Shown one piece after another: positions 1 through 47,035 of a stretch of 47,035 bases of DNA. Source of the stretch: a virus. Every line of letters starts with the position of its first letter. Within the stretch, counting starts at the first letter, position 1. Below the pieces are notes generated by a model. The model was not told the DNA's origin and searched no databases. It worked only from the letters and a program-made list of their open reading frames with translations. The stretch is taken from positions 1 through 47,035 of IMG/VR virus record IMGVR_UViG_3300021599_002278, one strand, 5' to 3'. A program made the position numbers and the translations under genes.

Positions 1-698
1 GTACAGGAACAACAGCAACGTTTTATGTATATACTAAAACGACAGCAGTAAGCTCTGTAGCAATTACAAATCAGGGCACAACTGTAACATATTTCCTACA
101 AGGAACATCTACTCTAATCGATAAGATTGCCGTAACTGGTGTAGATTCTGCTCCAGCAGGAACATCTGTAACAGTAACAGCAACAGCACAGGACGTATTC
201 GGAAATAAGATTTCTGGAAAGACTCTTAATGCAATTGCAAATGGTGCAACTCTTGATACAGTAACAGTAACAACAGGAGCAACACTAACAAACTTTGGAT
301 CAGCAGACGTTAAGTTTGTTGCCCCAGCAACAGGTCCAGTAACAATTGTATTCTATGCTGCAGCAGCAGACATGGCAGCAGCGGTTACAGGATTCAGCAC
401 ACCTTCTGCATCATCTGTAAAGATTATTGCAGTTCGTGATTTGGCTGGAGATCTAGCAGCACTTACAACACAACTTGCAGCAGCAAATGCTGCTAAGTTA
501 GCAGCAGAGGCATCTCTAGCAGCAGAGAGAACAGCACTTGCATCAGCAAAGGCAGAACTTGATGCTCTAAAGGCTAAGGCTATTGTTGATAAGGCAGCAG
601 CAGATCTTGCTAAGGCTACATACGTCAAGGAATACAACGCCCTTGCTAAAAAGTGGAACGCTAAGTTCCCTAAGCTTAAGGTAACACTTAAGAAGTAA
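1..698 (+). CDS. C-terminus of a large Ig-like/coiled-coil virion protein (5' partial)
   Basis: The frame is open from base 3 to the TAA at 696-698, so the start lies outside the window. The first ~120 visible residues are Thr/Val/Ala-rich beta-strand-like sequence typical of Ig-like repeats in phage decoration or fibre proteins. They are followed by an Ala/Leu/Lys/Glu-rich heptad segment (about 420-610) that should form a coiled coil, and a Lys-rich tail. A hairpin terminator follows directly, so this ends a transcription unit. A structural role is inferred from composition only; the exact family is unknown. Confidence 0.7.
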   Translation, partial: TGTTATFYVYTKTTAVSSVAITNQGTTVTYFLQGTSTLIDKIAVTGVDSAPAGTSVTVTATAQDVFGNKISGKTLNAIANGATLDTVTVTTGATLTNFGSADVKFVAPATGPVTIVFYAAAADMAAAVTGFSTPSASSVKIIAVRDLAGDLAALTTQLAAANAAKLAAEASLAAERTALASAKAELDALKAKAIVDKAAADLAKATYVKEYNALAKKWNAKFPKLKVTLKK

Positions 699-702
699 TT
701 TA

Positions 703-737
703 ATATGTGGGGCAGGATAACTTCTTGCCCCACATAT
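703..737 (+). terminator. Hairpin terminator after the virion gene
   Basis: A 12-bp perfect inverted repeat (arms 703-714 and 726-737) encloses an 11-nt loop just after the stop codon. The downstream tract is AT-rich (ATTTATAAAT) rather than pure T, so efficiency is uncertain. Confidence 0.7.
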
Positions 738-745
738 TTATAAAT

Positions 746-753
746 GATACAAT
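746..753 (+). promoter_or_regulatory. Extended -10 promoter (TGATACAAT) for a leaderless gene
   Basis: A TG-extended TACAAT box (748-753) sits exactly 6 nt before the ATG at 760, so the predicted transcript starts at the start codon. There is no Shine-Dalgarno sequence. Confidence 0.5.
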
Positions 754-759
754 AAACTT

Positions 760-909
760 ATGGAACCCAGTGTATATGAACTAGAAAATTATTTTAAAGA
801 AAAATATACAAAGCAAATATTAAAAGAAATAAAAGACTTTGAATTACCAGAGCACTGGAATCCAAAACAAGTAATAGACTATATTACTTATAAACTAGAT
901 CGGAAATAA
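760..909 (+). CDS. Hypothetical protein, 49 aa
   Basis: A short charged, probably helical protein starting MEPSVYELENYF with a conserved-looking 'PEHWNPKQVIDYI' segment. The C-terminal half resembles that of the neighbouring 49-aa protein at 1110 ('PPSWSPDFTLRYIINYI'), so the two are probably paralogous small phage proteins. ATG was chosen because the -10 box lies 6 nt upstream. The stop is 1 nt before the next ATG, suggesting one operon. Function unknown. Confidence 0.65.
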   Translation: MEPSVYELENYFKEKYTKQILKEIKDFELPEHWNPKQVIDYITYKLDRK

Positions 910-910
910 A

Positions 911-1105
911 ATGTTTAAGAAACTAAGACTATGGATGCTTGAGCAGCAGGTTAATGCCATTGTTGCACAAGATTCAGGAAAGAAGGAATCTACCGTGGCA
1001 AAAACTACAAAGAAGACTGTAGCTAAAAAGGTGGAAAAGAAGTCAGAGGCTAAGAAGGCTCCTGTCAAGAAGACTGCACCAAAAAAGACTACAAAGAAGA
1101 AGTAA
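911..1105 (+). CDS. Lys/Ala-rich basic protein with histone H1-like tail, 64 aa
   Basis: The first ~20 residues form an amphipathic segment (MFKKLRLWMLEQQVNAIVAQ). The rest is almost only Lys, Ala, Thr, Pro and Val in KKT/KKA/PKK repeats, like the C-terminal tails of histone H1 and bacterial HU-type nucleoid proteins. Nucleic-acid binding or DNA packaging by charge is likely, but composition alone does not prove it. It starts 1 nt after the upstream stop. Confidence 0.65.
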   Translation: MFKKLRLWMLEQQVNAIVAQDSGKKESTVAKTTKKTVAKKVEKKSEAKKAPVKKTAPKKTTKKK

Positions 1106-1109
1106 TACT

Positions 1110-1259
1110 ATGTCAGATATCCCTGTAGAACACGAAAATATAATTCGTGAAAAGGTTATTCAAAGTTTACTTGCTCTAACTATACCTCCATCATGGAGCC
1201 CAGACTTTACATTAAGGTATATAATTAATTATATAGGAGCTGATATTAAACGTGATTAA
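1110..1259 (+). CDS. Hypothetical protein, 49 aa
   Basis: Starts MSDIPVEHENIIREKVIQSL and carries a 'PPSWSPDFTLRYIINYIGAD' segment similar to the 49-aa protein at 760. It overlaps the following oxygenase gene by 8 nt, so translation is probably coupled. No function can be assigned. Confidence 0.6.
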   Translation: MSDIPVEHENIIREKVIQSLLALTIPPSWSPDFTLRYIINYIGADIKRD

Positions 1260-1998
1260 AGAAATAACTACAGGGATATTTGCCATTGAAAATTATATAA
1301 GTTTAGATACATGTAAATTTTTAAGCAATTGTTTTGATTTATCTATAACTCCTACTAGCAGAAAATCGATTTATGCTGGACCATCTTTTTCAGAAAAAAA
1401 TCCCAAGCAGGGATTGTCTGATGGACAAAATTATTTTAAATATGATCAAGCCGAAGGCAATTCCTTAGAAGCATCTAACTATAAAGTAGGCTTGGATTTA
1501 TTGGCTGGGATTGCAGATAGAACTGCAAAGACAATTTCTCATCATTATAATGGAGACTATTACCTAAAAAGTATGTTTTGGAGCAGGATGTTGTCTGGAG
1601 CGAAAAATACTTTACATATGGACAATTGGTATGAAACATCAGACGGTAATTTAAAGCCAAGACCGTTTAATAAACACGACAGATCAGGCCTCTTGTATTT
1701 GAATGATGATTTTGAAGGCGGAGAAATTAGATTTATAAAAAATGATTTTAAGATTAAACCAAAGCCTGGTACATTCATATTCTTTGAAGGAAACTTAGAC
1801 TCGGCACATGAAGTTTTAGAGGTTACTTCGGGTATTAGAAACAACATTATATCTTTTTATGGAGATAATGAATTTTATACCTCTGATACAAATATACAAA
1901 TAGAAAACCTAGAAATTACAATAGATGAAGTTCAAAGCACCGAAGAAAGCTTAGCAAAAATTAAGCAGATTATAGAGGACTATGACCAATACGTGTGA
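1252..1998 (+). CDS. 2-oxoglutarate/Fe(II)-dependent oxygenase, prolyl 4-hydroxylase-like
   Basis: A 248-aa protein with a double-stranded beta-helix dioxygenase domain. The iron ligands are visible as H122-x-D124 (HMD) and H186 (SAHEV), with R196 placed to bind 2-oxoglutarate. The 'LLYLNDDFEGGEIRF' strand is typical of the 2OG-FeII_Oxy_3/P4H group. The start is GTG, overlapping the upstream gene by 8 nt. It is a distant relative of the five oxygenases at 38.3-43.2 kb. The substrate (protein, peptidyl-proline or other) cannot be read from sequence. Confidence 0.85.
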   Translation: MIKEITTGIFAIENYISLDTCKFLSNCFDLSITPTSRKSIYAGPSFSEKNPKQGLSDGQNYFKYDQAEGNSLEASNYKVGLDLLAGIADRTAKTISHHYNGDYYLKSMFWSRMLSGAKNTLHMDNWYETSDGNLKPRPFNKHDRSGLLYLNDDFEGGEIRFIKNDFKIKPKPGTFIFFEGNLDSAHEVLEVTSGIRNNIISFYGDNEFYTSDTNIQIENLEITIDEVQSTEESLAKIKQIIEDYDQYV

Positions 1999-2098
1999 AA
2001 TAAAAGGCTGTGATAAGCCTGCTACAAGGCTTACAAGTACCGAATCTAACTATATAGAGATATGTGAAGGCCATTGGTACGAGAAATACAGAAAATGA
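1982..2098 (+). CDS. Small zinc-binding protein, 38 aa
   Basis: Starts MTNTCEIKGCDKPATRL and continues to 'ICEGHWYEKYRK'. The C-x4-C ... C-x2-H arrangement could bind one zinc ion, as in many phage mini-zinc proteins. It overlaps the oxygenase end by 17 nt in another frame. Function unknown. Confidence 0.6.
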   Translation: MTNTCEIKGCDKPATRLTSTESNYIEICEGHWYEKYRK

Positions 2099-2104
2099 TA
2101 TAAT
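2097..2104 (+). promoter_or_regulatory. -10 promoter element (TATAAT, GA-extended)
   Basis: Perfect TATAAT at 2099-2104, preceded by TGA, after the Cys-rich miniprotein. A short inverted repeat (AGATAG...CTATCT, about 2113-2136) lies in the leader before the RBS (AGGAGA) of the gene at 2161. A convincing -35 box at 17 nt is not seen. Confidence 0.45.
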
Positions 2105-2160
2105 AGAGGGATAGATAGACTTCTAGACCTATCTAAATAAAAACCTATAGGAGAAATAAA

Positions 2161-2307
2161 ATGTCAGACGGAAAGAATTTAACAGGCTTTAACGAAACAA
2201 AGCCAGGAGCAACAAACAGCTTGGGAGAGCAGTACGCTGCAGATCCAAAGTCAGCATTCCCATCAACAGATGTATCAAATCAGGCATCAGCACAGGGACC
2301 AAAGTAA
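2161..2307 (+). CDS. Hypothetical protein, 48 aa
   Basis: A Ser/Ala/Pro/Asn-rich, low-complexity protein (MSDGKNLTGFNETKPG...), probably disordered. It is preceded by AGGAGA 7 nt before the ATG. It sits in an operon with the two small genes downstream (3-nt gap). Function unknown. Confidence 0.65.
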   Translation: MSDGKNLTGFNETKPGATNSLGEQYAADPKSAFPSTDVSNQASAQGPK

Positions 2308-2310
2308 ATC

Positions 2311-2469
2311 ATGTGCGTTGAATGCGGTTGTGAAAGCATCGGAAGCGAAACAGGTATTGCAAATATTCCTGGCGGCATCCTTGATGTTACAAGAGATGGG
2401 GAAGCAGGATTAACATTAAATATGTCAGCAACTCCAGAACAAAGAGAAAGATTTATATCTGGTGAGTGA
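2311..2469 (+). CDS. Small Cys-rich protein, 52 aa
   Basis: Starts MCVECGCESIGSETG; the C-x2-C-x-C motif at the N-terminus is a likely metal-binding site. The rest is Gly/Asp-rich with 'VTRDGEAGLTLNMSATPEQR'. It overlaps the next gene by 8 nt. No function assigned. Confidence 0.65.
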   Translation: MCVECGCESIGSETGIANIPGGILDVTRDGEAGLTLNMSATPEQRERFISGE

Positions 2470-2650
2470 TAACGGAACTGGTATGGGAACCCCACCTAAT
2501 CCATCACCATCGGGTGCGGTAACAAGTAGAGAAGCTACTAGAAAGAACCCAAGACAGGGTTTAAAAATAGATACAAATAAACATGGTATACGTAGAGAAA
2601 CATCTCTAATTCCAAAAGCGCCTAGAAAAACAAGGCCTAAAAAGGTATAG
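2462..2650 (+). CDS. Hypothetical basic protein, 62 aa
   Basis: GTG start overlapping the upstream stop. Pro/Ser/Gly-rich N-terminus and a strongly basic C-terminus ('PKAPRKTRPKKV'), probably disordered and nucleic-acid binding. It ends just before a strong terminator, so it closes the 2161-2650 operon. Confidence 0.6.
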   Translation: MSDNGTGMGTPPNPSPSGAVTSREATRKNPRQGLKIDTNKHGIRRETSLIPKAPRKTRPKKV

Positions 2651-2660
2651 TATATAAAGC

Positions 2661-2690
2661 AATTCCCCCCTATTACTTAGGGGGGAATTT
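2661..2690 (+). terminator. Strong intrinsic terminator
   Basis: AATTCCCCCC / GGGGGGAATT, a 10-bp perfect stem with an 8-nt loop, followed by TTCAT. It ends the operon that starts at 2161. Confidence 0.8.
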
Positions 2691-2704
2691 CATATTAGGA
2701 CAAT

Positions 2705-2797
2705 ATGTGTAAAAATTGTGGGAACTGTTCAAAAGAACATAGCGGAAGAACAATCGATGATTCAATAGATGAATCAGAAGCTAGTATATTGGTTTAG
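2705..2797 (+). CDS. Very small Cys-rich protein, 30 aa
   Basis: MCKNCGNCSKEHSGRT followed by an acidic tail. C-x2-C-x2-C resembles a metal knuckle. AGGA lies 5 nt before the ATG. It ends inside the convergent gene at 2794. Small size keeps confidence moderate. Confidence 0.45.
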   Translation: MCKNCGNCSKEHSGRTIDDSIDESEASILV

Positions 2798-3090
2798 TTG
2801 TCTTTAGTAACGGCACGTTCAATTCTATCAATTGAATCACGCAATGAAGATCCGCCGTTGTTAAATAGTTCAGCTTTAATAATTGCAAGCTCAGCATCTA
2901 TTTTTTCAAAATGCTCTTGACCGTCATTTAGCCTCTTAGTAATACCTGGTTTATCTTCTGTGCCGTACCAATCATCAATAAACTGAAACCAAGTTTTAAA
3001 TAGCTTTGAAACTTTGTTAATTATGTATATAAGAGCCGAAAGGGCGGCTCCTATCAAAACTATCCATTGTAGAGGGTTCATGTTACTCAT
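2794..3090 (-). CDS. Membrane-anchored coiled-coil protein, 98 aa (DUF2746-like)
   Basis: One N-terminal transmembrane helix (about residues 8-25, 'QWIVLIGAALSALIYIIN') is followed by a charged helical domain with heptad-like spacing. This layout matches small actinophage DUF2746-type membrane proteins, some of which lie near lysis genes. A lysis or superinfection role is only inference. It is transcribed leftward from a TATAAT box near 3099-3104, divergent from the gene at 3194. Confidence 0.6.
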   Translation of the reverse strand: MSNMNPLQWIVLIGAALSALIYIINKVSKLFKTWFQFIDDWYGTEDKPGITKRLNDGQEHFEKIDAELAIIKAELFNNGGSSLRDSIDRIERAVTKDN

Positions 3091-3158
3091 AATTGTTTAA
3101 TTATACATTCCTAGTATACTCAATGCAATTAACTAAAATTGCTCAACAGACATTATGG

Positions 3159-3187
3159 TTGACAAGGATCTGTATAAATTATATAAT
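3159..3187 (+). promoter_or_regulatory. Consensus sigma70-type promoter, TTGACA-N17-TATAAT
   Basis: Both hexamers are perfect: -35 at 3159-3164, -10 at 3182-3187, spacer 17 nt. The ATG at 3194 is 6 nt after the -10, so the mRNA should be leaderless. It probably drives the 3194-3895 cluster. Confidence 0.85.
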
Positions 3188-3193
3188 TAAGAA

Positions 3194-3367
3194 ATGCTAA
3201 ATATTATTGAAAAAATTGTGTGCTTATTTAAAGGGCACGACACTCGGTTTGCTGGGAATTGCCCGTATACCAGAAGGTCCTACAACGCATGCCTAAGATG
3301 CGGTAAAGTATCCGATCAGGGGATAGTGTTTGATCTTACAGAAGAAATAGATAAAGAGGAAGTATAA
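3194..3367 (+). CDS. Small zinc-ribbon protein, 57 aa
   Basis: Contains 'C-P-Y-T-R-R-S-Y-N-A-C-L-R-C-G-K', i.e. Cys residues spaced like the phage DUF1660/zinc-ribbon miniproteins, and an acidic C-terminus. Leaderless start directly downstream of a consensus promoter. It lies 1 nt before the SpeD-like gene; its acidic end carries that gene's RBS (GAGGAAG). Function unknown. Confidence 0.65.
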   Translation: MLNIIEKIVCLFKGHDTRFAGNCPYTRRSYNACLRCGKVSDQGIVFDLTEEIDKEEV

Positions 3368-3368
3368 A

Positions 3369-3755
3369 ATGATATACCACAAGCACCTTTTGGTTAATGC
3401 TAAGGTCAACTCACCAATTAGAACTGAAGAAGAAGGAGTGGCATTCTTAGAAAACCTTGTGAACAAAATTGATATGAAAATTATCAAAGGACCATTTGCC
3501 AAGTTTGTAGATAATGACGCAGAGGGAAACTCTGGGTTAACAGCAATAGTTATGATCGAAACAAGCCACATAGCATTTCATATTTGGGACCAGGTAAATC
3601 CAGGACTGTTGCAGTTTGACCTATACACATGCGGAAAGCTAGAACTAGAAAAGGTTATAGGATTAATTAAAGAAAGATTTGATATTGTATCTATGGACTA
3701 TGTATTGTTTGATAGAGAAAATGGATTTAATGTGGAAGCGCAGGGTCAAATTTAA
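3369..3755 (+). CDS. speD: S-adenosylmethionine decarboxylase-like proenzyme
   Basis: A 128-aa protein of the size of bacterial class 1b AdoMet decarboxylases, which self-cleave to a pyruvoyl enzyme and make the aminopropyl donor for spermidine. The cleavage/pyruvoyl serine is S66 in 'IETSHIAFHIWD'; H71 and C88 ('LYTCGK') occupy the places of the processing His and proton-donor Cys (S-to-H spacing of 5, as in T. maritima). The residue before the serine is Thr instead of the usual Glu/Ser. It is followed without a gap by a CDGSH protein. Family assignment is strong; activity is inferred. Confidence 0.85.
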   Translation: MIYHKHLLVNAKVNSPIRTEEEGVAFLENLVNKIDMKIIKGPFAKFVDNDAEGNSGLTAIVMIETSHIAFHIWDQVNPGLLQFDLYTCGKLELEKVIGLIKERFDIVSMDYVLFDRENGFNVEAQGQI

Positions 3756-3895
3756 TGCCAGCAATGTGCCATTGCAATATGTCTAGAAACTACCCGTTTT
3801 GTGACAATACACATAAAAAGATAAGCCCACAAGGCACTGTAACTCCAGAAAAATCTGAAGGATTTCCTAGTCCAGAACAACCACAAGAAGGCTAG
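3755..3895 (+). CDS. CDGSH-type iron-sulfur miniprotein, 46 aa
   Basis: The N-terminus reads MPAMCHCNMSRNYPFCDNTH, which fits the CDGSH (mitoNEET) cluster motif C-x-C-x2-S-x3-P-x-C-D-x2-H, with Asn replacing the usual Gly. Three Cys and one His would bind a labile [2Fe-2S] cluster. The C-terminal half is Pro/Glu-rich and probably disordered. The ATG overlaps the SpeD stop codon (TAATG), implying coupled translation. This is among the shortest CDGSH proteins one could expect. Confidence 0.8.
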   Translation: MPAMCHCNMSRNYPFCDNTHKKISPQGTVTPEKSEGFPSPEQPQEG

Positions 3896-3915
3896 ACGTA
3901 GTATTTTTTTTAGTG

Positions 3916-3921
3916 TATAAT
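3916..3921 (+). promoter_or_regulatory. -10 promoter element (TATAAT) before the 3969 gene
   Basis: Perfect TATAAT preceded by TG-rich sequence (GTGTATAAT). A short hairpin (GACTgggatcacAGTC) and an AAGGAG ribosome-binding site lie in the leader before the ATG at 3969. No clear -35. Confidence 0.5.
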
Positions 3922-3968
3922 AAGGAGAGAAGACTGGGATCACAGTCATAAACAATAAGGAGAAACTC

Positions 3969-4169
3969 ATGAGTCTAGAAGCAACTTGGTCAGACAAGAT
4001 CGGAACCTGGGAAGTCGACGTTCCAGGCAAGAAGTTCGTTCGTAAGGACGCAGAAGGCGCAGCTAACGGCGAGGTAACATTTGATTATGTCGCTGAAACA
4101 GATTGCCCACAGTGGTTCAAGGACCACCTTGCTGCTAATGCACCAGCAGAAGAACCAGCAGCAGAATAA
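3969..4169 (+). CDS. Hypothetical acidic protein, 66 aa
   Basis: Starts MSLEATWSDKIGTWEVDVPG and ends in an Ala/Glu/Pro-rich tail. Strong RBS (AAGGAG, 8 nt before the ATG), own promoter and terminator: a monocistronic, probably well-expressed gene. Codon use is richer in G/C than its neighbours. Family unknown. Confidence 0.7.
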   Translation: MSLEATWSDKIGTWEVDVPGKKFVRKDAEGAANGEVTFDYVAETDCPQWFKDHLAANAPAEEPAAE

Positions 4170-4184
4170 GTAAACTGTTTTAAG

Positions 4185-4215
4185 TTAAGGCTAGGGAATA
4201 ACTCTCTAGCTTTAA
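4185..4215 (+). terminator. Intrinsic terminator
   Basis: Stem TTAAGGCTAG / CTAGCTTTAA (one mismatch position) with an AT-rich loop, followed by TTATTTAT. It ends the 3969 gene. Confidence 0.65.
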
Positions 4216-4231
4216 TTATTTATATTAGAAA

Positions 4232-4237
4232 TATAGT
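4232..4237 (+). promoter_or_regulatory. -10 element TATAGT, near-leaderless
   Basis: TATAGT lies 5 nt before the ATG at 4243, and no RBS is visible, so a leaderless transcript is likely. Confidence 0.4.
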
Positions 4238-4242
4238 GTATT

Positions 4243-4404
4243 ATGACCGAATATAGTGAAGCGAAAAGTGCGGCGGCGAGAGAGATGAATTCAGATCAAT
4301 TCGACGATGAGTATGACCTAGATAGGTCTATGCGTCTTAAGATCGCCATAGAGAAGGTATTTGAAGAAAATGCGGATCTCTTTGAAAGGCTTAAAAATGA
4401 ATGA
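4243..4404 (+). CDS. Hypothetical acidic helical protein, 53 aa
   Basis: MTEYSEAKSAAAREMNSDQF followed by 'DRSMRLKIAIEKVFEENADLFERLKNE', a predicted long helix. It overlaps the next gene by 8 nt (ATGA type). Function unknown. Confidence 0.6.
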   Translation: MTEYSEAKSAAAREMNSDQFDDEYDLDRSMRLKIAIEKVFEENADLFERLKNE

Positions 4405-4501
4405 GCCTAAAATAATGAAAATGGACTGGCGTCCATTGGGATATTGGCCAGTTTATAGGGATGGAAGATTAGAGTGGGAAAAGGATCCAGATAATGATTG
4501 A
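4397..4501 (+). CDS. Hypothetical protein, 34 aa
   Basis: MNEPKIMKMDWRPLGYWPVY then 'RDGRLEWEKDPDND'. Trp/Tyr-rich; overlapped at both ends by neighbouring genes (8 nt each), the pattern of a translated operon member. Confidence 0.5.
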   Translation: MNEPKIMKMDWRPLGYWPVYRDGRLEWEKDPDND

Positions 4502-4832
4502 AGCTATTGTAAATAGGATTATGAGATGGGACTCACTGAGAAATGCTGTATTTGATGAAGTCAATATGTATAACTCATTAACTAGAATAATTAATGATCC
4601 AGAGTCCATGAAAACAGCAGCAGCATATTGGGAAGAAAAGGCGGGCTGGAAGGGCTGGAATACCAATAATAACAAGTACTACTTTAATGATATAGAAGAG
4701 AATACTATAGGAGATGCAATGGAAGCACTTGATATAATGTCTAATAGATCTATAGGATACTCTACAGGCAAATGGTCAGATGATGATGATATTCATCCAA
4801 CAATTACTCCCTTGTTTGGACCTAATAGATAA
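4494..4832 (+). CDS. Hypothetical protein, 112 aa
   Basis: The last gene of the 4243-4832 operon. Trp/Asn/Asp-rich with 'AAAYWEEKAGWKGW' in the middle. No recognised domain, signal peptide or membrane segment. Confidence 0.65.
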   Translation: MIEAIVNRIMRWDSLRNAVFDEVNMYNSLTRIINDPESMKTAAAYWEEKAGWKGWNTNNNKYYFNDIEENTIGDAMEALDIMSNRSIGYSTGKWSDDDDIHPTITPLFGPNR

Positions 4833-4838
4833 ATCTAG

Positions 4839-4862
4839 TTGAGTAAAATATTATGCTATAAT
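4839..4862 (+). promoter_or_regulatory. Short-spacer promoter TTGAGT-N12-TATAAT
   Basis: Perfect TATAAT (4857-4862) exactly 6 nt before the ATG at 4869 (leaderless). The TTGA-type box is only 12 nt upstream instead of 17. It resembles 17913-17935 and 19254-19277. Confidence 0.5.
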
Positions 4863-4868
4863 CAGATT

Positions 4869-5027
4869 ATGGGCATATTAGATAATTTAGAAGCTTACCT
4901 TGAACACCAAGACAAATGTGTCTATTGTGGAGAAAAGGCTTTGTATACACAAATAGGACAAGTAGGTAGAATCTACCGTGTTGTCGATGTGTGTAAAAAG
5001 CATTTCATCCAAGATGAACCTTCATAA
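4869..5027 (+). CDS. Small zinc-finger protein, 52 aa
   Basis: MGILDNLEAYLEHQDKCVYC... with C-x2-C (CVYCGEKA) and C-x3-H (VCKKHF) pairs, a likely single zinc site. ATG 4869 is preferred over an upstream TTG because of the -10 box 6 nt away. The reading frame stays open directly after the TAA (see the next entry). Confidence 0.65.
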   Translation: MGILDNLEAYLEHQDKCVYCGEKALYTQIGQVGRIYRVVDVCKKHFIQDEPS

Positions 5028-5492
5028 AATGACTCTGAAGCTGAAAGATTTGTCGACAATTTTCCAAATGAATCTACCTGGGCAGACGTTGAGGAAGTAG
5101 CAGAATCCCTTGGATTAGATATATCTGATGTTGAAGATGATGATGTTGAGAATTATATGGAAATGGGCGGGACAAACAAGGGTAAGCTAGAATCCTCAGT
5201 AGGCCCAATACAATGGCTATACGATAATAAGGCTAAGGCATATATTGTCTATATGGTATTAACTCTCAATGATAAACCAAGAGATATTATCTACAATATA
5301 GAGCCATCTATTATGAAAGAATGGATTGATTCTGATTCTATGGGAGAATATTGGAATAATATAATCAGATCTAACAAAGATATCGAGAATGCAGCATCTA
5401 GCTCAGATTTTCCTATTGGTGGTTGTAACGACAACTTGCTTGATCCAAGCGTTGTGTCTAGATTTAACACCAGATTTGTAGCTATATCCTAG
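5028..5492 (+). CDS. Acidic protein with KTSC-like region; start disrupted
   Basis: Coding-like sequence begins right after the upstream TAA in the same frame (NDSEAERFVDNFPNESTW...), but no ATG, GTG or TTG exists in frame until ATG 5157. An ATG at 5029 is one frame off. Either a 1-nt deletion after that ATG, or readthrough of the TAA, would restore a ~150-aa protein. From 5157, 'GPIQWLYDNKAKAYIVYM' and 'MKEWIDSDSMGEYWNNII' look like a KTSC-type domain (weak call). Confidence 0.5.
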   Translation, partial: NDSEAERFVDNFPNESTWADVEEVAESLGLDISDVEDDDVENYMEMGGTNKGKLESSVGPIQWLYDNKAKAYIVYMVLTLNDKPRDIIYNIEPSIMKEWIDSDSMGEYWNNIIRSNKDIENAASSSDFPIGGCNDNLLDPSVVSRFNTRFVAIS

Positions 5493-5643
5493 ATTCCTCC
5501 CGCCATTTAACATGGCTTATATGGCCTTCTAGAGCCCTTTTTGACCTATTCTAGAGAATGTCTACCATAAAATATACTATTAATTTTTGATCAATTACTA
5601 TCTATTTATATATAGTTATATATACATGTAATGGGTCATGTCC

Positions 5644-5678
5644 TCCATTTTACTCCACCGTAATCCATTTTGCTCCAC
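5644..5678 (+). repeat. Direct repeat, two 15-nt copies
   Basis: TCCATTTTRCTCCAC occurs at 5644-5658 and 5664-5678, a 20-nt period (two helical turns), inside the candidate origin. It could be an iteron-like protein-binding site. Confidence 0.6.
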
Positions 5679-5773
5679 ATGTATGCATATGTTCAGGGAT
5701 TTGTCAATACCTCTCGTAAATGGCATATTTGGCCCACATTGTCAATAGATTTTAGCGAAATTTGGCCCTCAAT

Positions 5774-5818
5774 TTTTCCACAAAAAAATCCACAGGCTGT
5801 GGATAAACCTGTGGATAA
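5774..5818 (+). promoter_or_regulatory. Cluster of DnaA-box-like sequences
   Basis: Two perfect boxes (TGTGGATAA, complement of TTATCCACA) at 5798-5806 and 5810-5818, plus near-matches TTTTCCACA (5774-5782) and AAATCCACA (5786-5794) in the opposite orientation. They are spaced about 12 nt apart. Confidence 0.65.
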
Positions 5819-5839
5819 TTTTGGGCTATGTATATTTAA

Positions 5840-6211
5840 TTAGGCAAATGGATCCTTATCCTCTATATAACCAAAGACTTGAGCTCTTGGTTTTTGGATC
5901 TTCTTTACCGCCGCCTTTTGTACTGCAGGTGGAAGTTTGATATTCTCCCATTTGTATTTCTTGGACAGTTCTTCTATCTTTTTATCTAGTTCTTTGGCTA
6001 AGAACAAGCCTTCGGAAGTATTGCCATGCTTCCAATCTTCCTCATGCCGTCTTGCTTCCTTTTCTATAACCCATGCTACCAATTCCATTACTCTGTCAAT
6101 TGTGTAATGTGGTTGGTCTGACAGTATTCGGGCTACAGTTGCAGGATTGAACCAATGGTCTTCTGTGGCATTAGCAATTGTATCAGCAACATTTTGTTCT
6201 TTGTTTTTCAT
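5840..6211 (-). CDS. Hypothetical helical protein, 123 aa
   Basis: The last gene of the leftward block, driven by its own short-spacer promoter at 6232-6254. Contains 'NPATVARILSDQPHYTIDRVMELVAWVIE', which reads like a small HTH-type helical segment, and a basic C-terminal region. A DNA-binding role is possible but not demonstrated. RBS GAAAGG lies 8 nt before the ATG. Confidence 0.65.
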   Translation of the reverse strand: MKNKEQNVADTIANATEDHWFNPATVARILSDQPHYTIDRVMELVAWVIEKEARRHEEDWKHGNTSEGLFLAKELDKKIEELSKKYKWENIKLPPAVQKAAVKKIQKPRAQVFGYIEDKDPFA

Positions 6212-6231
6212 AGTCCGCCTTTCGTCTTTGG

Positions 6232-6254
6232 ATTATATCATGAAGGGCTGACAT
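6232..6254 (-). promoter_or_regulatory. Short-spacer early promoter (ATGTCA-N11-TATAAT)
   Basis: On the minus strand: box ATGTCA (6254-6249), 11 nt, TATAAT (6237-6232). The box lies in the loop of a GGGCTG/CAGCCC hairpin (6245-6265) that could terminate the gene at 6286. Confidence 0.75.
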
Positions 6255-6265
6255 TGCGCCAGCCC
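6245..6265 (-). terminator. Hairpin overlapping a promoter
   Basis: 6-bp stem GGGCTG/CAGCCC, downstream of the 6286-6429 gene. The promoter box for the next gene lies in its descending part. No long T tract. Confidence 0.4.
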
Positions 6266-6285
6266 CTCAATGTATGATAGATTTA

Positions 6286-6429
6286 TTACTTCTTGACTGG
6301 GGTCTCAGCTGAAAACTTGATTCCCTGCTTTTCCGCCTCTTGTAGAGCAACCTTAGCTGCGCCTGAGAAACGTCCACGGGCACCAACTGTGATTCCCTTA
6401 GTCTTTAGATATTCTCGCTTTGTTGTCAT
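6286..6429 (-). CDS. Lsr2 C-terminal-domain-like DNA-binding miniprotein, 47 aa
   Basis: The sequence 'REYLKTKGITVGARGRFSG' followed by a helix resembles the DNA-binding end of actinobacterial Lsr2 (helix, Gly-x-x-V-x-x-RGR, helix), whose RGR loop inserts into the minor groove of AT-rich DNA. It lacks Lsr2's N-terminal dimerisation domain. It could mimic or interfere with host Lsr2 silencing. It has its own standard-spacing promoter and RBS GAAAGG. Confidence 0.6.
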   Translation of the reverse strand: MTTKREYLKTKGITVGARGRFSGAAKVALQEAEKQGIKFSAETPVKK

Positions 6430-6459
6430 GTTTGATCCTTTCTAGATCGGTTTGTTTTA

Positions 6460-6488
6460 ATTATATCAACTTTTCACGGTTTTGTAAA
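6460..6488 (-). promoter_or_regulatory. Standard promoter TTTACA-N17-TATAAT
   Basis: Minus strand: -35 at 6488-6483, -10 at 6465-6460, spacer 17 nt. It is unlike the short-spacer promoters of the neighbouring genes and drives the Lsr2-like gene. Confidence 0.7.
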
Positions 6489-6533
6489 TAGCTGACGTAA
6501 ACCAGGCATTTCGCCCATACTTCGTAAATCGGA

Positions 6534-6671
6534 TTATTCGCCCTTATCGGACATCCGATCTTTAATTAATTTAGCAATGATGTTGTGGGCCTCAATATTT
6601 TCAGTTTCAGATCCACCCCACAAAAGCTGCTGAGCTCTATTTAGTTGTTGATCGATATAGATGTTAGTCAT
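6534..6671 (-). CDS. Hypothetical helical protein, 45 aa
   Basis: MTNIYIDQQLNRAQQLLWGG then 'AHNIIAKLIKDRMSDKGE'. Overlaps the end of the 126-aa gene by 8 nt, so it is coupled to it. Its 3' end contains the palindrome ATCGGACATCCGAT (6546-6559). Confidence 0.55.
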   Translation of the reverse strand: MTNIYIDQQLNRAQQLLWGGSETENIEAHNIIAKLIKDRMSDKGE

Positions 6672-7044
6672 CTCCATCTTCGTCCTCCTCTTCATCCAAC
6701 CAGGAATCATCGTCTAATGAGACCAGGAAATTGTTTTCTCTCATCCAGTCAGTAATTGTTTCCTCAATGATTTCTCCACCAAGGTCGGAATGTAGTCCCA
6801 AGGAATCTGTATCCTCCCAGAACTTGTCCCAGATTTGTTTTAGGGTTACACCCTCAGCAATGACCTGTTCTTGCCATTCTTCAGCAGGCCCTTGATTAGT
6901 CTTAAAGATGTCGTCAATGACGTCATAGGTCCATACCCACATTAATGACGGGAAGACGGGAAGAGCAGAAATCTTTTCTTTAATTAAACCTAACTCAGTA
7001 AAGACATCATCCCTACGTGTTGCTTCTTGTAAATCAATTGACAT
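6664..7044 (-). CDS. Hypothetical acidic protein, 126 aa
   Basis: Start ATG 7044 (MSIDLQEATRRDDVFTELGL) has an AAGGGAG RBS; longer versions have none. Trp-rich middle and an extremely acidic C-terminus (DDDSWLDEEEDEDGDD), a feature of DNA-mimic or chaperone-like phage proteins, though this is only suggestive. Common type of actinophage hypothetical. Confidence 0.65.
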   Translation of the reverse strand: MSIDLQEATRRDDVFTELGLIKEKISALPVFPSLMWVWTYDVIDDIFKTNQGPAEEWQEQVIAEGVTLKQIWDKFWEDTDSLGLHSDLGGEIIEETITDWMRENNFLVSLDDDSWLDEEEDEDGDD

Positions 7045-7261
7045 ATGATAACTCCCTTTCGTGCCATTCCGCCAATGTCCGAACGACAAAGTCTTTTCCT
7101 AGATTATAACAGAATTGGACCGCTTCGGTCAATGATTCTGTCTCATATATTGGCATGCCATGTATCTCAGATTTATCATACACTTCAAACATGTCAATTC
7201 CTCCTGGTGAGCAAGAGTACTCCATTTCCAGGATTTCTAATACTGGCTCATAATTACTCAT
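7034..7261 (-). CDS. Hypothetical protein, 75 aa
   Basis: Start MSNYEPVLEILEMEYSCSPG with GGAGGG 6 nt upstream. Overlaps both neighbours (11 and 8 nt). No recognised domain. Confidence 0.65.
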   Translation of the reverse strand: MSNYEPVLEILEMEYSCSPGGIDMFEVYDKSEIHGMPIYETESLTEAVQFCYNLGKDFVVRTLAEWHERELSYVN

Positions 7262-7526
7262 TTTTACCCTCCTGTATCGCAAACGATAAATCATAAGTTA
7301 GTTTGTAAAGTACTGTTAATGTGTCTAAGACACCTTCACAGCGTGTTCGCTCCATGGAATCCATGGCTTCTCCTGATTGGTCCTCATGTTCTTGTGCAAC
7401 TGTTAAATCCTGCTCAGCAATGAGCATTAGATTCTTTAGTTCTCCGTGCATGATGTCAAGGCCTGATACACCTGCATTGACCATGCGTTGCAAATGGGGC
7501 GGGAGCCCAATGTCTTCTGCATTCAT
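7254..7526 (-). CDS. Hypothetical helical protein, 90 aa
   Basis: ATG 7526 overlaps the TGA of the upstream secreted-peptide gene (ATGA), so translation is coupled; a GTG two codons upstream is an alternative. The sequence is amphipathic helical (LKNLMLIAEQDLTVAQEHED). Function unknown. Confidence 0.65.
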   Translation of the reverse strand: MNAEDIGLPPHLQRMVNAGVSGLDIMHGELKNLMLIAEQDLTVAQEHEDQSGEAMDSMERTRCEGVLDTLTVLYKLTYDLSFAIQEGKNE

Positions 7527-7684
7527 CGGCACACCCGCTTTGTCACATATCTGTAATATGTGTATGACTTGCTAGATTTATCTTTAACTTGATATCTTTT
7601 GTATGTACATACCTCAGCATTTGCTGGGGCGGAAGTAATAGGAAGTAGTCCCAATACAACCATTGCTACAATTGCTTTCTTCAT
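7523..7684 (-). CDS. Secreted Cys-containing small protein, 53 aa
   Basis: A classical signal peptide: MKK, a hydrophobic stretch (AIVAMVVLGLLPI) and an AxA cleavage site (SAPANA|EV). The mature part is about 30 residues, basic and Tyr-rich, with two Cys that could form a disulfide. RBS GAAAGG and a short-spacer promoter at 7712. A phage early gene exporting a tiny basic protein is unusual; cell-envelope or exclusion roles are possible. Confidence 0.7.
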   Translation of the reverse strand: MKKAIVAMVVLGLLPITSAPANAEVCTYKRYQVKDKSSKSYTYYRYVTKRVCR

Positions 7685-7899
7685 TATTCATACCTTTCGT
7701 TAGAGTTATTCATTATATCAGTTGCCACTGACAATAAATGCCTGGTTGCTTCAATTTGTCCTGGAATATCAATTACATTAATAGATTCAGGATTCATTTC
7801 TAGGTCCTGTTCAAGACTAAGTAAATGAAGCTTCATATACTCAATGAATGCTGATGATCGGGTTACGTATGCTGATTCCATTTTAATCCTGATATCCAT
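7684..7899 (-). CDS. Hypothetical protein, 71 aa
   Basis: Starts MDIRIKMESAYVTRSSAFIE. An internal short-spacer promoter for the next gene lies inside this coding region (7712-7734). RBS GAGGG. Overlaps the upstream gene by 17 nt. Helical, function unknown. Confidence 0.6.
   Translation of the reverse strand: MDIRIKMESAYVTRSSAFIEYMKLHLLSLEQDLEMNPESINVIDIPGQIEATRHLLSVATDIMNNSNERYE
7712..7734 (-). promoter_or_regulatory. Short-spacer early promoter (TTGTCA-N11-TATAAT)
   Basis: Minus strand: box 7734-7729, -10 7717-7712, spacer 11 nt; inside the 7684-7899 coding sequence. The leader continues to an AACGAAAGG RBS for the secreted peptide. Confidence 0.75.
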
Positions 7900-8047
7900 C
7901 AAAGTATCCCTCAGCCCACAAGCCTTGGAGAAATGTTAGCGCTGTTGTAAGACCACCCGTTGTAGCCTTATCTAATTTGGCGGAACCAATAGCGTCTGCT
8001 AATGAATCCATCATGATATTTAAATCCTCTAAGTCATAGCCTAGCAT
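7883..8047 (-). CDS. Hypothetical protein, 54 aa
   Basis: MLGYDLEDLNIMMDSLADAI... 'LTFLQGLWAEGYFDGYQD'. GGAGG RBS 6 nt upstream. Overlaps neighbours on both sides. Helical; no family recognised. Confidence 0.6.
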   Translation of the reverse strand: MLGYDLEDLNIMMDSLADAIGSAKLDKATTGGLTTALTFLQGLWAEGYFDGYQD

Positions 8048-8277
8048 TATGCCTCCTCATTCCATTCTAGATAATATTGGTCTTCGGGTTTCAAATCATA
8101 GAATTGATTGAACCTACCTTTAATATAGTTGTCGTCTGACATTTCAGCAAATCTAAAATCAGCATACATCTGACCCTCATCTAAATTTGCATTAACCCAA
8201 TCTTCAACTAGCATTTCGCCAATTTCAGAATAGATTGCGTCAATCACCATTTGGTTTTCGTTTTCTAAGAAACTCAT
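8047..8277 (-). CDS. Hypothetical acidic protein, 76 aa
   Basis: MSFLENENQMVIDAIYSEIG...; RBS AAAGGCGG. The ATG overlaps the stop of the broken Api92-like gene (ATGA). A short-spacer promoter 26 nt upstream (8303-8325) gives it independent expression. Function unknown. Confidence 0.65.
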   Translation of the reverse strand: MSFLENENQMVIDAIYSEIGEMLVEDWVNANLDEGQMYADFRFAEMSDDNYIKGRFNQFYDLKPEDQYYLEWNEEA

Positions 8278-8914
8278 ACATCCGCCTTTTCTCTAGATTC
8301 CAATAATACCATGTGGGTCTGACATTTTGCCATAGCCTCTTCATCTTGCCAAGAACCTTGGTTACATTCTGAGCAAAATTCTCCGCAGTCATCTTCACAA
8401 TAGTCCAATGTATTAAAAGATTGGCAAGCATAGCAGCGATTCTCGTAATCTAGAATTTCTTTAACATCACCACGGACAATCTCATATTCACCACCCCAAC
8501 CTGTTTCCTCCTCATACTCTAATGTGAGCAGGCAGTTAGGAACAAGATTACTTAGTTTAGTTAAGATAGTTACAGCAGGTGACCAAGCAGTCTCATACTT
8601 ATAGTTTTAGCAAACTCAACAGACTTGCGGAACCAATCAGGGTCTTTCATGTCAATACCACCACGGTCAGGCTGGCAGGCATATTCCTCATCAGTAATGC
8701 CGTCATCCTTATATGAATGAATGTTGAAGAAAGCAAAGACAGGATTAGAATAAGTTACTTCTTTAATTTTGGTGGGGAACCCATGAGCATTAATATCACC
8801 CATACCATAAGTCTCTTGTGCTAAAGTGAATGGACTATTAAGTCTATCCTTGATATAATCAATTTCTGACTTTGGACCTTGTATGGTCAAAGTGTTATAT
8901 ACCCAATTTGGCAT
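8274..8914 (-). pseudogene. Api92/DUF1281-like protein, broken by an internal deletion and frameshift
   Basis: The N-terminal part (8914 to 8570) begins MPNWVYNTLTIQGPKSE and continues to 'YACQPDRGGIDMKDPDWFRKSVEFAKT', a typical phage Api92/YubB ferredoxin-like-fold protein. After FAKT the frame runs into unrelated residues and stops. In another frame the typical downstream part resumes at about 8607 (YKYETAWSPAVTILTKL, then EETGWGGEYE) and ends in a Cys-rich zinc tail at 8274. The segment that normally joins them (roughly 50-60 residues in relatives, from memory) is missing. Confidence 0.7.
8303..8325 (-). promoter_or_regulatory. Short-spacer early promoter (ATGTCA-N11-TATTAT)
   Basis: Minus strand: box 8325-8320, -10 8308-8303, spacer 11 nt; within the 3' part of the broken Api92-like gene, serving the gene at 8277. 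Confidence 0.7.
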
Positions 8915-8941
8915 TTGATATCCTTTCGTTGATATGGCTTA

Positions 8942-8964
8942 ATTATATATCAGACCACTGACAT
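8942..8964 (-). promoter_or_regulatory. Short-spacer early promoter (ATGTCA-N11-TATAAT)
   Basis: Minus strand: box 8964-8959, -10 8947-8942, spacer 11 nt, followed by the CAACGAAAGG leader of the Api92-like gene. Confidence 0.8.
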
Positions 8965-8982
8965 TTGGGAAGAGGATATCGG

Positions 8983-8998
8983 TGTGATTCACACCACA
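8983..8998. promoter_or_regulatory. CRP/GlxR-like operator (imperfect)
   Basis: TGTGA-TTCACA-CCACA; one mismatch from TGTGA-N6-TCACA. It lies 19 nt upstream of a short-spacer promoter box. Confidence 0.45.
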
Positions 8999-9097
8999 TG
9001 ATCTCAAAGCTTGGGATTTCCAGGAAAAATATTTGACATTCGTAAAACAAATATGATACCCTCAGTCTTTTGCGGGCCATATATTAGATTAAATAGT

Positions 9098-9201
9098 GTA
9101 AAGGCTGCTAGGGTACCAACGAAAGTAAAAACCCTGCTTTACTTAGCGACTAGGGGAGTCCCTGGTAGCCGCACCTTTACCATGTAGAAGGCACATGGCC
9201 T
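9098..9201 (-). ncRNA. Structured RNA candidate with three helices and a pseudoknot
   Basis: Read on the minus strand: a leading hairpin (CCATGT/ACATGG, 9198-9180), then P1 GTAAAGG/CCTTTAC closing the element (9180-9174 with 9104-9098). Inside are P2 (GCGGCTA/TAGTCGC with a GGG-ACT-CCC tip) and P3 (AAGTAAA/TTTACTT). The P3 loop contains AGGGT, complementary to ACCCT just before the closing strand, a likely pseudoknot. No open frame fits. A TATAAT box lies 7 nt before the predicted start. It is not a tRNA or tmRNA. It could be a regulatory leader for the 8914 gene or a free small RNA. Confidence 0.6.
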
Positions 9202-9207
9202 ACTAAT

Positions 9208-9213
9208 ATTATA
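9208..9213 (-). promoter_or_regulatory. -10 element TATAAT of the structured RNA
   Basis: Minus-strand TATAAT at the end of the 9209-9574 gene, preceded at 11 nt by CAGTCG (a weak match to the early box) within the palindrome AGTCGACT. Transcription would start near 9201. Confidence 0.5.
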
Positions 9214-9574
9214 CCATAACTAGTCGACTGTATTTTTCTACAAAAGAATTTAGCGGCAGGCTAAACACTTCTGTTTTTAAATCTTCTTCTACTAGTGTAA
9301 ATGTTTTCTTAGACCAATTAATGATTGGAATCCTGTGCTCATTGTCAGACAATTCATTAATAGTAATTCCCCAACCTGTTTCGCCAGGCCAGTCTTCATT
9401 AATCAATTGTGAAATACATATACGTGTTGCATATGCTTCATCCGTCCACCTTGGCTCCGCTTTTTGCACAGCATTTGCTAAACGTTCTAACATCTGATAT
9501 CCAGCCCAGTGCCCGTATAAAAAGACTGTGTCTCCCTTACGGTCCTGAAACCCAAAGTTTGCTCTGTCTCCCAT
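9209..9574 (-). CDS. Conserved phage hypothetical protein, 121 aa
   Basis: MGDRANFGFQDRKGDTVFLYGHWAGYQMLERLA..., then 'YATRICISQLI' and 'GWGITINELSDNEHRIPIINW'. I recognise this as a widespread actinophage hypothetical (MGDRANFGF family) of this length. No enzymatic motif. The stop overlaps the promoter of the structured RNA. Confidence 0.75.
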   Translation of the reverse strand: MGDRANFGFQDRKGDTVFLYGHWAGYQMLERLANAVQKAEPRWTDEAYATRICISQLINEDWPGETGWGITINELSDNEHRIPIINWSKKTFTLVEEDLKTEVFSLPLNSFVEKYSRLVMV

Positions 9575-9575
9575 T

Positions 9576-9785
9576 TTATTCCGCCTTTTCTAGTTGAGGT
9601 ATTGCTTCTTCCATTTTGTTTAATTCTATAACTTCATAAGCCTTTTTGTCAAGGGCCTCTTTGTTTTTGTTATAATGGTGGCCACAGAAAGCTAGCTCGC
9701 CATCTATTAGTTTAACTAAGTACATAGCTTGAGCTGAGCTGCATTGATCACAGCCAATCCATTTGTTTAGATCTTCAGAGGTCAT
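9576..9785 (-). CDS. DUF7455-like zinc-ribbon protein, 69 aa
   Basis: Core 'CDQCSSAQAMYLVKL' ... 'AFCGHHYNKN' gives a C-x2-C and C-x2-H(H) zinc site, characteristic of the DUF7455 family common in actinobacteria and their phages. ATG 9785 was chosen because the upstream DNA codes for another protein in a different frame; ATG and the stop of that gene overlap. Confidence 0.75.
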   Translation of the reverse strand: MTSEDLNKWIGCDQCSSAQAMYLVKLIDGELAFCGHHYNKNKEALDKKAYEVIELNKMEEAIPQLEKAE

Positions 9786-9930
9786 AGTCAACGGTTCCAA
9801 ATTCAATGCGGTCTGCAATGTCGTCATATACTTGGCCATCATCTTCTGATTCAGCCCATAGTCTGATGTTGTTAATTATAACCTCACGGGCAAACTTAAC
9901 TCCATCTTCAAAACCGTCTTGGTAATCCAT
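9775..9930 (-). CDS. Hypothetical acidic protein, 51 aa
   Basis: MDYQDGFEDGVKFAREVIIN... 'LWAESEDDGQVYDDIADRIE'. GAGGAG RBS. It lies 1 nt after the upstream stop and overlaps the DUF7455-like gene by 11 nt. Helical, Asp/Glu-rich. Confidence 0.6.
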   Translation of the reverse strand: MDYQDGFEDGVKFAREVIINNIRLWAESEDDGQVYDDIADRIEFGTVDYDL

Positions 9931-9931
9931 A

Positions 9932-10144
9932 CTATCTCCTCGTGTATCCTGTCGGTTCGTATTCTGAAAAATAAGTTTCGGTTAAATTAAACTTATCTCT
10001 TATCCGACTTACTTTCTCAATACTACCAGTTCCAATATTGAATGTCAATGGGTCCATTGCCTCTGGGTCCAGACCCATAATTTGTGCATCCCAATAGGCC
10101 CTCTCCATGGAGAGCCTATCAGGAGCAGTTAACTCAAAATACAT
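9932..10144 (-). CDS. Hypothetical protein, 70 aa
   Basis: MYFELTAPDRLSMERAYWDA... ending 'YFSEYEPTGYTRR'. Its ATG overlaps the last base of the upstream gene. Function unknown. Confidence 0.6.
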   Translation of the reverse strand: MYFELTAPDRLSMERAYWDAQIMGLDPEAMDPLTFNIGTGSIEKVSRIRDKFNLTETYFSEYEPTGYTRR

Positions 10145-10788
10145 TATGCTTCCCTCACATAACAGATTTCAGTATCGCCAATCTCAATGTTGCCACTTTG
10201 TGAATCAACGAAAAGATTGTCTGTGATTTCTGTTTCGAAATCATAGTCTTCAAGGATGTTTAGGTCAATTGTTCCACTAACTTCAATAGTTGCGGTGAAT
10301 TCAATTGTTCTAGTTAATTCAATGTTAAGCGCTTCAGCAATTGCACGAAGAGTATCTTGGTCCTCTGAATCTGCATACGCTTCAGTAATAATATCTTTAA
10401 CTGTATTAATGTTGGATTCAAATACTCCAACACGCTTTTGTGCCTGACGTCCATTGTGTAGGTCCCACTCAATGCTAGCAACTTTATCAGTTGCATATTC
10501 TGCATCCGAATATCCACGAATAACCTTATAGGTTACTAATAGATTAGAGTTATATGACTCAGGGACGGTTGTTATTGTTGTTTCCATTTGCTCCTCTTTC
10601 GTTTGTGTAGGTTGTAGTGTAGCATGCTCCACTGACAATAATGTAGTTTTACGACCACACGGGCATGTGAGTTCTGTCACACCTGACGGGAATCCAAATC
10701 CGTCAGATGATGTTAATTCAATTAAAGAATCGCATTCATCTGGATCGCAGACAAATGTGTACTTACTTGATATGAGTTCGTTGGTCAT
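10144..10788 (-). CDS. Zinc-binding early protein with an in-frame internal gene
   Basis: ATG 10788 lies 6 nt after a short-spacer promoter's -10 box (leaderless); the 214-aa product starts MTNELISSKYTFVCDPDECD. Two Cys pairs (CDPDEC and CPCGRK) suggest a zinc ribbon in the first 65 residues. A second promoter (10616-10638) and a strong AAAGGAG RBS precede an in-frame ATG at 10587, giving an alternative 147-aa product (METTITTVPESYNSNLLVTY...) that looks like a complete acidic beta/alpha domain. Two nested products are therefore likely. Confidence 0.65.
   Translation of the reverse strand: MTNELISSKYTFVCDPDECDSLIELTSSDGFGFPSGVTELTCPCGRKTTLLSVEHATLQPTQTKEEQMETTITTVPESYNSNLLVTYKVIRGYSDAEYATDKVASIEWDLHNGRQAQKRVGVFESNINTVKDIITEAYADSEDQDTLRAIAEALNIELTRTIEFTATIEVSGTIDLNILEDYDFETEITDNLFVDSQSGNIEIGDTEICYVREA
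10616..10638 (-). promoter_or_regulatory. Short-spacer early promoter inside a gene (TTGTCA-N11-TACACT)
   Basis: Minus strand: box 10638-10633, -10 10621-10616, spacer 11 nt; leads to AACGAAAGGAG and ATG 10587. Confidence 0.7.
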
Positions 10789-10794
10789 GGAAGA

Positions 10795-10817
10795 ATTGTA
10801 CCAGGCCTCACTGACAT
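10795..10817 (-). promoter_or_regulatory. Short-spacer early promoter, leaderless (ATGTCA-N11-TACAAT)
   Basis: Minus strand: box 10817-10812, -10 10800-10795, spacer 11 nt. The ATG at 10788 follows the -10 by 6 nt. Confidence 0.75.
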
Positions 10818-10887
10818 TTACAAGCATTTCAGGAGCTTTTTTATGTGATTCGTAACACAAAAGTTCCGCCTTCACATTTGCGGGCCG

Positions 10888-10961
10888 TGTGCTGTGTAGG
10901 ACTTGAACCTACGATTACCGAATTATGAGTTCGGGGCTTTAACCAACTAAGCTAACAGCAC
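10888..10961 (-). tRNA. tRNA-Met (CAU)
   Basis: A complete 74-nt cloverleaf on the minus strand: acceptor GTGCTGT/ACAGCAC, D-stem GCTT/AAGC, anticodon loop CTCATAA in stem CCGAA/TTCGG, T-arm GTAGG-TTCAAGT-CCTAC, discriminator A. No CCA is encoded. Elongator Met is most likely; a CAU tRNA could also be a lysidine-modified Ile tRNA, which sequence alone does not settle. Confidence 0.9.
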
Positions 10962-10965
10962 CTTG

Positions 10966-11039
10966 CGATTCCGACGGGACTTGAACCCGTGATCTCTACC
11001 GTGACAGGGTAGCGAATTAACCAACTATTCTACGGAACC
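10966..11039 (-). tRNA. tRNA-Asp (GUC)
   Basis: A complete 74-nt cloverleaf on the minus strand: acceptor GGTTCCG/CGGAATC (one G-T pair), D-stem GAAT/ATTC, anticodon loop CTGTCAC in stem CTACC/GGTAG, T-arm ACGGG-TTCAAGT-CCCGT, discriminator G. It lies 4 nt from tRNA-Met, so they are probably processed from one transcript. Confidence 0.92.
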
Positions 11040-11081
11040 AAATGGTGAGCAGTTTTAAAACTTGCTCAGGTTTTGCGTTAA

Positions 11082-12086
11082 TTAAAACGCTTTTACCAAC
11101 TTGAGAATTTTATTTTTCTCAGCAGTTAGAACAGGGTCAAAACCACTTGCACCAGCCATTAGTGATTCTGAATTACCACGACCAGAGCGGTAGTAATCAA
11201 GGCGTTCAGTTAGAGCGTTAAATGCGCCCCACTTAGTTCCTTTAATTGTGGCGTTAGTTGGTGAGTTATGATAAAGGTCATCAAGCAAGACAACTTTATT
11301 TTCCCACTTCTTTAGCGCACCCTTAGAATCCTTTTCAGGCTTAGGGTAAATTGTTTGAATCAACTTAGAAAATTCTGCGTTAGTAATCTCTTGCTTAAAG
11401 AGTTCTTGCGCTTCCTTTTCAAATTCATCAAAGTAACCTAGAGCAAGCCCTAGAGTTTCACGAGCAACTTGAATTCGTCCTTCAACAGATTGAGTATGAC
11501 GAATTTTGAATGATTGCTTAGCATTACGCATAGCAAGATTCAAAGTATTTTGGCATACAACACGAACAGGTGTAACCGCTGCTTGAACAGCAACAGAGCC
11601 ATCGTGTGATGTCCATACAATAAGATAAAGTTTTGTTTGGTCATTAGCGCCTTGTGGGTCTAATACCATTGTGCGGGGAATATCGACAGTGCCGAAAACA
11701 ACTTTACCCTTTTTTAGTGAGCCAGCAGATTCCCAACGGCAATCAGCATTGGCATCGTGAATTGCATCAGCAAAAGCAAATAGTTCTTCATTCTGAACAG
11801 GCTTATAGCGCTTGCCCACAGTTGCTAGAACATCAGTTTCCTGATTAAATGGATTTGTGCGTAGCACAAGGTGAGCATCTGAAACATCATTCCAAGATTC
11901 TGAAATGTGGTCAGTTAGTGGAGACAAGCGAACATTCCAATTCGCTAGTTTTGCTTCTTCAAGCATTGTTTGAGTAGTTACATCTTCATCTTGATTAAAG
12001 ATGCGATTTGCGAGATTATGCCAAGCGGGTTTTCCACGCAAAGCAAAGGCAACTTCATTGCCATTTGTTTCTAGGTTATGAGCCAT
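11082..12086 (-). CDS. DUF932 / phage-plasmid TIGR03299-like protein, 334 aa
   Basis: Start ATG 12086 (MAHNLETNGNEVAFALRGKPAWH) has CGAAAGG upstream. 'GKPAWHNL', 'RTNPFNQETDVLATVGKRYKPVQNEELFAF', 'VFGTVDIPR' and 'TPVRVVCQNTLNLA' (each a short excerpt) are hallmarks of the DUF932 family found on phages and plasmids. The molecular role of the family is unknown; it is generally an early gene. Length is typical. Confidence 0.85.
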   Translation of the reverse strand: MAHNLETNGNEVAFALRGKPAWHNLANRIFNQDEDVTTQTMLEEAKLANWNVRLSPLTDHISESWNDVSDAHLVLRTNPFNQETDVLATVGKRYKPVQNEELFAFADAIHDANADCRWESAGSLKKGKVVFGTVDIPRTMVLDPQGANDQTKLYLIVWTSHDGSVAVQAAVTPVRVVCQNTLNLAMRNAKQSFKIRHTQSVEGRIQVARETLGLALGYFDEFEKEAQELFKQEITNAEFSKLIQTIYPKPEKDSKGALKKWENKVVLLDDLYHNSPTNATIKGTKWGAFNALTERLDYYRSGRGNSESLMAGASGFDPVLTAEKNKILKLVKAF

Positions 12087-12117
12087 AGATTTATCCTTTC
12101 GATTGGTTGATTGTGCA

Positions 12118-12140
12118 ATTATAACAGGTGGCACTGACAT
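12118..12140 (-). promoter_or_regulatory. Short-spacer early promoter (ATGTCA-N11-TATAAT)
   Basis: Minus strand: box 12140-12135, -10 12123-12118, spacer 11 nt. Drives the DUF932 gene. Confidence 0.8.
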
Positions 12141-12177
12141 TGTCTAGATTAGTTAATCATTTGTCCGAATTGTCCAG

Positions 12178-12193
12178 TGTGATCATTCTCACA
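12178..12193. promoter_or_regulatory. CRP/GlxR-like palindrome
   Basis: TGTGA-TCATTC-TCACA, a perfect match to TGTGA-N6-TCACA, 38 nt upstream of the early promoter box of the DUF932 gene. Confidence 0.65.
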
Positions 12194-12205
12194 AAATCCA
12201 GGGGT

Positions 12206-12214
12206 TGTGGATAA
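12206..12214. promoter_or_regulatory. DnaA box
   Basis: Perfect TGTGGATAA (complement of TTATCCACA), followed by a TCTGTGGAAAA half-match and a CCCGCACATATGGGGG hairpin, in a 136-bp intergenic gap. Confidence 0.5.
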
Positions 12215-12276
12215 CTCTCGTAATTCTGTGGAAAACCCCGCACATATGGGGGCCAGCTTAGAGAAGATCCCCGCAA

Positions 12277-12519
12277 TTACGCAAATAAATTAGTTAAAGG
12301 ATTTTTCTTAGGAATAAATTCTGCTGGAAGAATTAGCGCAGTTGTTTTCTTTTTCTTTAGATTATCATAAACATAAGCACGAATAGTTCCGTCAAACTTA
12401 CGCAAATTAGAAAATACTAATTCAGTTAGGTATTCTTTATCAACGCCTTGTTCTGAATAAATAGTTAAATCATTTGCCTTGTTTTCATCATAGATTTCTA
12501 CACGATAACGATTTTTCAT
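12277..12519 (-). CDS. Hypothetical protein, 80 aa
   Basis: MKNRYRVEIYDENKANDLTI..., probably an alpha/beta fold with a basic loop (NLKKKKTTALILPAEF). Preceded by a TATAAT box (12552-12547) with a degenerate upstream box. RBS AAGGAAC. Function unknown. Confidence 0.65.
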   Translation of the reverse strand: MKNRYRVEIYDENKANDLTIYSEQGVDKEYLTELVFSNLRKFDGTIRAYVYDNLKKKKTTALILPAEFIPKKNPLTNLFA

Positions 12520-12546
12520 TTTGTTCCTTAGTTAGTAGGGATTAGA

Positions 12547-12582
12547 ATTATAGCATTGGGGGCTAGATTTTGTCTAGCCCCC
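12547..12582 (-). promoter_or_regulatory. TATAAT box fused to a terminator hairpin
   Basis: Minus strand: a GGGGGCTAGA/TCTAGCCCCC stem (12582-12558) ends the 12593 gene and is followed at once by TATAAT (12552-12547). The position 11 nt before the -10 reads AATCTA, a poor match to the early box. Confidence 0.5.
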
Positions 12583-12592
12583 TGCCATTTAT

Positions 12593-13015
12593 TTATAGAT
12601 AACGAGCAACTGCGTTGTATGTGGAAGTATTGACTACTTCCTCATCTGTCATCTTTAAGATGCGAATTGCGTTTGTGATTTCCTCTTTTTGCTCACGATA
12701 AGTGTGAGAGTGAATTACCTCAAAGTCCTTCTCAGGCTCAGCAGGAAAATCATTTTCGCTAACTGTTAGGTCAAAATCTACATTGAGAGTTTTGTTCCAA
12801 GCACGATAGTTGGTGCGTAGATTTTCAGCCTTAGCAAAATGAGCAATAGCATACTTGCCGATTTCCTTCTGCCACTTTTCACGGGCTTTCTGATACTTTG
12901 CTTCGTTCTCGCCTTGTGTGGCGTAGTCCTTCTCTAGTTTTGCTAGAGCAGTTTCTAGTGCCTTGATTACCTTTGGTGTAGCAATCTTGACATTTATAGA
13001 TTTTCCTCTTGACAT
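12593..13015 (-). CDS. Conserved actinophage hypothetical, coiled-coil, 140 aa
   Basis: MSRGKSINVKIATPKVIKAL then a long charged helix (ALAKLEKDYATQGENEAKYQ...), a middle 'NYRAWNKTLNVDFDLTV' and a C-terminal 'TNAIRILKMTDEEVVNTSTY'. RBS AACGAAAGG and a short-spacer promoter at 13052. Function unknown. Confidence 0.7.
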   Translation of the reverse strand: MSRGKSINVKIATPKVIKALETALAKLEKDYATQGENEAKYQKAREKWQKEIGKYAIAHFAKAENLRTNYRAWNKTLNVDFDLTVSENDFPAEPEKDFEVIHSHTYREQKEEITNAIRILKMTDEEVVNTSTYNAVARYL

Positions 13016-13051
13016 TGTATTTCCTTTCGTTGGTTGGTTGATGTTGAGAGT

Positions 13052-13074
13052 ATTATAGCAGGGGGGTCTGACAA
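13052..13074 (-). promoter_or_regulatory. Short-spacer early promoter (TTGTCA-N11-TATAAT)
   Basis: Minus strand: box 13074-13069, -10 13057-13052, spacer 11 nt. The box is in the loop of the terminator of the upstream gene. Confidence 0.8.
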
Positions 13075-13083
13075 CCCCCCTGC
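13058..13083 (-). terminator. Terminator hairpin carrying the next promoter's box
   Basis: A 10-bp perfect stem GCAGGGGGGT/ACCCCCCTGC with loop TGTCAG (minus strand), downstream of the 13090-13266 gene and directly abutting the next -10 box. Confidence 0.7.
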
Positions 13084-13089
13084 CTCTTT

Positions 13090-13266
13090 TTATACTAGGG
13101 CAGAATTGCTAACTGTTGTCCAACGAGTTTCCTTCGTTGGCATTTCTAGCAATACACGCACCGAGCCAGATGCGTTAGGAATAATCTCCTTGATTACGCC
13201 TGTTTTCTTTGACTTTAGGGTGGTGAATAAATCGCCAACCTTGTAAGTGTATCCATTTACTGTCAT
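13090..13266 (-). CDS. Hypothetical SH3-like small protein, 58 aa
   Basis: MTVNGYTYKVGDLFTTLKSK... 'KTGVIKEIIPNASGSVRVLLE' ... 'RWTTVSNSALV'. The strand pattern (K-x-G-D, V-x-E-I, V-R-V, W-T-V) is that of a small beta-barrel like KOW/SH3 folds. This is a common early gene of such phages. RBS GAAAGGAAG. Confidence 0.65.
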   Translation of the reverse strand: MTVNGYTYKVGDLFTTLKSKKTGVIKEIIPNASGSVRVLLEMPTKETRWTTVSNSALV

Positions 13267-13291
13267 TTTGCTTCCTTTCTGTTAGGGTAGT

Positions 13292-13314
13292 ATTTTAGCA
13301 TAGGGGGCTGACAT
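13292..13314 (-). promoter_or_regulatory. Short-spacer early promoter (ATGTCA-N11-TAAAAT)
   Basis: Minus strand: box 13314-13309, -10 13297-13292, spacer 11 nt; inside the terminator hairpin 13301-13328. Confidence 0.75.
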
Positions 13315-13328
13315 TTATCAACCCCCTA
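13301..13328 (-). terminator. Terminator hairpin overlapping a promoter
   Basis: 7-bp stem TAGGGGG/CCCCCTA, after the 13343-13609 gene. The loop holds the ATGTCAG box. Confidence 0.6.
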
Positions 13329-13331
13329 GAG

Positions 13332-13347
13332 TGTGAGTTATCTCACA
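13332..13347. promoter_or_regulatory. CRP/GlxR-like palindrome
   Basis: TGTGA-GTTATC-TCACA, a perfect consensus match, overlapping the 3' end of the 13343 gene and lying 17 nt upstream of a promoter box. Confidence 0.6.
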
Positions 13348-13609
13348 ATTCTTCAGGTAGCCACGCTTCTAGGTGGTGAGCATCTACTATGGCAGACGCA
13401 GGGCAGGAAGTCTGCCCACGCCAAGAGATACCTTCAGGTAAGTTAATCTCACGATCAAAATCCTCCTCATAGTATGCGTCAATAGCATCTATGCAAGGTT
13501 GCACCATAGCAACGGGGACGGGTGGGTAATGATTACCCTGCAAGTGATAGGCAAGTCCTGCCTCTAGTGATAACTCATCTGCAATTGTTTGTGCTGTTGT
13601 GTATCCCAT
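13343..13609 (-). CDS. Hypothetical protein, 88 aa
   Basis: MGYTTAQTIADELSLEAGLA... 'YHLQGNHYPPVPVAMVQPCI' ... 'SWRGQTSCPASAIVDAHHLE'. A conserved-looking phage early protein. Its ATG overlaps the last base of the upstream gene. Function unknown. Confidence 0.65.
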   Translation of the reverse strand: MGYTTAQTIADELSLEAGLAYHLQGNHYPPVPVAMVQPCIDAIDAYYEEDFDREINLPEGISWRGQTSCPASAIVDAHHLEAWLPEEL

Positions 13610-13833
13610 TAGTTATTCTCCTTAATTGTTACTTCTGCCCAAGTGTTGTTTTCATTTGCAGTTTGTAATACATTAGACTCGTGGAGAGCGTGTAGTGTTG
13701 CTTCTTTGCACATTTGCTCAATTGAACTTTTATCAAGTGCAATTAATTGTGGCAATAAGTTTGCAGGAATTTTATCCAAGTCAATAATGGCCTCGAATAC
13801 AACTGTGTGTGGAACTTTCATTAGATTAGACAT
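13609..13833 (-). CDS. Hypothetical protein, 74 aa
   Basis: MSNLMKVPHTVVFEAIIDLD... then helical 'SSIEQMCKEATLHALHESNV'. RBS AACGAAAGG, promoter at 13862. Function unknown. Confidence 0.65.
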   Translation of the reverse strand: MSNLMKVPHTVVFEAIIDLDKIPANLLPQLIALDKSSIEQMCKEATLHALHESNVLQTANENNTWAEVTIKENN

Positions 13834-13861
13834 AACTTACCTTTCGTTGTTGGATGAGAGT

Positions 13862-13884
13862 ATTTTAGCATAGGCCACCGACAT
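13862..13884 (-). promoter_or_regulatory. Short-spacer early promoter (ATGTCG-N11-TAAAAT)
   Basis: Minus strand: box 13884-13879, -10 13867-13862, spacer 11 nt. Confidence 0.7.
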
Positions 13885-13916
13885 TACCTAATCCATTTAC
13901 GGCGTGTCGCAGCTTT

Positions 13917-13932
13917 TGTGAGGTTTCTCACA
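13917..13932. promoter_or_regulatory. CRP/GlxR-like palindrome
   Basis: TGTGA-GGTTTC-TCACA, a perfect consensus match, 33 nt upstream of the early promoter box. Confidence 0.65.
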
Positions 13933-13942
13933 TTTTCAGGAG

Positions 13943-13974
13943 TTATCCACAATTACTCGTAAGCCTGTGGATAA
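13943..13974. promoter_or_regulatory. Inverted pair of DnaA boxes
   Basis: Perfect TTATCCACA (13943-13951) and TGTGGATAA (13966-13974) face each other, followed by a CCCCGCACAGATGCGGG hairpin. Confidence 0.55.
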
Positions 13975-13993
13975 CCCCGCACAGATGCGGGCC

Positions 13994-14107
13994 TTATTCC
14001 TCCTGGCCCCAAATTTCAGGATCCACTTCTGCTAAATATTCTTTAGCAGCTTTTTTCTGATCTTCTGTACCCATTACCGTGGCCATTAATGCATTAAAGT
14101 ACTCCAT
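13994..14107 (-). CDS. Hypothetical protein, 37 aa
   Basis: MEYFNALMATVMGTEDQKKA then 'AKEYLAEVDPEIWGQEE'. GGAGA RBS 8 nt upstream, 11 nt after the GP88-like gene. A small acidic helix; function unknown. Confidence 0.55.
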   Translation of the reverse strand: MEYFNALMATVMGTEDQKKAAKEYLAEVDPEIWGQEE

Positions 14108-14118
14108 TTTATTTCTCC

Positions 14119-14838
14119 TTATTTTTTAGTTGCGCTAAATCGAATGTCTGCTTTACCATAAACACATAAACCACATGAAACACATGCGGACCCTGCATTG
14201 CTAATTAGTGGAATTGACTTTAAGTTTTCAGGACACTTAGCGCCAGGCTTACCAGTTAATTCTTTCATTGTGCTTTCAGTGACAGCAAATGTCTTTCCTA
14301 AGTATGCAAGACGAATTCCGTCATTTAGTTTTAGATCATGAGCAATTTCTTTATTCTCATCGTCGGTAGAATAATAAAGAGACAGGTTAGATATATCCTT
14401 AAGGATAAGCGCTGCAGACTTTACTCGTGTATATACCCAAAATTGAACATCGGGATGATTAGAGATAACAGTCTTCCATGCATATGCGTAGGTATCGTTA
14501 AAGAAATCTCCGTCCCAGTGGATACGGAACAATTTAGGAGCGTCTTTCTTATCACAATCGTTAACAAAATCAACAATCATTTCATCCAGGAGCAACAACA
14601 TGCTATCCATGTCTGCATTACGTAGGAGCTCCCAATTGTGAAGAAGATTAGCCTTTACACCTTTGAATAACTTTTCCAATTTGCCAGCGTAGCAAACGCT
14701 TTCGCAGATAGACGTAGCGCCAGGACATGAATAGTCTTTTCCTGCAGGTAATCCGAACGTGTTAGCAATTGCTGCTTGCTTTCCATTTTTTGTGACAAGA
14801 TTAGCCACCTTTCTATCGTTAGAGCGTTTTAATTTCAT
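14119..14838 (-). CDS. GP88 family protein, 239 aa
   Basis: Contains 'FGLPAGKDYSCPGATSICES' followed by 'VCYAGK', and a C-terminal 'CVSCGLCVYGK'. This combination of Cys clusters with the S-C-P-G-A-T motif is the signature of the mycobacteriophage gene product 88 family. The clusters probably bind a metal or Fe-S centre; 'FRIHWDGDFF' lies in the middle. Biochemical function unknown. RBS ACGAAAGG, promoter at 14864. Confidence 0.85.
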   Translation of the reverse strand: MKLKRSNDRKVANLVTKNGKQAAIANTFGLPAGKDYSCPGATSICESVCYAGKLEKLFKGVKANLLHNWELLRNADMDSMLLLLDEMIVDFVNDCDKKDAPKLFRIHWDGDFFNDTYAYAWKTVISNHPDVQFWVYTRVKSAALILKDISNLSLYYSTDDENKEIAHDLKLNDGIRLAYLGKTFAVTESTMKELTGKPGAKCPENLKSIPLISNAGSACVSCGLCVYGKADIRFSATKK

Positions 14839-14863
14839 TAGTTAACCTTTCGTTGTGTGCCCT

Positions 14864-14886
14864 AGTATAACAGAATGCACTGACAT
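14864..14886 (-). promoter_or_regulatory. Short-spacer early promoter (ATGTCA-N11-TATACT)
   Basis: Minus strand: box 14886-14881, -10 14869-14864, spacer 11 nt. Drives GP88. Confidence 0.75.
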
Positions 14887-14976
14887 TTTCTACAACAGGC
14901 CCGCAGATCTAGGGTGTTTTTAATCACATTCTTAACGACACGCCCGAGGCCGCACATGTGCGGGCTAGTTGAAATT

Positions 14977-15105
14977 TCAATCAGTTTTATTTTTATGTTT
15001 TATTTTTCGTGTGTATTTTTTTTTATTGCGAACAGGTTGCGCCGCATTACTGCGACGCAATTCCTGAATGCGTTTTACTTTATCTCGAACTGAAGTTTGG
15101 AACAT
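14977..15105 (-). CDS. Very basic small protein, 42 aa
   Basis: MFQTSVRDKVKRIQELRRSN ... 'RNKKKYTRKIKHKNKTD'. 16 of 42 residues are Lys or Arg, so nucleic-acid binding is likely. It overlaps the upstream gene by 26 nt in another frame. Confidence 0.5.
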   Translation of the reverse strand: MFQTSVRDKVKRIQELRRSNAAQPVRNKKKYTRKIKHKNKTD

Positions 15106-15271
15106 GATACCCACTCGCTTCGTGAAATCGTTTTACATCAAATCGCTCATTATCTTTTGCAAACATCTCCGCAAAATCATTTACAATTTTAGAAAATACA
15201 GCGGGGTGAGTTTTATTGCTAGCATACTTTAGAATTTCTGCGGTTGCTATGTAGTCCTTGCGTGTCATCAT
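15080..15271 (-). CDS. Hypothetical protein, 63 aa
   Basis: M(M)TRKDYIATAEILKYASNKT... 'FAEMFAKDNERFDVKRFHEA' ... This matches a family of small actinophage proteins that start TRKDYI. GAAAGG RBS. Overlaps the upstream stop (ATGA-type). Function unknown. Confidence 0.7.
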   Translation of the reverse strand: MMTRKDYIATAEILKYASNKTHPAVFSKIVNDFAEMFAKDNERFDVKRFHEASGYHVPNFSSR

Positions 15272-15471
15272 TTTGTTGATACCTTTCCATTTCGATAGAA
15301 GTTCTTAGTGTGCATTTTACCATTAGGCTCTGACAAATTATAGGTTGCGTATTCTTTAGCGTCCCCAAAGTCTGAGCATTTATCAAAAGAATGAACGGCA
15401 GTTAGAGCGTCTGAATAAGTTTCAGTTATTAGTGGCGGATTTCCGTCATAAGCGATAGTTAGTTTATACAT
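15268..15471 (-). CDS. Hypothetical protein, 67 aa
   Basis: ATG 15471 (MYKLTIAYDGNPPLITETYS) is preferred because the upstream gene ends there. 'DALTAVHSFDKCSDFGDAKE' follows. Overlaps neighbours at both ends. Function unknown. Confidence 0.65.
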   Translation of the reverse strand: MYKLTIAYDGNPPLITETYSDALTAVHSFDKCSDFGDAKEYATYNLSEPNGKMHTKNFYRNGKVSTK

Positions 15472-15635
15472 TATCCATTCACCCAATCTACTGTTAGTTC
15501 ATCTGCTACATCTGCGACACATTCGCAAGGCTCGCAATCATAATCATTTTCATTTCCCCAAAATACAAATCCTGCGCCACCGCATTCATCACATTCAGCA
15601 GAAATAATTTCTAGGTATTGTTTTACTTTACTCAT
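15471..15635 (-). CDS. Zinc-ribbon small protein, 54 aa
   Basis: Two Cys pairs (ECDECGGAGF and DCEPCECV) separated by ~18 residues form a DnaJ-like or rubredoxin-like zinc knuckle. RBS AAAGGAAAAC. First gene after the 15664 promoter. Confidence 0.65.
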   Translation of the reverse strand: MSKVKQYLEIISAECDECGGAGFVFWGNENDYDCEPCECVADVADELTVDWVNG

Positions 15636-15663
15636 TTAGTTTTCCTTTCGTTTTGTTGTTAGT

Positions 15664-15686
15664 ATTGTATCAGTTAGCACTGACAA
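15664..15686 (-). promoter_or_regulatory. Short-spacer early promoter (TTGTCA-N11-TACAAT)
   Basis: Minus strand: box 15686-15681, -10 15669-15664, spacer 11 nt. Confidence 0.8.
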
Positions 15687-15687
15687 A

Positions 15688-15810
15688 TTAGAGGGCACCC
15701 TCTTGAAATAAACCAATTTCAAGAGTTAGCATTTCATCGGGAGTGGCTTCGGATAAATCTACCCAACCCGCTCCGTTTTCATCTAAGCGAAAAATTTCAA
15801 TGTATCCCAT
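15688..15810 (-). CDS. Hypothetical acidic protein, 40 aa
   Basis: MGYIEIFRLDENGAGWVDLS then 'EATPDEMLTLEIGLFQEGAL'. It lies 2 nt after the upstream gene. The stop abuts the next promoter box. Confidence 0.6.
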   Translation of the reverse strand: MGYIEIFRLDENGAGWVDLSEATPDEMLTLEIGLFQEGAL

Positions 15811-15812
15811 TA

Positions 15813-16019
15813 TTATTCACCTACCTTAACTGCGATAGTTGCGAATTTATTTCGCAGACCGCCAGCATTTACTTCAATTAAAAATGCTTCGGTATTTTCG
15901 CCATACCAAATTGCTGGGCGAGGCTCAGCAGAAATAATCTCACCTGAAAAGTGGCGAGAGTTTGAGCGATAAGTTTTTCCTACAAGTAGGTTTTCGATAG
16001 TATAGAGTTTTGCTGACAT
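15813..16019 (-). CDS. Hypothetical beta-rich protein, 68 aa
   Basis: MSAKLYTIENLLVGKTYRSN... 'GEIISAEPRPAIWYGENTEA' 'FLIEVNAGG' 'ATIAVKVGE'; an SH3-like small barrel is plausible. RBS AACGAAAGG, promoter 16053. Confidence 0.65.
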   Translation of the reverse strand: MSAKLYTIENLLVGKTYRSNSRHFSGEIISAEPRPAIWYGENTEAFLIEVNAGGLRNKFATIAVKVGE

Positions 16020-16052
16020 TTAGTTGTCCTTTCGTTTGTTTCTATGTCTGGA

Positions 16053-16075
16053 ATTATACACGACCCCACTGACAA
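16053..16075 (-). promoter_or_regulatory. Short-spacer early promoter (TTGTCA-N11-TATAAT)
   Basis: Minus strand: box 16075-16070, -10 16058-16053, spacer 11 nt. Confidence 0.8.
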
Positions 16076-16123
16076 TTTTCTACTTACTAGCCAGTAATTC
16101 CAAATAATGAGACGCTCAAGCCG

Positions 16124-16139
16124 TGTGAGAAAAATCACA
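16124..16139. promoter_or_regulatory. CRP/GlxR-like palindrome
   Basis: TGTGA-GAAAAA-TCACA, a perfect consensus match. The 247-bp gap around it also contains CGGGCGTGTCG, ATCGGACA and a CGTGTC-aagtc-GACACG inverted repeat (about 16229-16245). Confidence 0.65.
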
Positions 16140-16266
16140 AAATCTCGGGCGTGTCGCAGGGATCTAGGGTGTTTCGTAAATCGGACATAAACGACAAATC
16201 GCCCCCATAGCTTTTGCGGGCCGTGTCAAGTCGACACGCCGTTGTGTCGAAATGATTTAGATCACA

Positions 16267-16362
16267 CTATTTTTTAATAGTGGCGGCTAAAACAGCAAGG
16301 GCTTCAGCCTTGCTTGCTTCACGTTGTTGTTCAACGTGTTTTCTGAATTCTTCTAAATTCAT
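16267..16362 (-). CDS. Hypothetical helical peptide, 31 aa
   Basis: MNLEEFRKHVEQQREASKAE then 'ALAVLAATIKK': one amphipathic helix. Third gene of the 16646-16267 operon. Confidence is limited by size. Confidence 0.45.
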   Translation of the reverse strand: MNLEEFRKHVEQQREASKAEALAVLAATIKK

Positions 16363-16380
16363 TTTACACACTCGCAATCT

Positions 16381-16458
16381 TTATTCAGGGTGAAAGTTTT
16401 TCACACCTCCGTGTTGATACTCAAACACGATTTTTTCTAAAGTTTTATCGGATAACAT
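16381..16458 (-). CDS. Hypothetical peptide, 25 aa
   Basis: MLSDKTLEKIVFEYQHGGVK then 'NFHPE'. Its ATG overlaps the upstream stop (TAATG), suggesting translational coupling. Very small; tentative. Confidence 0.4.
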   Translation of the reverse strand: MLSDKTLEKIVFEYQHGGVKNFHPE

Positions 16459-16646
16459 TATGCCACCCAACTTTCTTGAGTGTAGGATAACCACTCACCG
16501 AGTGTCATAATTCCTTTATACTCATTACAATTTCCGCAGAAAATTTCTCCTGCGTAGTCTGAGCAAAAAACGCAGACAATTAGATTTGCCTCATCGGCAC
16601 TTACATTTTCGAGAGTAATCTCTCGGATTTTATTTAGTGTAGTCAT
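16458..16646 (-). CDS. Zinc-finger small protein, 62 aa
   Basis: ATG 16646 follows GAAAGG by 8 nt. 'CVFCSDYAGEIFCGNC' is a C-x2-C...C-x2-C zinc site in the middle. Promoter 16683. Confidence 0.65.
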   Translation of the reverse strand: MTTLNKIREITLENVSADEANLIVCVFCSDYAGEIFCGNCNEYKGIMTLGEWLSYTQESWVA

Positions 16647-16682
16647 TTTGACCACCTTTCTTTTTTTATCTTGATACCTAGT

Positions 16683-16705
16683 ATCCTAACATAGACCACT
16701 GACAT
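16683..16705 (-). promoter_or_regulatory. Short-spacer early promoter (ATGTCA-N11-TAGGAT)
   Basis: Minus strand: box 16705-16700, -10 16688-16683, spacer 11 nt. Confidence 0.7.
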
Positions 16706-16756
16706 TTTGACCCGTTTTTCGGGCGTGTCGCAAAACTATTTTTGTGATTTAGGTCA

Positions 16757-16818
16757 TGTGGATAACTTACGCTCAAAATTCCAGGGATTTCCACACCTGT
16801 GTATAAAGCTGTGGATAA
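16757..16818. promoter_or_regulatory. Two DnaA boxes plus CRP-like half site
   Basis: Perfect TGTGGATAA at 16757-16765 and 16810-16818, with TTTCCACACC and GTGTATAAA near-matches between. Immediately upstream (16743-16758) is an imperfect TGTGA-TTTAGG-TCATG. Confidence 0.5.
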
Positions 16819-16874
16819 CGCCCCCAAAAAGCTGCGGGCCGATCTGACAATTGTCAAACCGACACGCCGCTAAT

Positions 16875-17018
16875 TTACTGTGATTTATCTCGCATTGCTA
16901 AACGCCACGACCACACAAGGGCGGGAATACCGATAAGCAAATAGAGCGGGATATTAGCATAGAGCCCTAAGAAATCGGAGTTTATATATAAGAAATCCCA
17001 AGTAATTTCAATCTCCAT
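16875..17018 (-). CDS. Small single-span membrane protein, 47 aa
   Basis: MEIEITWDFLYINSDFLGLY then a hydrophobic segment (ANIPLYLLIGIPALVWSW) and a basic C-terminus (RLAMRDKSQ), i.e. a C-in topology. Function unknown; a membrane-acting early peptide. An imperfect CRP-like site overlaps its stop. Confidence 0.6.
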   Translation of the reverse strand: MEIEITWDFLYINSDFLGLYANIPLYLLIGIPALVWSWRLAMRDKSQ

Positions 17019-17071
17019 TATTCGTATGTCTCCCAATCTAGTGTAAGACATCTGCTTGGATAGTATCCCAT
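17018..17071 (-). CDS. Possible 17-aa coupled peptide
   Basis: MGYYPSRCLTLDWETYE; its TAA overlaps the ATG of the membrane protein gene (TAATGG). It may be a translational leader rather than a functional protein. Confidence 0.25.
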   Translation of the reverse strand: MGYYPSRCLTLDWETYE

Positions 17072-17081
17072 TTAGTCATCA

Positions 17082-17255
17082 TTACTTATTATCTCCTGTC
17101 TTGATAGTCATTACATTAGCAGAAAACTTAGTTTTCTTACCTAGTTCGCTAGCGTTAAGCGATTCGATTAGGTGGTCAATAGCCTTTATATCGTGGGCTA
17201 CATTGTCAATAGATAGTAGGCGAGAGCCTTGCCAAATTGAGTAAGTGATTGTCAT
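17082..17255 (-). CDS. Hypothetical protein, 57 aa
   Basis: MTITYSIWQGSRLLSIDNVA then 'HDIKAIDHLIESLNASELGK'. RBS GAAAGAAGA. It follows promoter 17373, with a leader containing tandem TTAG repeats and a duplicated GCTAGGCTCAC. Function unknown. Confidence 0.6.
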   Translation of the reverse strand: MTITYSIWQGSRLLSIDNVAHDIKAIDHLIESLNASELGKKTKFSANVMTIKTGDNK

Positions 17256-17306
17256 TATCTGTTCTTCTTTCGTTAGTAGTTAGTTAGTTGTTAAGCGGTT
17301 ATTTGC

Positions 17307-17341
17307 TAGGCTCACCTTTCGGATTATTTGCTAGGCTCACG
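17307..17341. repeat. Direct repeat in a leader
   Basis: ATTTGCTAGGCTCAC occurs twice (about 17307-17321 and 17326-17340), separated by 4-5 nt, between a promoter and the 17255 gene. Confidence 0.6.
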
Positions 17342-17372
17342 CTTTAATTCTTATTTAATTGTTATGTCTGTA

Positions 17373-17395
17373 AGACTACACTATAGGTCTGACAT
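17373..17395 (-). promoter_or_regulatory. Short-spacer early promoter (ATGTCA-N11-TAGTCT)
   Basis: Minus strand: box 17395-17390, -10 17378-17373, spacer 11 nt; a weaker -10. Confidence 0.5.
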
Positions 17396-17423
17396 TTTCA
17401 ACCTTATAGGGGGGTGTGTCGTG

Positions 17424-17439
17424 TGTGAGTTACCTCACA
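17424..17439. promoter_or_regulatory. CRP/GlxR-like palindrome
   Basis: TGTGA-GTTACC-TCACA, a perfect consensus match, 29 nt upstream of a promoter box. Confidence 0.65.
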
Positions 17440-17463
17440 TTGACTAGGGCGTGTGTAGCGTAG

Positions 17464-17670
17464 TTACCGCCACACATTACGCATAGTGTCCAAGCGGTTA
17501 GGTGATAGGTAGCGGTGAGAGATTAGACCCTTATCGGCTACCATATAGACATAAGCCATACGGCTAATGTAGTTACCATTAGCAAGACGGAAGATATTGT
17601 TATCCTTAGTGTTACTAGAGGACATTGGATGAGTAGGTTCTACTACTACGCTTACATTTAGTGAGTTCAT
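17464..17670 (-). CDS. Hypothetical protein, 68 aa
   Basis: ATG 17670 follows AAAGGAG. MNSLNVSVVVEPTHPMSSSN... 'LANGNYISRMAYVYMVADKG' ... First gene of the leftward block. The leader contains a GTAAC...GTTAC hairpin. Function unknown. Confidence 0.6.
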   Translation of the reverse strand: MNSLNVSVVVEPTHPMSSSNTKDNNIFRLANGNYISRMAYVYMVADKGLISHRYLSPNRLDTMRNVWR

Positions 17671-17721
17671 TTGAACTCCTTTCTTTAGTAACACCTTGTT
17701 ACTTTCTTTCTTATACCTATA

Positions 17722-17744
17722 ACTATACAGGGGGGGTCTGACAA
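17722..17744 (-). promoter_or_regulatory. Short-spacer early promoter (TTGTCA-N11-TATAGT)
   Basis: Minus strand: box 17744-17739, -10 17727-17722, spacer 11 nt; a C7 tract fills the spacer. Rightmost member of the family. Confidence 0.8.
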
Positions 17745-17791
17745 ATATCAAGTCGAAAATCGGACATTCAGGACAATTTGAAAAAATAGTT

Positions 17792-17807
17792 AGTGAGATA
17801 CATCACA
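17792..17807. promoter_or_regulatory. CRP/GlxR-like operator (one mismatch)
   Basis: AGTGA-GATACA-TCACA between the leftward promoter at 17722 and the rightward one at 17913. ATCGGACA motifs occur at 17759, 17831 and 17840. It could control both directions. Confidence 0.55.
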
Positions 17808-17912
17808 TTTAGGCTCATTATGGGCGCACTATCGGACAAATCGGACATGTTTTAGGTTCAGCATCATACAAATTAAAAATATATTAACATTTTAGAAAAT
17901 ATGAAATAGTAG

Positions 17913-17935
17913 TTGACTGAAATATATAGTACAAT
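17913..17935 (+). promoter_or_regulatory. Rightward short-spacer promoter TTGACT-N11-TACAAT
   Basis: The -10 (17930-17935) lies exactly 6 nt before the ATG at 17942 (leaderless). The TTGACT box is only 11 nt upstream. Confidence 0.5.
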
Positions 17936-17941
17936 AGATAT

Positions 17942-18049
17942 ATGGAAAAGATCCCAGGATATAAGCAGACTCCACCAGATTGGTGTGATGATTGCAATGC
18001 TGCTCCAGGGGGAGAATGTCCAGATTGTGGATGTACTCACAATTGTTAA
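17942..18049 (+). CDS. Cys-rich miniprotein, 35 aa
   Basis: MEKIPGYKQTPPDWCDDCNA then 'APGGECPDCGCTHNC': six Cys and one His in the last 22 residues, a compact metal-binding knuckle. Leaderless start. Just upstream of tRNA-Ile. Confidence 0.6.
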   Translation: MEKIPGYKQTPPDWCDDCNAAPGGECPDCGCTHNC

Positions 18050-18078
18050 AAAGCGGGAACCGAATACGCTAATCCTTT

Positions 18079-18153
18079 GGGGATATAGCTTAATCTGGTT
18101 AAAGCATTTGTCTTATATACAAACGATTCTGGGTTCAAATCCCAGTATCCCTA
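18079..18153 (+). tRNA. tRNA-Ile (UAU)
   Basis: A complete 75-nt cloverleaf: acceptor GGGGATA/TATCCCT (one G-T pair), D-stem GCTT/AAGC, anticodon loop CTTATAT in stem TTTGT/ACAAA, T-arm CTGGG-TTCAAAT-CCCAG, discriminator A. The UAU anticodon reads AUA directly, whereas most bacteria use a lysidine-modified CAU tRNA. AUA is frequent in this phage's rightward genes. Confidence 0.92.
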
Positions 18154-18161
18154 CTAAAGTC

Positions 18162-18191
18162 TTGACAGTGAAATTTTGATAATGTTATAAT
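18162..18191 (+). promoter_or_regulatory. Consensus promoter TTGACA-N18-TATAAT
   Basis: Perfect hexamers (18162-18167; 18186-18191). The predicted start falls on GGGGGG-TC-GGGGGG (18198-18211). It drives the DeoC operon. Confidence 0.8.
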
Positions 18192-18264
18192 TCCATAGGG
18201 GGGTCGGGGGGTCAGCAAATCAACAAATAACAAATATTTAATATATATAATATATAAGGATAAT

Positions 18265-18360
18265 ATGGATAAAAAGTTAAAGAAAATGAAGAATGCAGTC
18301 CTAGTATTTTCTTGGATCTGGATAGCTGGTTGGATTTGGTATATATGGCATCTGAATTAG
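18265..18360 (+). CDS. Single-span membrane miniprotein, 31 aa
   Basis: MDKKLKKMKNAVLVFSWIWI then 'AGWIWYIWHLN': a basic N-terminus and a Trp-rich transmembrane helix. AAGGA RBS. Overlaps the DeoC gene by 16 nt, so it may couple its translation. Confidence 0.6.
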   Translation: MDKKLKKMKNAVLVFSWIWIAGWIWYIWHLN

Positions 18361-19154
18361 AATTTTTGCAATTTTCAAGTAAAATTGATCACTCAGTATT
18401 AAACCCTTCATACACAGATGATGAAGCTATAGAAGAAGTTAAAGTGTCTGCTTGGTACAGAACTAAGTATGCTATTGTAAAACCACATCACTTGCCTATA
18501 ACAAAAACTGTTCCAGGTGGTAATATAATAAGCACTATCGGATTTCCTCATGGCGGAAACTCAATGAGAAGTAAGATAATCGAAGCTCAGTATTTGCATA
18601 CATTTATGTGTAAGGAAGCTGATATGGTTATGAATATAGGTGCATTTAGATCTAAAAAGTTTAAGTATGTAGAAGATGAAATTATAGCTGTAAAAAATGC
18701 TTTAAATAATGTTATTAATACAGCTCCAGGTGTTACTTTGCCAAGTGGAGATTCTAGATCTCATAATGGTTCAGGTTCTGTGCTAAAGGTAATTATTGAA
18801 GTTGGACATCTAACAGATGATGAGATTGCTGATGCTTGCAAACTTGTAGAGCAAGCAGGTGGAGATTTTGTAAAGACATCTAGTGGATATGGTCCTAGAG
18901 GAGCAACACTAAAAGATATTGAGATTATGAAAAATTCTGTTAGCTCAGCTGTTGGAGTAAAAGCAGCGGGTGGAATTAGAACATTAGAATCAGCACTTGC
19001 AATGATAGATGCAGGAGCAGATAGACTAGGACTTACTGCAACTAAGAAAATATGTGATGATTGGCGTATTATGCATGGATTAATTGATTTAGATTGGGAT
19101 AATCCAGATTACAAAGATCATAAAGTAACAGATGCGATGTTAAATCAACTATGA
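18345..19154 (+). CDS. deoC: Deoxyribose-phosphate aldolase (DeoC)
   Basis: A 269-aa TIM-barrel class I aldolase converting 2-deoxyribose-5-phosphate to glyceraldehyde-3-phosphate and acetaldehyde (nucleoside salvage). Seen: 'KIDHSVLNP' start motif, D93, Schiff-base Lys K177 in 'FVKTSSGYGPRG', and K206 in 'GVKAAGGIRT'. An extra ~20-residue Gly/Ser-rich loop (about 126-145) precedes the 'KVIIEVG' strand. ATG 18345 is preferred over an upstream TTG. It likely recycles deoxynucleosides from host DNA. Confidence 0.92.
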   Translation: MASELEFLQFSSKIDHSVLNPSYTDDEAIEEVKVSAWYRTKYAIVKPHHLPITKTVPGGNIISTIGFPHGGNSMRSKIIEAQYLHTFMCKEADMVMNIGAFRSKKFKYVEDEIIAVKNALNNVINTAPGVTLPSGDSRSHNGSGSVLKVIIEVGHLTDDEIADACKLVEQAGGDFVKTSSGYGPRGATLKDIEIMKNSVSSAVGVKAAGGIRTLESALAMIDAGADRLGLTATKKICDDWRIMHGLIDLDWDNPDYKDHKVTDAMLNQL

Positions 19155-19261
19155 AATTTTGTACTTATTGCGATAAGCTATCATATACTTCTAAATTAAC
19201 TGCAGATGGTAAAATTATATATTATTGTTCAGATCATGCTATAAATATCTCAGTCGACTAG
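19151..19261 (+). CDS. Zinc-knuckle miniprotein, 36 aa
   Basis: MKFCTYCDKLSYTSKLTADG then 'KIIYYCSDHAINISVD'. C-x2-C and C-x2-H ends separated by two strands resemble the N-terminal zinc ribbon of RNA polymerase subunit Rpb9/TFIIS-like proteins, but it is too short to be sure. ATGA overlap with DeoC. Confidence 0.6.
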   Translation: MKFCTYCDKLSYTSKLTADGKIIYYCSDHAINISVD

Positions 19262-19277
19262 GTTTATTATATATAGT
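19254..19277 (+). promoter_or_regulatory. Possible short-spacer promoter TCGACT-N12-TATAGT
   Basis: Same geometry as 4839-4862. A second -10-like TAGAAT (19286-19291) lies exactly 6 nt before the HNH gene's ATG. Confidence 0.35.
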
Positions 19278-19297
19278 ACTAATGATAGAATGTAGCT

Positions 19298-19582
19298 ATG
19301 AAATCAGAAAAGTCTTCTGTAGCTAAACAAAAGGCATTTCTGACTAGATATATTCAAGAATTAAAAAGTAAAACTCCCTGTATGGATTGCAAAGAATCAT
19401 ATCCATACTACGTAATGGATTTTGATCATGTACGTGGGCGGAAACAAGCAAATGTAATGGAACTAGTTTCTACTCTATCTAAGAAAAGAATAGATGAAGA
19501 AATATCTAAGTGTGAGATTGTTTGTTCTAATTGTCATAGAATAAGAACTCATTTAAGAAAAATTAAAAAGATAAATAAGTAA
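19298..19582 (+). CDS. HNH endonuclease-like protein, 94 aa
   Basis: A basic N-terminal helix, then C-x2-C (TPCMDCKES), the HNH core 'VMDFDHVRGRK' with D-x-D-H, and a second C-x2-C-H (IVCSNCHRIRTH): two zinc pairs around a beta-beta-alpha metal site. Either a free-standing homing-type nuclease or a terminase-associated HNH; no terminase is in view, so the former is more likely. Predicted leaderless start. Confidence 0.85.
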   Translation: MKSEKSSVAKQKAFLTRYIQELKSKTPCMDCKESYPYYVMDFDHVRGRKQANVMELVSTLSKKRIDEEISKCEIVCSNCHRIRTHLRKIKKINK

Positions 19583-19631
19583 TATATTCTAGTTGACTAA
19601 GATATATATGAATAATAAAACGGGGGGATAT

Positions 19632-19934
19632 ATGGAAAATCGTCTCAGATTGGCCTATGAGAGCTCAAGACTCGAAAACAAGAACTTCTACCTTGGAGAT
19701 GAGATCTTGGCTAAAAAGGCCCTTGGAGTATTTATAGACTATATTCTAGAAAAGTTGCTAGAATGTCCCAATGTAGAATATTCAAAGTGCTCTACTTGGT
19801 GGAGACATGATGATTGTAATAAATTGATGGAAATGTTATTCGAATTGACTGGAAATATTAAATATAAGGCAGTATATGGTGATAGGTTACTATCTGAACC
19901 TGCTGATGGTAAGCAATTGAACCTATGGGATTAA
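19632..19934 (+). CDS. Hypothetical protein, 100 aa
   Basis: ATG 19632 has GGGGGG 4 nt upstream; an ATG at 19608 is an alternative. MENRLRLAYESSRLENKNFY..., 'YSKCSTWWRHDDCNKLMEML'. Helical with a Trp-Trp-Arg-His centre; no family recognised. Overlaps the convergent gene at 19931 by 4 nt. Confidence 0.6.
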   Translation: MENRLRLAYESSRLENKNFYLGDEILAKKALGVFIDYILEKLLECPNVEYSKCSTWWRHDDCNKLMEMLFELTGNIKYKAVYGDRLLSEPADGKQLNLWD

Positions 19935-20122
19935 ATTAGGTTCTTCTTCTCCCGCCGCACTTTCACTTTTTTAATCCAATATAAAGGATTAAGCGCATTT
20001 AATATTTTATATATACGAGCTTCTATTTTCTTCTCTATCTTAGCAGTATTAGACTCTTCCTGAAAATACTTAGTTCGGAAGTATGGGTTATTCATCTGCT
20101 TCGAAAAATGATGTGGGCTCAT
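19931..20122 (-). CDS. Basic hypothetical protein, 63 aa
   Basis: MSPHHFSKQMNNPYFRTKYF ... 'ARIYKILNALNPLYWIKKVK' 'VRREKKNLI'. Amphipathic and strongly basic; possibly membrane- or DNA-associated. Confidence 0.5.
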   Translation of the reverse strand: MSPHHFSKQMNNPYFRTKYFQEESNTAKIEKKIEARIYKILNALNPLYWIKKVKVRREKKNLI

Positions 20123-20177
20123 ATTTTAATTATACCCCCAAACCTTTCTTTTTTCGCCGCACTTTTTTCGCACTATT

Positions 20178-20456
20178 TTATTCTATTACCATAACTGCAA
20201 CAGAAATTGATTGCAAAGGATCTTCAGATATTACATATAGCCTATCGTTATAAGGCACACCCTCTATTGTAACTGGAGGCTGATCGTGCTCTACTCTTAT
20301 GCCATATTTAGTTAAAGATACATCTGGTCCACCAACTAGTATATGCTTATTTGCACTTAAATTTGTAATAATTATTTTATAATAAGATTGCACTTCATCT
20401 GGAAAGCTAAGCTCCACAGGAGTCGCATTTGCCGTTACTAGCTTGGTTCTAATCAT
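20178..20456 (-). CDS. Hypothetical beta-rich protein, 92 aa
   Basis: MIRTKLVTANATPVELSFPD, 'YYKIIITNLSANKHILVGGP', 'IEGVPYNDRLYVISEDPLQS' and 'ISVAVMVIE': an all-beta jelly-roll-like pattern often seen in small virion accessory proteins. It is in a leftward gene apart from the late block. A structural role is possible, not shown. Confidence 0.55.
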   Translation of the reverse strand: MIRTKLVTANATPVELSFPDEVQSYYKIIITNLSANKHILVGGPDVSLTKYGIRVEHDQPPVTIEGVPYNDRLYVISEDPLQSISVAVMVIE

Positions 20457-20484
20457 ACCCTAATTATACACCCATATAAACACA

Positions 20485-20516
20485 AAACCCAACCAGAGGC
20501 GGATCCGATTGGGTTT
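20485..20516 (-). terminator. Hairpin terminator
   Basis: AAACCCAA...TTGGGTTT stem around CGGATCCG, downstream of the 20608 gene on the minus strand. Confidence 0.6.
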
Positions 20517-20607
20517 ATGTAGTATATTACTATACATTATACTGGGAACATCTCTGCTCTACCAGCACTTCTTAATTGTAAAATAATAATTTTACAATGT
20601 CAATAGT

Positions 20608-20805
20608 TTAGGCATCAAAATTGATGACGCCCTTAGAGGCCAATATATCATAAAGTCCACCGCACATATATTCTAGCTGTGGTCTCATTTCTTCGATATA
20701 TTTCTCTAAATCAGCGAGTTTAGTACCTTCTTGATTCACAGCCGCCAAACGATTATCGTTATTAATCTTTTCGACCATAAGCAAGACTACTTGTTCTTTT
20801 GTCAT
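20608..20805 (-). CDS. Hypothetical helical protein, 65 aa
   Basis: MTKEQVVLLMVEKINNDNRL..., 'GTKLADLEKYIEEMRPQLEY'. Overlaps the upstream gene by 4 nt. Last gene of the 23039-20608 leftward operon. Confidence 0.6.
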   Translation of the reverse strand: MTKEQVVLLMVEKINNDNRLAAVNQEGTKLADLEKYIEEMRPQLEYMCGGLYDILASKGVINFDA

Positions 20806-21020
20806 TTATTTTCCTCTTCATTGTTAGGGACGTAAGAAGGGACTGGTCCCAATAAGTAACCCTTCTCATGATATTCTACCATTTTTTCTACGTCTTGGCT
20901 ACCAGCAACCTCTTTTGCAATAAGGGTAAGCATGTCATATATTCTGTGCAGCATAATATAATTTACTAGTGGCAAATTATCTTCTATGCTATTCGTCTGT
21001 TGATTCTGGTCTTCCTGCAT
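20802..21020 (-). CDS. Hypothetical protein, 72 aa
   Basis: MQEDQNQQTNSIEDNLPLVN then a helix (YIMLHRIYDMLTLIAKEVAG) and acidic tail. Overlaps the next two genes in other frames. Function unknown. Confidence 0.6.
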   Translation of the reverse strand: MQEDQNQQTNSIEDNLPLVNYIMLHRIYDMLTLIAKEVAGSQDVEKMVEYHEKGYLLGPVPSYVPNNEEENK

Positions 21021-21102
21021 CTAGCCAAAATACCTCTCTACCCATTGCATCTGTAACATACATTGCAGATCCTTCATATTCTATTTTTTCAGGCTCACAC
21101 AT
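20989..21102 (-). CDS. Hypothetical protein, 37 aa
   Basis: MCEPEKIEYEGSAMYVTDAM then 'GREVFWLDAGRPESTDE'. Overlaps the GT61-like gene end (8 nt) and the 72-aa gene (32 nt). The motif 'YVTDAMGREVFWLD' looks like a small beta-hairpin. Confidence 0.5.
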   Translation of the reverse strand: MCEPEKIEYEGSAMYVTDAMGREVFWLDAGRPESTDE

Positions 21103-22276
21103 TTTGAAACCATTTCTTAATTATAGGGCTTTCAGTTGTTTCTAAATACTCTATCATGCTTTCAGGGTTATTATCTGTATAAATATTTTTAACCTCATGG
21201 TCCCATCTAGCAGACTGGTTTGAATATATTAACCAGTCCTGACTTTTGTCTGGATAAAATATAATTTGTTGGGTTCCTTTATCTGCATACATAGCATTTA
21301 AAAAGTTACTTCCAACTATTCCAACAATACACTCAGCTTCAGTAACAGATTTAATCTGATCCATCATATTAATGTCTTCATTATAAAAAATTTCAAATCC
21401 TTTAGATTCCATATAGTCATTTAATTTATCTGTATTTGAAATTGCTCTATCGCTATAGAGTTTAGTGTTTCTAGCTATGAATATTTTTTTTCCAGGAATG
21501 GTTCTACTTATAAGACCGCTTTCGGCAAAATTTCTTTTTAAAATCTCAAAAGAATCTGAGTACAGAAGTAAAGTAGGTTGTCCAAATGTAATGATTTGAT
21601 AAGATAGCTTAAAGGCTAAGCTTTCGTGTCTTGTAGGAAAGACTCTTTTTACTCCAGATAGCCCAGTATTGTTTGACCAATGAATGTAGTTAGTTGTATA
21701 TGTCTCACTGTCGTTAGCAGGCTCAAATCCCATGTCGGTATAATAAAATACATAAGCTGAGTCTGCAGATATTACTTTATTAAACTTAGAGTCTGTACAC
21801 TCATAATCAATTTCATAAAAATTTAAAAAATCAAGCCAATATCTCAAAGGTTCAGTGTTTATGTCTTTCGCCTGTTGAGCAGTCATTAAAAACGTTTTAT
21901 ATATTTTATCTTCAGTAATCATGCTTTCTCTGGCATTAAAAACAACTTTAAATTTTTCATTATTTTCTTTTAGCGTAAGAATTATTGGCATAATTTCAAG
22001 CATGTCGTGAAAATATTTTTTTGTAATTGGTATTGTAAGTATAGCTCCATCGTAATGTTCTTCTTGCTTATTATTAAATTCACCAACCATAGGAATCATT
22101 ATTCCATTAAACTGATGTCTATAATTTATTACAGGATTTTTTACTTTTACATAAAACCCAAATTCTCCGTAAGGCTTAACATCCTCAACTTGCTCTAAAG
22201 ATCTTATTTCTTCAAAAAAGGCTTCTCTTACTTCTGGATGAGTTATTGTTATTCCTTTAATTGGACCAGCAGCCAC
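21095..22276 (-). CDS. GT61-like glycosyltransferase (DUF563), 393 aa
   Basis: The C-terminal half has the GT61 order: 'KKIFIARNTKLYSDRAISNT' (R-N...R), 'DKLNDYMESKGFEIFYNEDI' (GFE), 'DQIKSVTEAECIVGIVGSNF' and 'LNAMY' (glycan-donor loop, usually V-G-x-H-G-A/S). The usual His before the GS motif is Val here. It probably transfers a sugar onto a virion or surface glycan; donor and acceptor unknown. Confidence 0.7.
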   Translation of the reverse strand: MAAGPIKGITITHPEVREAFFEEIRSLEQVEDVKPYGEFGFYVKVKNPVINYRHQFNGIMIPMVGEFNNKQEEHYDGAILTIPITKKYFHDMLEIMPIILTLKENNEKFKVVFNARESMITEDKIYKTFLMTAQQAKDINTEPLRYWLDFLNFYEIDYECTDSKFNKVISADSAYVFYYTDMGFEPANDSETYTTNYIHWSNNTGLSGVKRVFPTRHESLAFKLSYQIITFGQPTLLLYSDSFEILKRNFAESGLISRTIPGKKIFIARNTKLYSDRAISNTDKLNDYMESKGFEIFYNEDINMMDQIKSVTEAECIVGIVGSNFLNAMYADKGTQQIIFYPDKSQDWLIYSNQSARWDHEVKNIYTDNNPESMIEYLETTESPIIKKWFQNV

Positions 22277-22482
22277 TACAACCCCTTTATCTGTTTGCAG
22301 AGCTTATCATAAAAATCTAAGCCTATATTTTTTTTATAAGAACATGATAAGCAGTATAAGTATATATTACCATTTAAGTCTTCATTAGACATAAGAAGGC
22401 CCTGATCCAGAGGACAATCGAGTCTTGGAACAAGGCCTTCTCTTGATAAGGCTATATATTTAGATACGTATTGTATCTGCAT
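22276..22482 (-). CDS. Zinc-finger-like small protein, 68 aa
   Basis: 'PRLDCPLDQGLLMSNEDLNG' then 'NIYLYCLSCSYKKNIG'; one C...C-x2-C cluster. Overlaps the GT61 gene start by 1 nt. Similar small proteins are common in actinophages; function unknown. Confidence 0.6.
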   Translation of the reverse strand: MQIQYVSKYIALSREGLVPRLDCPLDQGLLMSNEDLNGNIYLYCLSCSYKKNIGLDFYDKLCKQIKGL

Positions 22483-22487
22483 CTGAC

Positions 22488-23039
22488 CTACTTCTTGTTA
22501 TCAGTCGGGAATTGCAATAGCCATTCCTGTGCTTTTGGGGTCATACCCTTCCAAGCTGACCAATCAATACCGCCATTGGTCATGTAGTACGTTATCTCTG
22601 CGTTTGTTACTGGGTCGAATAACTCTTTGTTACTCTTTAGGTCGAATTTCTCAAGTCTTTCAGGACCTAAGTCTCCGATCATATTTATCTGGAATATTCC
22701 GTAGGAATTGTCTCCAGTTTTCTTATTCCCGTTATATGCAAGCGGTCTTCCATTAGATTCACGCTTTGCTATTGACCAGGCTTTCTTAAGGCCTGTTCCT
22801 TCGAATCCTACAGTCTTAAGTAGCGTTAGCAACTCTTGATCTGTAAGCATCTCAGATGGCTTGTAAATCTCTTTACTAAAACTATCTAAGACTTCTTGCT
22901 TTAATTGGGCTTCAGTTTTCACTAAAGGTTTTACTTTTAAGGCATTTGCAGGCTGGACTGGAAACAAAAATAATGTTATCATTACTATTGTTACCAGGTT
23001 ATGAGCCAAATCACTTACCTGTTGTTTTATTTTCTCCAT
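22488..23039 (-). CDS. Secreted lysozyme-like / lytic transglycosylase
   Basis: ATG 23039 lies 9 nt after AAAGGAGG. The N-terminus has a basic region, hydrophobic helix (LVTIVMITLFLFPV) and an AxA signal-peptidase site (PANA|LK). The C-terminal domain has the catalytic Glu in 'AWSIAKRESNGRPLAYNG', 'DNSYGIFQINMIG' and 'ELFDPVTNAEITYYM', the lysozyme/SLT fold found in phage lysins. Sec-dependent export would let it act without a holin pore. 183 aa. Confidence 0.85.
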   Translation of the reverse strand: MEKIKQQVSDLAHNLVTIVMITLFLFPVQPANALKVKPLVKTEAQLKQEVLDSFSKEIYKPSEMLTDQELLTLLKTVGFEGTGLKKAWSIAKRESNGRPLAYNGNKKTGDNSYGIFQINMIGDLGPERLEKFDLKSNKELFDPVTNAEITYYMTNGGIDWSAWKGMTPKAQEWLLQFPTDNKK

Positions 23040-23072
23040 TGGCATTTCCTCCTTTAGAGATAACGAACTATA

Positions 23073-23102
23073 ATAGTAGCATTGATTGGATAAGCCTGTC
23101 AA
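23073..23102 (-). promoter_or_regulatory. Promoter TTGACA-N18-TACTAT for the lysin operon
   Basis: Minus strand: -35 at 23102-23097, -10 at 23078-23073. Divergent from the glycosyltransferase at 23124, whose upstream region carries TAGTTAACTA. Confidence 0.7.
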
Positions 23103-23123
23103 CCTAGTTAACTAAAAAAATAT

Positions 23124-24110
23124 ATGCAAATATCATTCTCTACGCCTAAAATTAACTTAACTCAAAATACTGGTTATGGCTATGCTAGCTGGAATATTAT
23201 ACAATCTTTGCAAAAATTAGGGCATCAAACACCATTTCAAGATTACCGTGCTCCAGTACAATTAAATTTTGCACAGCCATTTCAACATAAACTTCATAAA
23301 AATCAATACCAAATTAGTTATACACCTTGGGAATCTACAGTAGTTCCAAAAACATGGTTTCCAATGGTAAATTATTGTGATGAAGTCTGGGCTACATCAG
23401 ATTGGTGTGCAAATGTTTTTGAAGATAATGGAATGAAAAATGTAAAAGTTTATCCTCATGGAATTAGTCCAGCATGGAAGCCTAAAAAAAGACAAGAGTC
23501 TGATGTTATTAAATTTTTGCATGTTGGCGAGCCAGCTCCTAGAAAAGCGGGACAGATGGTTGTGAATGCATTTGTTTCTTTATTTGGTAATAACCCAAAG
23601 TATAGTTTAACTATAAAAGCATATAGAGAAAACACAACAAGAGTTTTTAATAATTTTATAGATAAAGAAATAATTGGTTTGCCAGACAAAATGTATAATA
23701 ATATAAAAGTTATTACCGAAGACATGTCTGAAGAAGAATTGGTTAGGTTGTATCACGATCACGATGTTTTAGTTTATCCAAGTTACGGTGAGGGATTTGG
23801 ATTTATACCGCTTCAAGCCTTAGCTACTGGTATGCCAACTATATGTACTGGTGGATGGGCACATTACTTTAAATTTTTAGGACCACTTGTTTTAAAATCA
23901 ACTTTACAAGATTCAAAATTTTTTAATCTTCCTGGTAAAGTATATGAACCAAACTATCAACACCTACTTGAGCTTATGAGAGATGTTACTCAAAATTTTA
24001 AAGCATATTCTGGATACTACTATAAACAATCTGAAGAAATACATAATGAATATAATTGGATCCAGTTGACTAAGAATAGCTTTGATCCAATTTTTAAAAA
24101 ATTTAAATAA
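23124..24110 (+). CDS. GT4-family glycosyltransferase, 328 aa
   Basis: A GT-B fold enzyme: N-terminal 'NTGYGYASWNIIQSLQKLGH', inter-domain 'KVYPHGISPAWKP', and the donor-binding 'DVLVYPSYGEGFGFIPLQA' with the E-G-F-G-F-x-x-x-x-A motif and 'ATGMPTICT'. It resembles the T4-like cyanophage glycosyltransferases. Acceptor unknown. No strong RBS; the start is near a TAGTTAACTA motif. With the GT61 gene it suggests glycan modification of virion or cell surface. Confidence 0.88.
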   Translation: MQISFSTPKINLTQNTGYGYASWNIIQSLQKLGHQTPFQDYRAPVQLNFAQPFQHKLHKNQYQISYTPWESTVVPKTWFPMVNYCDEVWATSDWCANVFEDNGMKNVKVYPHGISPAWKPKKRQESDVIKFLHVGEPAPRKAGQMVVNAFVSLFGNNPKYSLTIKAYRENTTRVFNNFIDKEIIGLPDKMYNNIKVITEDMSEEELVRLYHDHDVLVYPSYGEGFGFIPLQALATGMPTICTGGWAHYFKFLGPLVLKSTLQDSKFFNLPGKVYEPNYQHLLELMRDVTQNFKAYSGYYYKQSEEIHNEYNWIQLTKNSFDPIFKKFK

Positions 24111-24200
24111 GCTCTTCCCCTTTGAATTAAAGTTTGGTAGAATTGAGCTTCAACTAAAAATTATAGAACCGCAAGGCGGAGAAAAGGTGTTATTTAAAAA

Positions 24201-25861
24201 ATGTCAAAAACTATTGCAAACCCATATGAAAATTTCATTGCTCTGTCTCGTTATGCGAGATGGATTCCAGAAGAAGGACGCCGTGAAACTTGGGGCGAAA
24301 CAGTAGACAGATATTTTAACTTTATGTTAGATCATCTAAAGGTAAACAATAACTATGTTCCATCAGAAAGCCTAGTCACAGAATTAAAAGATGCTGTATT
24401 TAATCGTAACGTAATGCCTTCTATGAGATCTGTAATGACTGCAGGTGCCGCATTAGATAGAGACAATGTTGCAGGATATAACTGCTCATTTGTTCCAGTA
24501 GATTCACCACGCTCATTTGATGAAACTATGTATATCCTTATGTGTGGAACAGGTGTTGGGTTTTCTGTAGAATACAAGTATGTTAACAAACTTCCTTCCG
24601 TCCCAGAGACGTTTGAAAAAACAACAACAGTAATTGTTGTAGAAGATTCAAAACAAGGTTGGGCCAAAGCATATCGTGAACTGCTAGCTCTTTTGTGGAC
24701 AGGACAAGTTCCAGCAATTGATGTTTCTAAAGTTAGACCAGCAGGTGCTCGTCTTAAGACTATGGGAGGAAGATCATCTGGTCCACAGCCACTTATAAAC
24801 CTATTTGATTTTACTATTGCAAAATTTAAGAATGCGGCAGGCCGTCAACTTAAGCCAATTGAAGCACATGACATTATGTGTAAGATTGGAGAAGTTGTAG
24901 TAGTTGGCGGAGTAAGACGCTCAGCAATGATTTCTCTTTCTAATATTAATGATATTGAAATGGCTGCAGCCAAATCAGGTAATTGGTGGGAGAACAATAC
25001 TCAACGTGCACTTTCAAATAACTCTGTTGCATATTCACGCAAACCAGAGATGGAGCAGTTTATAGCAGAATGGAAGAATCTTTATGATTCAAAGTCAGGA
25101 GAACGAGGTATATACAATGTGGCCGCAGCTCAAGCCCAAGCAGCCAAGTATGGAAGAAGAGATCCAGTGATAAATTGGAAGATGCATTATCTCGACTTCG
25201 TGAGTATGCTCGTGAAATTAATAAAGAAGAGGCTGGGAAAATTGGGATTCCTGAGTCTGCAGCTATTACATGCGTAAAACCTTCTGGAACAGTTTCCCAA
25301 TTGGTCGGGGTATCTTCAGGAATGCATCCATGGCATTCCCCATACTATATTAGAACAGTCCGTGGCTCAAAGGGAGATCCAATTTCTGTATTTTTAAAAG
25401 AAGTTGGAATTCCAGTAGAAGACGATGTTATGAAGCCAAATGATACATACGTATTTTCATTTCCAGTAAAGGCTCCAGAAGGTGCTATTGTTAGAAACGA
25501 TTTAACTGCACTAGACCACTTGAATACTTGGTTGGTTTACCAACGTGCATGGTGTGAGCATAAGCCATCTATTACAGTTTCTGTAAAAGAAGAAGAGTGG
25601 ATGGAGGTAGGTGCATGGGTTTACAAGCATTTTGATGAAGTCTCTGGAATCTCATTCTTGCCACACTCAGATCATTCTTATAAGCAAGCCCCATATCAAG
25701 AGGTTACAGAAGAAGAATACTTAGAGTTGTTGGCAAAAATGCCTTCAGATATTCGTTGGGAAGATTTATCATTTTATGAGACAGAAGACGGAACTTCTAC
25801 AAATGCTACACTTGCATGCTCTTCAGATGGAAATTGCGAACTTGTAGATATTTCTGCTTAA
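24201..25861 (+). pseudogene. nrdJ: Class II (B12-dependent) ribonucleotide reductase lacking its catalytic centre
   Basis: The first part (24201 to about 25166) matches monomeric adenosylcobalamin RNR (RTPR type): 'VMPSMRSVMTAGAALDRDNV', 'AGYNCSFVPVD' with redox Cys C95, and 'GGVRRSAMISLSN'. It reaches 'KYGRRDP' and then loses frame (stop at 25277). A second frame, from about 25165, resumes with KLEDALSRLREYAREINKEE, 'AAITCVKPSGTVSQL' and ends with 'ACSSDGNCELVDI' (C-terminal redox Cys pair). The segment between, which in RTPR holds N-P-C-x-E-I with the thiyl-radical Cys and its redox partner (~130 residues), is absent. Neither fragment should be active. Confidence 0.85.
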
Positions 25862-25896
25862 TGGTAAAATAATAATATTGGGGGAAATACCCTCAA

Positions 25897-25921
25897 AATT
25901 CTGGGCACAGGGCCCAAAATT
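25897..25921 (+). terminator. Hairpin after the RNR remnant
   Basis: AATTcTGGGC / GCCCAaAATT stem with a small loop, 36 nt after the RNR stop and before the holin-like gene. Confidence 0.5.
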
Positions 25922-25933
25922 GGAGATGATCAA

Positions 25934-26161
25934 ATGAATAGAGATCTAAATAAGGACGGAAAGGTTACAATGACAGAGGAAATTTTAGCAGCGCTAGGAA
26001 CATATGCAAGAGCATTTCTTTCAGCCGCAATTGCTTTGTACATGACTGGAAACACAAATCCAAAGGATTTGTTGATGGGTGGCATCGCAGCCGTTGCTCC
26101 AGTAATTTTGAAGGCTCTTAGCCCAAGTAATCAAGAATTTGGTTTCAAGACTAAGAAGTAA
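25934..26161 (+). CDS. Holin-like membrane protein with N-terminal EF-hand loop, 75 aa
   Basis: Residues 4-15 (DLNKDGKVTMTE) are a canonical 12-residue EF-hand calcium loop, with D, N, D, G, V and E at positions 1, 3, 5, 6, 8 and 12. Two hydrophobic helices follow (about 20-38 and 46-62), then a basic tail, like small class II holins. RBS GGAGATGATC. Located at the start of the late block. Calcium binding and lysis function are inferred. Confidence 0.65.
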   Translation: MNRDLNKDGKVTMTEEILAALGTYARAFLSAAIALYMTGNTNPKDLLMGGIAAVAPVILKALSPSNQEFGFKTKK

Positions 26162-26179
26162 TTAAAGACGATTAGGATG

Positions 26180-26211
26180 ACTCCTGTGCTAAAATAAGCA
26201 TAGGAGTTTTC
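26180..26211 (+). terminator. Intrinsic terminator
   Basis: 10-bp stem ACTCCTGTGC/GCATAGGAGT (one G-T pair), followed by TTTTCC. Confidence 0.7.
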
Positions 26212-26231
26212 CTATTTAGGAGTACTAGCAA

Positions 26232-26579
26232 ATGGCAGGGCAAAAAAATTTCGAAGTAGATCAAAATGCTACTTTTACATTTATTGTTGAATATAAAGAC
26301 AATAATAACTTACCCATAAACTTAACTGGGGCAAGTGCTAAAATGCAGGTCCGTGATTCTAAAGGCGGACAAAAGTTGGCATTTTCTTTAACCTCACCAG
26401 GCGGTGGAATTACAATAGATCCACTACTTGGTAAGCTAACTATTAAAATAACTCCTACTCAAACAAATAAACTATTTTATCCAAAATCAGAGTATGACAT
26501 TATGCTTACTGATTCTAACGCTAATAAGATTAAGCTGCTAGAAGGATATATGACGCTGAGTAGGAGTGTAACTATTTAA
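26232..26579 (+). CDS. Virion-associated beta-sandwich protein, 115 aa
   Basis: MAGQKNFEVDQNATFTFIVE, 'PINLTGASAKMQVRDSKGGQ', 'ITIDPLLGKLTIKITPTQTN', 'YDIMLTDSNANKIKLLEGYM'. This is the BppU-N/tail-accessory type of Ig-like fold seen in front of phage fibres. TAATG overlap with the next gene. Confidence 0.65.
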   Translation: MAGQKNFEVDQNATFTFIVEYKDNNNLPINLTGASAKMQVRDSKGGQKLAFSLTSPGGGITIDPLLGKLTIKITPTQTNKLFYPKSEYDIMLTDSNANKIKLLEGYMTLSRSVTI

Positions 26580-27046
26580 TGGCCGAAAAAGTAATCGTAA
26601 ACGAAGAAACAAACCTTGTTGTTGTAAAAGAAAATATAAATGCTGTTAAAATTTCTTCTCCTGGCCCACAAGGACCAAGAGGAAAAACCATTCTCAACGG
26701 AGAAGGTGCACCAGCAGACAACCTTGGTCTAGAAGGAGATTTTTACTACGATAAAAATACTACTAGATTTTATGGGCCAAAGCTTTCAGACCTAACTTGG
26801 GCAAACTCTACTAACTATCTATTAAGCACAATGACAATGACCTACCCATTTGCAATAGGTCAAGTAACTGGTCCAGTAGATGGCATATATTCTGTAGAAA
26901 TTTCTCATAACCTAGGATACAACCCAAACGTAACAGTAAAAGCTAGTTCTGGAGATATATTAGAAACAGGAATAGACTATAATAGTATTAATAAAATAAC
27001 GCTGACAATGGCTCAACCATTTTCAGGGACAGCATATCTGTCTTAA
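26579..27046 (+). CDS. Tail-fibre protein with collagen-like segment, 155 aa
   Basis: After a short N-terminal strand domain comes 'SSPGPQGPRGKTILNGEGAP' (a short Gly-x-y collagen-like triplet run), then 'GLEGDFYYDKNTTRFYGPK', a common phage-fibre motif, and a beta-rich C-terminal domain ending 'MAQPFSGTAYLS'. Likely a trimeric fibre part. Confidence 0.7.
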   Translation: MAEKVIVNEETNLVVVKENINAVKISSPGPQGPRGKTILNGEGAPADNLGLEGDFYYDKNTTRFYGPKLSDLTWANSTNYLLSTMTMTYPFAIGQVTGPVDGIYSVEISHNLGYNPNVTVKASSGDILETGIDYNSINKITLTMAQPFSGTAYLS

Positions 27047-27056
27047 GGAGAAGTAA

Positions 27057-28301
27057 ATGGCAAGATTATTCGTAACGAGTATTAACCTCAATAAAAATGA
27101 GTTGTTAAATGCTCGTATTCAAAATTTAAGTACCCCGCCATCTAGTCCAGTAACTGGTCAGATTTATTACAACAACGCTGACAATCTTCTGTATTTCTGG
27201 AATGGAACAGAGTGGCTAACAGCATCAGGTGATTTTGGAGATAGCAACTATACTACCAGAATTAAATTTGGACAGGCGGTCAACCATGGTTCATCCATGT
27301 ATGTTGCACGAGCAGACCATACTCACGATGTAGCAGATATTATTGGAACAGCAAATCAAATTACTGTATCAAAAGCAGCAAATGGAGATGCTACACTATC
27401 ACTGCCAACACAATTAAACGTAACAAATATTAATGCTTCTAACGTAGAGCTTTCAGGCAATGCAGACGTTTCTGGAACACTTGAAGTAACTGGAGCAGCA
27501 AATTTAAATAATACTTTAACTGTAGATGGACATACAGAATTAAATAGCACCCTACATGTAGATGGTGCAACCACACTTGGATCAACAGTAACTGTAACTG
27601 GAGGAACAACTCTAAATGGTGCTGTAGCAATTAATGCAAATACAACAATTGCTGGAGATGTAACTTTATCTGGTGCTTCATCAGACCTTAGCGTTGGTGG
27701 AAACGTAACAGTAACTGGAACATCTACTCTAAATGGAGCAACAACAGTAGATGACACTTTACATGTAACTGGTGCAGTAGATTTAGACAGCACATTAAAT
27801 GTAGACGGAGCCTTTGGTGCTACAGGCGATGCAACATTCGGTGCAAATGTACAAATTAACGGTAGCCTAAATGTTCAAGGTTCTATTAACTCAATTAATA
27901 CTACACAGGTAAATATCTCTGATAATAAGATTAACCTTAACAGCGATATGCCAGAAAACCAAGCGCCAACAGTTGATGCTGGATTAATTGTACATAGAGG
28001 GTCTGAAGAAGATGCTTTGTTTACATGGAATGAAACATCTAATCGTTGGGAAATTGGATTAGTCAATGGCCCACAGCATGCTATTACAAGAAAATTTGTA
28101 TCTCAAATTGGTGACGGAACTGAATTAAACTGGCCAATTACACACAATCTGGGAACAAGAGAAGTTTCTGTTCAGGTTTATGATGCAGGAACATATGATA
28201 CGGTTGAGGCTGATGTTGTTAGAACATCAGATAACATTGTAACAGTATCCTTTGCTTCACCACCACCAGCGCAAGCCTTTAAGGTAGTAATTATAGGATA
28301 A
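27057..28301 (+). CDS. Tail-fibre / long beta-helix protein, 414 aa
   Basis: The N-terminal adaptor 'SSPVTGQIYYNNADNLLYFW' recurs in the gene at 28301. Residues ~140-270 are repeats of a ~13-residue T-L-x-V-x-G-x-T-x-L pattern, a triple beta-helix shaft. The C-terminal part has 'INSINTTQVNISDNKINLNS' and 'TVDAGLIVHRGSEEDALFTW', typical of fibres in T4-like marine phages. GGAGAAG RBS. Confidence 0.8.
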   Translation: MARLFVTSINLNKNELLNARIQNLSTPPSSPVTGQIYYNNADNLLYFWNGTEWLTASGDFGDSNYTTRIKFGQAVNHGSSMYVARADHTHDVADIIGTANQITVSKAANGDATLSLPTQLNVTNINASNVELSGNADVSGTLEVTGAANLNNTLTVDGHTELNSTLHVDGATTLGSTVTVTGGTTLNGAVAINANTTIAGDVTLSGASSDLSVGGNVTVTGTSTLNGATTVDDTLHVTGAVDLDSTLNVDGAFGATGDATFGANVQINGSLNVQGSINSINTTQVNISDNKINLNSDMPENQAPTVDAGLIVHRGSEEDALFTWNETSNRWEIGLVNGPQHAITRKFVSQIGDGTELNWPITHNLGTREVSVQVYDAGTYDTVEADVVRTSDNIVTVSFASPPPAQAFKVVIIG

Positions 28302-28606
28302 TGGCAAAAAGATTTCTAACTCCGATTCAGTTGGCAACGCTAGATGCGCCACCAGCTAGTCCTTCAGTTGGTCAAATCTATTACAACTTAAATGAACAAA
28401 CTATAAAGGCGTATAATGGAGTTGTTTGGTATGATGTGGCTGGTCCAAAAGAAATACTTGAGCACACTCACGGAATAGACGGCATAGTTGATGAAGTTTC
28501 TTACGGAGATTATGTAGATGAAGATAGAGTTATTGCAGATAGCTCTAATGTAAACGCAAACTTTATAGAAGATTATATAGACGGAGGTAGTGCAAGTGGC
28601 AATTAG
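28301..28606 (+). CDS. Fibre adaptor / chaperone-like protein, 101 aa
   Basis: The N-terminus 'SPSVGQIYYNLNEQTIKAYN' repeats the adaptor of the 414-aa fibre. The rest is acidic ('YVDEDRVIADSSNVNANF'). One-base overlap (A) with the upstream stop. Virion accessory is likely. Confidence 0.65.
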   Translation: MAKRFLTPIQLATLDAPPASPSVGQIYYNLNEQTIKAYNGVVWYDVAGPKEILEHTHGIDGIVDEVSYGDYVDEDRVIADSSNVNANFIEDYIDGGSASGN

Positions 28607-31600
28607 AATTCAATTACGTAGAGACACTGCAGCAAATTGGAGTTCAGTAAATCCAATATTAAGAGCTGGAGAAGTTGGAATTGAAACAGACTCACTACGC
28701 TTTAAAATTGGTGACGGGTCATCCACTTGGTCAAGCAGACCATATGTTAACGTATTACCTTCTGAGCTTACAGAGCTTTCTCAAGATGCTGTAAATCAAG
28801 CACTTACTGCTGGTAATGGCATTACAAAAGTATACAATGATGCAGCAAATACTATTACAGTATCTGTTGATACTTCAGTAATTGCAAATAAGCAATATGT
28901 AGATGACTCATTAGCTGCAGTTTTAGACACTGCCCCAGAGCTACTTAACACTCTTAATGAATTAGCTGCCGCTATTGGAGATGACCCCAACTTCTTTGCA
29001 TCAGTTGCAGCAAATTTAGCTTCTCACGAAGCAGATACCACAAATATTCACGGTATTCCAGATACAAGTATTTTAATAACAACTACTGGAACACAAACAC
29101 TTTCTAATAAAACTTTAGCTTCTCCAATTTTAACAGGAATTCCGACAGCTCCAACAGCAACTGCTGGAACTAATACTACTCAAGTTGCAACAACAGAGTT
29201 TGTTAAAACTGCTGTAGATAATTTAATTGACGGGGCTCCTGGAGTTCTTGATACTTTAAATGAGCTTGCAGCAGCCATAAATGATGATCCAGCATTTTTT
29301 AATAATGTTGCAACAAATCTAGCTAGCCATGAAGCTGATACAACTAATGTCCATGGTATAGCTAATACTGCAAAATTAATTACTGATGACGGATCACAAA
29401 CTTTATTAAATAAAACAATTATGTCTCCAGTTATAACTACACCAACTGGAATTGTTAAATCAGACGTTGGCCTTGCAAATGTTGATAATACTTCAGATAT
29501 TAATAAGCCATTATCTACAGCTGCCATAGACGCACTTGCGCTAAAAGCTAATTTATCAGACATTACAGAGCTTGCACAAGATGCAGTAAATACATCTCTA
29601 AACGCTGGTGTTGCTCTTTCAAAAAATTATGATGATGTTAATAATATAATAACAATAGATTTAGATAATACTACTGTTAATGCTGGATCTTATGGATCTA
29701 CAACTAAGATTCCTACTTTTACTGTAGATAATCAAGGTAGATTAACAGCAGCAGGAGAAACAGATGTAGCAACAAATCTTTCAATAGCTGGAGACACTGG
29801 TTCAGACACAGTTAATTTACTAACAGACTTTTTAACAGTTGAAGGCGGAGAAGGAATTGATGTGTTGGTTACAAACAACACAATTAACGTTTCTGCAGAA
29901 GATGCAACTTCTACAAATAAAGGTGTGGCCTCTTTTGATCAAACAGACTTTACTGTTGCACAAGGAAATGTTACATTAAATACTGAACGTGTACAAGATA
30001 TTGTAGGTGGCATGATTGATTCTAATACAGAATCAGGAATTTCTGTAACGTATAATGATATAGATGGCAAAATTGATTTTAATGTAGCAGACCCAACAAT
30101 TACTTTAACTGGTGATGTTACTGGCTCTGCAACAATGACAAACCTAGGAAATGTTGAAATTTCAACAACAATAGAGCCGAACTCCATATCTCTTGGAACA
30201 GACACATCTGGAAATTATGTAGCAACAATTACTGGAACAACAAATGAAATTGAGGTTACAGGTTCTGGCTCAGAAACAGCTTCTGTTCAAATAGGATTAC
30301 CTTCTGACGTAACTGTAACAAATAACCTACATGTTGGAAATAATCTAGAGATAATGGGTAATTTAACAGTTAATGGTACAACAACAACAATTAACTCATC
30401 AACTCTATCTGTAGATGATAAATTCATTGAGCTTGGAGACATAGCAAACCCAACAGATGCAACTGCAGATGGCGGAGGTATTGCTCTTAAGGGTGATACA
30501 GAAAAACATATTTATTGGTATAACACTTCAGACGCATGGACATCTTCCGAAAATATTGATATCCATGCTGGAAGATCTTATATGATTGATGAGGTTCCAG
30601 TACTTACTTCTAACTCTGTATTAAATATTAATAAAGATAATTTAGGAAAAATTACACAAAAGCAGTCTTCATCATTTTTAGCCTCAGAAGTTTTACGAAA
30701 TGGTGAAATTGGATTTGAAACAGATACACTTCAAATAAAGATTGGTGACGGAACCTCTACTTGGGCACAGCTTGAATATGTTACAGTTACTCCAGATGGA
30801 CTACAAAATAACTTAGGTGATTATATTCCACTAAGTCAATTAGATGCTCCTGGTGGTGCAGTAAAATTAGATAATGACGGAAATGTTTTAGCTCAAAATA
30901 GTGTAATATTAAATTCAGATCATGATCCAGCCACCGCTCCTCAACCAGGAACAAACTATGGAATTATTGTTGAAAGAGGAACTTCTACAGATGCAGGAAT
31001 AGTTTGGGATGAAACAGTAGACCAATGGAAAGTATTTGAAAATGGAAATGCATATAATCCTATTGCATCACAAAACTACGTAGCTCAGAATCTTGCAGTA
31101 GAAATTAATAATCATAATAATGAAACTACAGGCGTTCATGGAATATTAAGCACTGCCGATTTAGTAACTGAATCTGAATTAACAGCTGCAATAACAATAT
31201 CTGAAACATCAACTGCAACAGCAATTGCAACAGCAGTTTCAGCTCATCACAATGATACTACAGCAGTTCACGGTATTGCAGATACAGCACAGTTAGTTAC
31301 TCAAACACAATTAACTGCACAAGGTACAACATTAAGCGCTGATATAGCTACAGCATCAAGCTCAGCCGCTTTAAATTTAGCAATTCATGAAGCAGACACA
31401 ACAAATATACATGGAATTACAGATACATCACAACTTGCATATCAGTCAGATGTCTCTGCTGCCGAAACTGCAGCAGCCACAGCTCTTGCATCTCACGAAG
31501 CAGACACAACAAATATTCACGGAATTGCAAACACTGCTCTTTTAGCAACAACATCTTATGTTGATACACAAGTTGCACAGGCTAGCGTTACAGATAAAGC

Positions 31601-33152
31601 TTACACTGATGCTGAAATTCAAGAATTAGATCTATCAATTGCAACAGATTTATCTACACTAGATGCTTCATTAAAACAGTATACAGATTATGGTATAGCT
31701 CAAGAAGTAATTGCTAGAAATAGCAGAATAGCTTCAGATATAACTGCACATCAAAATGATACAACTTCAGTTCATGGAATAGCAGACACAAGCGTACTTG
31801 CAACTAATTCTTCTGTAGATGCTGCAATATCTGTACATAACTCAGATACTCTAGGGGTACACGGAATTGTAGATACTTCTCTTTTGACAACACAAGAATA
31901 TGTTGGAAATGCTATATCTACTCAAGCTGGAATTACAGAAGGTGCAGCAAACTCATTTACAACTTCAGCAATTTCAACACATAATGATGTAACAACAAAT
32001 GTTCACGGAATAACAAATACAGCAAACTTAGTATATACTAATGATGTAAGGCTTTCTGACACAAGAGTTCCAACAGATAATTCAGTAGGTACTGCAAAAA
32101 TTATTAATGACGCAGTAACAAATGAAAAAATATTTGGAGGAATTGATCAGTCTAAGATAACTAATTTAGTTTCAGATTTATCATTAAAGGCTCCATCAGA
32201 AGATCCAGTTTTTACTGGTAGCGTAACTCTTCCAACATCAATATCTTTATCAAATTCTTCAATAATAGATTTGACACATTTATCATCAATTACTAGCTCT
32301 GTTCAGGGGCAAATTGATTTAAAGGCTTCTTTATCTTCTCCAGCTCTTAGTGGAATTCCTACTGCTCCAACAGCAGCACCAGGAACTACAACTACACAAA
32401 TTGCTACAACAGAATACGTACATTTTGAAATAAATGATTTGCTTAATGGTGCTCCAGCAGCCTTAGATACATTAAATGAGTTGGCAGCAGCAATTAATGA
32501 TGATGCAAATTTTGCTGGAACAGTAACAACAGCCCTAGGATTAAAGGCACCACTTGCCTCACCTACATTTACTGGTACAGTAATTCTTCCAAATTCAACT
32601 ATTACAGAAGCAATGATTGCAGCAAATGCAATTACAAATGATAAAATTAGCGCATCAGCCGCAATTGATCAATCTAAGATTTCAGGTTTGGTTAGCGACC
32701 TGAATTTAAAGGCTCCAAAAGCTTCTCCAACATTTACTGGAACAGTAACAGTTCCATCTCCAGTAAATCCAACAGATGCCGTAAATAAAGCATACGTTGA
32801 CTCATATGCCCAGGATATTATACCTTTAGATAATTTGACTAGCCAATTTAACGGCGCAGAACAAAGGTTCCAGCCAAAATTCAATAATACTGTAGTAAAC
32901 ATAACCAACCCTCTTAGGCTTTTAATAAGCATTAATGGTATAATTCAAATACTAGGAAATCAAGATAATCATTGGTTATCTCCGATACCTCAAGAAGGTT
33001 TTTTTGTAGACTCTCAGGGTTATCTGAACTTTGGAGAACCTGTACCAAGAGGATCTACATTTGACGGTAGAGTTATGGGCGGACCCGCCACTAACTCTAT
33101 AACCAAATCAAAGTATCCGTTTAGACCAATAGATATATTATTAGGAGCGTAA
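28596..33152 (+). CDS. Giant tail fibre with MTD N-terminal domains, 1518 aa
   Basis: GTG 28596 is preferred, 8 nt after GGAGG. It begins 'AIRIQLRRDTAANW', 'LRAGEVGIETDSLRFKIGDG', the major-tropism-determinant N-terminal domain, repeated around residue 690 ('LRNGEIGFETDTLQIKIGDG'). A 'NTLNELAAAI.DD..F' module occurs three times. About nine copies of an 'H.ADTTN.HGI.DT..L' repeat follow, spaced ~30-45 residues. It ends with fibre-tip sequence 'SKYPFRPIDILLGA'. Likely a receptor-binding shaft. Confidence 0.85.
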   Translation: MAIRIQLRRDTAANWSSVNPILRAGEVGIETDSLRFKIGDGSSTWSSRPYVNVLPSELTELSQDAVNQALTAGNGITKVYNDAANTITVSVDTSVIANKQYVDDSLAAVLDTAPELLNTLNELAAAIGDDPNFFASVAANLASHEADTTNIHGIPDTSILITTTGTQTLSNKTLASPILTGIPTAPTATAGTNTTQVATTEFVKTAVDNLIDGAPGVLDTLNELAAAINDDPAFFNNVATNLASHEADTTNVHGIANTAKLITDDGSQTLLNKTIMSPVITTPTGIVKSDVGLANVDNTSDINKPLSTAAIDALALKANLSDITELAQDAVNTSLNAGVALSKNYDDVNNIITIDLDNTTVNAGSYGSTTKIPTFTVDNQGRLTAAGETDVATNLSIAGDTGSDTVNLLTDFLTVEGGEGIDVLVTNNTINVSAEDATSTNKGVASFDQTDFTVAQGNVTLNTERVQDIVGGMIDSNTESGISVTYNDIDGKIDFNVADPTITLTGDVTGSATMTNLGNVEISTTIEPNSISLGTDTSGNYVATITGTTNEIEVTGSGSETASVQIGLPSDVTVTNNLHVGNNLEIMGNLTVNGTTTTINSSTLSVDDKFIELGDIANPTDATADGGGIALKGDTEKHIYWYNTSDAWTSSENIDIHAGRSYMIDEVPVLTSNSVLNINKDNLGKITQKQSSSFLASEVLRNGEIGFETDTLQIKIGDGTSTWAQLEYVTVTPDGLQNNLGDYIPLSQLDAPGGAVKLDNDGNVLAQNSVILNSDHDPATAPQPGTNYGIIVERGTSTDAGIVWDETVDQWKVFENGNAYNPIASQNYVAQNLAVEINNHNNETTGVHGILSTADLVTESELTAAITISETSTATAIATAVSAHHNDTTAVHGIADTAQLVTQTQLTAQGTTLSADIATASSSAALNLAIHEADTTNIHGITDTSQLAYQSDVSAAETAAATALASHEADTTNIHGIANTALLATTSYVDTQVAQASVTDKAYTDAEIQELDLSIATDLSTLDASLKQYTDYGIAQEVIARNSRIASDITAHQNDTTSVHGIADTSVLATNSSVDAAISVHNSDTLGVHGIVDTSLLTTQEYVGNAISTQAGITEGAANSFTTSAISTHNDVTTNVHGITNTANLVYTNDVRLSDTRVPTDNSVGTAKIINDAVTNEKIFGGIDQSKITNLVSDLSLKAPSEDPVFTGSVTLPTSISLSNSSIIDLTHLSSITSSVQGQIDLKASLSSPALSGIPTAPTAAPGTTTTQIATTEYVHFEINDLLNGAPAALDTLNELAAAINDDANFAGTVTTALGLKAPLASPTFTGTVILPNSTITEAMIAANAITNDKISASAAIDQSKISGLVSDLNLKAPKASPTFTGTVTVPSPVNPTDAVNKAYVDSYAQDIIPLDNLTSQFNGAEQRFQPKFNNTVVNITNPLRLLISINGIIQILGNQDNHWLSPIPQEGFFVDSQGYLNFGEPVPRGSTFDGRVMGGPATNSITKSKYPFRPIDILLGA

Positions 33153-33156
33153 GCAC

Positions 33157-36100
33157 ATGGCAAGAAAAATTTTAGTAGAAACACATTATACATTTACACC
33201 ATCGACTAAGACTTTGGTGATTCCAAAGGCAATCCCACGAGAGAGACTGCTTTTAATTACAAACGTTACCCAAAATCAGGTAATTTATAACTTCTCTGAC
33301 CCTTCACTTAATGCAACATCTTATGTTTCATTAGAGGCAAATGGTGTCGAGACCACGACCATCGTTTTTGCATATAATACAGCAGCGATGTTGTCTACAG
33401 ATAAAATTTCAATCACATTGGATGAGGTGGATGAATCATTTACTCCATCAGAAACAATGTTGGATCCAACAAATAAGCTTAGAGTAACTCAGCCACAAGC
33501 TCTTATTGATACAGACTTTGAATATGGAACACAGATTTCAAAGTGGGAAAACTTAGCTCTCTATAACAACAAGCCTTTTGCTTACGCATCTCCAACTCCA
33601 ATTGCAAATATTGGATCAATTACTTACGGCTTGGGAACAAACGTTGTAACCGTATCATTAACTTCAGGAGTTGGTCCAAATAACGGAGACCCTATTTCTG
33701 TACAAGATACATTTGCTCCAGCAGCAAACGGTAACTTTGTTGTGGAGTCTGGTGGAGGAACAAATACATTCACTTATACAGCTTCTTCAAAAAATAGCCA
33801 AGCTAACCTAACAAATATTTTAGACACAAATAAAACAGCAATTTATAGAGCTACAGTATTTAGTGGCGCAAGAATTGGATTTATTCCAGCATTAACCTAT
33901 TCTACTAATAGAATTAACGTTACTACTACAGTAGACCACGGACTAGCAATTGGAAACGAAATTGTTGTTAAGGGATCAACAGCTACAACAAATCCACCAA
34001 ACGGTAACTTTGTTGTTGCAACAGTTCTTAGCCCAACACAGTTTGTGTATTACGCAAATAACGTTCCAACAGGAACACTAGGAGGGCCAACAGAAATTTA
34101 TGTTAGACCTCAAGGTGTTTTCTTGCATAGACCAGCAGACGGCGGAGTAATTTTTGGTACTCAAGCTGGTTCTAACTACGGAGAAGCATATCGTCAAACA
34201 AGACGTTACTTTAGATATCAATCTGGTAAGGGCATTCAAATGTCTTCAGGAACAATTCTAAAGCCATACGCAGGTATTGACTCAATTACTTCATCTGGAA
34301 CAACTGTAACTGTTGTTACAAAAGAAAAGCACTGTATCCAGCCAGGAACTATAGTAAAAATTGGTGGTGCTGATCAATCAGCATACAATGGAACATTCGT
34401 GGTAAACGATATTCTAGGATACAATAGGTTCTCATATACAGCTCTATCTACACCATCAAGCACTATTGCAACTGGCAACGTGTTTGCTTCTATTGAAGCA
34501 TGGTACGGATGTCAAAATAGACTTGGTATGTTTGATGAGCAAAACGGAGTATTTTTTGAGTATGACGGAACAAAGCTTTATGCAGTTCGTAGAAGCTCAA
34601 CAACTCAACTTTCTGGAAGAATTAACGTAACTAACGGTTCAGACGTTGTTGTTCAGTCACTTAGCGAACAACCAACATATTTTAGCAAGCAGTTAATTCC
34701 AGGAGATACAATTGTAATTAGAGGACAATCTTACAGAATTACTTCGATTACAAATGATATTGAAATGAATATTTCTCCTGCATATAGAGGAGCAACAGCT
34801 TCACTATGTATTTACTCAAAGACAATTGATACAAGAGTTCCTCAAGATCAATTTAACATGGACAAGGCAGATGGAACAGGACCTTCACAATATACAATGG
34901 ACCTTTCTAAGATGCAGATGTTCTATATCGACTATACATGGTATGGAGCAGGATTTATCCGTTGGGGTGTAAGAGGTCCAAAGGGTAACATTATTTATTT
35001 GCACAGAATGCAAAACAATAACGTTAACACTGAAGCGTATATGCGCTCTGGTAACCTTCCAGGTAGATATTCTTCAACTACAAACCCTCCTTTTACAAGC
35101 CTAACAGATACAGTATTGACTACTGGCACATCTTTGCCAGTAAAAGATACATCAAGATTCCCTAGCTCTGGAACCTTGGTTGTTAGAAATACAACACAGG
35201 TTGAGTATGTAAATTATTCTGGTAAAACAGCAACATCATTTACTGGTTTAACTCGTGCAAAGCTTGGAGCACAAAACGTAGCAATTACTATTGGAAGCGG
35301 ACAAAATAGAGGAAATATTACACTTGGTGCTGATACAGCAAAAATTCAGGTTGGTATGAGAGTCGTTGGGTCAGAGTATCCAGATGAGACTTTTGTATCT
35401 GCAATTAACTACGATACAGGAGCAATTACATTTAGCCAGCCAGTAGCTGCAGCTAACTCTGCTTTCTCAGCAGTTCCAATGGGATCAGATGTTCCTCTAC
35501 AGTTTACCTATGACGCACAATCACCAGCATGTGTTGAGTTAGCTTTCCCAACATTTGCAGCAACTATTTCACACTGGGGAACATCAGTTATTATGGACGG
35601 ACAGTATGATGAAGATAAGTCACTTATCTTTACATATGGACAGAGAACTGCAACTTCAGTTCCATCAGGAGCAACAAGAGCACTTCTTTCAATTCGTGTA
35701 GCACCTTCTGCAGATAACGGAATTGCTGCAAACTTTGGTGCTCGTGAAATTGTAAATAGAATGCAGCTTGCCATGAGGGCCCTTGACGTATCTGTATCAT
35801 CAGGTTCAACAATTCTGGTACAGGCAATACTTAATGGAACACCATCACAGTCATTAACATGGACAAATGCAGTTGGTAACGTAACAGGCGCAGTCAACTC
35901 ATCTCTTGCACAAATTGCAGACTATTCTGGTCAAAGCTCAACAGTTTCTGGCGGAGAAGTTACTGGTGGATTCTTTACCACTGGAACAAACTCAGTTGAC
36001 CTAAGTACACTTAGAGATCTAGGAAACTCTATCTTGGGTGGAGGAGGAACCGTAACAACTTCTGGTATTTATCCAGACGGTCCAGACGTTCTAACAATTA

Positions 36101-36171
36101 CAGCAACAAACCTCGGAGGGTCAACTGCTAGCGTTTACTCTCGTCTATCTTGGACAGAAGCATCAGCGTAA
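33157..36171 (+). CDS. Large virion/tail structural protein, 1004 aa
   Basis: MARKILVETHYTFTPSTKTL, 'VIPKAIPRERLLLITNVTQN', and 'VIYNFSDPSLNATSYVSLEA': an N-terminal domain I recognise from structural proteins of marine and freshwater phages. The middle contains repeated 'ANGNFVVESGGGTNTFTYTA'-like beta modules (three copies with V-D-H-G-L-A / K-H-C-I-Q-P variants). The C-terminal half is unique. Probably tail or baseplate. The RBS before the ATG (GGAGCG) is weak. Confidence 0.7.
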   Translation: MARKILVETHYTFTPSTKTLVIPKAIPRERLLLITNVTQNQVIYNFSDPSLNATSYVSLEANGVETTTIVFAYNTAAMLSTDKISITLDEVDESFTPSETMLDPTNKLRVTQPQALIDTDFEYGTQISKWENLALYNNKPFAYASPTPIANIGSITYGLGTNVVTVSLTSGVGPNNGDPISVQDTFAPAANGNFVVESGGGTNTFTYTASSKNSQANLTNILDTNKTAIYRATVFSGARIGFIPALTYSTNRINVTTTVDHGLAIGNEIVVKGSTATTNPPNGNFVVATVLSPTQFVYYANNVPTGTLGGPTEIYVRPQGVFLHRPADGGVIFGTQAGSNYGEAYRQTRRYFRYQSGKGIQMSSGTILKPYAGIDSITSSGTTVTVVTKEKHCIQPGTIVKIGGADQSAYNGTFVVNDILGYNRFSYTALSTPSSTIATGNVFASIEAWYGCQNRLGMFDEQNGVFFEYDGTKLYAVRRSSTTQLSGRINVTNGSDVVVQSLSEQPTYFSKQLIPGDTIVIRGQSYRITSITNDIEMNISPAYRGATASLCIYSKTIDTRVPQDQFNMDKADGTGPSQYTMDLSKMQMFYIDYTWYGAGFIRWGVRGPKGNIIYLHRMQNNNVNTEAYMRSGNLPGRYSSTTNPPFTSLTDTVLTTGTSLPVKDTSRFPSSGTLVVRNTTQVEYVNYSGKTATSFTGLTRAKLGAQNVAITIGSGQNRGNITLGADTAKIQVGMRVVGSEYPDETFVSAINYDTGAITFSQPVAAANSAFSAVPMGSDVPLQFTYDAQSPACVELAFPTFAATISHWGTSVIMDGQYDEDKSLIFTYGQRTATSVPSGATRALLSIRVAPSADNGIAANFGAREIVNRMQLAMRALDVSVSSGSTILVQAILNGTPSQSLTWTNAVGNVTGAVNSSLAQIADYSGQSSTVSGGEVTGGFFTTGTNSVDLSTLRDLGNSILGGGGTVTTSGIYPDGPDVLTITATNLGGSTASVYSRLSWTEASA

Positions 36172-36192
36172 AAGAATAAGGAGGAGACTTAA

Positions 36193-36585
36193 ATGTCTGT
36201 ACAAAAAGTAAAAATACCTTATAACGCTGAACTATCAGTAAAAACTCTGTCGGTAGCAGAAGAATTTGGTGTTAATGGTTCCGCCACAAAGGTTTATTCA
36301 AATTATACTCTTTCTTCTTTAGACGAAAGAGACTCTATAATTGAAATGTCATTAAAGGTTGCTGGAACACTAACTATTCCAGCAGACACACCTTCTCTAA
36401 CATTTCCAATAGGAACAACTATAGATGTTATTCAAACCAATTCTGGTCAAATTACTATAGGTAGTGCTTTTGGAGTTAATCTTAATGCTACCCCAGGATT
36501 AAAAATAAGAAGTCAGTGGTCAATTGCCACTCTATTAAAACGGGATGCTAACACATGGTTAGTATTCGGAGATCTTACGGCTTAG
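36193..36585 (+). CDS. Small fibre/collar domain protein, 130 aa
   Basis: 'TLTIPADTPSLTFPIGTTID', 'VIQTNSGQITIGSAFGVNLN', 'ATPGLKIRSQWSIATLLKRD', 'ANTWLVFGDLTA'. This C-terminal module is common to many phage fibre proteins, where it caps the fibre. Here it is stand-alone. RBS AAGGAGGAG is strong. Confidence 0.75.
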   Translation: MSVQKVKIPYNAELSVKTLSVAEEFGVNGSATKVYSNYTLSSLDERDSIIEMSLKVAGTLTIPADTPSLTFPIGTTIDVIQTNSGQITIGSAFGVNLNATPGLKIRSQWSIATLLKRDANTWLVFGDLTA

Positions 36586-36593
36586 GAGTATAA

Positions 36594-38255
36594 GTGGGAA
36601 AGAAATCTGGTAAGAAGTCAGCAGCAGCAGGCGATTTTGAAAAGCCGTTGCCACCACTTAACCCTGTAGCAACAGATGTTGGAACAAATAGACTTTTTAA
36701 TAATGGAGCCGCAACAGTAAGCTTTACAGTAGATCCATTAAGTACTGTTCCAACAAGCTTTACAGTAAGATCTACTCCAGGAAGTTTTACTGGTGAAGGA
36801 TCGGCAAGCCCAATTACAGTTGTAGGACTTCAAAGTAATGTTAATTATACTTTTAAAGTTTTAGCAACAAATGCTAATGGTAACTCAGATGAATCTGTAT
36901 CTTCAAATCAAATTTTAGCAACTACAGTTCCTGGTATTCCAAGAACTCCAGCAGTTTCGTCAACTGTAGCAGATCAAGATGTTGTATCTTGGACAGCACC
37001 AGCAAATGACGGTGGAAAAGCTATTTCTAGTTATAGAATTACATCTAGTGATCCAAACACTCAGCCACCTTCAGATGGAACACCAGGTCCAGTTTATAAT
37101 AACGTAACATCACCATACACAATCTCAGAGGTTGGTGGAACTTCACAGTCTTATACAGTAGTAGCAATTAATGCTAACGGAACTTCTGTTGGAGCTACAA
37201 CAAATCAAGTAACAACATTCTTTAGCCCACCGTCATTCTTCGGCCCACCAGGATTCTTTGCCCCACCAGCATTTTTCTTGCCACCAACTTTCTTCGTTCC
37301 ACCTCTTTTCTTTACGCCACCAGATTTCTTTGCACCACCACGCTTCTTTGCACCACCACGTTTCTTTTCTCCTCCAGGGTTCTTTGCCCCTCCAGGATTC
37401 TTTGGCCCACCGTTTTTCTTTGGACCCCCAGCATTCTTTGGTCCTCCAGGATTCTTTAGCCCACCAGGGTTCTTTGCCCCGCCAGCGTTTTTTAGCCCAC
37501 CACGCTTCTTCGGCCCACCGTTCTTCTTCGGCCCACCAGGGTTCTTTGGTCCTCCAGGATTCTTTGCACCACCACGTTTCTTCGGCCCACCAGGGTTCTT
37601 TGGTCCTCCAGGATTCTTTAGCCCACCAAGATTCTTTAGCCCACCACGTTTCTTTGGTCCTCCAGGATTCTTTAGCCCACCAAGATTCTTTAGCCCACCA
37701 AGATTCTTTAGCCCACCAAGATTTTGTATTCAGGAGGATACTCCTGTACTCACAACGGACGGGTACAAGAAAGCAAAAGATATTGTTATAGGAGACACAC
37801 TAGCTACGCTAGACTTTGACGATATAACATACGGAGCAGACAATTGTTCGTTTGGAGTAGTTACAGCAGAATGTTCAGAAATAGTAAATTCATGGTCAGT
37901 TAATGAGTTAAAAAATCATAAACTATTAAATTCTAAAATAACTAATATTTTAACTGAATCTCATAATAAAACTATGGTTATTAACGATGATCAAGATAAG
38001 AGATTTTCATTAAAAGAAGATGTTTTAATTTATAAAAATAATAAATATGTTATTGTTACAGTTGAAAACTTATCTGTAGGAGATTCTTTAGTTATTTACT
38101 CAGATGAATCTATCAATATTGTTCCAATAACTAGTTTAAATATTATAAAAGAGAAAACAAATACAATTCTTTTCTATAGAGAGCCATACGGCATGATTAT
38201 TGCTGGAGGTATGCTTGCATACAATGGATGCCCCATCCATATGTTGACTAACTAG
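36594..38255 (+). CDS. FN3 - Phe/Pro hexapeptide repeat - Hint-domain protein, 553 aa
   Basis: GTG start. Residues ~15-205 are two fibronectin type III-like modules. Residues 209-377 are 28 hexapeptides F-F-[GAS]-P-P-x (many containing GPPG). C378 begins a Hint (intein/hedgehog-type) domain: 'CIQEDTPVLTTDGYKKAKDI', then 'GDTLATLDF', and a C-terminal 'GMIIAGGMLAYNGCPIHMLT'. The usual terminal His-Asn is Tyr-Asn, followed by Gly-Cys. Self-cleavage at C378, or a bacterial-intein-like reaction, may release or cross-link the fibre. Immediately followed by prolyl-hydroxylase-like genes. Confidence 0.85.
   Translation: MGKKSGKKSAAAGDFEKPLPPLNPVATDVGTNRLFNNGAATVSFTVDPLSTVPTSFTVRSTPGSFTGEGSASPITVVGLQSNVNYTFKVLATNANGNSDESVSSNQILATTVPGIPRTPAVSSTVADQDVVSWTAPANDGGKAISSYRITSSDPNTQPPSDGTPGPVYNNVTSPYTISEVGGTSQSYTVVAINANGTSVGATTNQVTTFFSPPSFFGPPGFFAPPAFFLPPTFFVPPLFFTPPDFFAPPRFFAPPRFFSPPGFFAPPGFFGPPFFFGPPAFFGPPGFFSPPGFFAPPAFFSPPRFFGPPFFFGPPGFFGPPGFFAPPRFFGPPGFFGPPGFFSPPRFFSPPRFFGPPGFFSPPRFFSPPRFFSPPRFCIQEDTPVLTTDGYKKAKDIVIGDTLATLDFDDITYGADNCSFGVVTAECSEIVNSWSVNELKNHKLLNSKITNILTESHNKTMVINDDQDKRFSLKEDVLIYKNNKYVIVTVENLSVGDSLVIYSDESINIVPITSLNIIKEKTNTILFYREPYGMIIAGGMLAYNGCPIHMLTN
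37218..37724 (+). repeat. 28 tandem 18-nt units coding F-F-x-P-P-x
   Basis: Units of 18 nt (TTCTTTAGCCCACCAAGA-like) differ mostly at third and variable positions; the last units are nearly identical, implying recent expansion by slippage. It ends at the Hint Cys codon (37725). Confidence 0.95.
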
Positions 38256-38272
38256 ATATTAAATGCTAAAGT
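38244..38272 (+). promoter_or_regulatory. Promoter TTGACT-N17-TAAAGT, leaderless
   Basis: Overlaps the end of the Hint gene. The -10 (38267-38272) is 6 nt before the ATG at 38279. It would give the oxygenase cluster its own transcript. Confidence 0.5.
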
Positions 38273-38278
38273 AGGAAT

Positions 38279-38893
38279 ATGAATAAAATAGAAATATTCC
38301 CAGGTATATGGAAATTTGAAAATGTTTTTGATAAGTCATTTGATGTAATAAATGAAATTGAAAAAGCCGTATCAAAAGGGGATTGCTCTTGGGCTAAAGC
38401 TCAAGTAGGACTAGAAGAAACAGATATAGAATATAGAGACTGTTATGATTTTAAGCTAAGCGATTTAGGAAAAGATCATAATATATATAAACATCTTTAT
38501 GAATCTCAAAAGCCTTATGTAGATGCATATTGCGATTATTACCAAATAAAAATGGGTTTTTGGGAATGGACTAATGTTGTTAAATATGGTCCAGGACAAT
38601 ATTTTAAAGAGCATGCAGATCATGGATGGTCATATATATCTACAGTTTCATTAGTATCTTATCCAAATGACGACTATGTTGGAGGAGAATTAGCTTTTCC
38701 AAAATTAAAGATTTTTGAAAAACCAAAGGCAGGGGACTTATACATATTTCCTTCTACCTATTTGTTTTCCCACGTAGCAATGCCAGTAAGGTCGGGAACT
38801 AAATATTCATTTGTAACAATGCTAGATTATAATGATGACACTCATACTGTAGAGTATGAAGAATATATAGATAGAAAGTATGGTATAAAATAA
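38279..38893 (+). CDS. 2OG-Fe(II) oxygenase A (prolyl-hydroxylase-like), 204 aa
   Basis: Iron ligands H112-x-D114 (in 'YFKEHADHGWSYI') and H165 ('FSHVAMPV'); K175 ('SGTKYS') replaces the usual 2OG-binding Arg/Lys. Strand motif 'NDDYVGGELAFPKLKI'. Tandem paralogue of the next gene, with the same 'EYRDCYDFK'/'KYRDAHDFK' N-terminal motif. First of five such enzymes here. It follows the Phe/Pro-repeat protein. Confidence 0.85.
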   Translation: MNKIEIFPGIWKFENVFDKSFDVINEIEKAVSKGDCSWAKAQVGLEETDIEYRDCYDFKLSDLGKDHNIYKHLYESQKPYVDAYCDYYQIKMGFWEWTNVVKYGPGQYFKEHADHGWSYISTVSLVSYPNDDYVGGELAFPKLKIFEKPKAGDLYIFPSTYLFSHVAMPVRSGTKYSFVTMLDYNDDTHTVEYEEYIDRKYGIK

Positions 38894-39591
38894 TGTTTTC
38901 TCCAAATGCAGAGTACTTACATTACGGAATTGTTGTATATAGAGATGTTTTTACAAAAGAAATGGACCTTGTAAACAGACTAGAAAATTCTTTAAGTAAG
39001 AGCGAAGGTAAATATAAGTGGAATCAGTCTCAAACTGGTTATGCACATACAGATTTAAAATATAGAGATGCACACGATTTTAAAATTAAAAGAAATAGCG
39101 ATGACAGTCTAATGCTATCAATGCAGTATGTTAATAAAGACAATAAAAAAGAGGCCGAAATAGAGTTAGAAAAAATTTGGGAAGACTCTTATAAAGCACA
39201 GCTAAAGCCAGTTGAAGAATATCGTAATGCTTTTGGACTTGCCCCATTAAACTATTGGGAGTCATTTAACTTTGTTAAGTATGGACCAAACCAACACTTC
39301 CAGGTTCATTCAGATCACGGATACTCCTACATTTGTGTGCTTTCTTCTGTTGGATATATTAATGATGATTACGAAGGCGGAGAGCTCTTCTTTGATAAGT
39401 TTAACTTAAAGATTAAACCAAAAGCAGGAGATCTTTATTTATTCCCGTCTTCTTATATTTATTCTCATGCAGCAATGCCAGTAACAAGCGGAACAAAATA
39501 TTCAATTGTTACTATGCTAGATTATCTAGAAGCTCCACATACGCCAGACTATCGTGATATTGAAAAGAGATATACAGAAGGTTATGTATAA
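38893..39591 (+). CDS. 2OG-Fe(II) oxygenase B, 232 aa
   Basis: H139-x-D141 ('FQVHSDHGYSYI'), H192 ('YSHAAMPV') and K202 ('SGTKYS'). Shares 'VKYGP.Q.F' and the HAMPV region with oxygenase A, so it is a tandem duplicate that has gained ~28 residues in the middle. Overlaps A by 1 nt and the DUF6065-like gene by 8 nt. Confidence 0.85.
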   Translation: MFSPNAEYLHYGIVVYRDVFTKEMDLVNRLENSLSKSEGKYKWNQSQTGYAHTDLKYRDAHDFKIKRNSDDSLMLSMQYVNKDNKKEAEIELEKIWEDSYKAQLKPVEEYRNAFGLAPLNYWESFNFVKYGPNQHFQVHSDHGYSYICVLSSVGYINDDYEGGELFFDKFNLKIKPKAGDLYLFPSSYIYSHAAMPVTSGTKYSIVTMLDYLEAPHTPDYRDIEKRYTEGYV

Positions 39592-40303
39592 AATAAAAGC
39601 TTATGTTTCTTCTGAAGATGCTGCTACATTGTCTCCTTTACAGGCAAAACGTGAGTGGATGGAGCAAACATATGACAGACATGCGTATACTTGTTTCCCA
39701 GTAACTTTAACAAATACTCTTGGTTGGTCATTATCTTTTCCAGAAGACATAACTTTTGTTTGGGATGGAAAATCAGATTCTAGTAAAGATCACGTAAAAA
39801 TTCTTGCTGGACATAAATATTGCTACACAGAAAGAGCTAATGCAACTATAAGTTTTAAAACAGGATTAATTTTTAAAACTGAAGAAAATGTTAGCCTACT
39901 TGGAATGCCAGCCCCTAATTACTTTTTAGATGGGGCTCAACCTTTTACAACAGCAATAAGCACTTCTTTTTATACTGCAGAATTTCCAGTAGCGTGGAGA
40001 ATAACTAAGCCGTATACTCCAATTACAATTCCAGCAGGACACCCAGTAATATCAGTAATACCAGTGTCACTTGGCGAAATCGAGCTTTCAGAAATAGAGA
40101 TGCTAAATAAAAACACTATGCCTATTTCTCCATATGCAGATCAATATAATGAAACAGAACATATTAAATATGTTGCAAAGCTTGCAGAAGAAAACAAGTG
40201 GACTAATTTTTATCGTGATGCTGTAGATTATTTAGGAAATAAATTGGGTAAACATGAAGTTAAAAGTTTAAAACTTAAGGTGGTAAATAATGCCAAAAAT
40301 TAA
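39584..40303 (+). CDS. DUF6065-like protein, 239 aa
   Basis: Start MYKIKAYVSSEDAATLSPLQ. 'YTCFPVTLTNTLGWSLSFPE', 'DITFVWDGKSDSSKDHVKIL', 'TGLIFKTEENVSLLGMPAPN', 'YTAEFPVAWRITKPYTPITI' and 'PAGHPVISVIPVSLGEIEL' match the pattern of DUF6065 (R-C-L-P-L..N..GW, W-D-G, F-R-T, G-P-x-N, W-x-F-T-x-x-W, G-x-P-x-x-x-x-x-P). These proteins often sit next to 2OG oxygenases in phages and bacteria. Reaction unknown. Confidence 0.7.
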   Translation: MYKIKAYVSSEDAATLSPLQAKREWMEQTYDRHAYTCFPVTLTNTLGWSLSFPEDITFVWDGKSDSSKDHVKILAGHKYCYTERANATISFKTGLIFKTEENVSLLGMPAPNYFLDGAQPFTTAISTSFYTAEFPVAWRITKPYTPITIPAGHPVISVIPVSLGEIELSEIEMLNKNTMPISPYADQYNETEHIKYVAKLAEENKWTNFYRDAVDYLGNKLGKHEVKSLKLKVVNNAKN

Positions 40304-41030
40304 ATTTGGTTCTGCAAGACCTTATAATAATGAAAATGAGCACAAGTCTTTAGAGCCAGGGCCAGCTAAAAATTTTATGCCAAATTGGTGGAAAGATGCA
40401 ACAAAATATTGGGTTGATGATAACGGAGATCCAATAATGGCAGCATACAATAAAGATGATGAGCTAGAAAAATCTTTAGGGTTTAAATCTTGTCCAGCAC
40501 TCCTAGATGTTTTTTCAACAGGATATGTTTTAAGAACTCCGACAGACATAATGTTTGCCCAGTATGATGGAGAGCCACATGTAATTATTGATCCAAAATA
40601 TAAAGATTTTTGTGAAGCAAGAAGTAGCATGCCACAGTTTGAATATCCTCATGGATATAGCAAAAAGCATTTTCATTGGTGGCCTAATTGGGGAATACAA
40701 ATGCCAGATGGATATAGTGCTTTAGTAACTTCTCCTCTCAATAGAAATGATCTACCATTTTTAACAGTTAATGGAATAATAGATAGCGATAGGTATACTT
40801 TGCCAGGCTTAATGCCATTCTTTTTAAAAGAAGGGTTTTCTGGTTTAATTCCAAAAGGAACACCGTTTGCTCAGATATTTCCGATAAAGCGTGAGGCTTG
40901 GACTTCAGAGATGGTATACTATAGTAATGACGAAATGTACGATAGGCACATGTCAATCGTATCAAAATTTAGAGTTAAATTTGGCGGAGTTTATAAAAAA
41001 ACAACTTGGGTTAAAAAAAGCTATGAATAA
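40290..41030 (+). CDS. DUF6065-related protein, 246 aa
   Basis: MPKIKFGSARPYNNENEHKS, 'PAKNFMPNWWKDATKYWVDD', 'PALLDVFSTGYVLRTPTDIM', 'MPDGYSALVTSPLNRNDLPF' and 'PKGTPFAQIFPIKREAW'. Shares with the previous gene the order W-x-x-x/L-R-T-P/S-P-L-N/F-L-K-E/G-T-P-x-x-Q-x-x-P. It overlaps it by 14 nt. Possibly the catalytic partner or a paralogue. Function unknown. Confidence 0.65.
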   Translation: MPKIKFGSARPYNNENEHKSLEPGPAKNFMPNWWKDATKYWVDDNGDPIMAAYNKDDELEKSLGFKSCPALLDVFSTGYVLRTPTDIMFAQYDGEPHVIIDPKYKDFCEARSSMPQFEYPHGYSKKHFHWWPNWGIQMPDGYSALVTSPLNRNDLPFLTVNGIIDSDRYTLPGLMPFFLKEGFSGLIPKGTPFAQIFPIKREAWTSEMVYYSNDEMYDRHMSIVSKFRVKFGGVYKKTTWVKKSYE

Positions 41031-41039
41031 GGAGAAAAA

Positions 41040-41792
41040 ATGGACAATATAATTTCTTTCGATAGTGACGTTTTGTTTAAAAGCGCTCACGACGATGATA
41101 TCATTCAAAATCATGATTCTTTAGAAGAGGGTAAGCATATTAGAACTGCTAGAAAGTCAATCACCCCTTCAGGTTATTTTGGGTCTGGTCCAGAGATGAT
41201 AGGCGAAATAGAAAATTTTCTTACAGAAGAAGAGTGCGACTATCTAGAAAATTTTGCCAGAAACAATAAGATCTGGGACGTAACCGAATCTCATTATAAT
41301 GAAAATGGCACAATTATTTATGATCACAGACCATGGGAAAATAGAGTAGCTACACTAAACACCTTAATGAAAGCAGATCAAAAAGTTGTAGACATGCTTC
41401 GTGAAGTAATAGCAAGATTTAAACCAGTTATAGAAGATTTTTTTGGTGTTGTAGAAGTTGAGCCAACAAACCCAGCTATAGTTAGATGGCCAGTAGGAAC
41501 TTTTCAATTTCCACATGCAGATAAAGAATTACACGAGGGTCCAGATGCAGGAACTGAAAACGATTTCCCTTGGTATGACCTAGGAACAATATTTTATTTA
41601 AACGAAGATTATGAAGGAGGGGAGCTTCATTTCCCATTACAAAAAATTGCATTCAAGCCAAAAAGAAGAGCGGTATATTTTTTCCCAGGAGACAAAAATT
41701 ATATTCACGGAGTAGATAAGGTTACAAAGGGAACAAGATATACATCTCCATGGTTTTGGACTATTAAACAATTAACAAAGGAAGACAAGTGA
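41040..41792 (+). CDS. 2OG-Fe(II) oxygenase C, 250 aa
   Basis: H159-x-D161 ('FQFPHADKELHEGP'), H223 ('YIHGVDKV') and R233 ('KGTRYTS'). The N-terminal ~45 residues are an extra acidic segment ahead of 'PEMIGEIENFLTEEECDYLE'. RBS AAGGAG. Overlaps the next gene by 4 nt. P4H-type substrate preference is inferred. Confidence 0.85.
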   Translation: MDNIISFDSDVLFKSAHDDDIIQNHDSLEEGKHIRTARKSITPSGYFGSGPEMIGEIENFLTEEECDYLENFARNNKIWDVTESHYNENGTIIYDHRPWENRVATLNTLMKADQKVVDMLREVIARFKPVIEDFFGVVEVEPTNPAIVRWPVGTFQFPHADKELHEGPDAGTENDFPWYDLGTIFYLNEDYEGGELHFPLQKIAFKPKRRAVYFFPGDKNYIHGVDKVTKGTRYTSPWFWTIKQLTKEDK

Positions 41793-42529
41793 TTAGTCAA
41801 GAAATTTTAGATAAATATCCAACAATTAAAGAGTGGAAAGACGACGTCTTTACTGTTGAAAATTTTATTTCCGAGCAAGAAGCAGAAGCTATGATTAAAT
41901 ATTTAGAATCATTAGTTGAAAGTGGAAGACTTAAGTGGAATCAAATTTCTTTTTATGACTCTTTTGCAATGGGATTCTGGGACTCAGATCCTACTCTGCC
42001 AGAGTTTGGCCTACCAGAAGACTACTTTAACAGATTAAAGTTTAAATTTAAAAAGTGTGGCGAAGATATATTTGGACATAAATTTGCTGAAATTAGTTAT
42101 CATGCTCAAAAGTGGGTAGAAGGAGCTTTCGCAGATTTTCATTCAGACAATTCAAAAGACGGTAAGCCAACAGCGTTTGAAAGAAGTAGATATGCTGGAT
42201 TCTTATACTTAAATGATGATTTTGATGGAGGCATATTAAACTTTCAACATTATGATATAGCAATAAAGCCAAAGGTTGGTTTATATGCAATATTTAAAGG
42301 CGGACATGGTAACGAACACGAAGTCACTCAAGTCAAAAATACTAGAAGAGATAGATATACAATAGGATCTTTTTGGGATGACGCTAGAATGGAATATACA
42401 GACGAACAAAGGCAAAGGTGGGCTGATGAATTAGCTGCAACTAGAAAAGAACAAGATTTGTCTTACGATCAATGGGCAAAAGACAAAGCTGCTGGAAATG
42501 CTCCAATTTATAAGGGTAAGGGTGAATAG
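41789..42529 (+). CDS. 2OG-Fe(II) oxygenase D, 246 aa
   Basis: GTG start. H118-x-D120 ('FADFHSDNSKDG'), H177 ('GNEHEVTQV') and R186/R187/R189 ('NTRRDRYT'). 'GFLYLNDDFDGGILNFQHYD' is the typical strand. C-terminal helical tail of ~45 residues. Closest in pattern to the oxygenase at 1252 (E-H-E-V / A-H-E-V). Confidence 0.85.
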   Translation: MISQEILDKYPTIKEWKDDVFTVENFISEQEAEAMIKYLESLVESGRLKWNQISFYDSFAMGFWDSDPTLPEFGLPEDYFNRLKFKFKKCGEDIFGHKFAEISYHAQKWVEGAFADFHSDNSKDGKPTAFERSRYAGFLYLNDDFDGGILNFQHYDIAIKPKVGLYAIFKGGHGNEHEVTQVKNTRRDRYTIGSFWDDARMEYTDEQRQRWADELAATRKEQDLSYDQWAKDKAAGNAPIYKGKGE

Positions 42530-42531
42530 TA

Positions 42532-43230
42532 ATGAATAATGTTAATGTTAAAGATTTGACAGAAAATCTTACAATTTTTGCTGATAAAATATTTGTTTTT
42601 AAAAATGTTATAAATTTAATGGAAAGTTGGCCTAGAGAGCTAGAAGAGTTAGATGCAAGATTTGAAGATGAAAAAACATTTAATATAAAAGGAAACCCAT
42701 TAAAGCAGCTAGGTCCTTGGTTGCCATGGCCTGCAAACGATGACCCAGAGTATTTTTATGGTAGAACTAAAACAGGGCATTTTATATTTAATCATTCTTC
42801 TGAGCCATCTGGAGGAGATTTAATTGCCTATGATCTTGTAGAGGTTATGAGAAAAGCAGCAGAAGAATTGGCTCAAAAATATTTTAGTAGATTAGATATA
42901 AAGGACATACCTCATCTTCCTAGTACCTTTGAAATTAAAGAATACAACACTGGCTCAGACATGGGGCCACATTTTGATGATTTCCCAGGAGACGATAATC
43001 AAACAATATTATCTGCTGTTATTTATATTAATGATGACTATGAAGGTGGAGAATTAGCGTTTCCTCAACATAATATTACAATTAAACCAGAATCTGGATG
43101 TTTAATATTTTTCCCTTCTACTCCAGATTATATTCATCAGGCAAAAGTTGTTACATCTGGTAAAAAATATTGTGTTCCACTATTTTTCTATAAAAACCCT
43201 CCAGTATCAATTTCTGACGATAAGGGCTAA
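42532..43230 (+). CDS. 2OG-Fe(II) oxygenase E, 232 aa
   Basis: H147-x-D149 ('MGPHFDDFPGDD'), H202 ('YIHQAKVV') and K211. 'YINDDYEGGELAFPQHNITI' strand. The N-terminal region differs from the other four and includes 'GPWLPWPANDDPEYFYGRTK'. Last oxygenase before the LamG-like protein. Confidence 0.85.
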   Translation: MNNVNVKDLTENLTIFADKIFVFKNVINLMESWPRELEELDARFEDEKTFNIKGNPLKQLGPWLPWPANDDPEYFYGRTKTGHFIFNHSSEPSGGDLIAYDLVEVMRKAAEELAQKYFSRLDIKDIPHLPSTFEIKEYNTGSDMGPHFDDFPGDDNQTILSAVIYINDDYEGGELAFPQHNITIKPESGCLIFFPSTPDYIHQAKVVTSGKKYCVPLFFYKNPPVSISDDKG

Positions 43231-43235
43231 AGTAA

Positions 43236-44942
43236 ATGAGCTACCAGTCAAAAATTATGCAAGAAAATCCAATAGGATTTTGGAGACTTGACGAGAGTAG
43301 CGGAACTACAGCATATGATTTTTCAGGATGCTCAAATAACGGAACTTACTCTGGAACCTTTAACTATAATATATTGCCTCTAGTTTCTGGTGGCACAAGA
43401 GGAACTTTAATCACAAACTCTTCTTCTATATCTCTTCCAGTAACTAAAAACTATTATGCTGTTACAGCAACAGAAGGTCTAGCAACTAAATATACAAGCG
43501 ATAACGATTTTACGCTTGAAGCCTGGATTTATCCAATGTTTTATGGATCTTCTAACGATATACAAAAAATATTTGGTTCTTCTGAAACTGGAATATTTTG
43601 GCAAAAAGGAAATATTATTTTTAAGGTTGGATCTGAATCCGTAGAGTATAGCCTGCCATATATTAAAAAATCAATTTACTTAGTTGCAGTATATACAACC
43701 AGGTCTATTGTAATTTATATTGATGGTATACAGGCAGCCTCAAAAACTTTATCTAATTTTAAATTTTCTGCAACAAATTTTGAGCCATCAATAGGTCCTT
43801 GTAATACTGCACAGGATTCTTTTATAGTTGATGCTCCAGCAATATATAGATATGCATTAACAGATGCTGCTATAAAAAAACATTATATAGATGGTAATAT
43901 CACATCTCCAGCAATTCAAGTTGTATTTCCAGACGAAGGAGTTTTGTTCTCTGGTACTGATGCAAATATAAGATCTACCTATGAGTACTCTTATCCAATT
44001 AATAAAAAATGGGAAGACATTTTATCTTCTAACACTTATTATGATAATGAATCTAGGTACGTTTCTTTTTATTCTGATTTATCTGGAGCACAAACATTTG
44101 TATATCAAGACTCTGTTTTAATACCAAATAGTTTAGGTCTAACTACATCTAAAATTGAATGGAGAGATTCCGAATTAGTTTCTGTTCGTTCAAGCGTAGA
44201 TGGCATTAACTGGCAGGTCTGTACTAATGGTAGCCCAGTACCTCAGTATAAAATTGGATCATTTTCTTCAGAATATAAACTGTATCTTGAAATTACAATG
44301 ACAACAACAGATGTTGCAAAATATAAGCCTAGGCTATCATTTTTTTGCGTAAGTTTTTATTCAGATAGAACTTTATACGCAGACAACTACGGAGACAAAA
44401 TTACTTCAACTTCTGATTATAATTTATCTTCAATCAGGTACCCAGTATTGTCAAGAAATTATATGAATGGAATTAGGCCCTTATCAGACAAATTTACAAT
44501 AAACACCCTATCAGATATAAAATCAATAGAAATGATTTACACTCCTACCGCAACTATCGGAAATGGGTTGGTAAATGGATTATCATGGAATAATAGCGGA
44601 GCAATAACAAAAAGTAATATAAGCAAGATATACATCAATAACGTAGATATTTCAACCCAATCAAATATATCATCATATTTAATCCCAGAGCAGCCACACC
44701 ACATAGTGGTTGTTTTTACATCACCAATTACAGGGGCCATAGACCTAAATGTTGGTGGCGGACAGAACTTATATAAAAATATAGCAATATACCAAAAAGA
44801 AATTACTGGCAGTATTTGTGACACCCACTTTACCTTGTATACTGGGCAACCTCAGTCTAGCTTAACAGAGCCAGTCGTAACCCTGACAGATAGTGAGCTA
44901 AAATACTATAACAATGACTGGGTGGTTATCCAAAGCGTATAA
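43236..44942 (+). CDS. LamG/concanavalin-like virion protein, 568 aa
   Basis: 'PIGFWRLDESSGTTAYDFSG' at residue ~12 is the standard start of a LamG-like jelly-roll; 'TLEAWIYPMFYGSS' and 'AVYTTRSIVIYIDGIQAAS' continue it (about 10-220). The remaining ~350 residues are beta-rich and unassigned. Such domains bind glycans, so it is a candidate receptor-binding or decoration protein. Confidence 0.75.
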   Translation: MSYQSKIMQENPIGFWRLDESSGTTAYDFSGCSNNGTYSGTFNYNILPLVSGGTRGTLITNSSSISLPVTKNYYAVTATEGLATKYTSDNDFTLEAWIYPMFYGSSNDIQKIFGSSETGIFWQKGNIIFKVGSESVEYSLPYIKKSIYLVAVYTTRSIVIYIDGIQAASKTLSNFKFSATNFEPSIGPCNTAQDSFIVDAPAIYRYALTDAAIKKHYIDGNITSPAIQVVFPDEGVLFSGTDANIRSTYEYSYPINKKWEDILSSNTYYDNESRYVSFYSDLSGAQTFVYQDSVLIPNSLGLTTSKIEWRDSELVSVRSSVDGINWQVCTNGSPVPQYKIGSFSSEYKLYLEITMTTTDVAKYKPRLSFFCVSFYSDRTLYADNYGDKITSTSDYNLSSIRYPVLSRNYMNGIRPLSDKFTINTLSDIKSIEMIYTPTATIGNGLVNGLSWNNSGAITKSNISKIYINNVDISTQSNISSYLIPEQPHHIVVVFTSPITGAIDLNVGGGQNLYKNIAIYQKEITGSICDTHFTLYTGQPQSSLTEPVVTLTDSELKYYNNDWVVIQSV

Positions 44943-44947
44943 TTTGA

Positions 44948-44967
44948 ACATTTTGATGACAAAATGT
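44948..44967 (+). terminator. Perfect hairpin after the LamG gene
   Basis: ACATTTTG-atga-CAAAATGT: 8-bp perfect stem, 5 nt after the stop codon. No T tract, so it may be a processing or attenuation structure rather than a terminator. Confidence 0.45.
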
Positions 44968-44985
44968 AGACTTATGTATTAAAGA

Positions 44986-45348
44986 ATGGTATCATATTAT
45001 CCTATGGATATTAAAAGATTAAATCAGACTACTGTTGAAGAAACAACACTTGGCATATATGTTTGGGAAATGCCAGACGGTAGATGGATTGGAGATGACG
45101 ATGGCAATTTTCTTTCGATCACGTCAAAAAAAGGCAATAGATCCAGAATCGATGCTTTGGCTAGAGAAGTTCGCTCATACGGCATATATGAGGGCGGGCC
45201 TAAATTTCTTTCTAACAGAAGAAAAATATCAGACGAAGAATTTGAACACCAAAAACAAAGACTTGATTGGGGACTAGTTCCAGATCCTTTGGATATTGGA
45301 AACTATAAGGATGAAATGAGAGCCTTAAAAAATGGGGGAAATAAATAA
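44986..45348 (+). CDS. Hypothetical protein upstream of portal, 120 aa
   Basis: 'LGIYVWEMPDGRWIGDDDGN', 'RIDALAREVRSYGIYEGGPK', 'LDWGLVPDPLDIGNYKDEMR'. A conserved-looking head-gene neighbour. ATG 45004 is an alternative start. It overlaps the portal ATG by 1 nt (TAATG). Confidence 0.7.
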   Translation: MVSYYPMDIKRLNQTTVEETTLGIYVWEMPDGRWIGDDDGNFLSITSKKGNRSRIDALAREVRSYGIYEGGPKFLSNRRKISDEEFEHQKQRLDWGLVPDPLDIGNYKDEMRALKNGGNK

Positions 45349-46934
45349 TGGAATTTATTGAAGACGATAATGAAATGCAAGATTCTATTAATATATCTAA
45401 TGTAGCAGACTGGATGAAATTTAATGCGCCAAGTGCATCTACAGAAACAGACCCATTTAAGGTAGACGGAGAAGAATTACGAAAAATAAATGGACTAGGC
45501 TCCTCTTTTCGTAGAAAAATGGGAAGAGATCTTCAAAAAAGATTTGTTGGTATAGACGGAACTGCAACACAGCAAAACTTGTTAGCCCAAGCAATTACTG
45601 GCTACGCAATGTTTGATTTAATTGAACCACCTTATAATTTAGAATATCTTTCAAAAATTTATGAAATCTCTCCATACAATTATGCAGCGATAAACGCTAA
45701 GGTTTCAAACATTGTTGGCCTTGGTTATTCTTTTGAGGAAACAGGAAAAACAAAAGATGCGCTAGATGAAATTGATGATCCTAAGCAGCTTGAAAGAGCA
45801 AGAAATAAAATTAATAGAATTAAAAGAGACCTAGAGCAATGGCTAGAGTCTGTAAATGAAGAAGAAACATTTACTGAAACGTTAGTAAAGGCTTATGTAG
45901 ATTTAGAAGCAACTGGTAATGGATATATTGAAATCGGAAGAACTGTTGCTGGAAACATTGGATATATTGGACATATCCCAGCAAAAACTATGAGAGTTCG
46001 TAGACTACGTGATGGCTTTATTCAATTGCTATATGGCAAGGCTGTATATTTCAGAAATTTTGGAGACTTATCAACAGAGAATCCAATTGCTGGTGCTGAA
46101 GATAGGCCTAATGAAGTTATTCATCTAAAGAAATATACACCTACAAATAATTATTATGGAATTCCAGATATTATTGCCGCACAAAATGCAATGGCAGGAA
46201 ACGAATTTGCTGGTAAGTATAACCTTGATTATTTTGAAAACAAGGCTGTTCCAAGATATATTATTACAGTAAAGGGAGCAAAGCTTTCTACAGATTCTGA
46301 GAGAAAGCTTCTTGAATTTTTTCAAGTAGGGCTTAAGGGTAAAAACCATAGATCTCTTTACATACCTTTGCCACCAGATTCTCCAGACTCAAAAGTTGAA
46401 TTTAAAATGGAGCCAATTGAAGCTGGTACACAAGAAGGATCTTTTAATACATACAGACTGTCAAACAGAGACGAGATATTACTTGCCCACAGAGTTCCTA
46501 TTAATAAGGTAGGAACCCCAGCTGGAGTAAATCTTGCAGTAGCTAGAGATGCCGATAAAACATTTAGAGAACAGGTCTGTGGCCCAGCACAAAATAATTT
46601 AGCAAAGAAATTAAATAAAATTATTGAAGAAAAAACAGATGCTTTATTAATTAAATTTAATGAACTTACCCTTACTGATGAAGACACTCAGTCAAAAATT
46701 GATGAAAGATATTTGCGTATGCAGGTAATTACCCCTAATGAGGTTAGAATTAGAAAGGGTATGATTCCAATTGAGGGGGGAGACGAGGTCGTTGATTTAA
46801 AGGCTGATGCGGCAGCTGAGCAGGTTGCACAAGCTGGAAAAACCAGGACTAGAGATTCTGAGCGATCTGCAAATTCTCCTGATAAATCTGGGGAGGGTCG
46901 TAATGCTAAAGGCGATGGGCGGTCAGCAGAGTAA
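45348..46934 (+). CDS. Portal protein (PBSX/HK97-type), 528 aa
   Basis: The portal forms the dodecameric DNA gate at the capsid vertex. 'YEISPYNYAAINAKVSNIVG', 'FTETLVKAYVDLEATGNGYI', 'HIPAKTMRVRRLRDGF', 'VIHLKKYTPTNNYYGIPDII' and 'DEILLAHRVPINKVGTPAG' are hallmark portal segments; length is normal. The C-terminus is a disordered, charged tail. It marks the start of the head genes. Confidence 0.9.
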   Translation: MEFIEDDNEMQDSINISNVADWMKFNAPSASTETDPFKVDGEELRKINGLGSSFRRKMGRDLQKRFVGIDGTATQQNLLAQAITGYAMFDLIEPPYNLEYLSKIYEISPYNYAAINAKVSNIVGLGYSFEETGKTKDALDEIDDPKQLERARNKINRIKRDLEQWLESVNEEETFTETLVKAYVDLEATGNGYIEIGRTVAGNIGYIGHIPAKTMRVRRLRDGFIQLLYGKAVYFRNFGDLSTENPIAGAEDRPNEVIHLKKYTPTNNYYGIPDIIAAQNAMAGNEFAGKYNLDYFENKAVPRYIITVKGAKLSTDSERKLLEFFQVGLKGKNHRSLYIPLPPDSPDSKVEFKMEPIEAGTQEGSFNTYRLSNRDEILLAHRVPINKVGTPAGVNLAVARDADKTFREQVCGPAQNNLAKKLNKIIEEKTDALLIKFNELTLTDEDTQSKIDERYLRMQVITPNEVRIRKGMIPIEGGDEVVDLKADAAAEQVAQAGKTRTRDSERSANSPDKSGEGRNAKGDGRSAE

Positions 46935-46976
46935 TATCTGCTCGACTACTTATTTGCGTTATATAGTATAACGGTA

Positions 46977-46982
46977 TAAAAT
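46977..46982 (+). promoter_or_regulatory. -10-like element upstream of the last gene
   Basis: TAAAAT (46977-46982) lies 7 nt before ATG 46990. A CTCGACTA box and TATAGTATAAC lie further upstream (46941-46972). Confidence 0.35.
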
Positions 46983-46989
46983 TAAGCAT

Positions 46990-47035
46990 ATGAATATAGA
47001 AAAATCCTATTGGTCTGCCAATGGCGAAAGCATTC
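46990..47035 (+). CDS. Start of a gene after the portal (3' partial)
   Basis: Only 15 residues are visible (MNIEKSYWSANGESI). By position it could be a capsid protease or scaffold gene; the sequence is too short to say. Confidence 0.45.
   Translation, partial: MNIEKSYWSANGESI

Follow-up and report, generated by a model that had tools for sequence, protein, structure and literature searches.

Repeated elements in a leftward phage gene block match the actinobacterial RecA-NDp promoter and are probably read by host PafBC

The window considered here, the whole 47,035-nt stretch of IMG/VR virus record IMGVR_UViG_3300021599_002278, contains a leftward gene block in which most genes are preceded by a short box and, at a fixed distance, by a -10 hexamer (Table 1). 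An initial annotation had listed 16 such places, and all 16 carry [AT]TGTC[AG]-N11-TANNNT on the minus strand, while the stricter spelling TGTCAG fails at 13862, where the letters are TGTCGG. Together with one site missed by that annotation (15314-15336), the genuine window sites number 17, and at 17/17 of them the base following the box is G, as had been claimed; across 161 block sequences, taken with no relatedness filter, G follows in 1739/1882 cases. The pattern WTGTCR-N11-TANNNT occurs 18 times on the minus strand, as compared with a mean of 0.29 and a maximum of 3 in 200 shuffles in which 12 kb were rearranged in two-base blocks, and WTGTCAG-N10-TANNNT gives 17 minus-strand matches, 0 on the plus strand and 0 for the reversed pattern. 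One further match was rejected as a promoter, its letters being coincidentally those of a start codon. Within the window the leftward block is indeed the sole user of the element, since all loose minus-strand matches lie inside 5.8-17.8 kb and the plus strand has 0.

Table 1. Box-bearing sites, one chance match and two boxless genes of the leftward block (window coordinates)
Position	Strand	Feature	Gene or context	Family members boxed
6232-6254	-	box and -10	promoter of ORF 5840-6211	8/30
6286-6429	-	boxless gene, promoter TTTACA-N17-TATAAT	47-aa protein resembling Lsr2 C-terminal domain	0/57
7712-7734	-	strict RecA-NDp match, TTGTCAGTG-N8-TATAAT	promoter of ORF 7523-7684	
8303-8325	-	box and -10	promoter of ORF 8047-8277	37/38
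8942-8964	-	strict RecA-NDp match	promoter of ORF 8570-8914	66/66 (family of like proteins)
9209-9574	-	boxless gene, full TTGACA -35	121 aa, phrog_31860	0/32
10616-10638	-	strict RecA-NDp match	promoter of short frame 10144-10587	60/60
10795-10817	-	strict RecA-NDp match, leaderless promoter	long frame 10144-10788, ATG 6 nt after -10	
12118-12140	-	strict RecA-NDp match	promoter of DUF932 gene 11082-12086	81/81
13052-13074	-	box and -10	promoter of ORF 12593-13015	77/78
13292-13314	-	box and -10	promoter of ORF 13090-13266	49/49
13862-13884	-	strict RecA-NDp match (ATGTCGGTG)	promoter of ORF 13609-13833	25/25
14864-14886	-	strict RecA-NDp match	promoter of GP88-family gene 14119-14838	18/18
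15314-15336	-	box and -10, absent from initial annotation	promoter of ORF 15080-15271	12/21
15664-15686	-	strict RecA-NDp match	promoter of ORF 15471-15635	36/37
15997-16019	-	chance pattern match, not a promoter	start codon ATG TCA G of ORF 15813-16019	
16053-16075	-	strict RecA-NDp match	promoter of ORF 15813-16019	74/77
16683-16705	-	strict RecA-NDp match	upstream of leftward ATG preceded by GAAAGG site	
17373-17395	-	box and weak -10 (TAGTCT)	-35 TTGAAA 17 nt upstream of -10	
17722-17744	-	box and -10 (TATAGT)	-35 TTGATA 18 nt upstream of -10; rightmost block promoter	

The two boxless genes belong to families that are boxless throughout, and a -35 is present in 57/57 members of the first family and in 59% of the second. 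The 47-aa product of the first gene aligns with the Lsr2-like protein of Paradiddles (46% over 41 aa, E 0.008) and has no Pfam or NCBIfam match.

The arrangement is conserved in related phages, where the box consensus is WTGTCRG (reverse, CYGACAW). Across 160 loci the 11-nt spacing is kept in 886 matches, with no other spacing between 5 and 24 exceeding 57, and among 224 nonredundant promoter-like anchors, chosen with no demand for a box, TGTC stands in the 11-nt register at 157 and at no more than 7 for any other gap. In eight relatives of 110-116 kb the strand of the block carries 14-18 matches per genome, almost all within one block of about 12 kb, as against 0-4 on the other strand and 0-2 per strand for reversed-pattern controls. 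Against this, among 80 more distant loci with at least six promoter candidates, the box was found at most once in 10. The earlier reading of these elements as a promoter family is upheld.

The position of the box relative to transcription starts can be estimated from leaderless genes. By sequence inference only, the leaderless site in the window sets the box at -29 to -23, centred at -26, and in relatives about 110 leaderless starts, with 6 nt (57) or 7 nt (53) between the -10 and the ATG, give the same box position. The initial annotation had also argued that the box is not a -35, and this view stands. At orthologous promoters of 39 gene families the box and the -35 behave as alternatives that replace each other (odds ratio 0.34, p = 1.2e-5, in promoter-level tests where sequences passing a 20-30% difference filter counted as independent despite their relatedness). 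A family-level Mann-Whitney comparison of -35 use in 24 boxed and 8 boxless families was not significant (p = 0.07), and the full -35 score showed no significant correlation with that of the -10 (p = 0.56). Boxed (5/8) and boxless (17/22) members of the leftmost gene family have a -35 at about equal frequency. The 71 boxless anchors lacking TGn, which have a -35 in 28% of cases vs 21% at control spacings, are taken for mostly spurious. TTG persists at the canonical -35 place in 55/266 sites, so that sigma-A is used in its normal register, and a sigma variant as reader was rejected on these grounds.

Box, spacing and -10 together resemble a promoter class already described in actinobacteria. 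According to PMC5656591, the recA P1 or RecA-NDp promoter has the consensus tTGTCRgtg, an 8-nt gap and TannnT, and deletion of pafBC abolishes transcription of recA from P1. PMC11804915 equates the PafBC motif with the -26 promoter motif and describes sigma adaptation, in which the activator sits between the DNA and sigma-A domain 4, PafB on the DNA and PafC on the sigma domain; single-stranded DNA switches PafBC on, and a structure of PafBC with polymerase and promoter exists. RecA-NDp promoters are also reported for S. coelicolor (PMC5087735). In the window, tTGTCRgtg-N8-TannnT is matched strictly at 10/17 genuine sites and the other 7 match WTGTCRG-N10-TANNNT, while the strict pattern gave 0 matches in 200 shuffles. 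Judged by its letters and spacing, the box matches a published actinobacterial promoter and is no novel code of the phage. We consider it probable (roughly 0.83) that the repeated element is a RecA-NDp promoter, with the box as the PafBC -26 element, TANNNT as an ordinary sigma-A -10 and host PafBC as the reader.

Several observations count against this reading. The lower-case 'gtg' is absent after the box at 7/17 window sites, which have GACC, GCCC or GAGC variants instead; an initial search with the M. smegmatis PafBC motif suggested no conservation in S. venezuelae, as stated in PMC9380542; and recognition of the P1 motif has been reported for ClgR as well (cited in PMC5656591). The two non-significant -35 tests given above (p = 0.07 and p = 0.56) weigh in the same direction, as do the limited sharing of the box by Streptomyces phages, detailed below, and the loose pattern in G446, a 1.34-Mb genome of the bacterial class surveyed, where it is not enriched (10 vs 8).

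The strict motif itself is present in 248/296 genomes of one bacterial class and, with up to 120 copies per genome where the reversed pattern had 0, points to a regulon there. An earlier scan of 396 genomes of a phylum, with TAYAAT as the -10, had revealed none (at most 4 per genome, control also 4), and that hexamer is now considered too stringent for hosts rich in GC. At 12 bacterial loci, 10 downstream proteins were scanned, giving RecA (2), RecR (1), DUF222 (3) and others (4), and the motif lies upstream of recA in three genomes that were read. In G446, TTGTCAGTG-N8-TACCTT precedes recA, and 19/23 bases of the recA site are identical to the phage site at 10616-10638. A PafC-type HTH-WYL gene there adjoins a second WYL gene, as in pafB-pafC; the second gene matches no PafB-specific model, and NCBIfam names neither. 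Host searches through genome contigs gave nothing with DUF932 and only distant matches with WhiB. Among the places listed, some bacterial genomes show only ATGTCAG and others only TTGTCGG or ATGTCGG.

These elements suggest how the block may be switched on. The phage would place nearly every gene of a presumed early block behind its own copy of a RecA-NDp promoter. With single-stranded DNA in its WYL domains, host PafBC would be active and would contact the box and sigma-A domain 4 at once, and by bridging the two would make a -35 unnecessary. We infer that the block depends on host PafBC as its reader, that it is early, and that the trigger would be single-stranded DNA from phage entry, replication or breakdown of host DNA. 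The initial annotation had proposed a phage or host activator or a sigma variant; an activator working with RNA polymerase is retained, most probably in its host form, while no new sigma variant is needed because box and spacing match the PafBC promoter and PafBC itself adapts sigma.

The strongest competing explanation, which we nevertheless regard as improbable, is an activator encoded by the phage or carried in its virion, like T4 MotA with AsiA, with the likeness to PafBC sites due to convergence or descent. The T4-like geometry would suit it, as would the behaviour of box position 6, which varies in concert within a genome (variance 0.091 vs a simulated maximum of 0.019, no relatedness filter) and so points to a coevolving reader acting in trans, although a PafBC specificity that varies from host to host would predict such drift just as well. 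Phage regulators were sought in relatives' records among the WhiB, sigma region 4, Lsr2, WhiA and WYL families. The WhiB family binds sigma-A region 4, and its presence in 8/8 long relatives and 22/22 further records would likewise suit a phage reader. WYL was found in 0/19 records, and sigma region 4 (one match below cut-off) and WhiA gave no match over cut-off in 9 records each. A host reader is favoured because of the missing WYL and sigma region-4 matches; additionally, the phage elements follow the published host consensus and spacing, and expression of the block presumably comes first, at a stage when the phage has made no factors of its own.

We attach very little probability to a second alternative, that the box is a repressor operator inside ordinary sigma-A promoters, like the stoperators of cluster A mycobacteriophages. 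The box does lie between -35 and -10, a usual place for an operator, and its TGTCA core resembles that of stoperators, but its register hardly varies, which occlusion would not require, and boxed promoters have lost their -35 more often than boxless orthologues, as an activating element predicts. Least probable of all is a different host reader, either ClgR or some WYL activator unrelated to PafBC. The reported recognition of P1 by ClgR is opposed by the pafBC deletion phenotype (both in PMC5656591) and by the PafBC-polymerase-promoter structure (PMC11804915). WhiA was rejected as a reader, the box sharing only GACA with its GACAC motif and no phage gene scoring over cut-off in 9 records.

Compared with known systems, the phage sites share with actinobacterial RecA-NDp promoters the box, the 8-nt gap after GTG, TANNNT, the -26 centre and little need of a -35. 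They differ in lying in phage genomes, where 17 of them crowd into 12 kb among genes that are mostly of unknown function, and in having a -10 nearer to TATAAT with TGn, besides the 'gtg' variants. The previously noted likeness to T4 middle promoters is accepted, for there too a box at about -30 replaces the -35 ahead of an ordinary -10 and an activator bridges DNA and sigma region 4 through MotA/AsiA sigma appropriation. However, the T4 factors are phage-encoded and here a host protein is likely, this block is presumed early rather than middle, and WTGTCRG is not the MotA box. SARP (AfsR) promoters of Streptomyces also involve sigma adaptation between -35 and -10 (PMC10936776), yet have direct repeats 11 or 22 bp apart; here TGTC does not recur one turn upstream, the counts at 224 anchors being 0 at gap 23, 1-2 at gaps 22 and 24 and 2-4 at 33-34, and SARP was rejected as a reader for want of a direct repeat. 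The terminal-repeat early block of Stanwilliamsviridae (Streptomyces BE-cluster) has DUF932 and GP88 genes in common with this one and likewise runs leftward, followed by glycosyltransferase and ribonucleotide reductase; the presumed early block is the part homologous to those terminal repeats. Streptomyces BE-cluster promoters differ, with TAGAnT and mostly a -35 at 17-18 nt, and TGTC is in register at only 12/57 Streptomyces phage sites, 9 of the 12 being TGTCC, which does not fit TGTCR.

A literature search found no report of a known host promoter class running a whole phage gene block, which is what these comparisons suggest. They further suggest that a large group of lake-water phages uses copies of a promoter with which Actinobacteria turn on DNA repair, and so launches its programme through PafBC, the host's sensor of damage. 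If so, the presumed early programme would be run by a host DNA-damage activator and not by consensus promoters or a factor of the phage's own, which raises the question of why a phage should wait on a damage signal. More tentatively, and at somewhat less than even odds, a common group of freshwater actinophages may use this host sensor of single-stranded DNA as its infection start switch, DNA entry, replication or chromosome degradation firing the early genes together, with the box dialect (TGTCAG, TGTCGG or TGTCTG) tracking host PafB specificity; the dialect could then name the hosts of uncultured phages. What seemed a new regulatory code becomes a directly testable one, and the block offers a ready natural promoter set for testing PafBC specificity.

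Two features of the surrounding sequence remain. Stems of at least 5 bp occur around the box at 49/266 sites vs 16.6 +/- 4.1 for re-paired arms, and at 13052-13074 a 9-bp inverted repeat holds the box in its loop. Stems of at least 6 bp, however, are enriched from -70 up to -10 (217/364 boxed and boxless promoters together vs 122.7 +/- 7.7) and not downstream of the -10, and hairpins were therefore rejected as part of the box and read as 3' ends of preceding genes overlapping the next promoter. The upstream repeats GACACGCC and GGCGTGTC are present in no more than 9/34 and 11/34 gene families, respectively.

The leftward genes of the window share a promoter family that is real and conserved. 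Every one of the 16 sites named by the initial annotation, which had described a TGTCA-type hexamer held exactly 11 nt upstream of a -10 element, is genuine, and an additional site brings the number in the window to 17; its restriction to the leftward block was likewise borne out, with no loose match on the plus strand and none outside the block. The fixed spacing is kept in relatives: across 160 loci the TGTCAG/TANNAT pair occurs 886 times at 11 nt, and no other spacing between 5 and 24 nt exceeds 57 occurrences. The consensus drawn from 266 nonredundant sites out of 1392 is AAWTGTCRG(T/A)SS...TGnTATAAT, its invariant letters being forced by the search pattern. The box columns are still conserved in a set of 224 anchors chosen by -10, ribosome site and ATG alone, among which TGTC falls in the box register in 157 and in any other register in at most 7.

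Occupancy follows gene family. Promoters of DUF932 genes are boxed in 81/81 cases and those of other near-universal families in 77/78, 74/77, 66/66 and 60/60, and a few families never have the box (0/57, 0/32, 0/30, 0/15, plus smaller ones). Relatives of the window's DUF932 frame are encoded by 291 stretches in viral contigs, of which the best 80 were retained. In a set of 80 more distant DUF932 relatives the box register was occupied 350 times vs at most 10 elsewhere, and 10 of these loci, each with at least six candidates, have at most one box apiece.

As judged from sequence, the phage element carries the motif of promoters read by the activator PafBC (PafB plus PafC), together with its 8-nt gap. 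The consensus of LexA/RecA-independent response promoters is given as tTGTCRgtg, 8 nt and TannnT (PMC5656591), and this RecA-NDp motif with its gap has 10 strict matches in the window vs none in 200 shuffles. Deletion of pafBC is described as eliminating P1-driven recA transcription (PMC5656591), and PafBC as reprogramming the housekeeping holoenzyme: PafB recognises the -26 motif, PafC grips domain 4 of SigA, and the complex is switched on by ssDNA bound in its WYL domains (PMC11804915); mycobacterial PafBC and its -26 element are also mentioned in a paper on AfsR (PMC10936776). No WYL domain was matched in the 19 phage records searched, and no report tying phage gene blocks to PafBC promoters was found at title and abstract level, with few subscription journals covered. 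The element belongs to a class of host promoter already known, here in a new context, and the best-supported reading is that host PafBC, triggered by ssDNA, would drive these phage promoters, a proposal that is directly testable.

Three results, concerning the -35 register, the exclusion of box and -35, and leaderless starts, point to the box as an activating element on sigma-A promoters. TTG stands at the usual -35 place (17 or 18 nt) in 55/266 sites, the remaining spacings between 12 and 29 nt yielding 0-9 apiece. It is commoner with a weak -10 (11/19 with three matches vs 18/110 with six; Fisher p 7e-4 when sites with four matches or fewer are set against those with five or six), but a graded -35 score did not correlate with -10 strength (p 0.56, 266 sites). 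A -35 is present in 21/28 boxless TGn promoters vs 61/166 boxed ones, and is near control level in the 71 boxless anchors lacking TGn. At orthologous promoters of 39 families, 120 boxed promoters have a -35 and 242 do not, vs 77 and 64 of the boxless, so that box and -35 tend toward mutual exclusion (Mantel-Haenszel odds ratio 0.34, p 1.2e-5; weaker, p 0.07, with whole families as units). Finally, 81 block sequences, of which many are redundant, contain 110 boxed promoters that lack a ribosome site and have an ATG 6 nt (57) or 7 nt (53) past the -10, as expected of leaderless mRNAs, vs 13 at other distances below 20 nt; placed from the leaderless start, the window's box would lie at -29 to -23.

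The sixth box base shifts in concert within each phage. Among 127 sequences, not deduplicated, that each carry six or more boxes, the A share has a variance of 0.091, whereas the highest value reached in 500 simulations was 0.019. Several sequences are all A, one (L230) has T in 8/8 boxes and another (L247) G in 23/28, a drift that points to a reader acting in trans.

Similar promoters occur in bacteria. WTGTCRGTG-N8-TANNNT was found in 248/296 genomes of one class (presumably Actinomycetes), with 120, 64 and 55 matches in example genomes, each with no reversed-pattern match; the 34 genomes of this class no larger than 1.8 Mb sum to 65 matches vs 13 in the control, with at least one match in 25/34. 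Ten downstream proteins, scanned from 12 bacterial loci returned and read, comprise RecA (2), RecR (1), DUF222 (3), an MFS transporter, a penicillin amidase, a glyoxalase and an isochorismatase (weak match). In G446, a single-contig genome (1.34 Mb, 48.6% GC, first 1.3 Mb read), recA is preceded by TTGTCAGTG-N8-TACCTT, 187 nt ahead of the frame; this motif is followed by an inverted repeat that we take to be an SOS box. There a PafC-type HTH-WYL protein adjoins a second WYL-WCX protein in a pafB-pafC layout; neither gene has an NCBIfam name and no model calls the second PafB. The strict pattern is enriched in G446 (6 vs 0 control) and the loose one is not (10 vs 8).

Coordinates of promoters, genes and repeats
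Record	Position	Strand	Feature	Remark
Window	6286-6429	-	47-aa protein	Like the C-terminal DNA-binding part of Lsr2 only; own boxless TTTACA-N17-TATAAT
Window	10144-10788	-	Leaderless 214-aa form	Boxed promoter 10795
Window	10144-10587	-	147-aa form	Begins inside the 214-aa frame; boxed promoter 10616
Window	10616-10638		Promoter	19/23 bases identical to G446 recA promoter
Window	11082-12140		DUF932 frame	
Window	13901, 14937, 16148, 16233, 16722, 16861		GC-rich repeats GGCGTGTC / GACACGCC	Within AT-rich block
Window	15314-15336		Genuine site	Added to the 16 listed
Window	15997-16019		Rejected as promoter	Match is a start-codon coincidence
G001	74701-75012		WhiB gene	
G446	80924 (L421)		ATGTCAGTG-N8-TAGAAT	Ahead of gene with CarD-like product (by eye)

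The window is a complete 47,035-base IMG/VR virus contig and a partial genome, with related records of 110-116 kb. Among phages in culture, it is closest to those of the Streptomyces BE cluster (Stanwilliamsviridae, ~50% identity), and it shares with phage Paradiddles a leftward block followed by a rightward glycosyltransferase and ribonucleotide reductase. The DUF932 gene lies at two places in the Paradiddles record, which fits a terminal repeat; from this duplication and the gene order, the window's block is probably early. WhiB, employed as an actinophage marker (PMC6802176, PMC10202952), is absent from the window, as this is only part of a genome, and present in 30/30 records searched (8/8 long relatives, 22/22 further records), outside the leftward block in all eight.

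Among Streptomyces BE phages, only 12/57 promoters have TGTC in the window's box register, nine of them TGTCC and usually with a -35, so PafBC is not claimed for them; the literature on PafBC-type promoters in Streptomyces is divided (PMC5087735 for, PMC9380542 against). In viral contigs the pattern occurs in at least 120 stretches, and 113 of the 120 listed belong to the window's phage family; among the matches listed, L345 (11 boxes) and L379 (4 boxes) are unrelated to the early block by tblastn, and such phages may also use this promoter.

The frame with two boxed promoters shows both leaderless and internal starts among relatives. The Lsr2-like protein, whose family has 57/57 boxless promoters, all with a -35, might counter a host xenogeneic silencer. 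Inverted repeats are ~3x enriched from -70 up to the -10 element and show no enrichment in 5' leaders (window, between leftward genes at 6-17.7 kb, and relatives); they resemble terminators that belong to the gene before and extend into the promoter of the following one. Many of the GC-rich repeats lie, in relatives, ~35-45 nt upstream of a -10.
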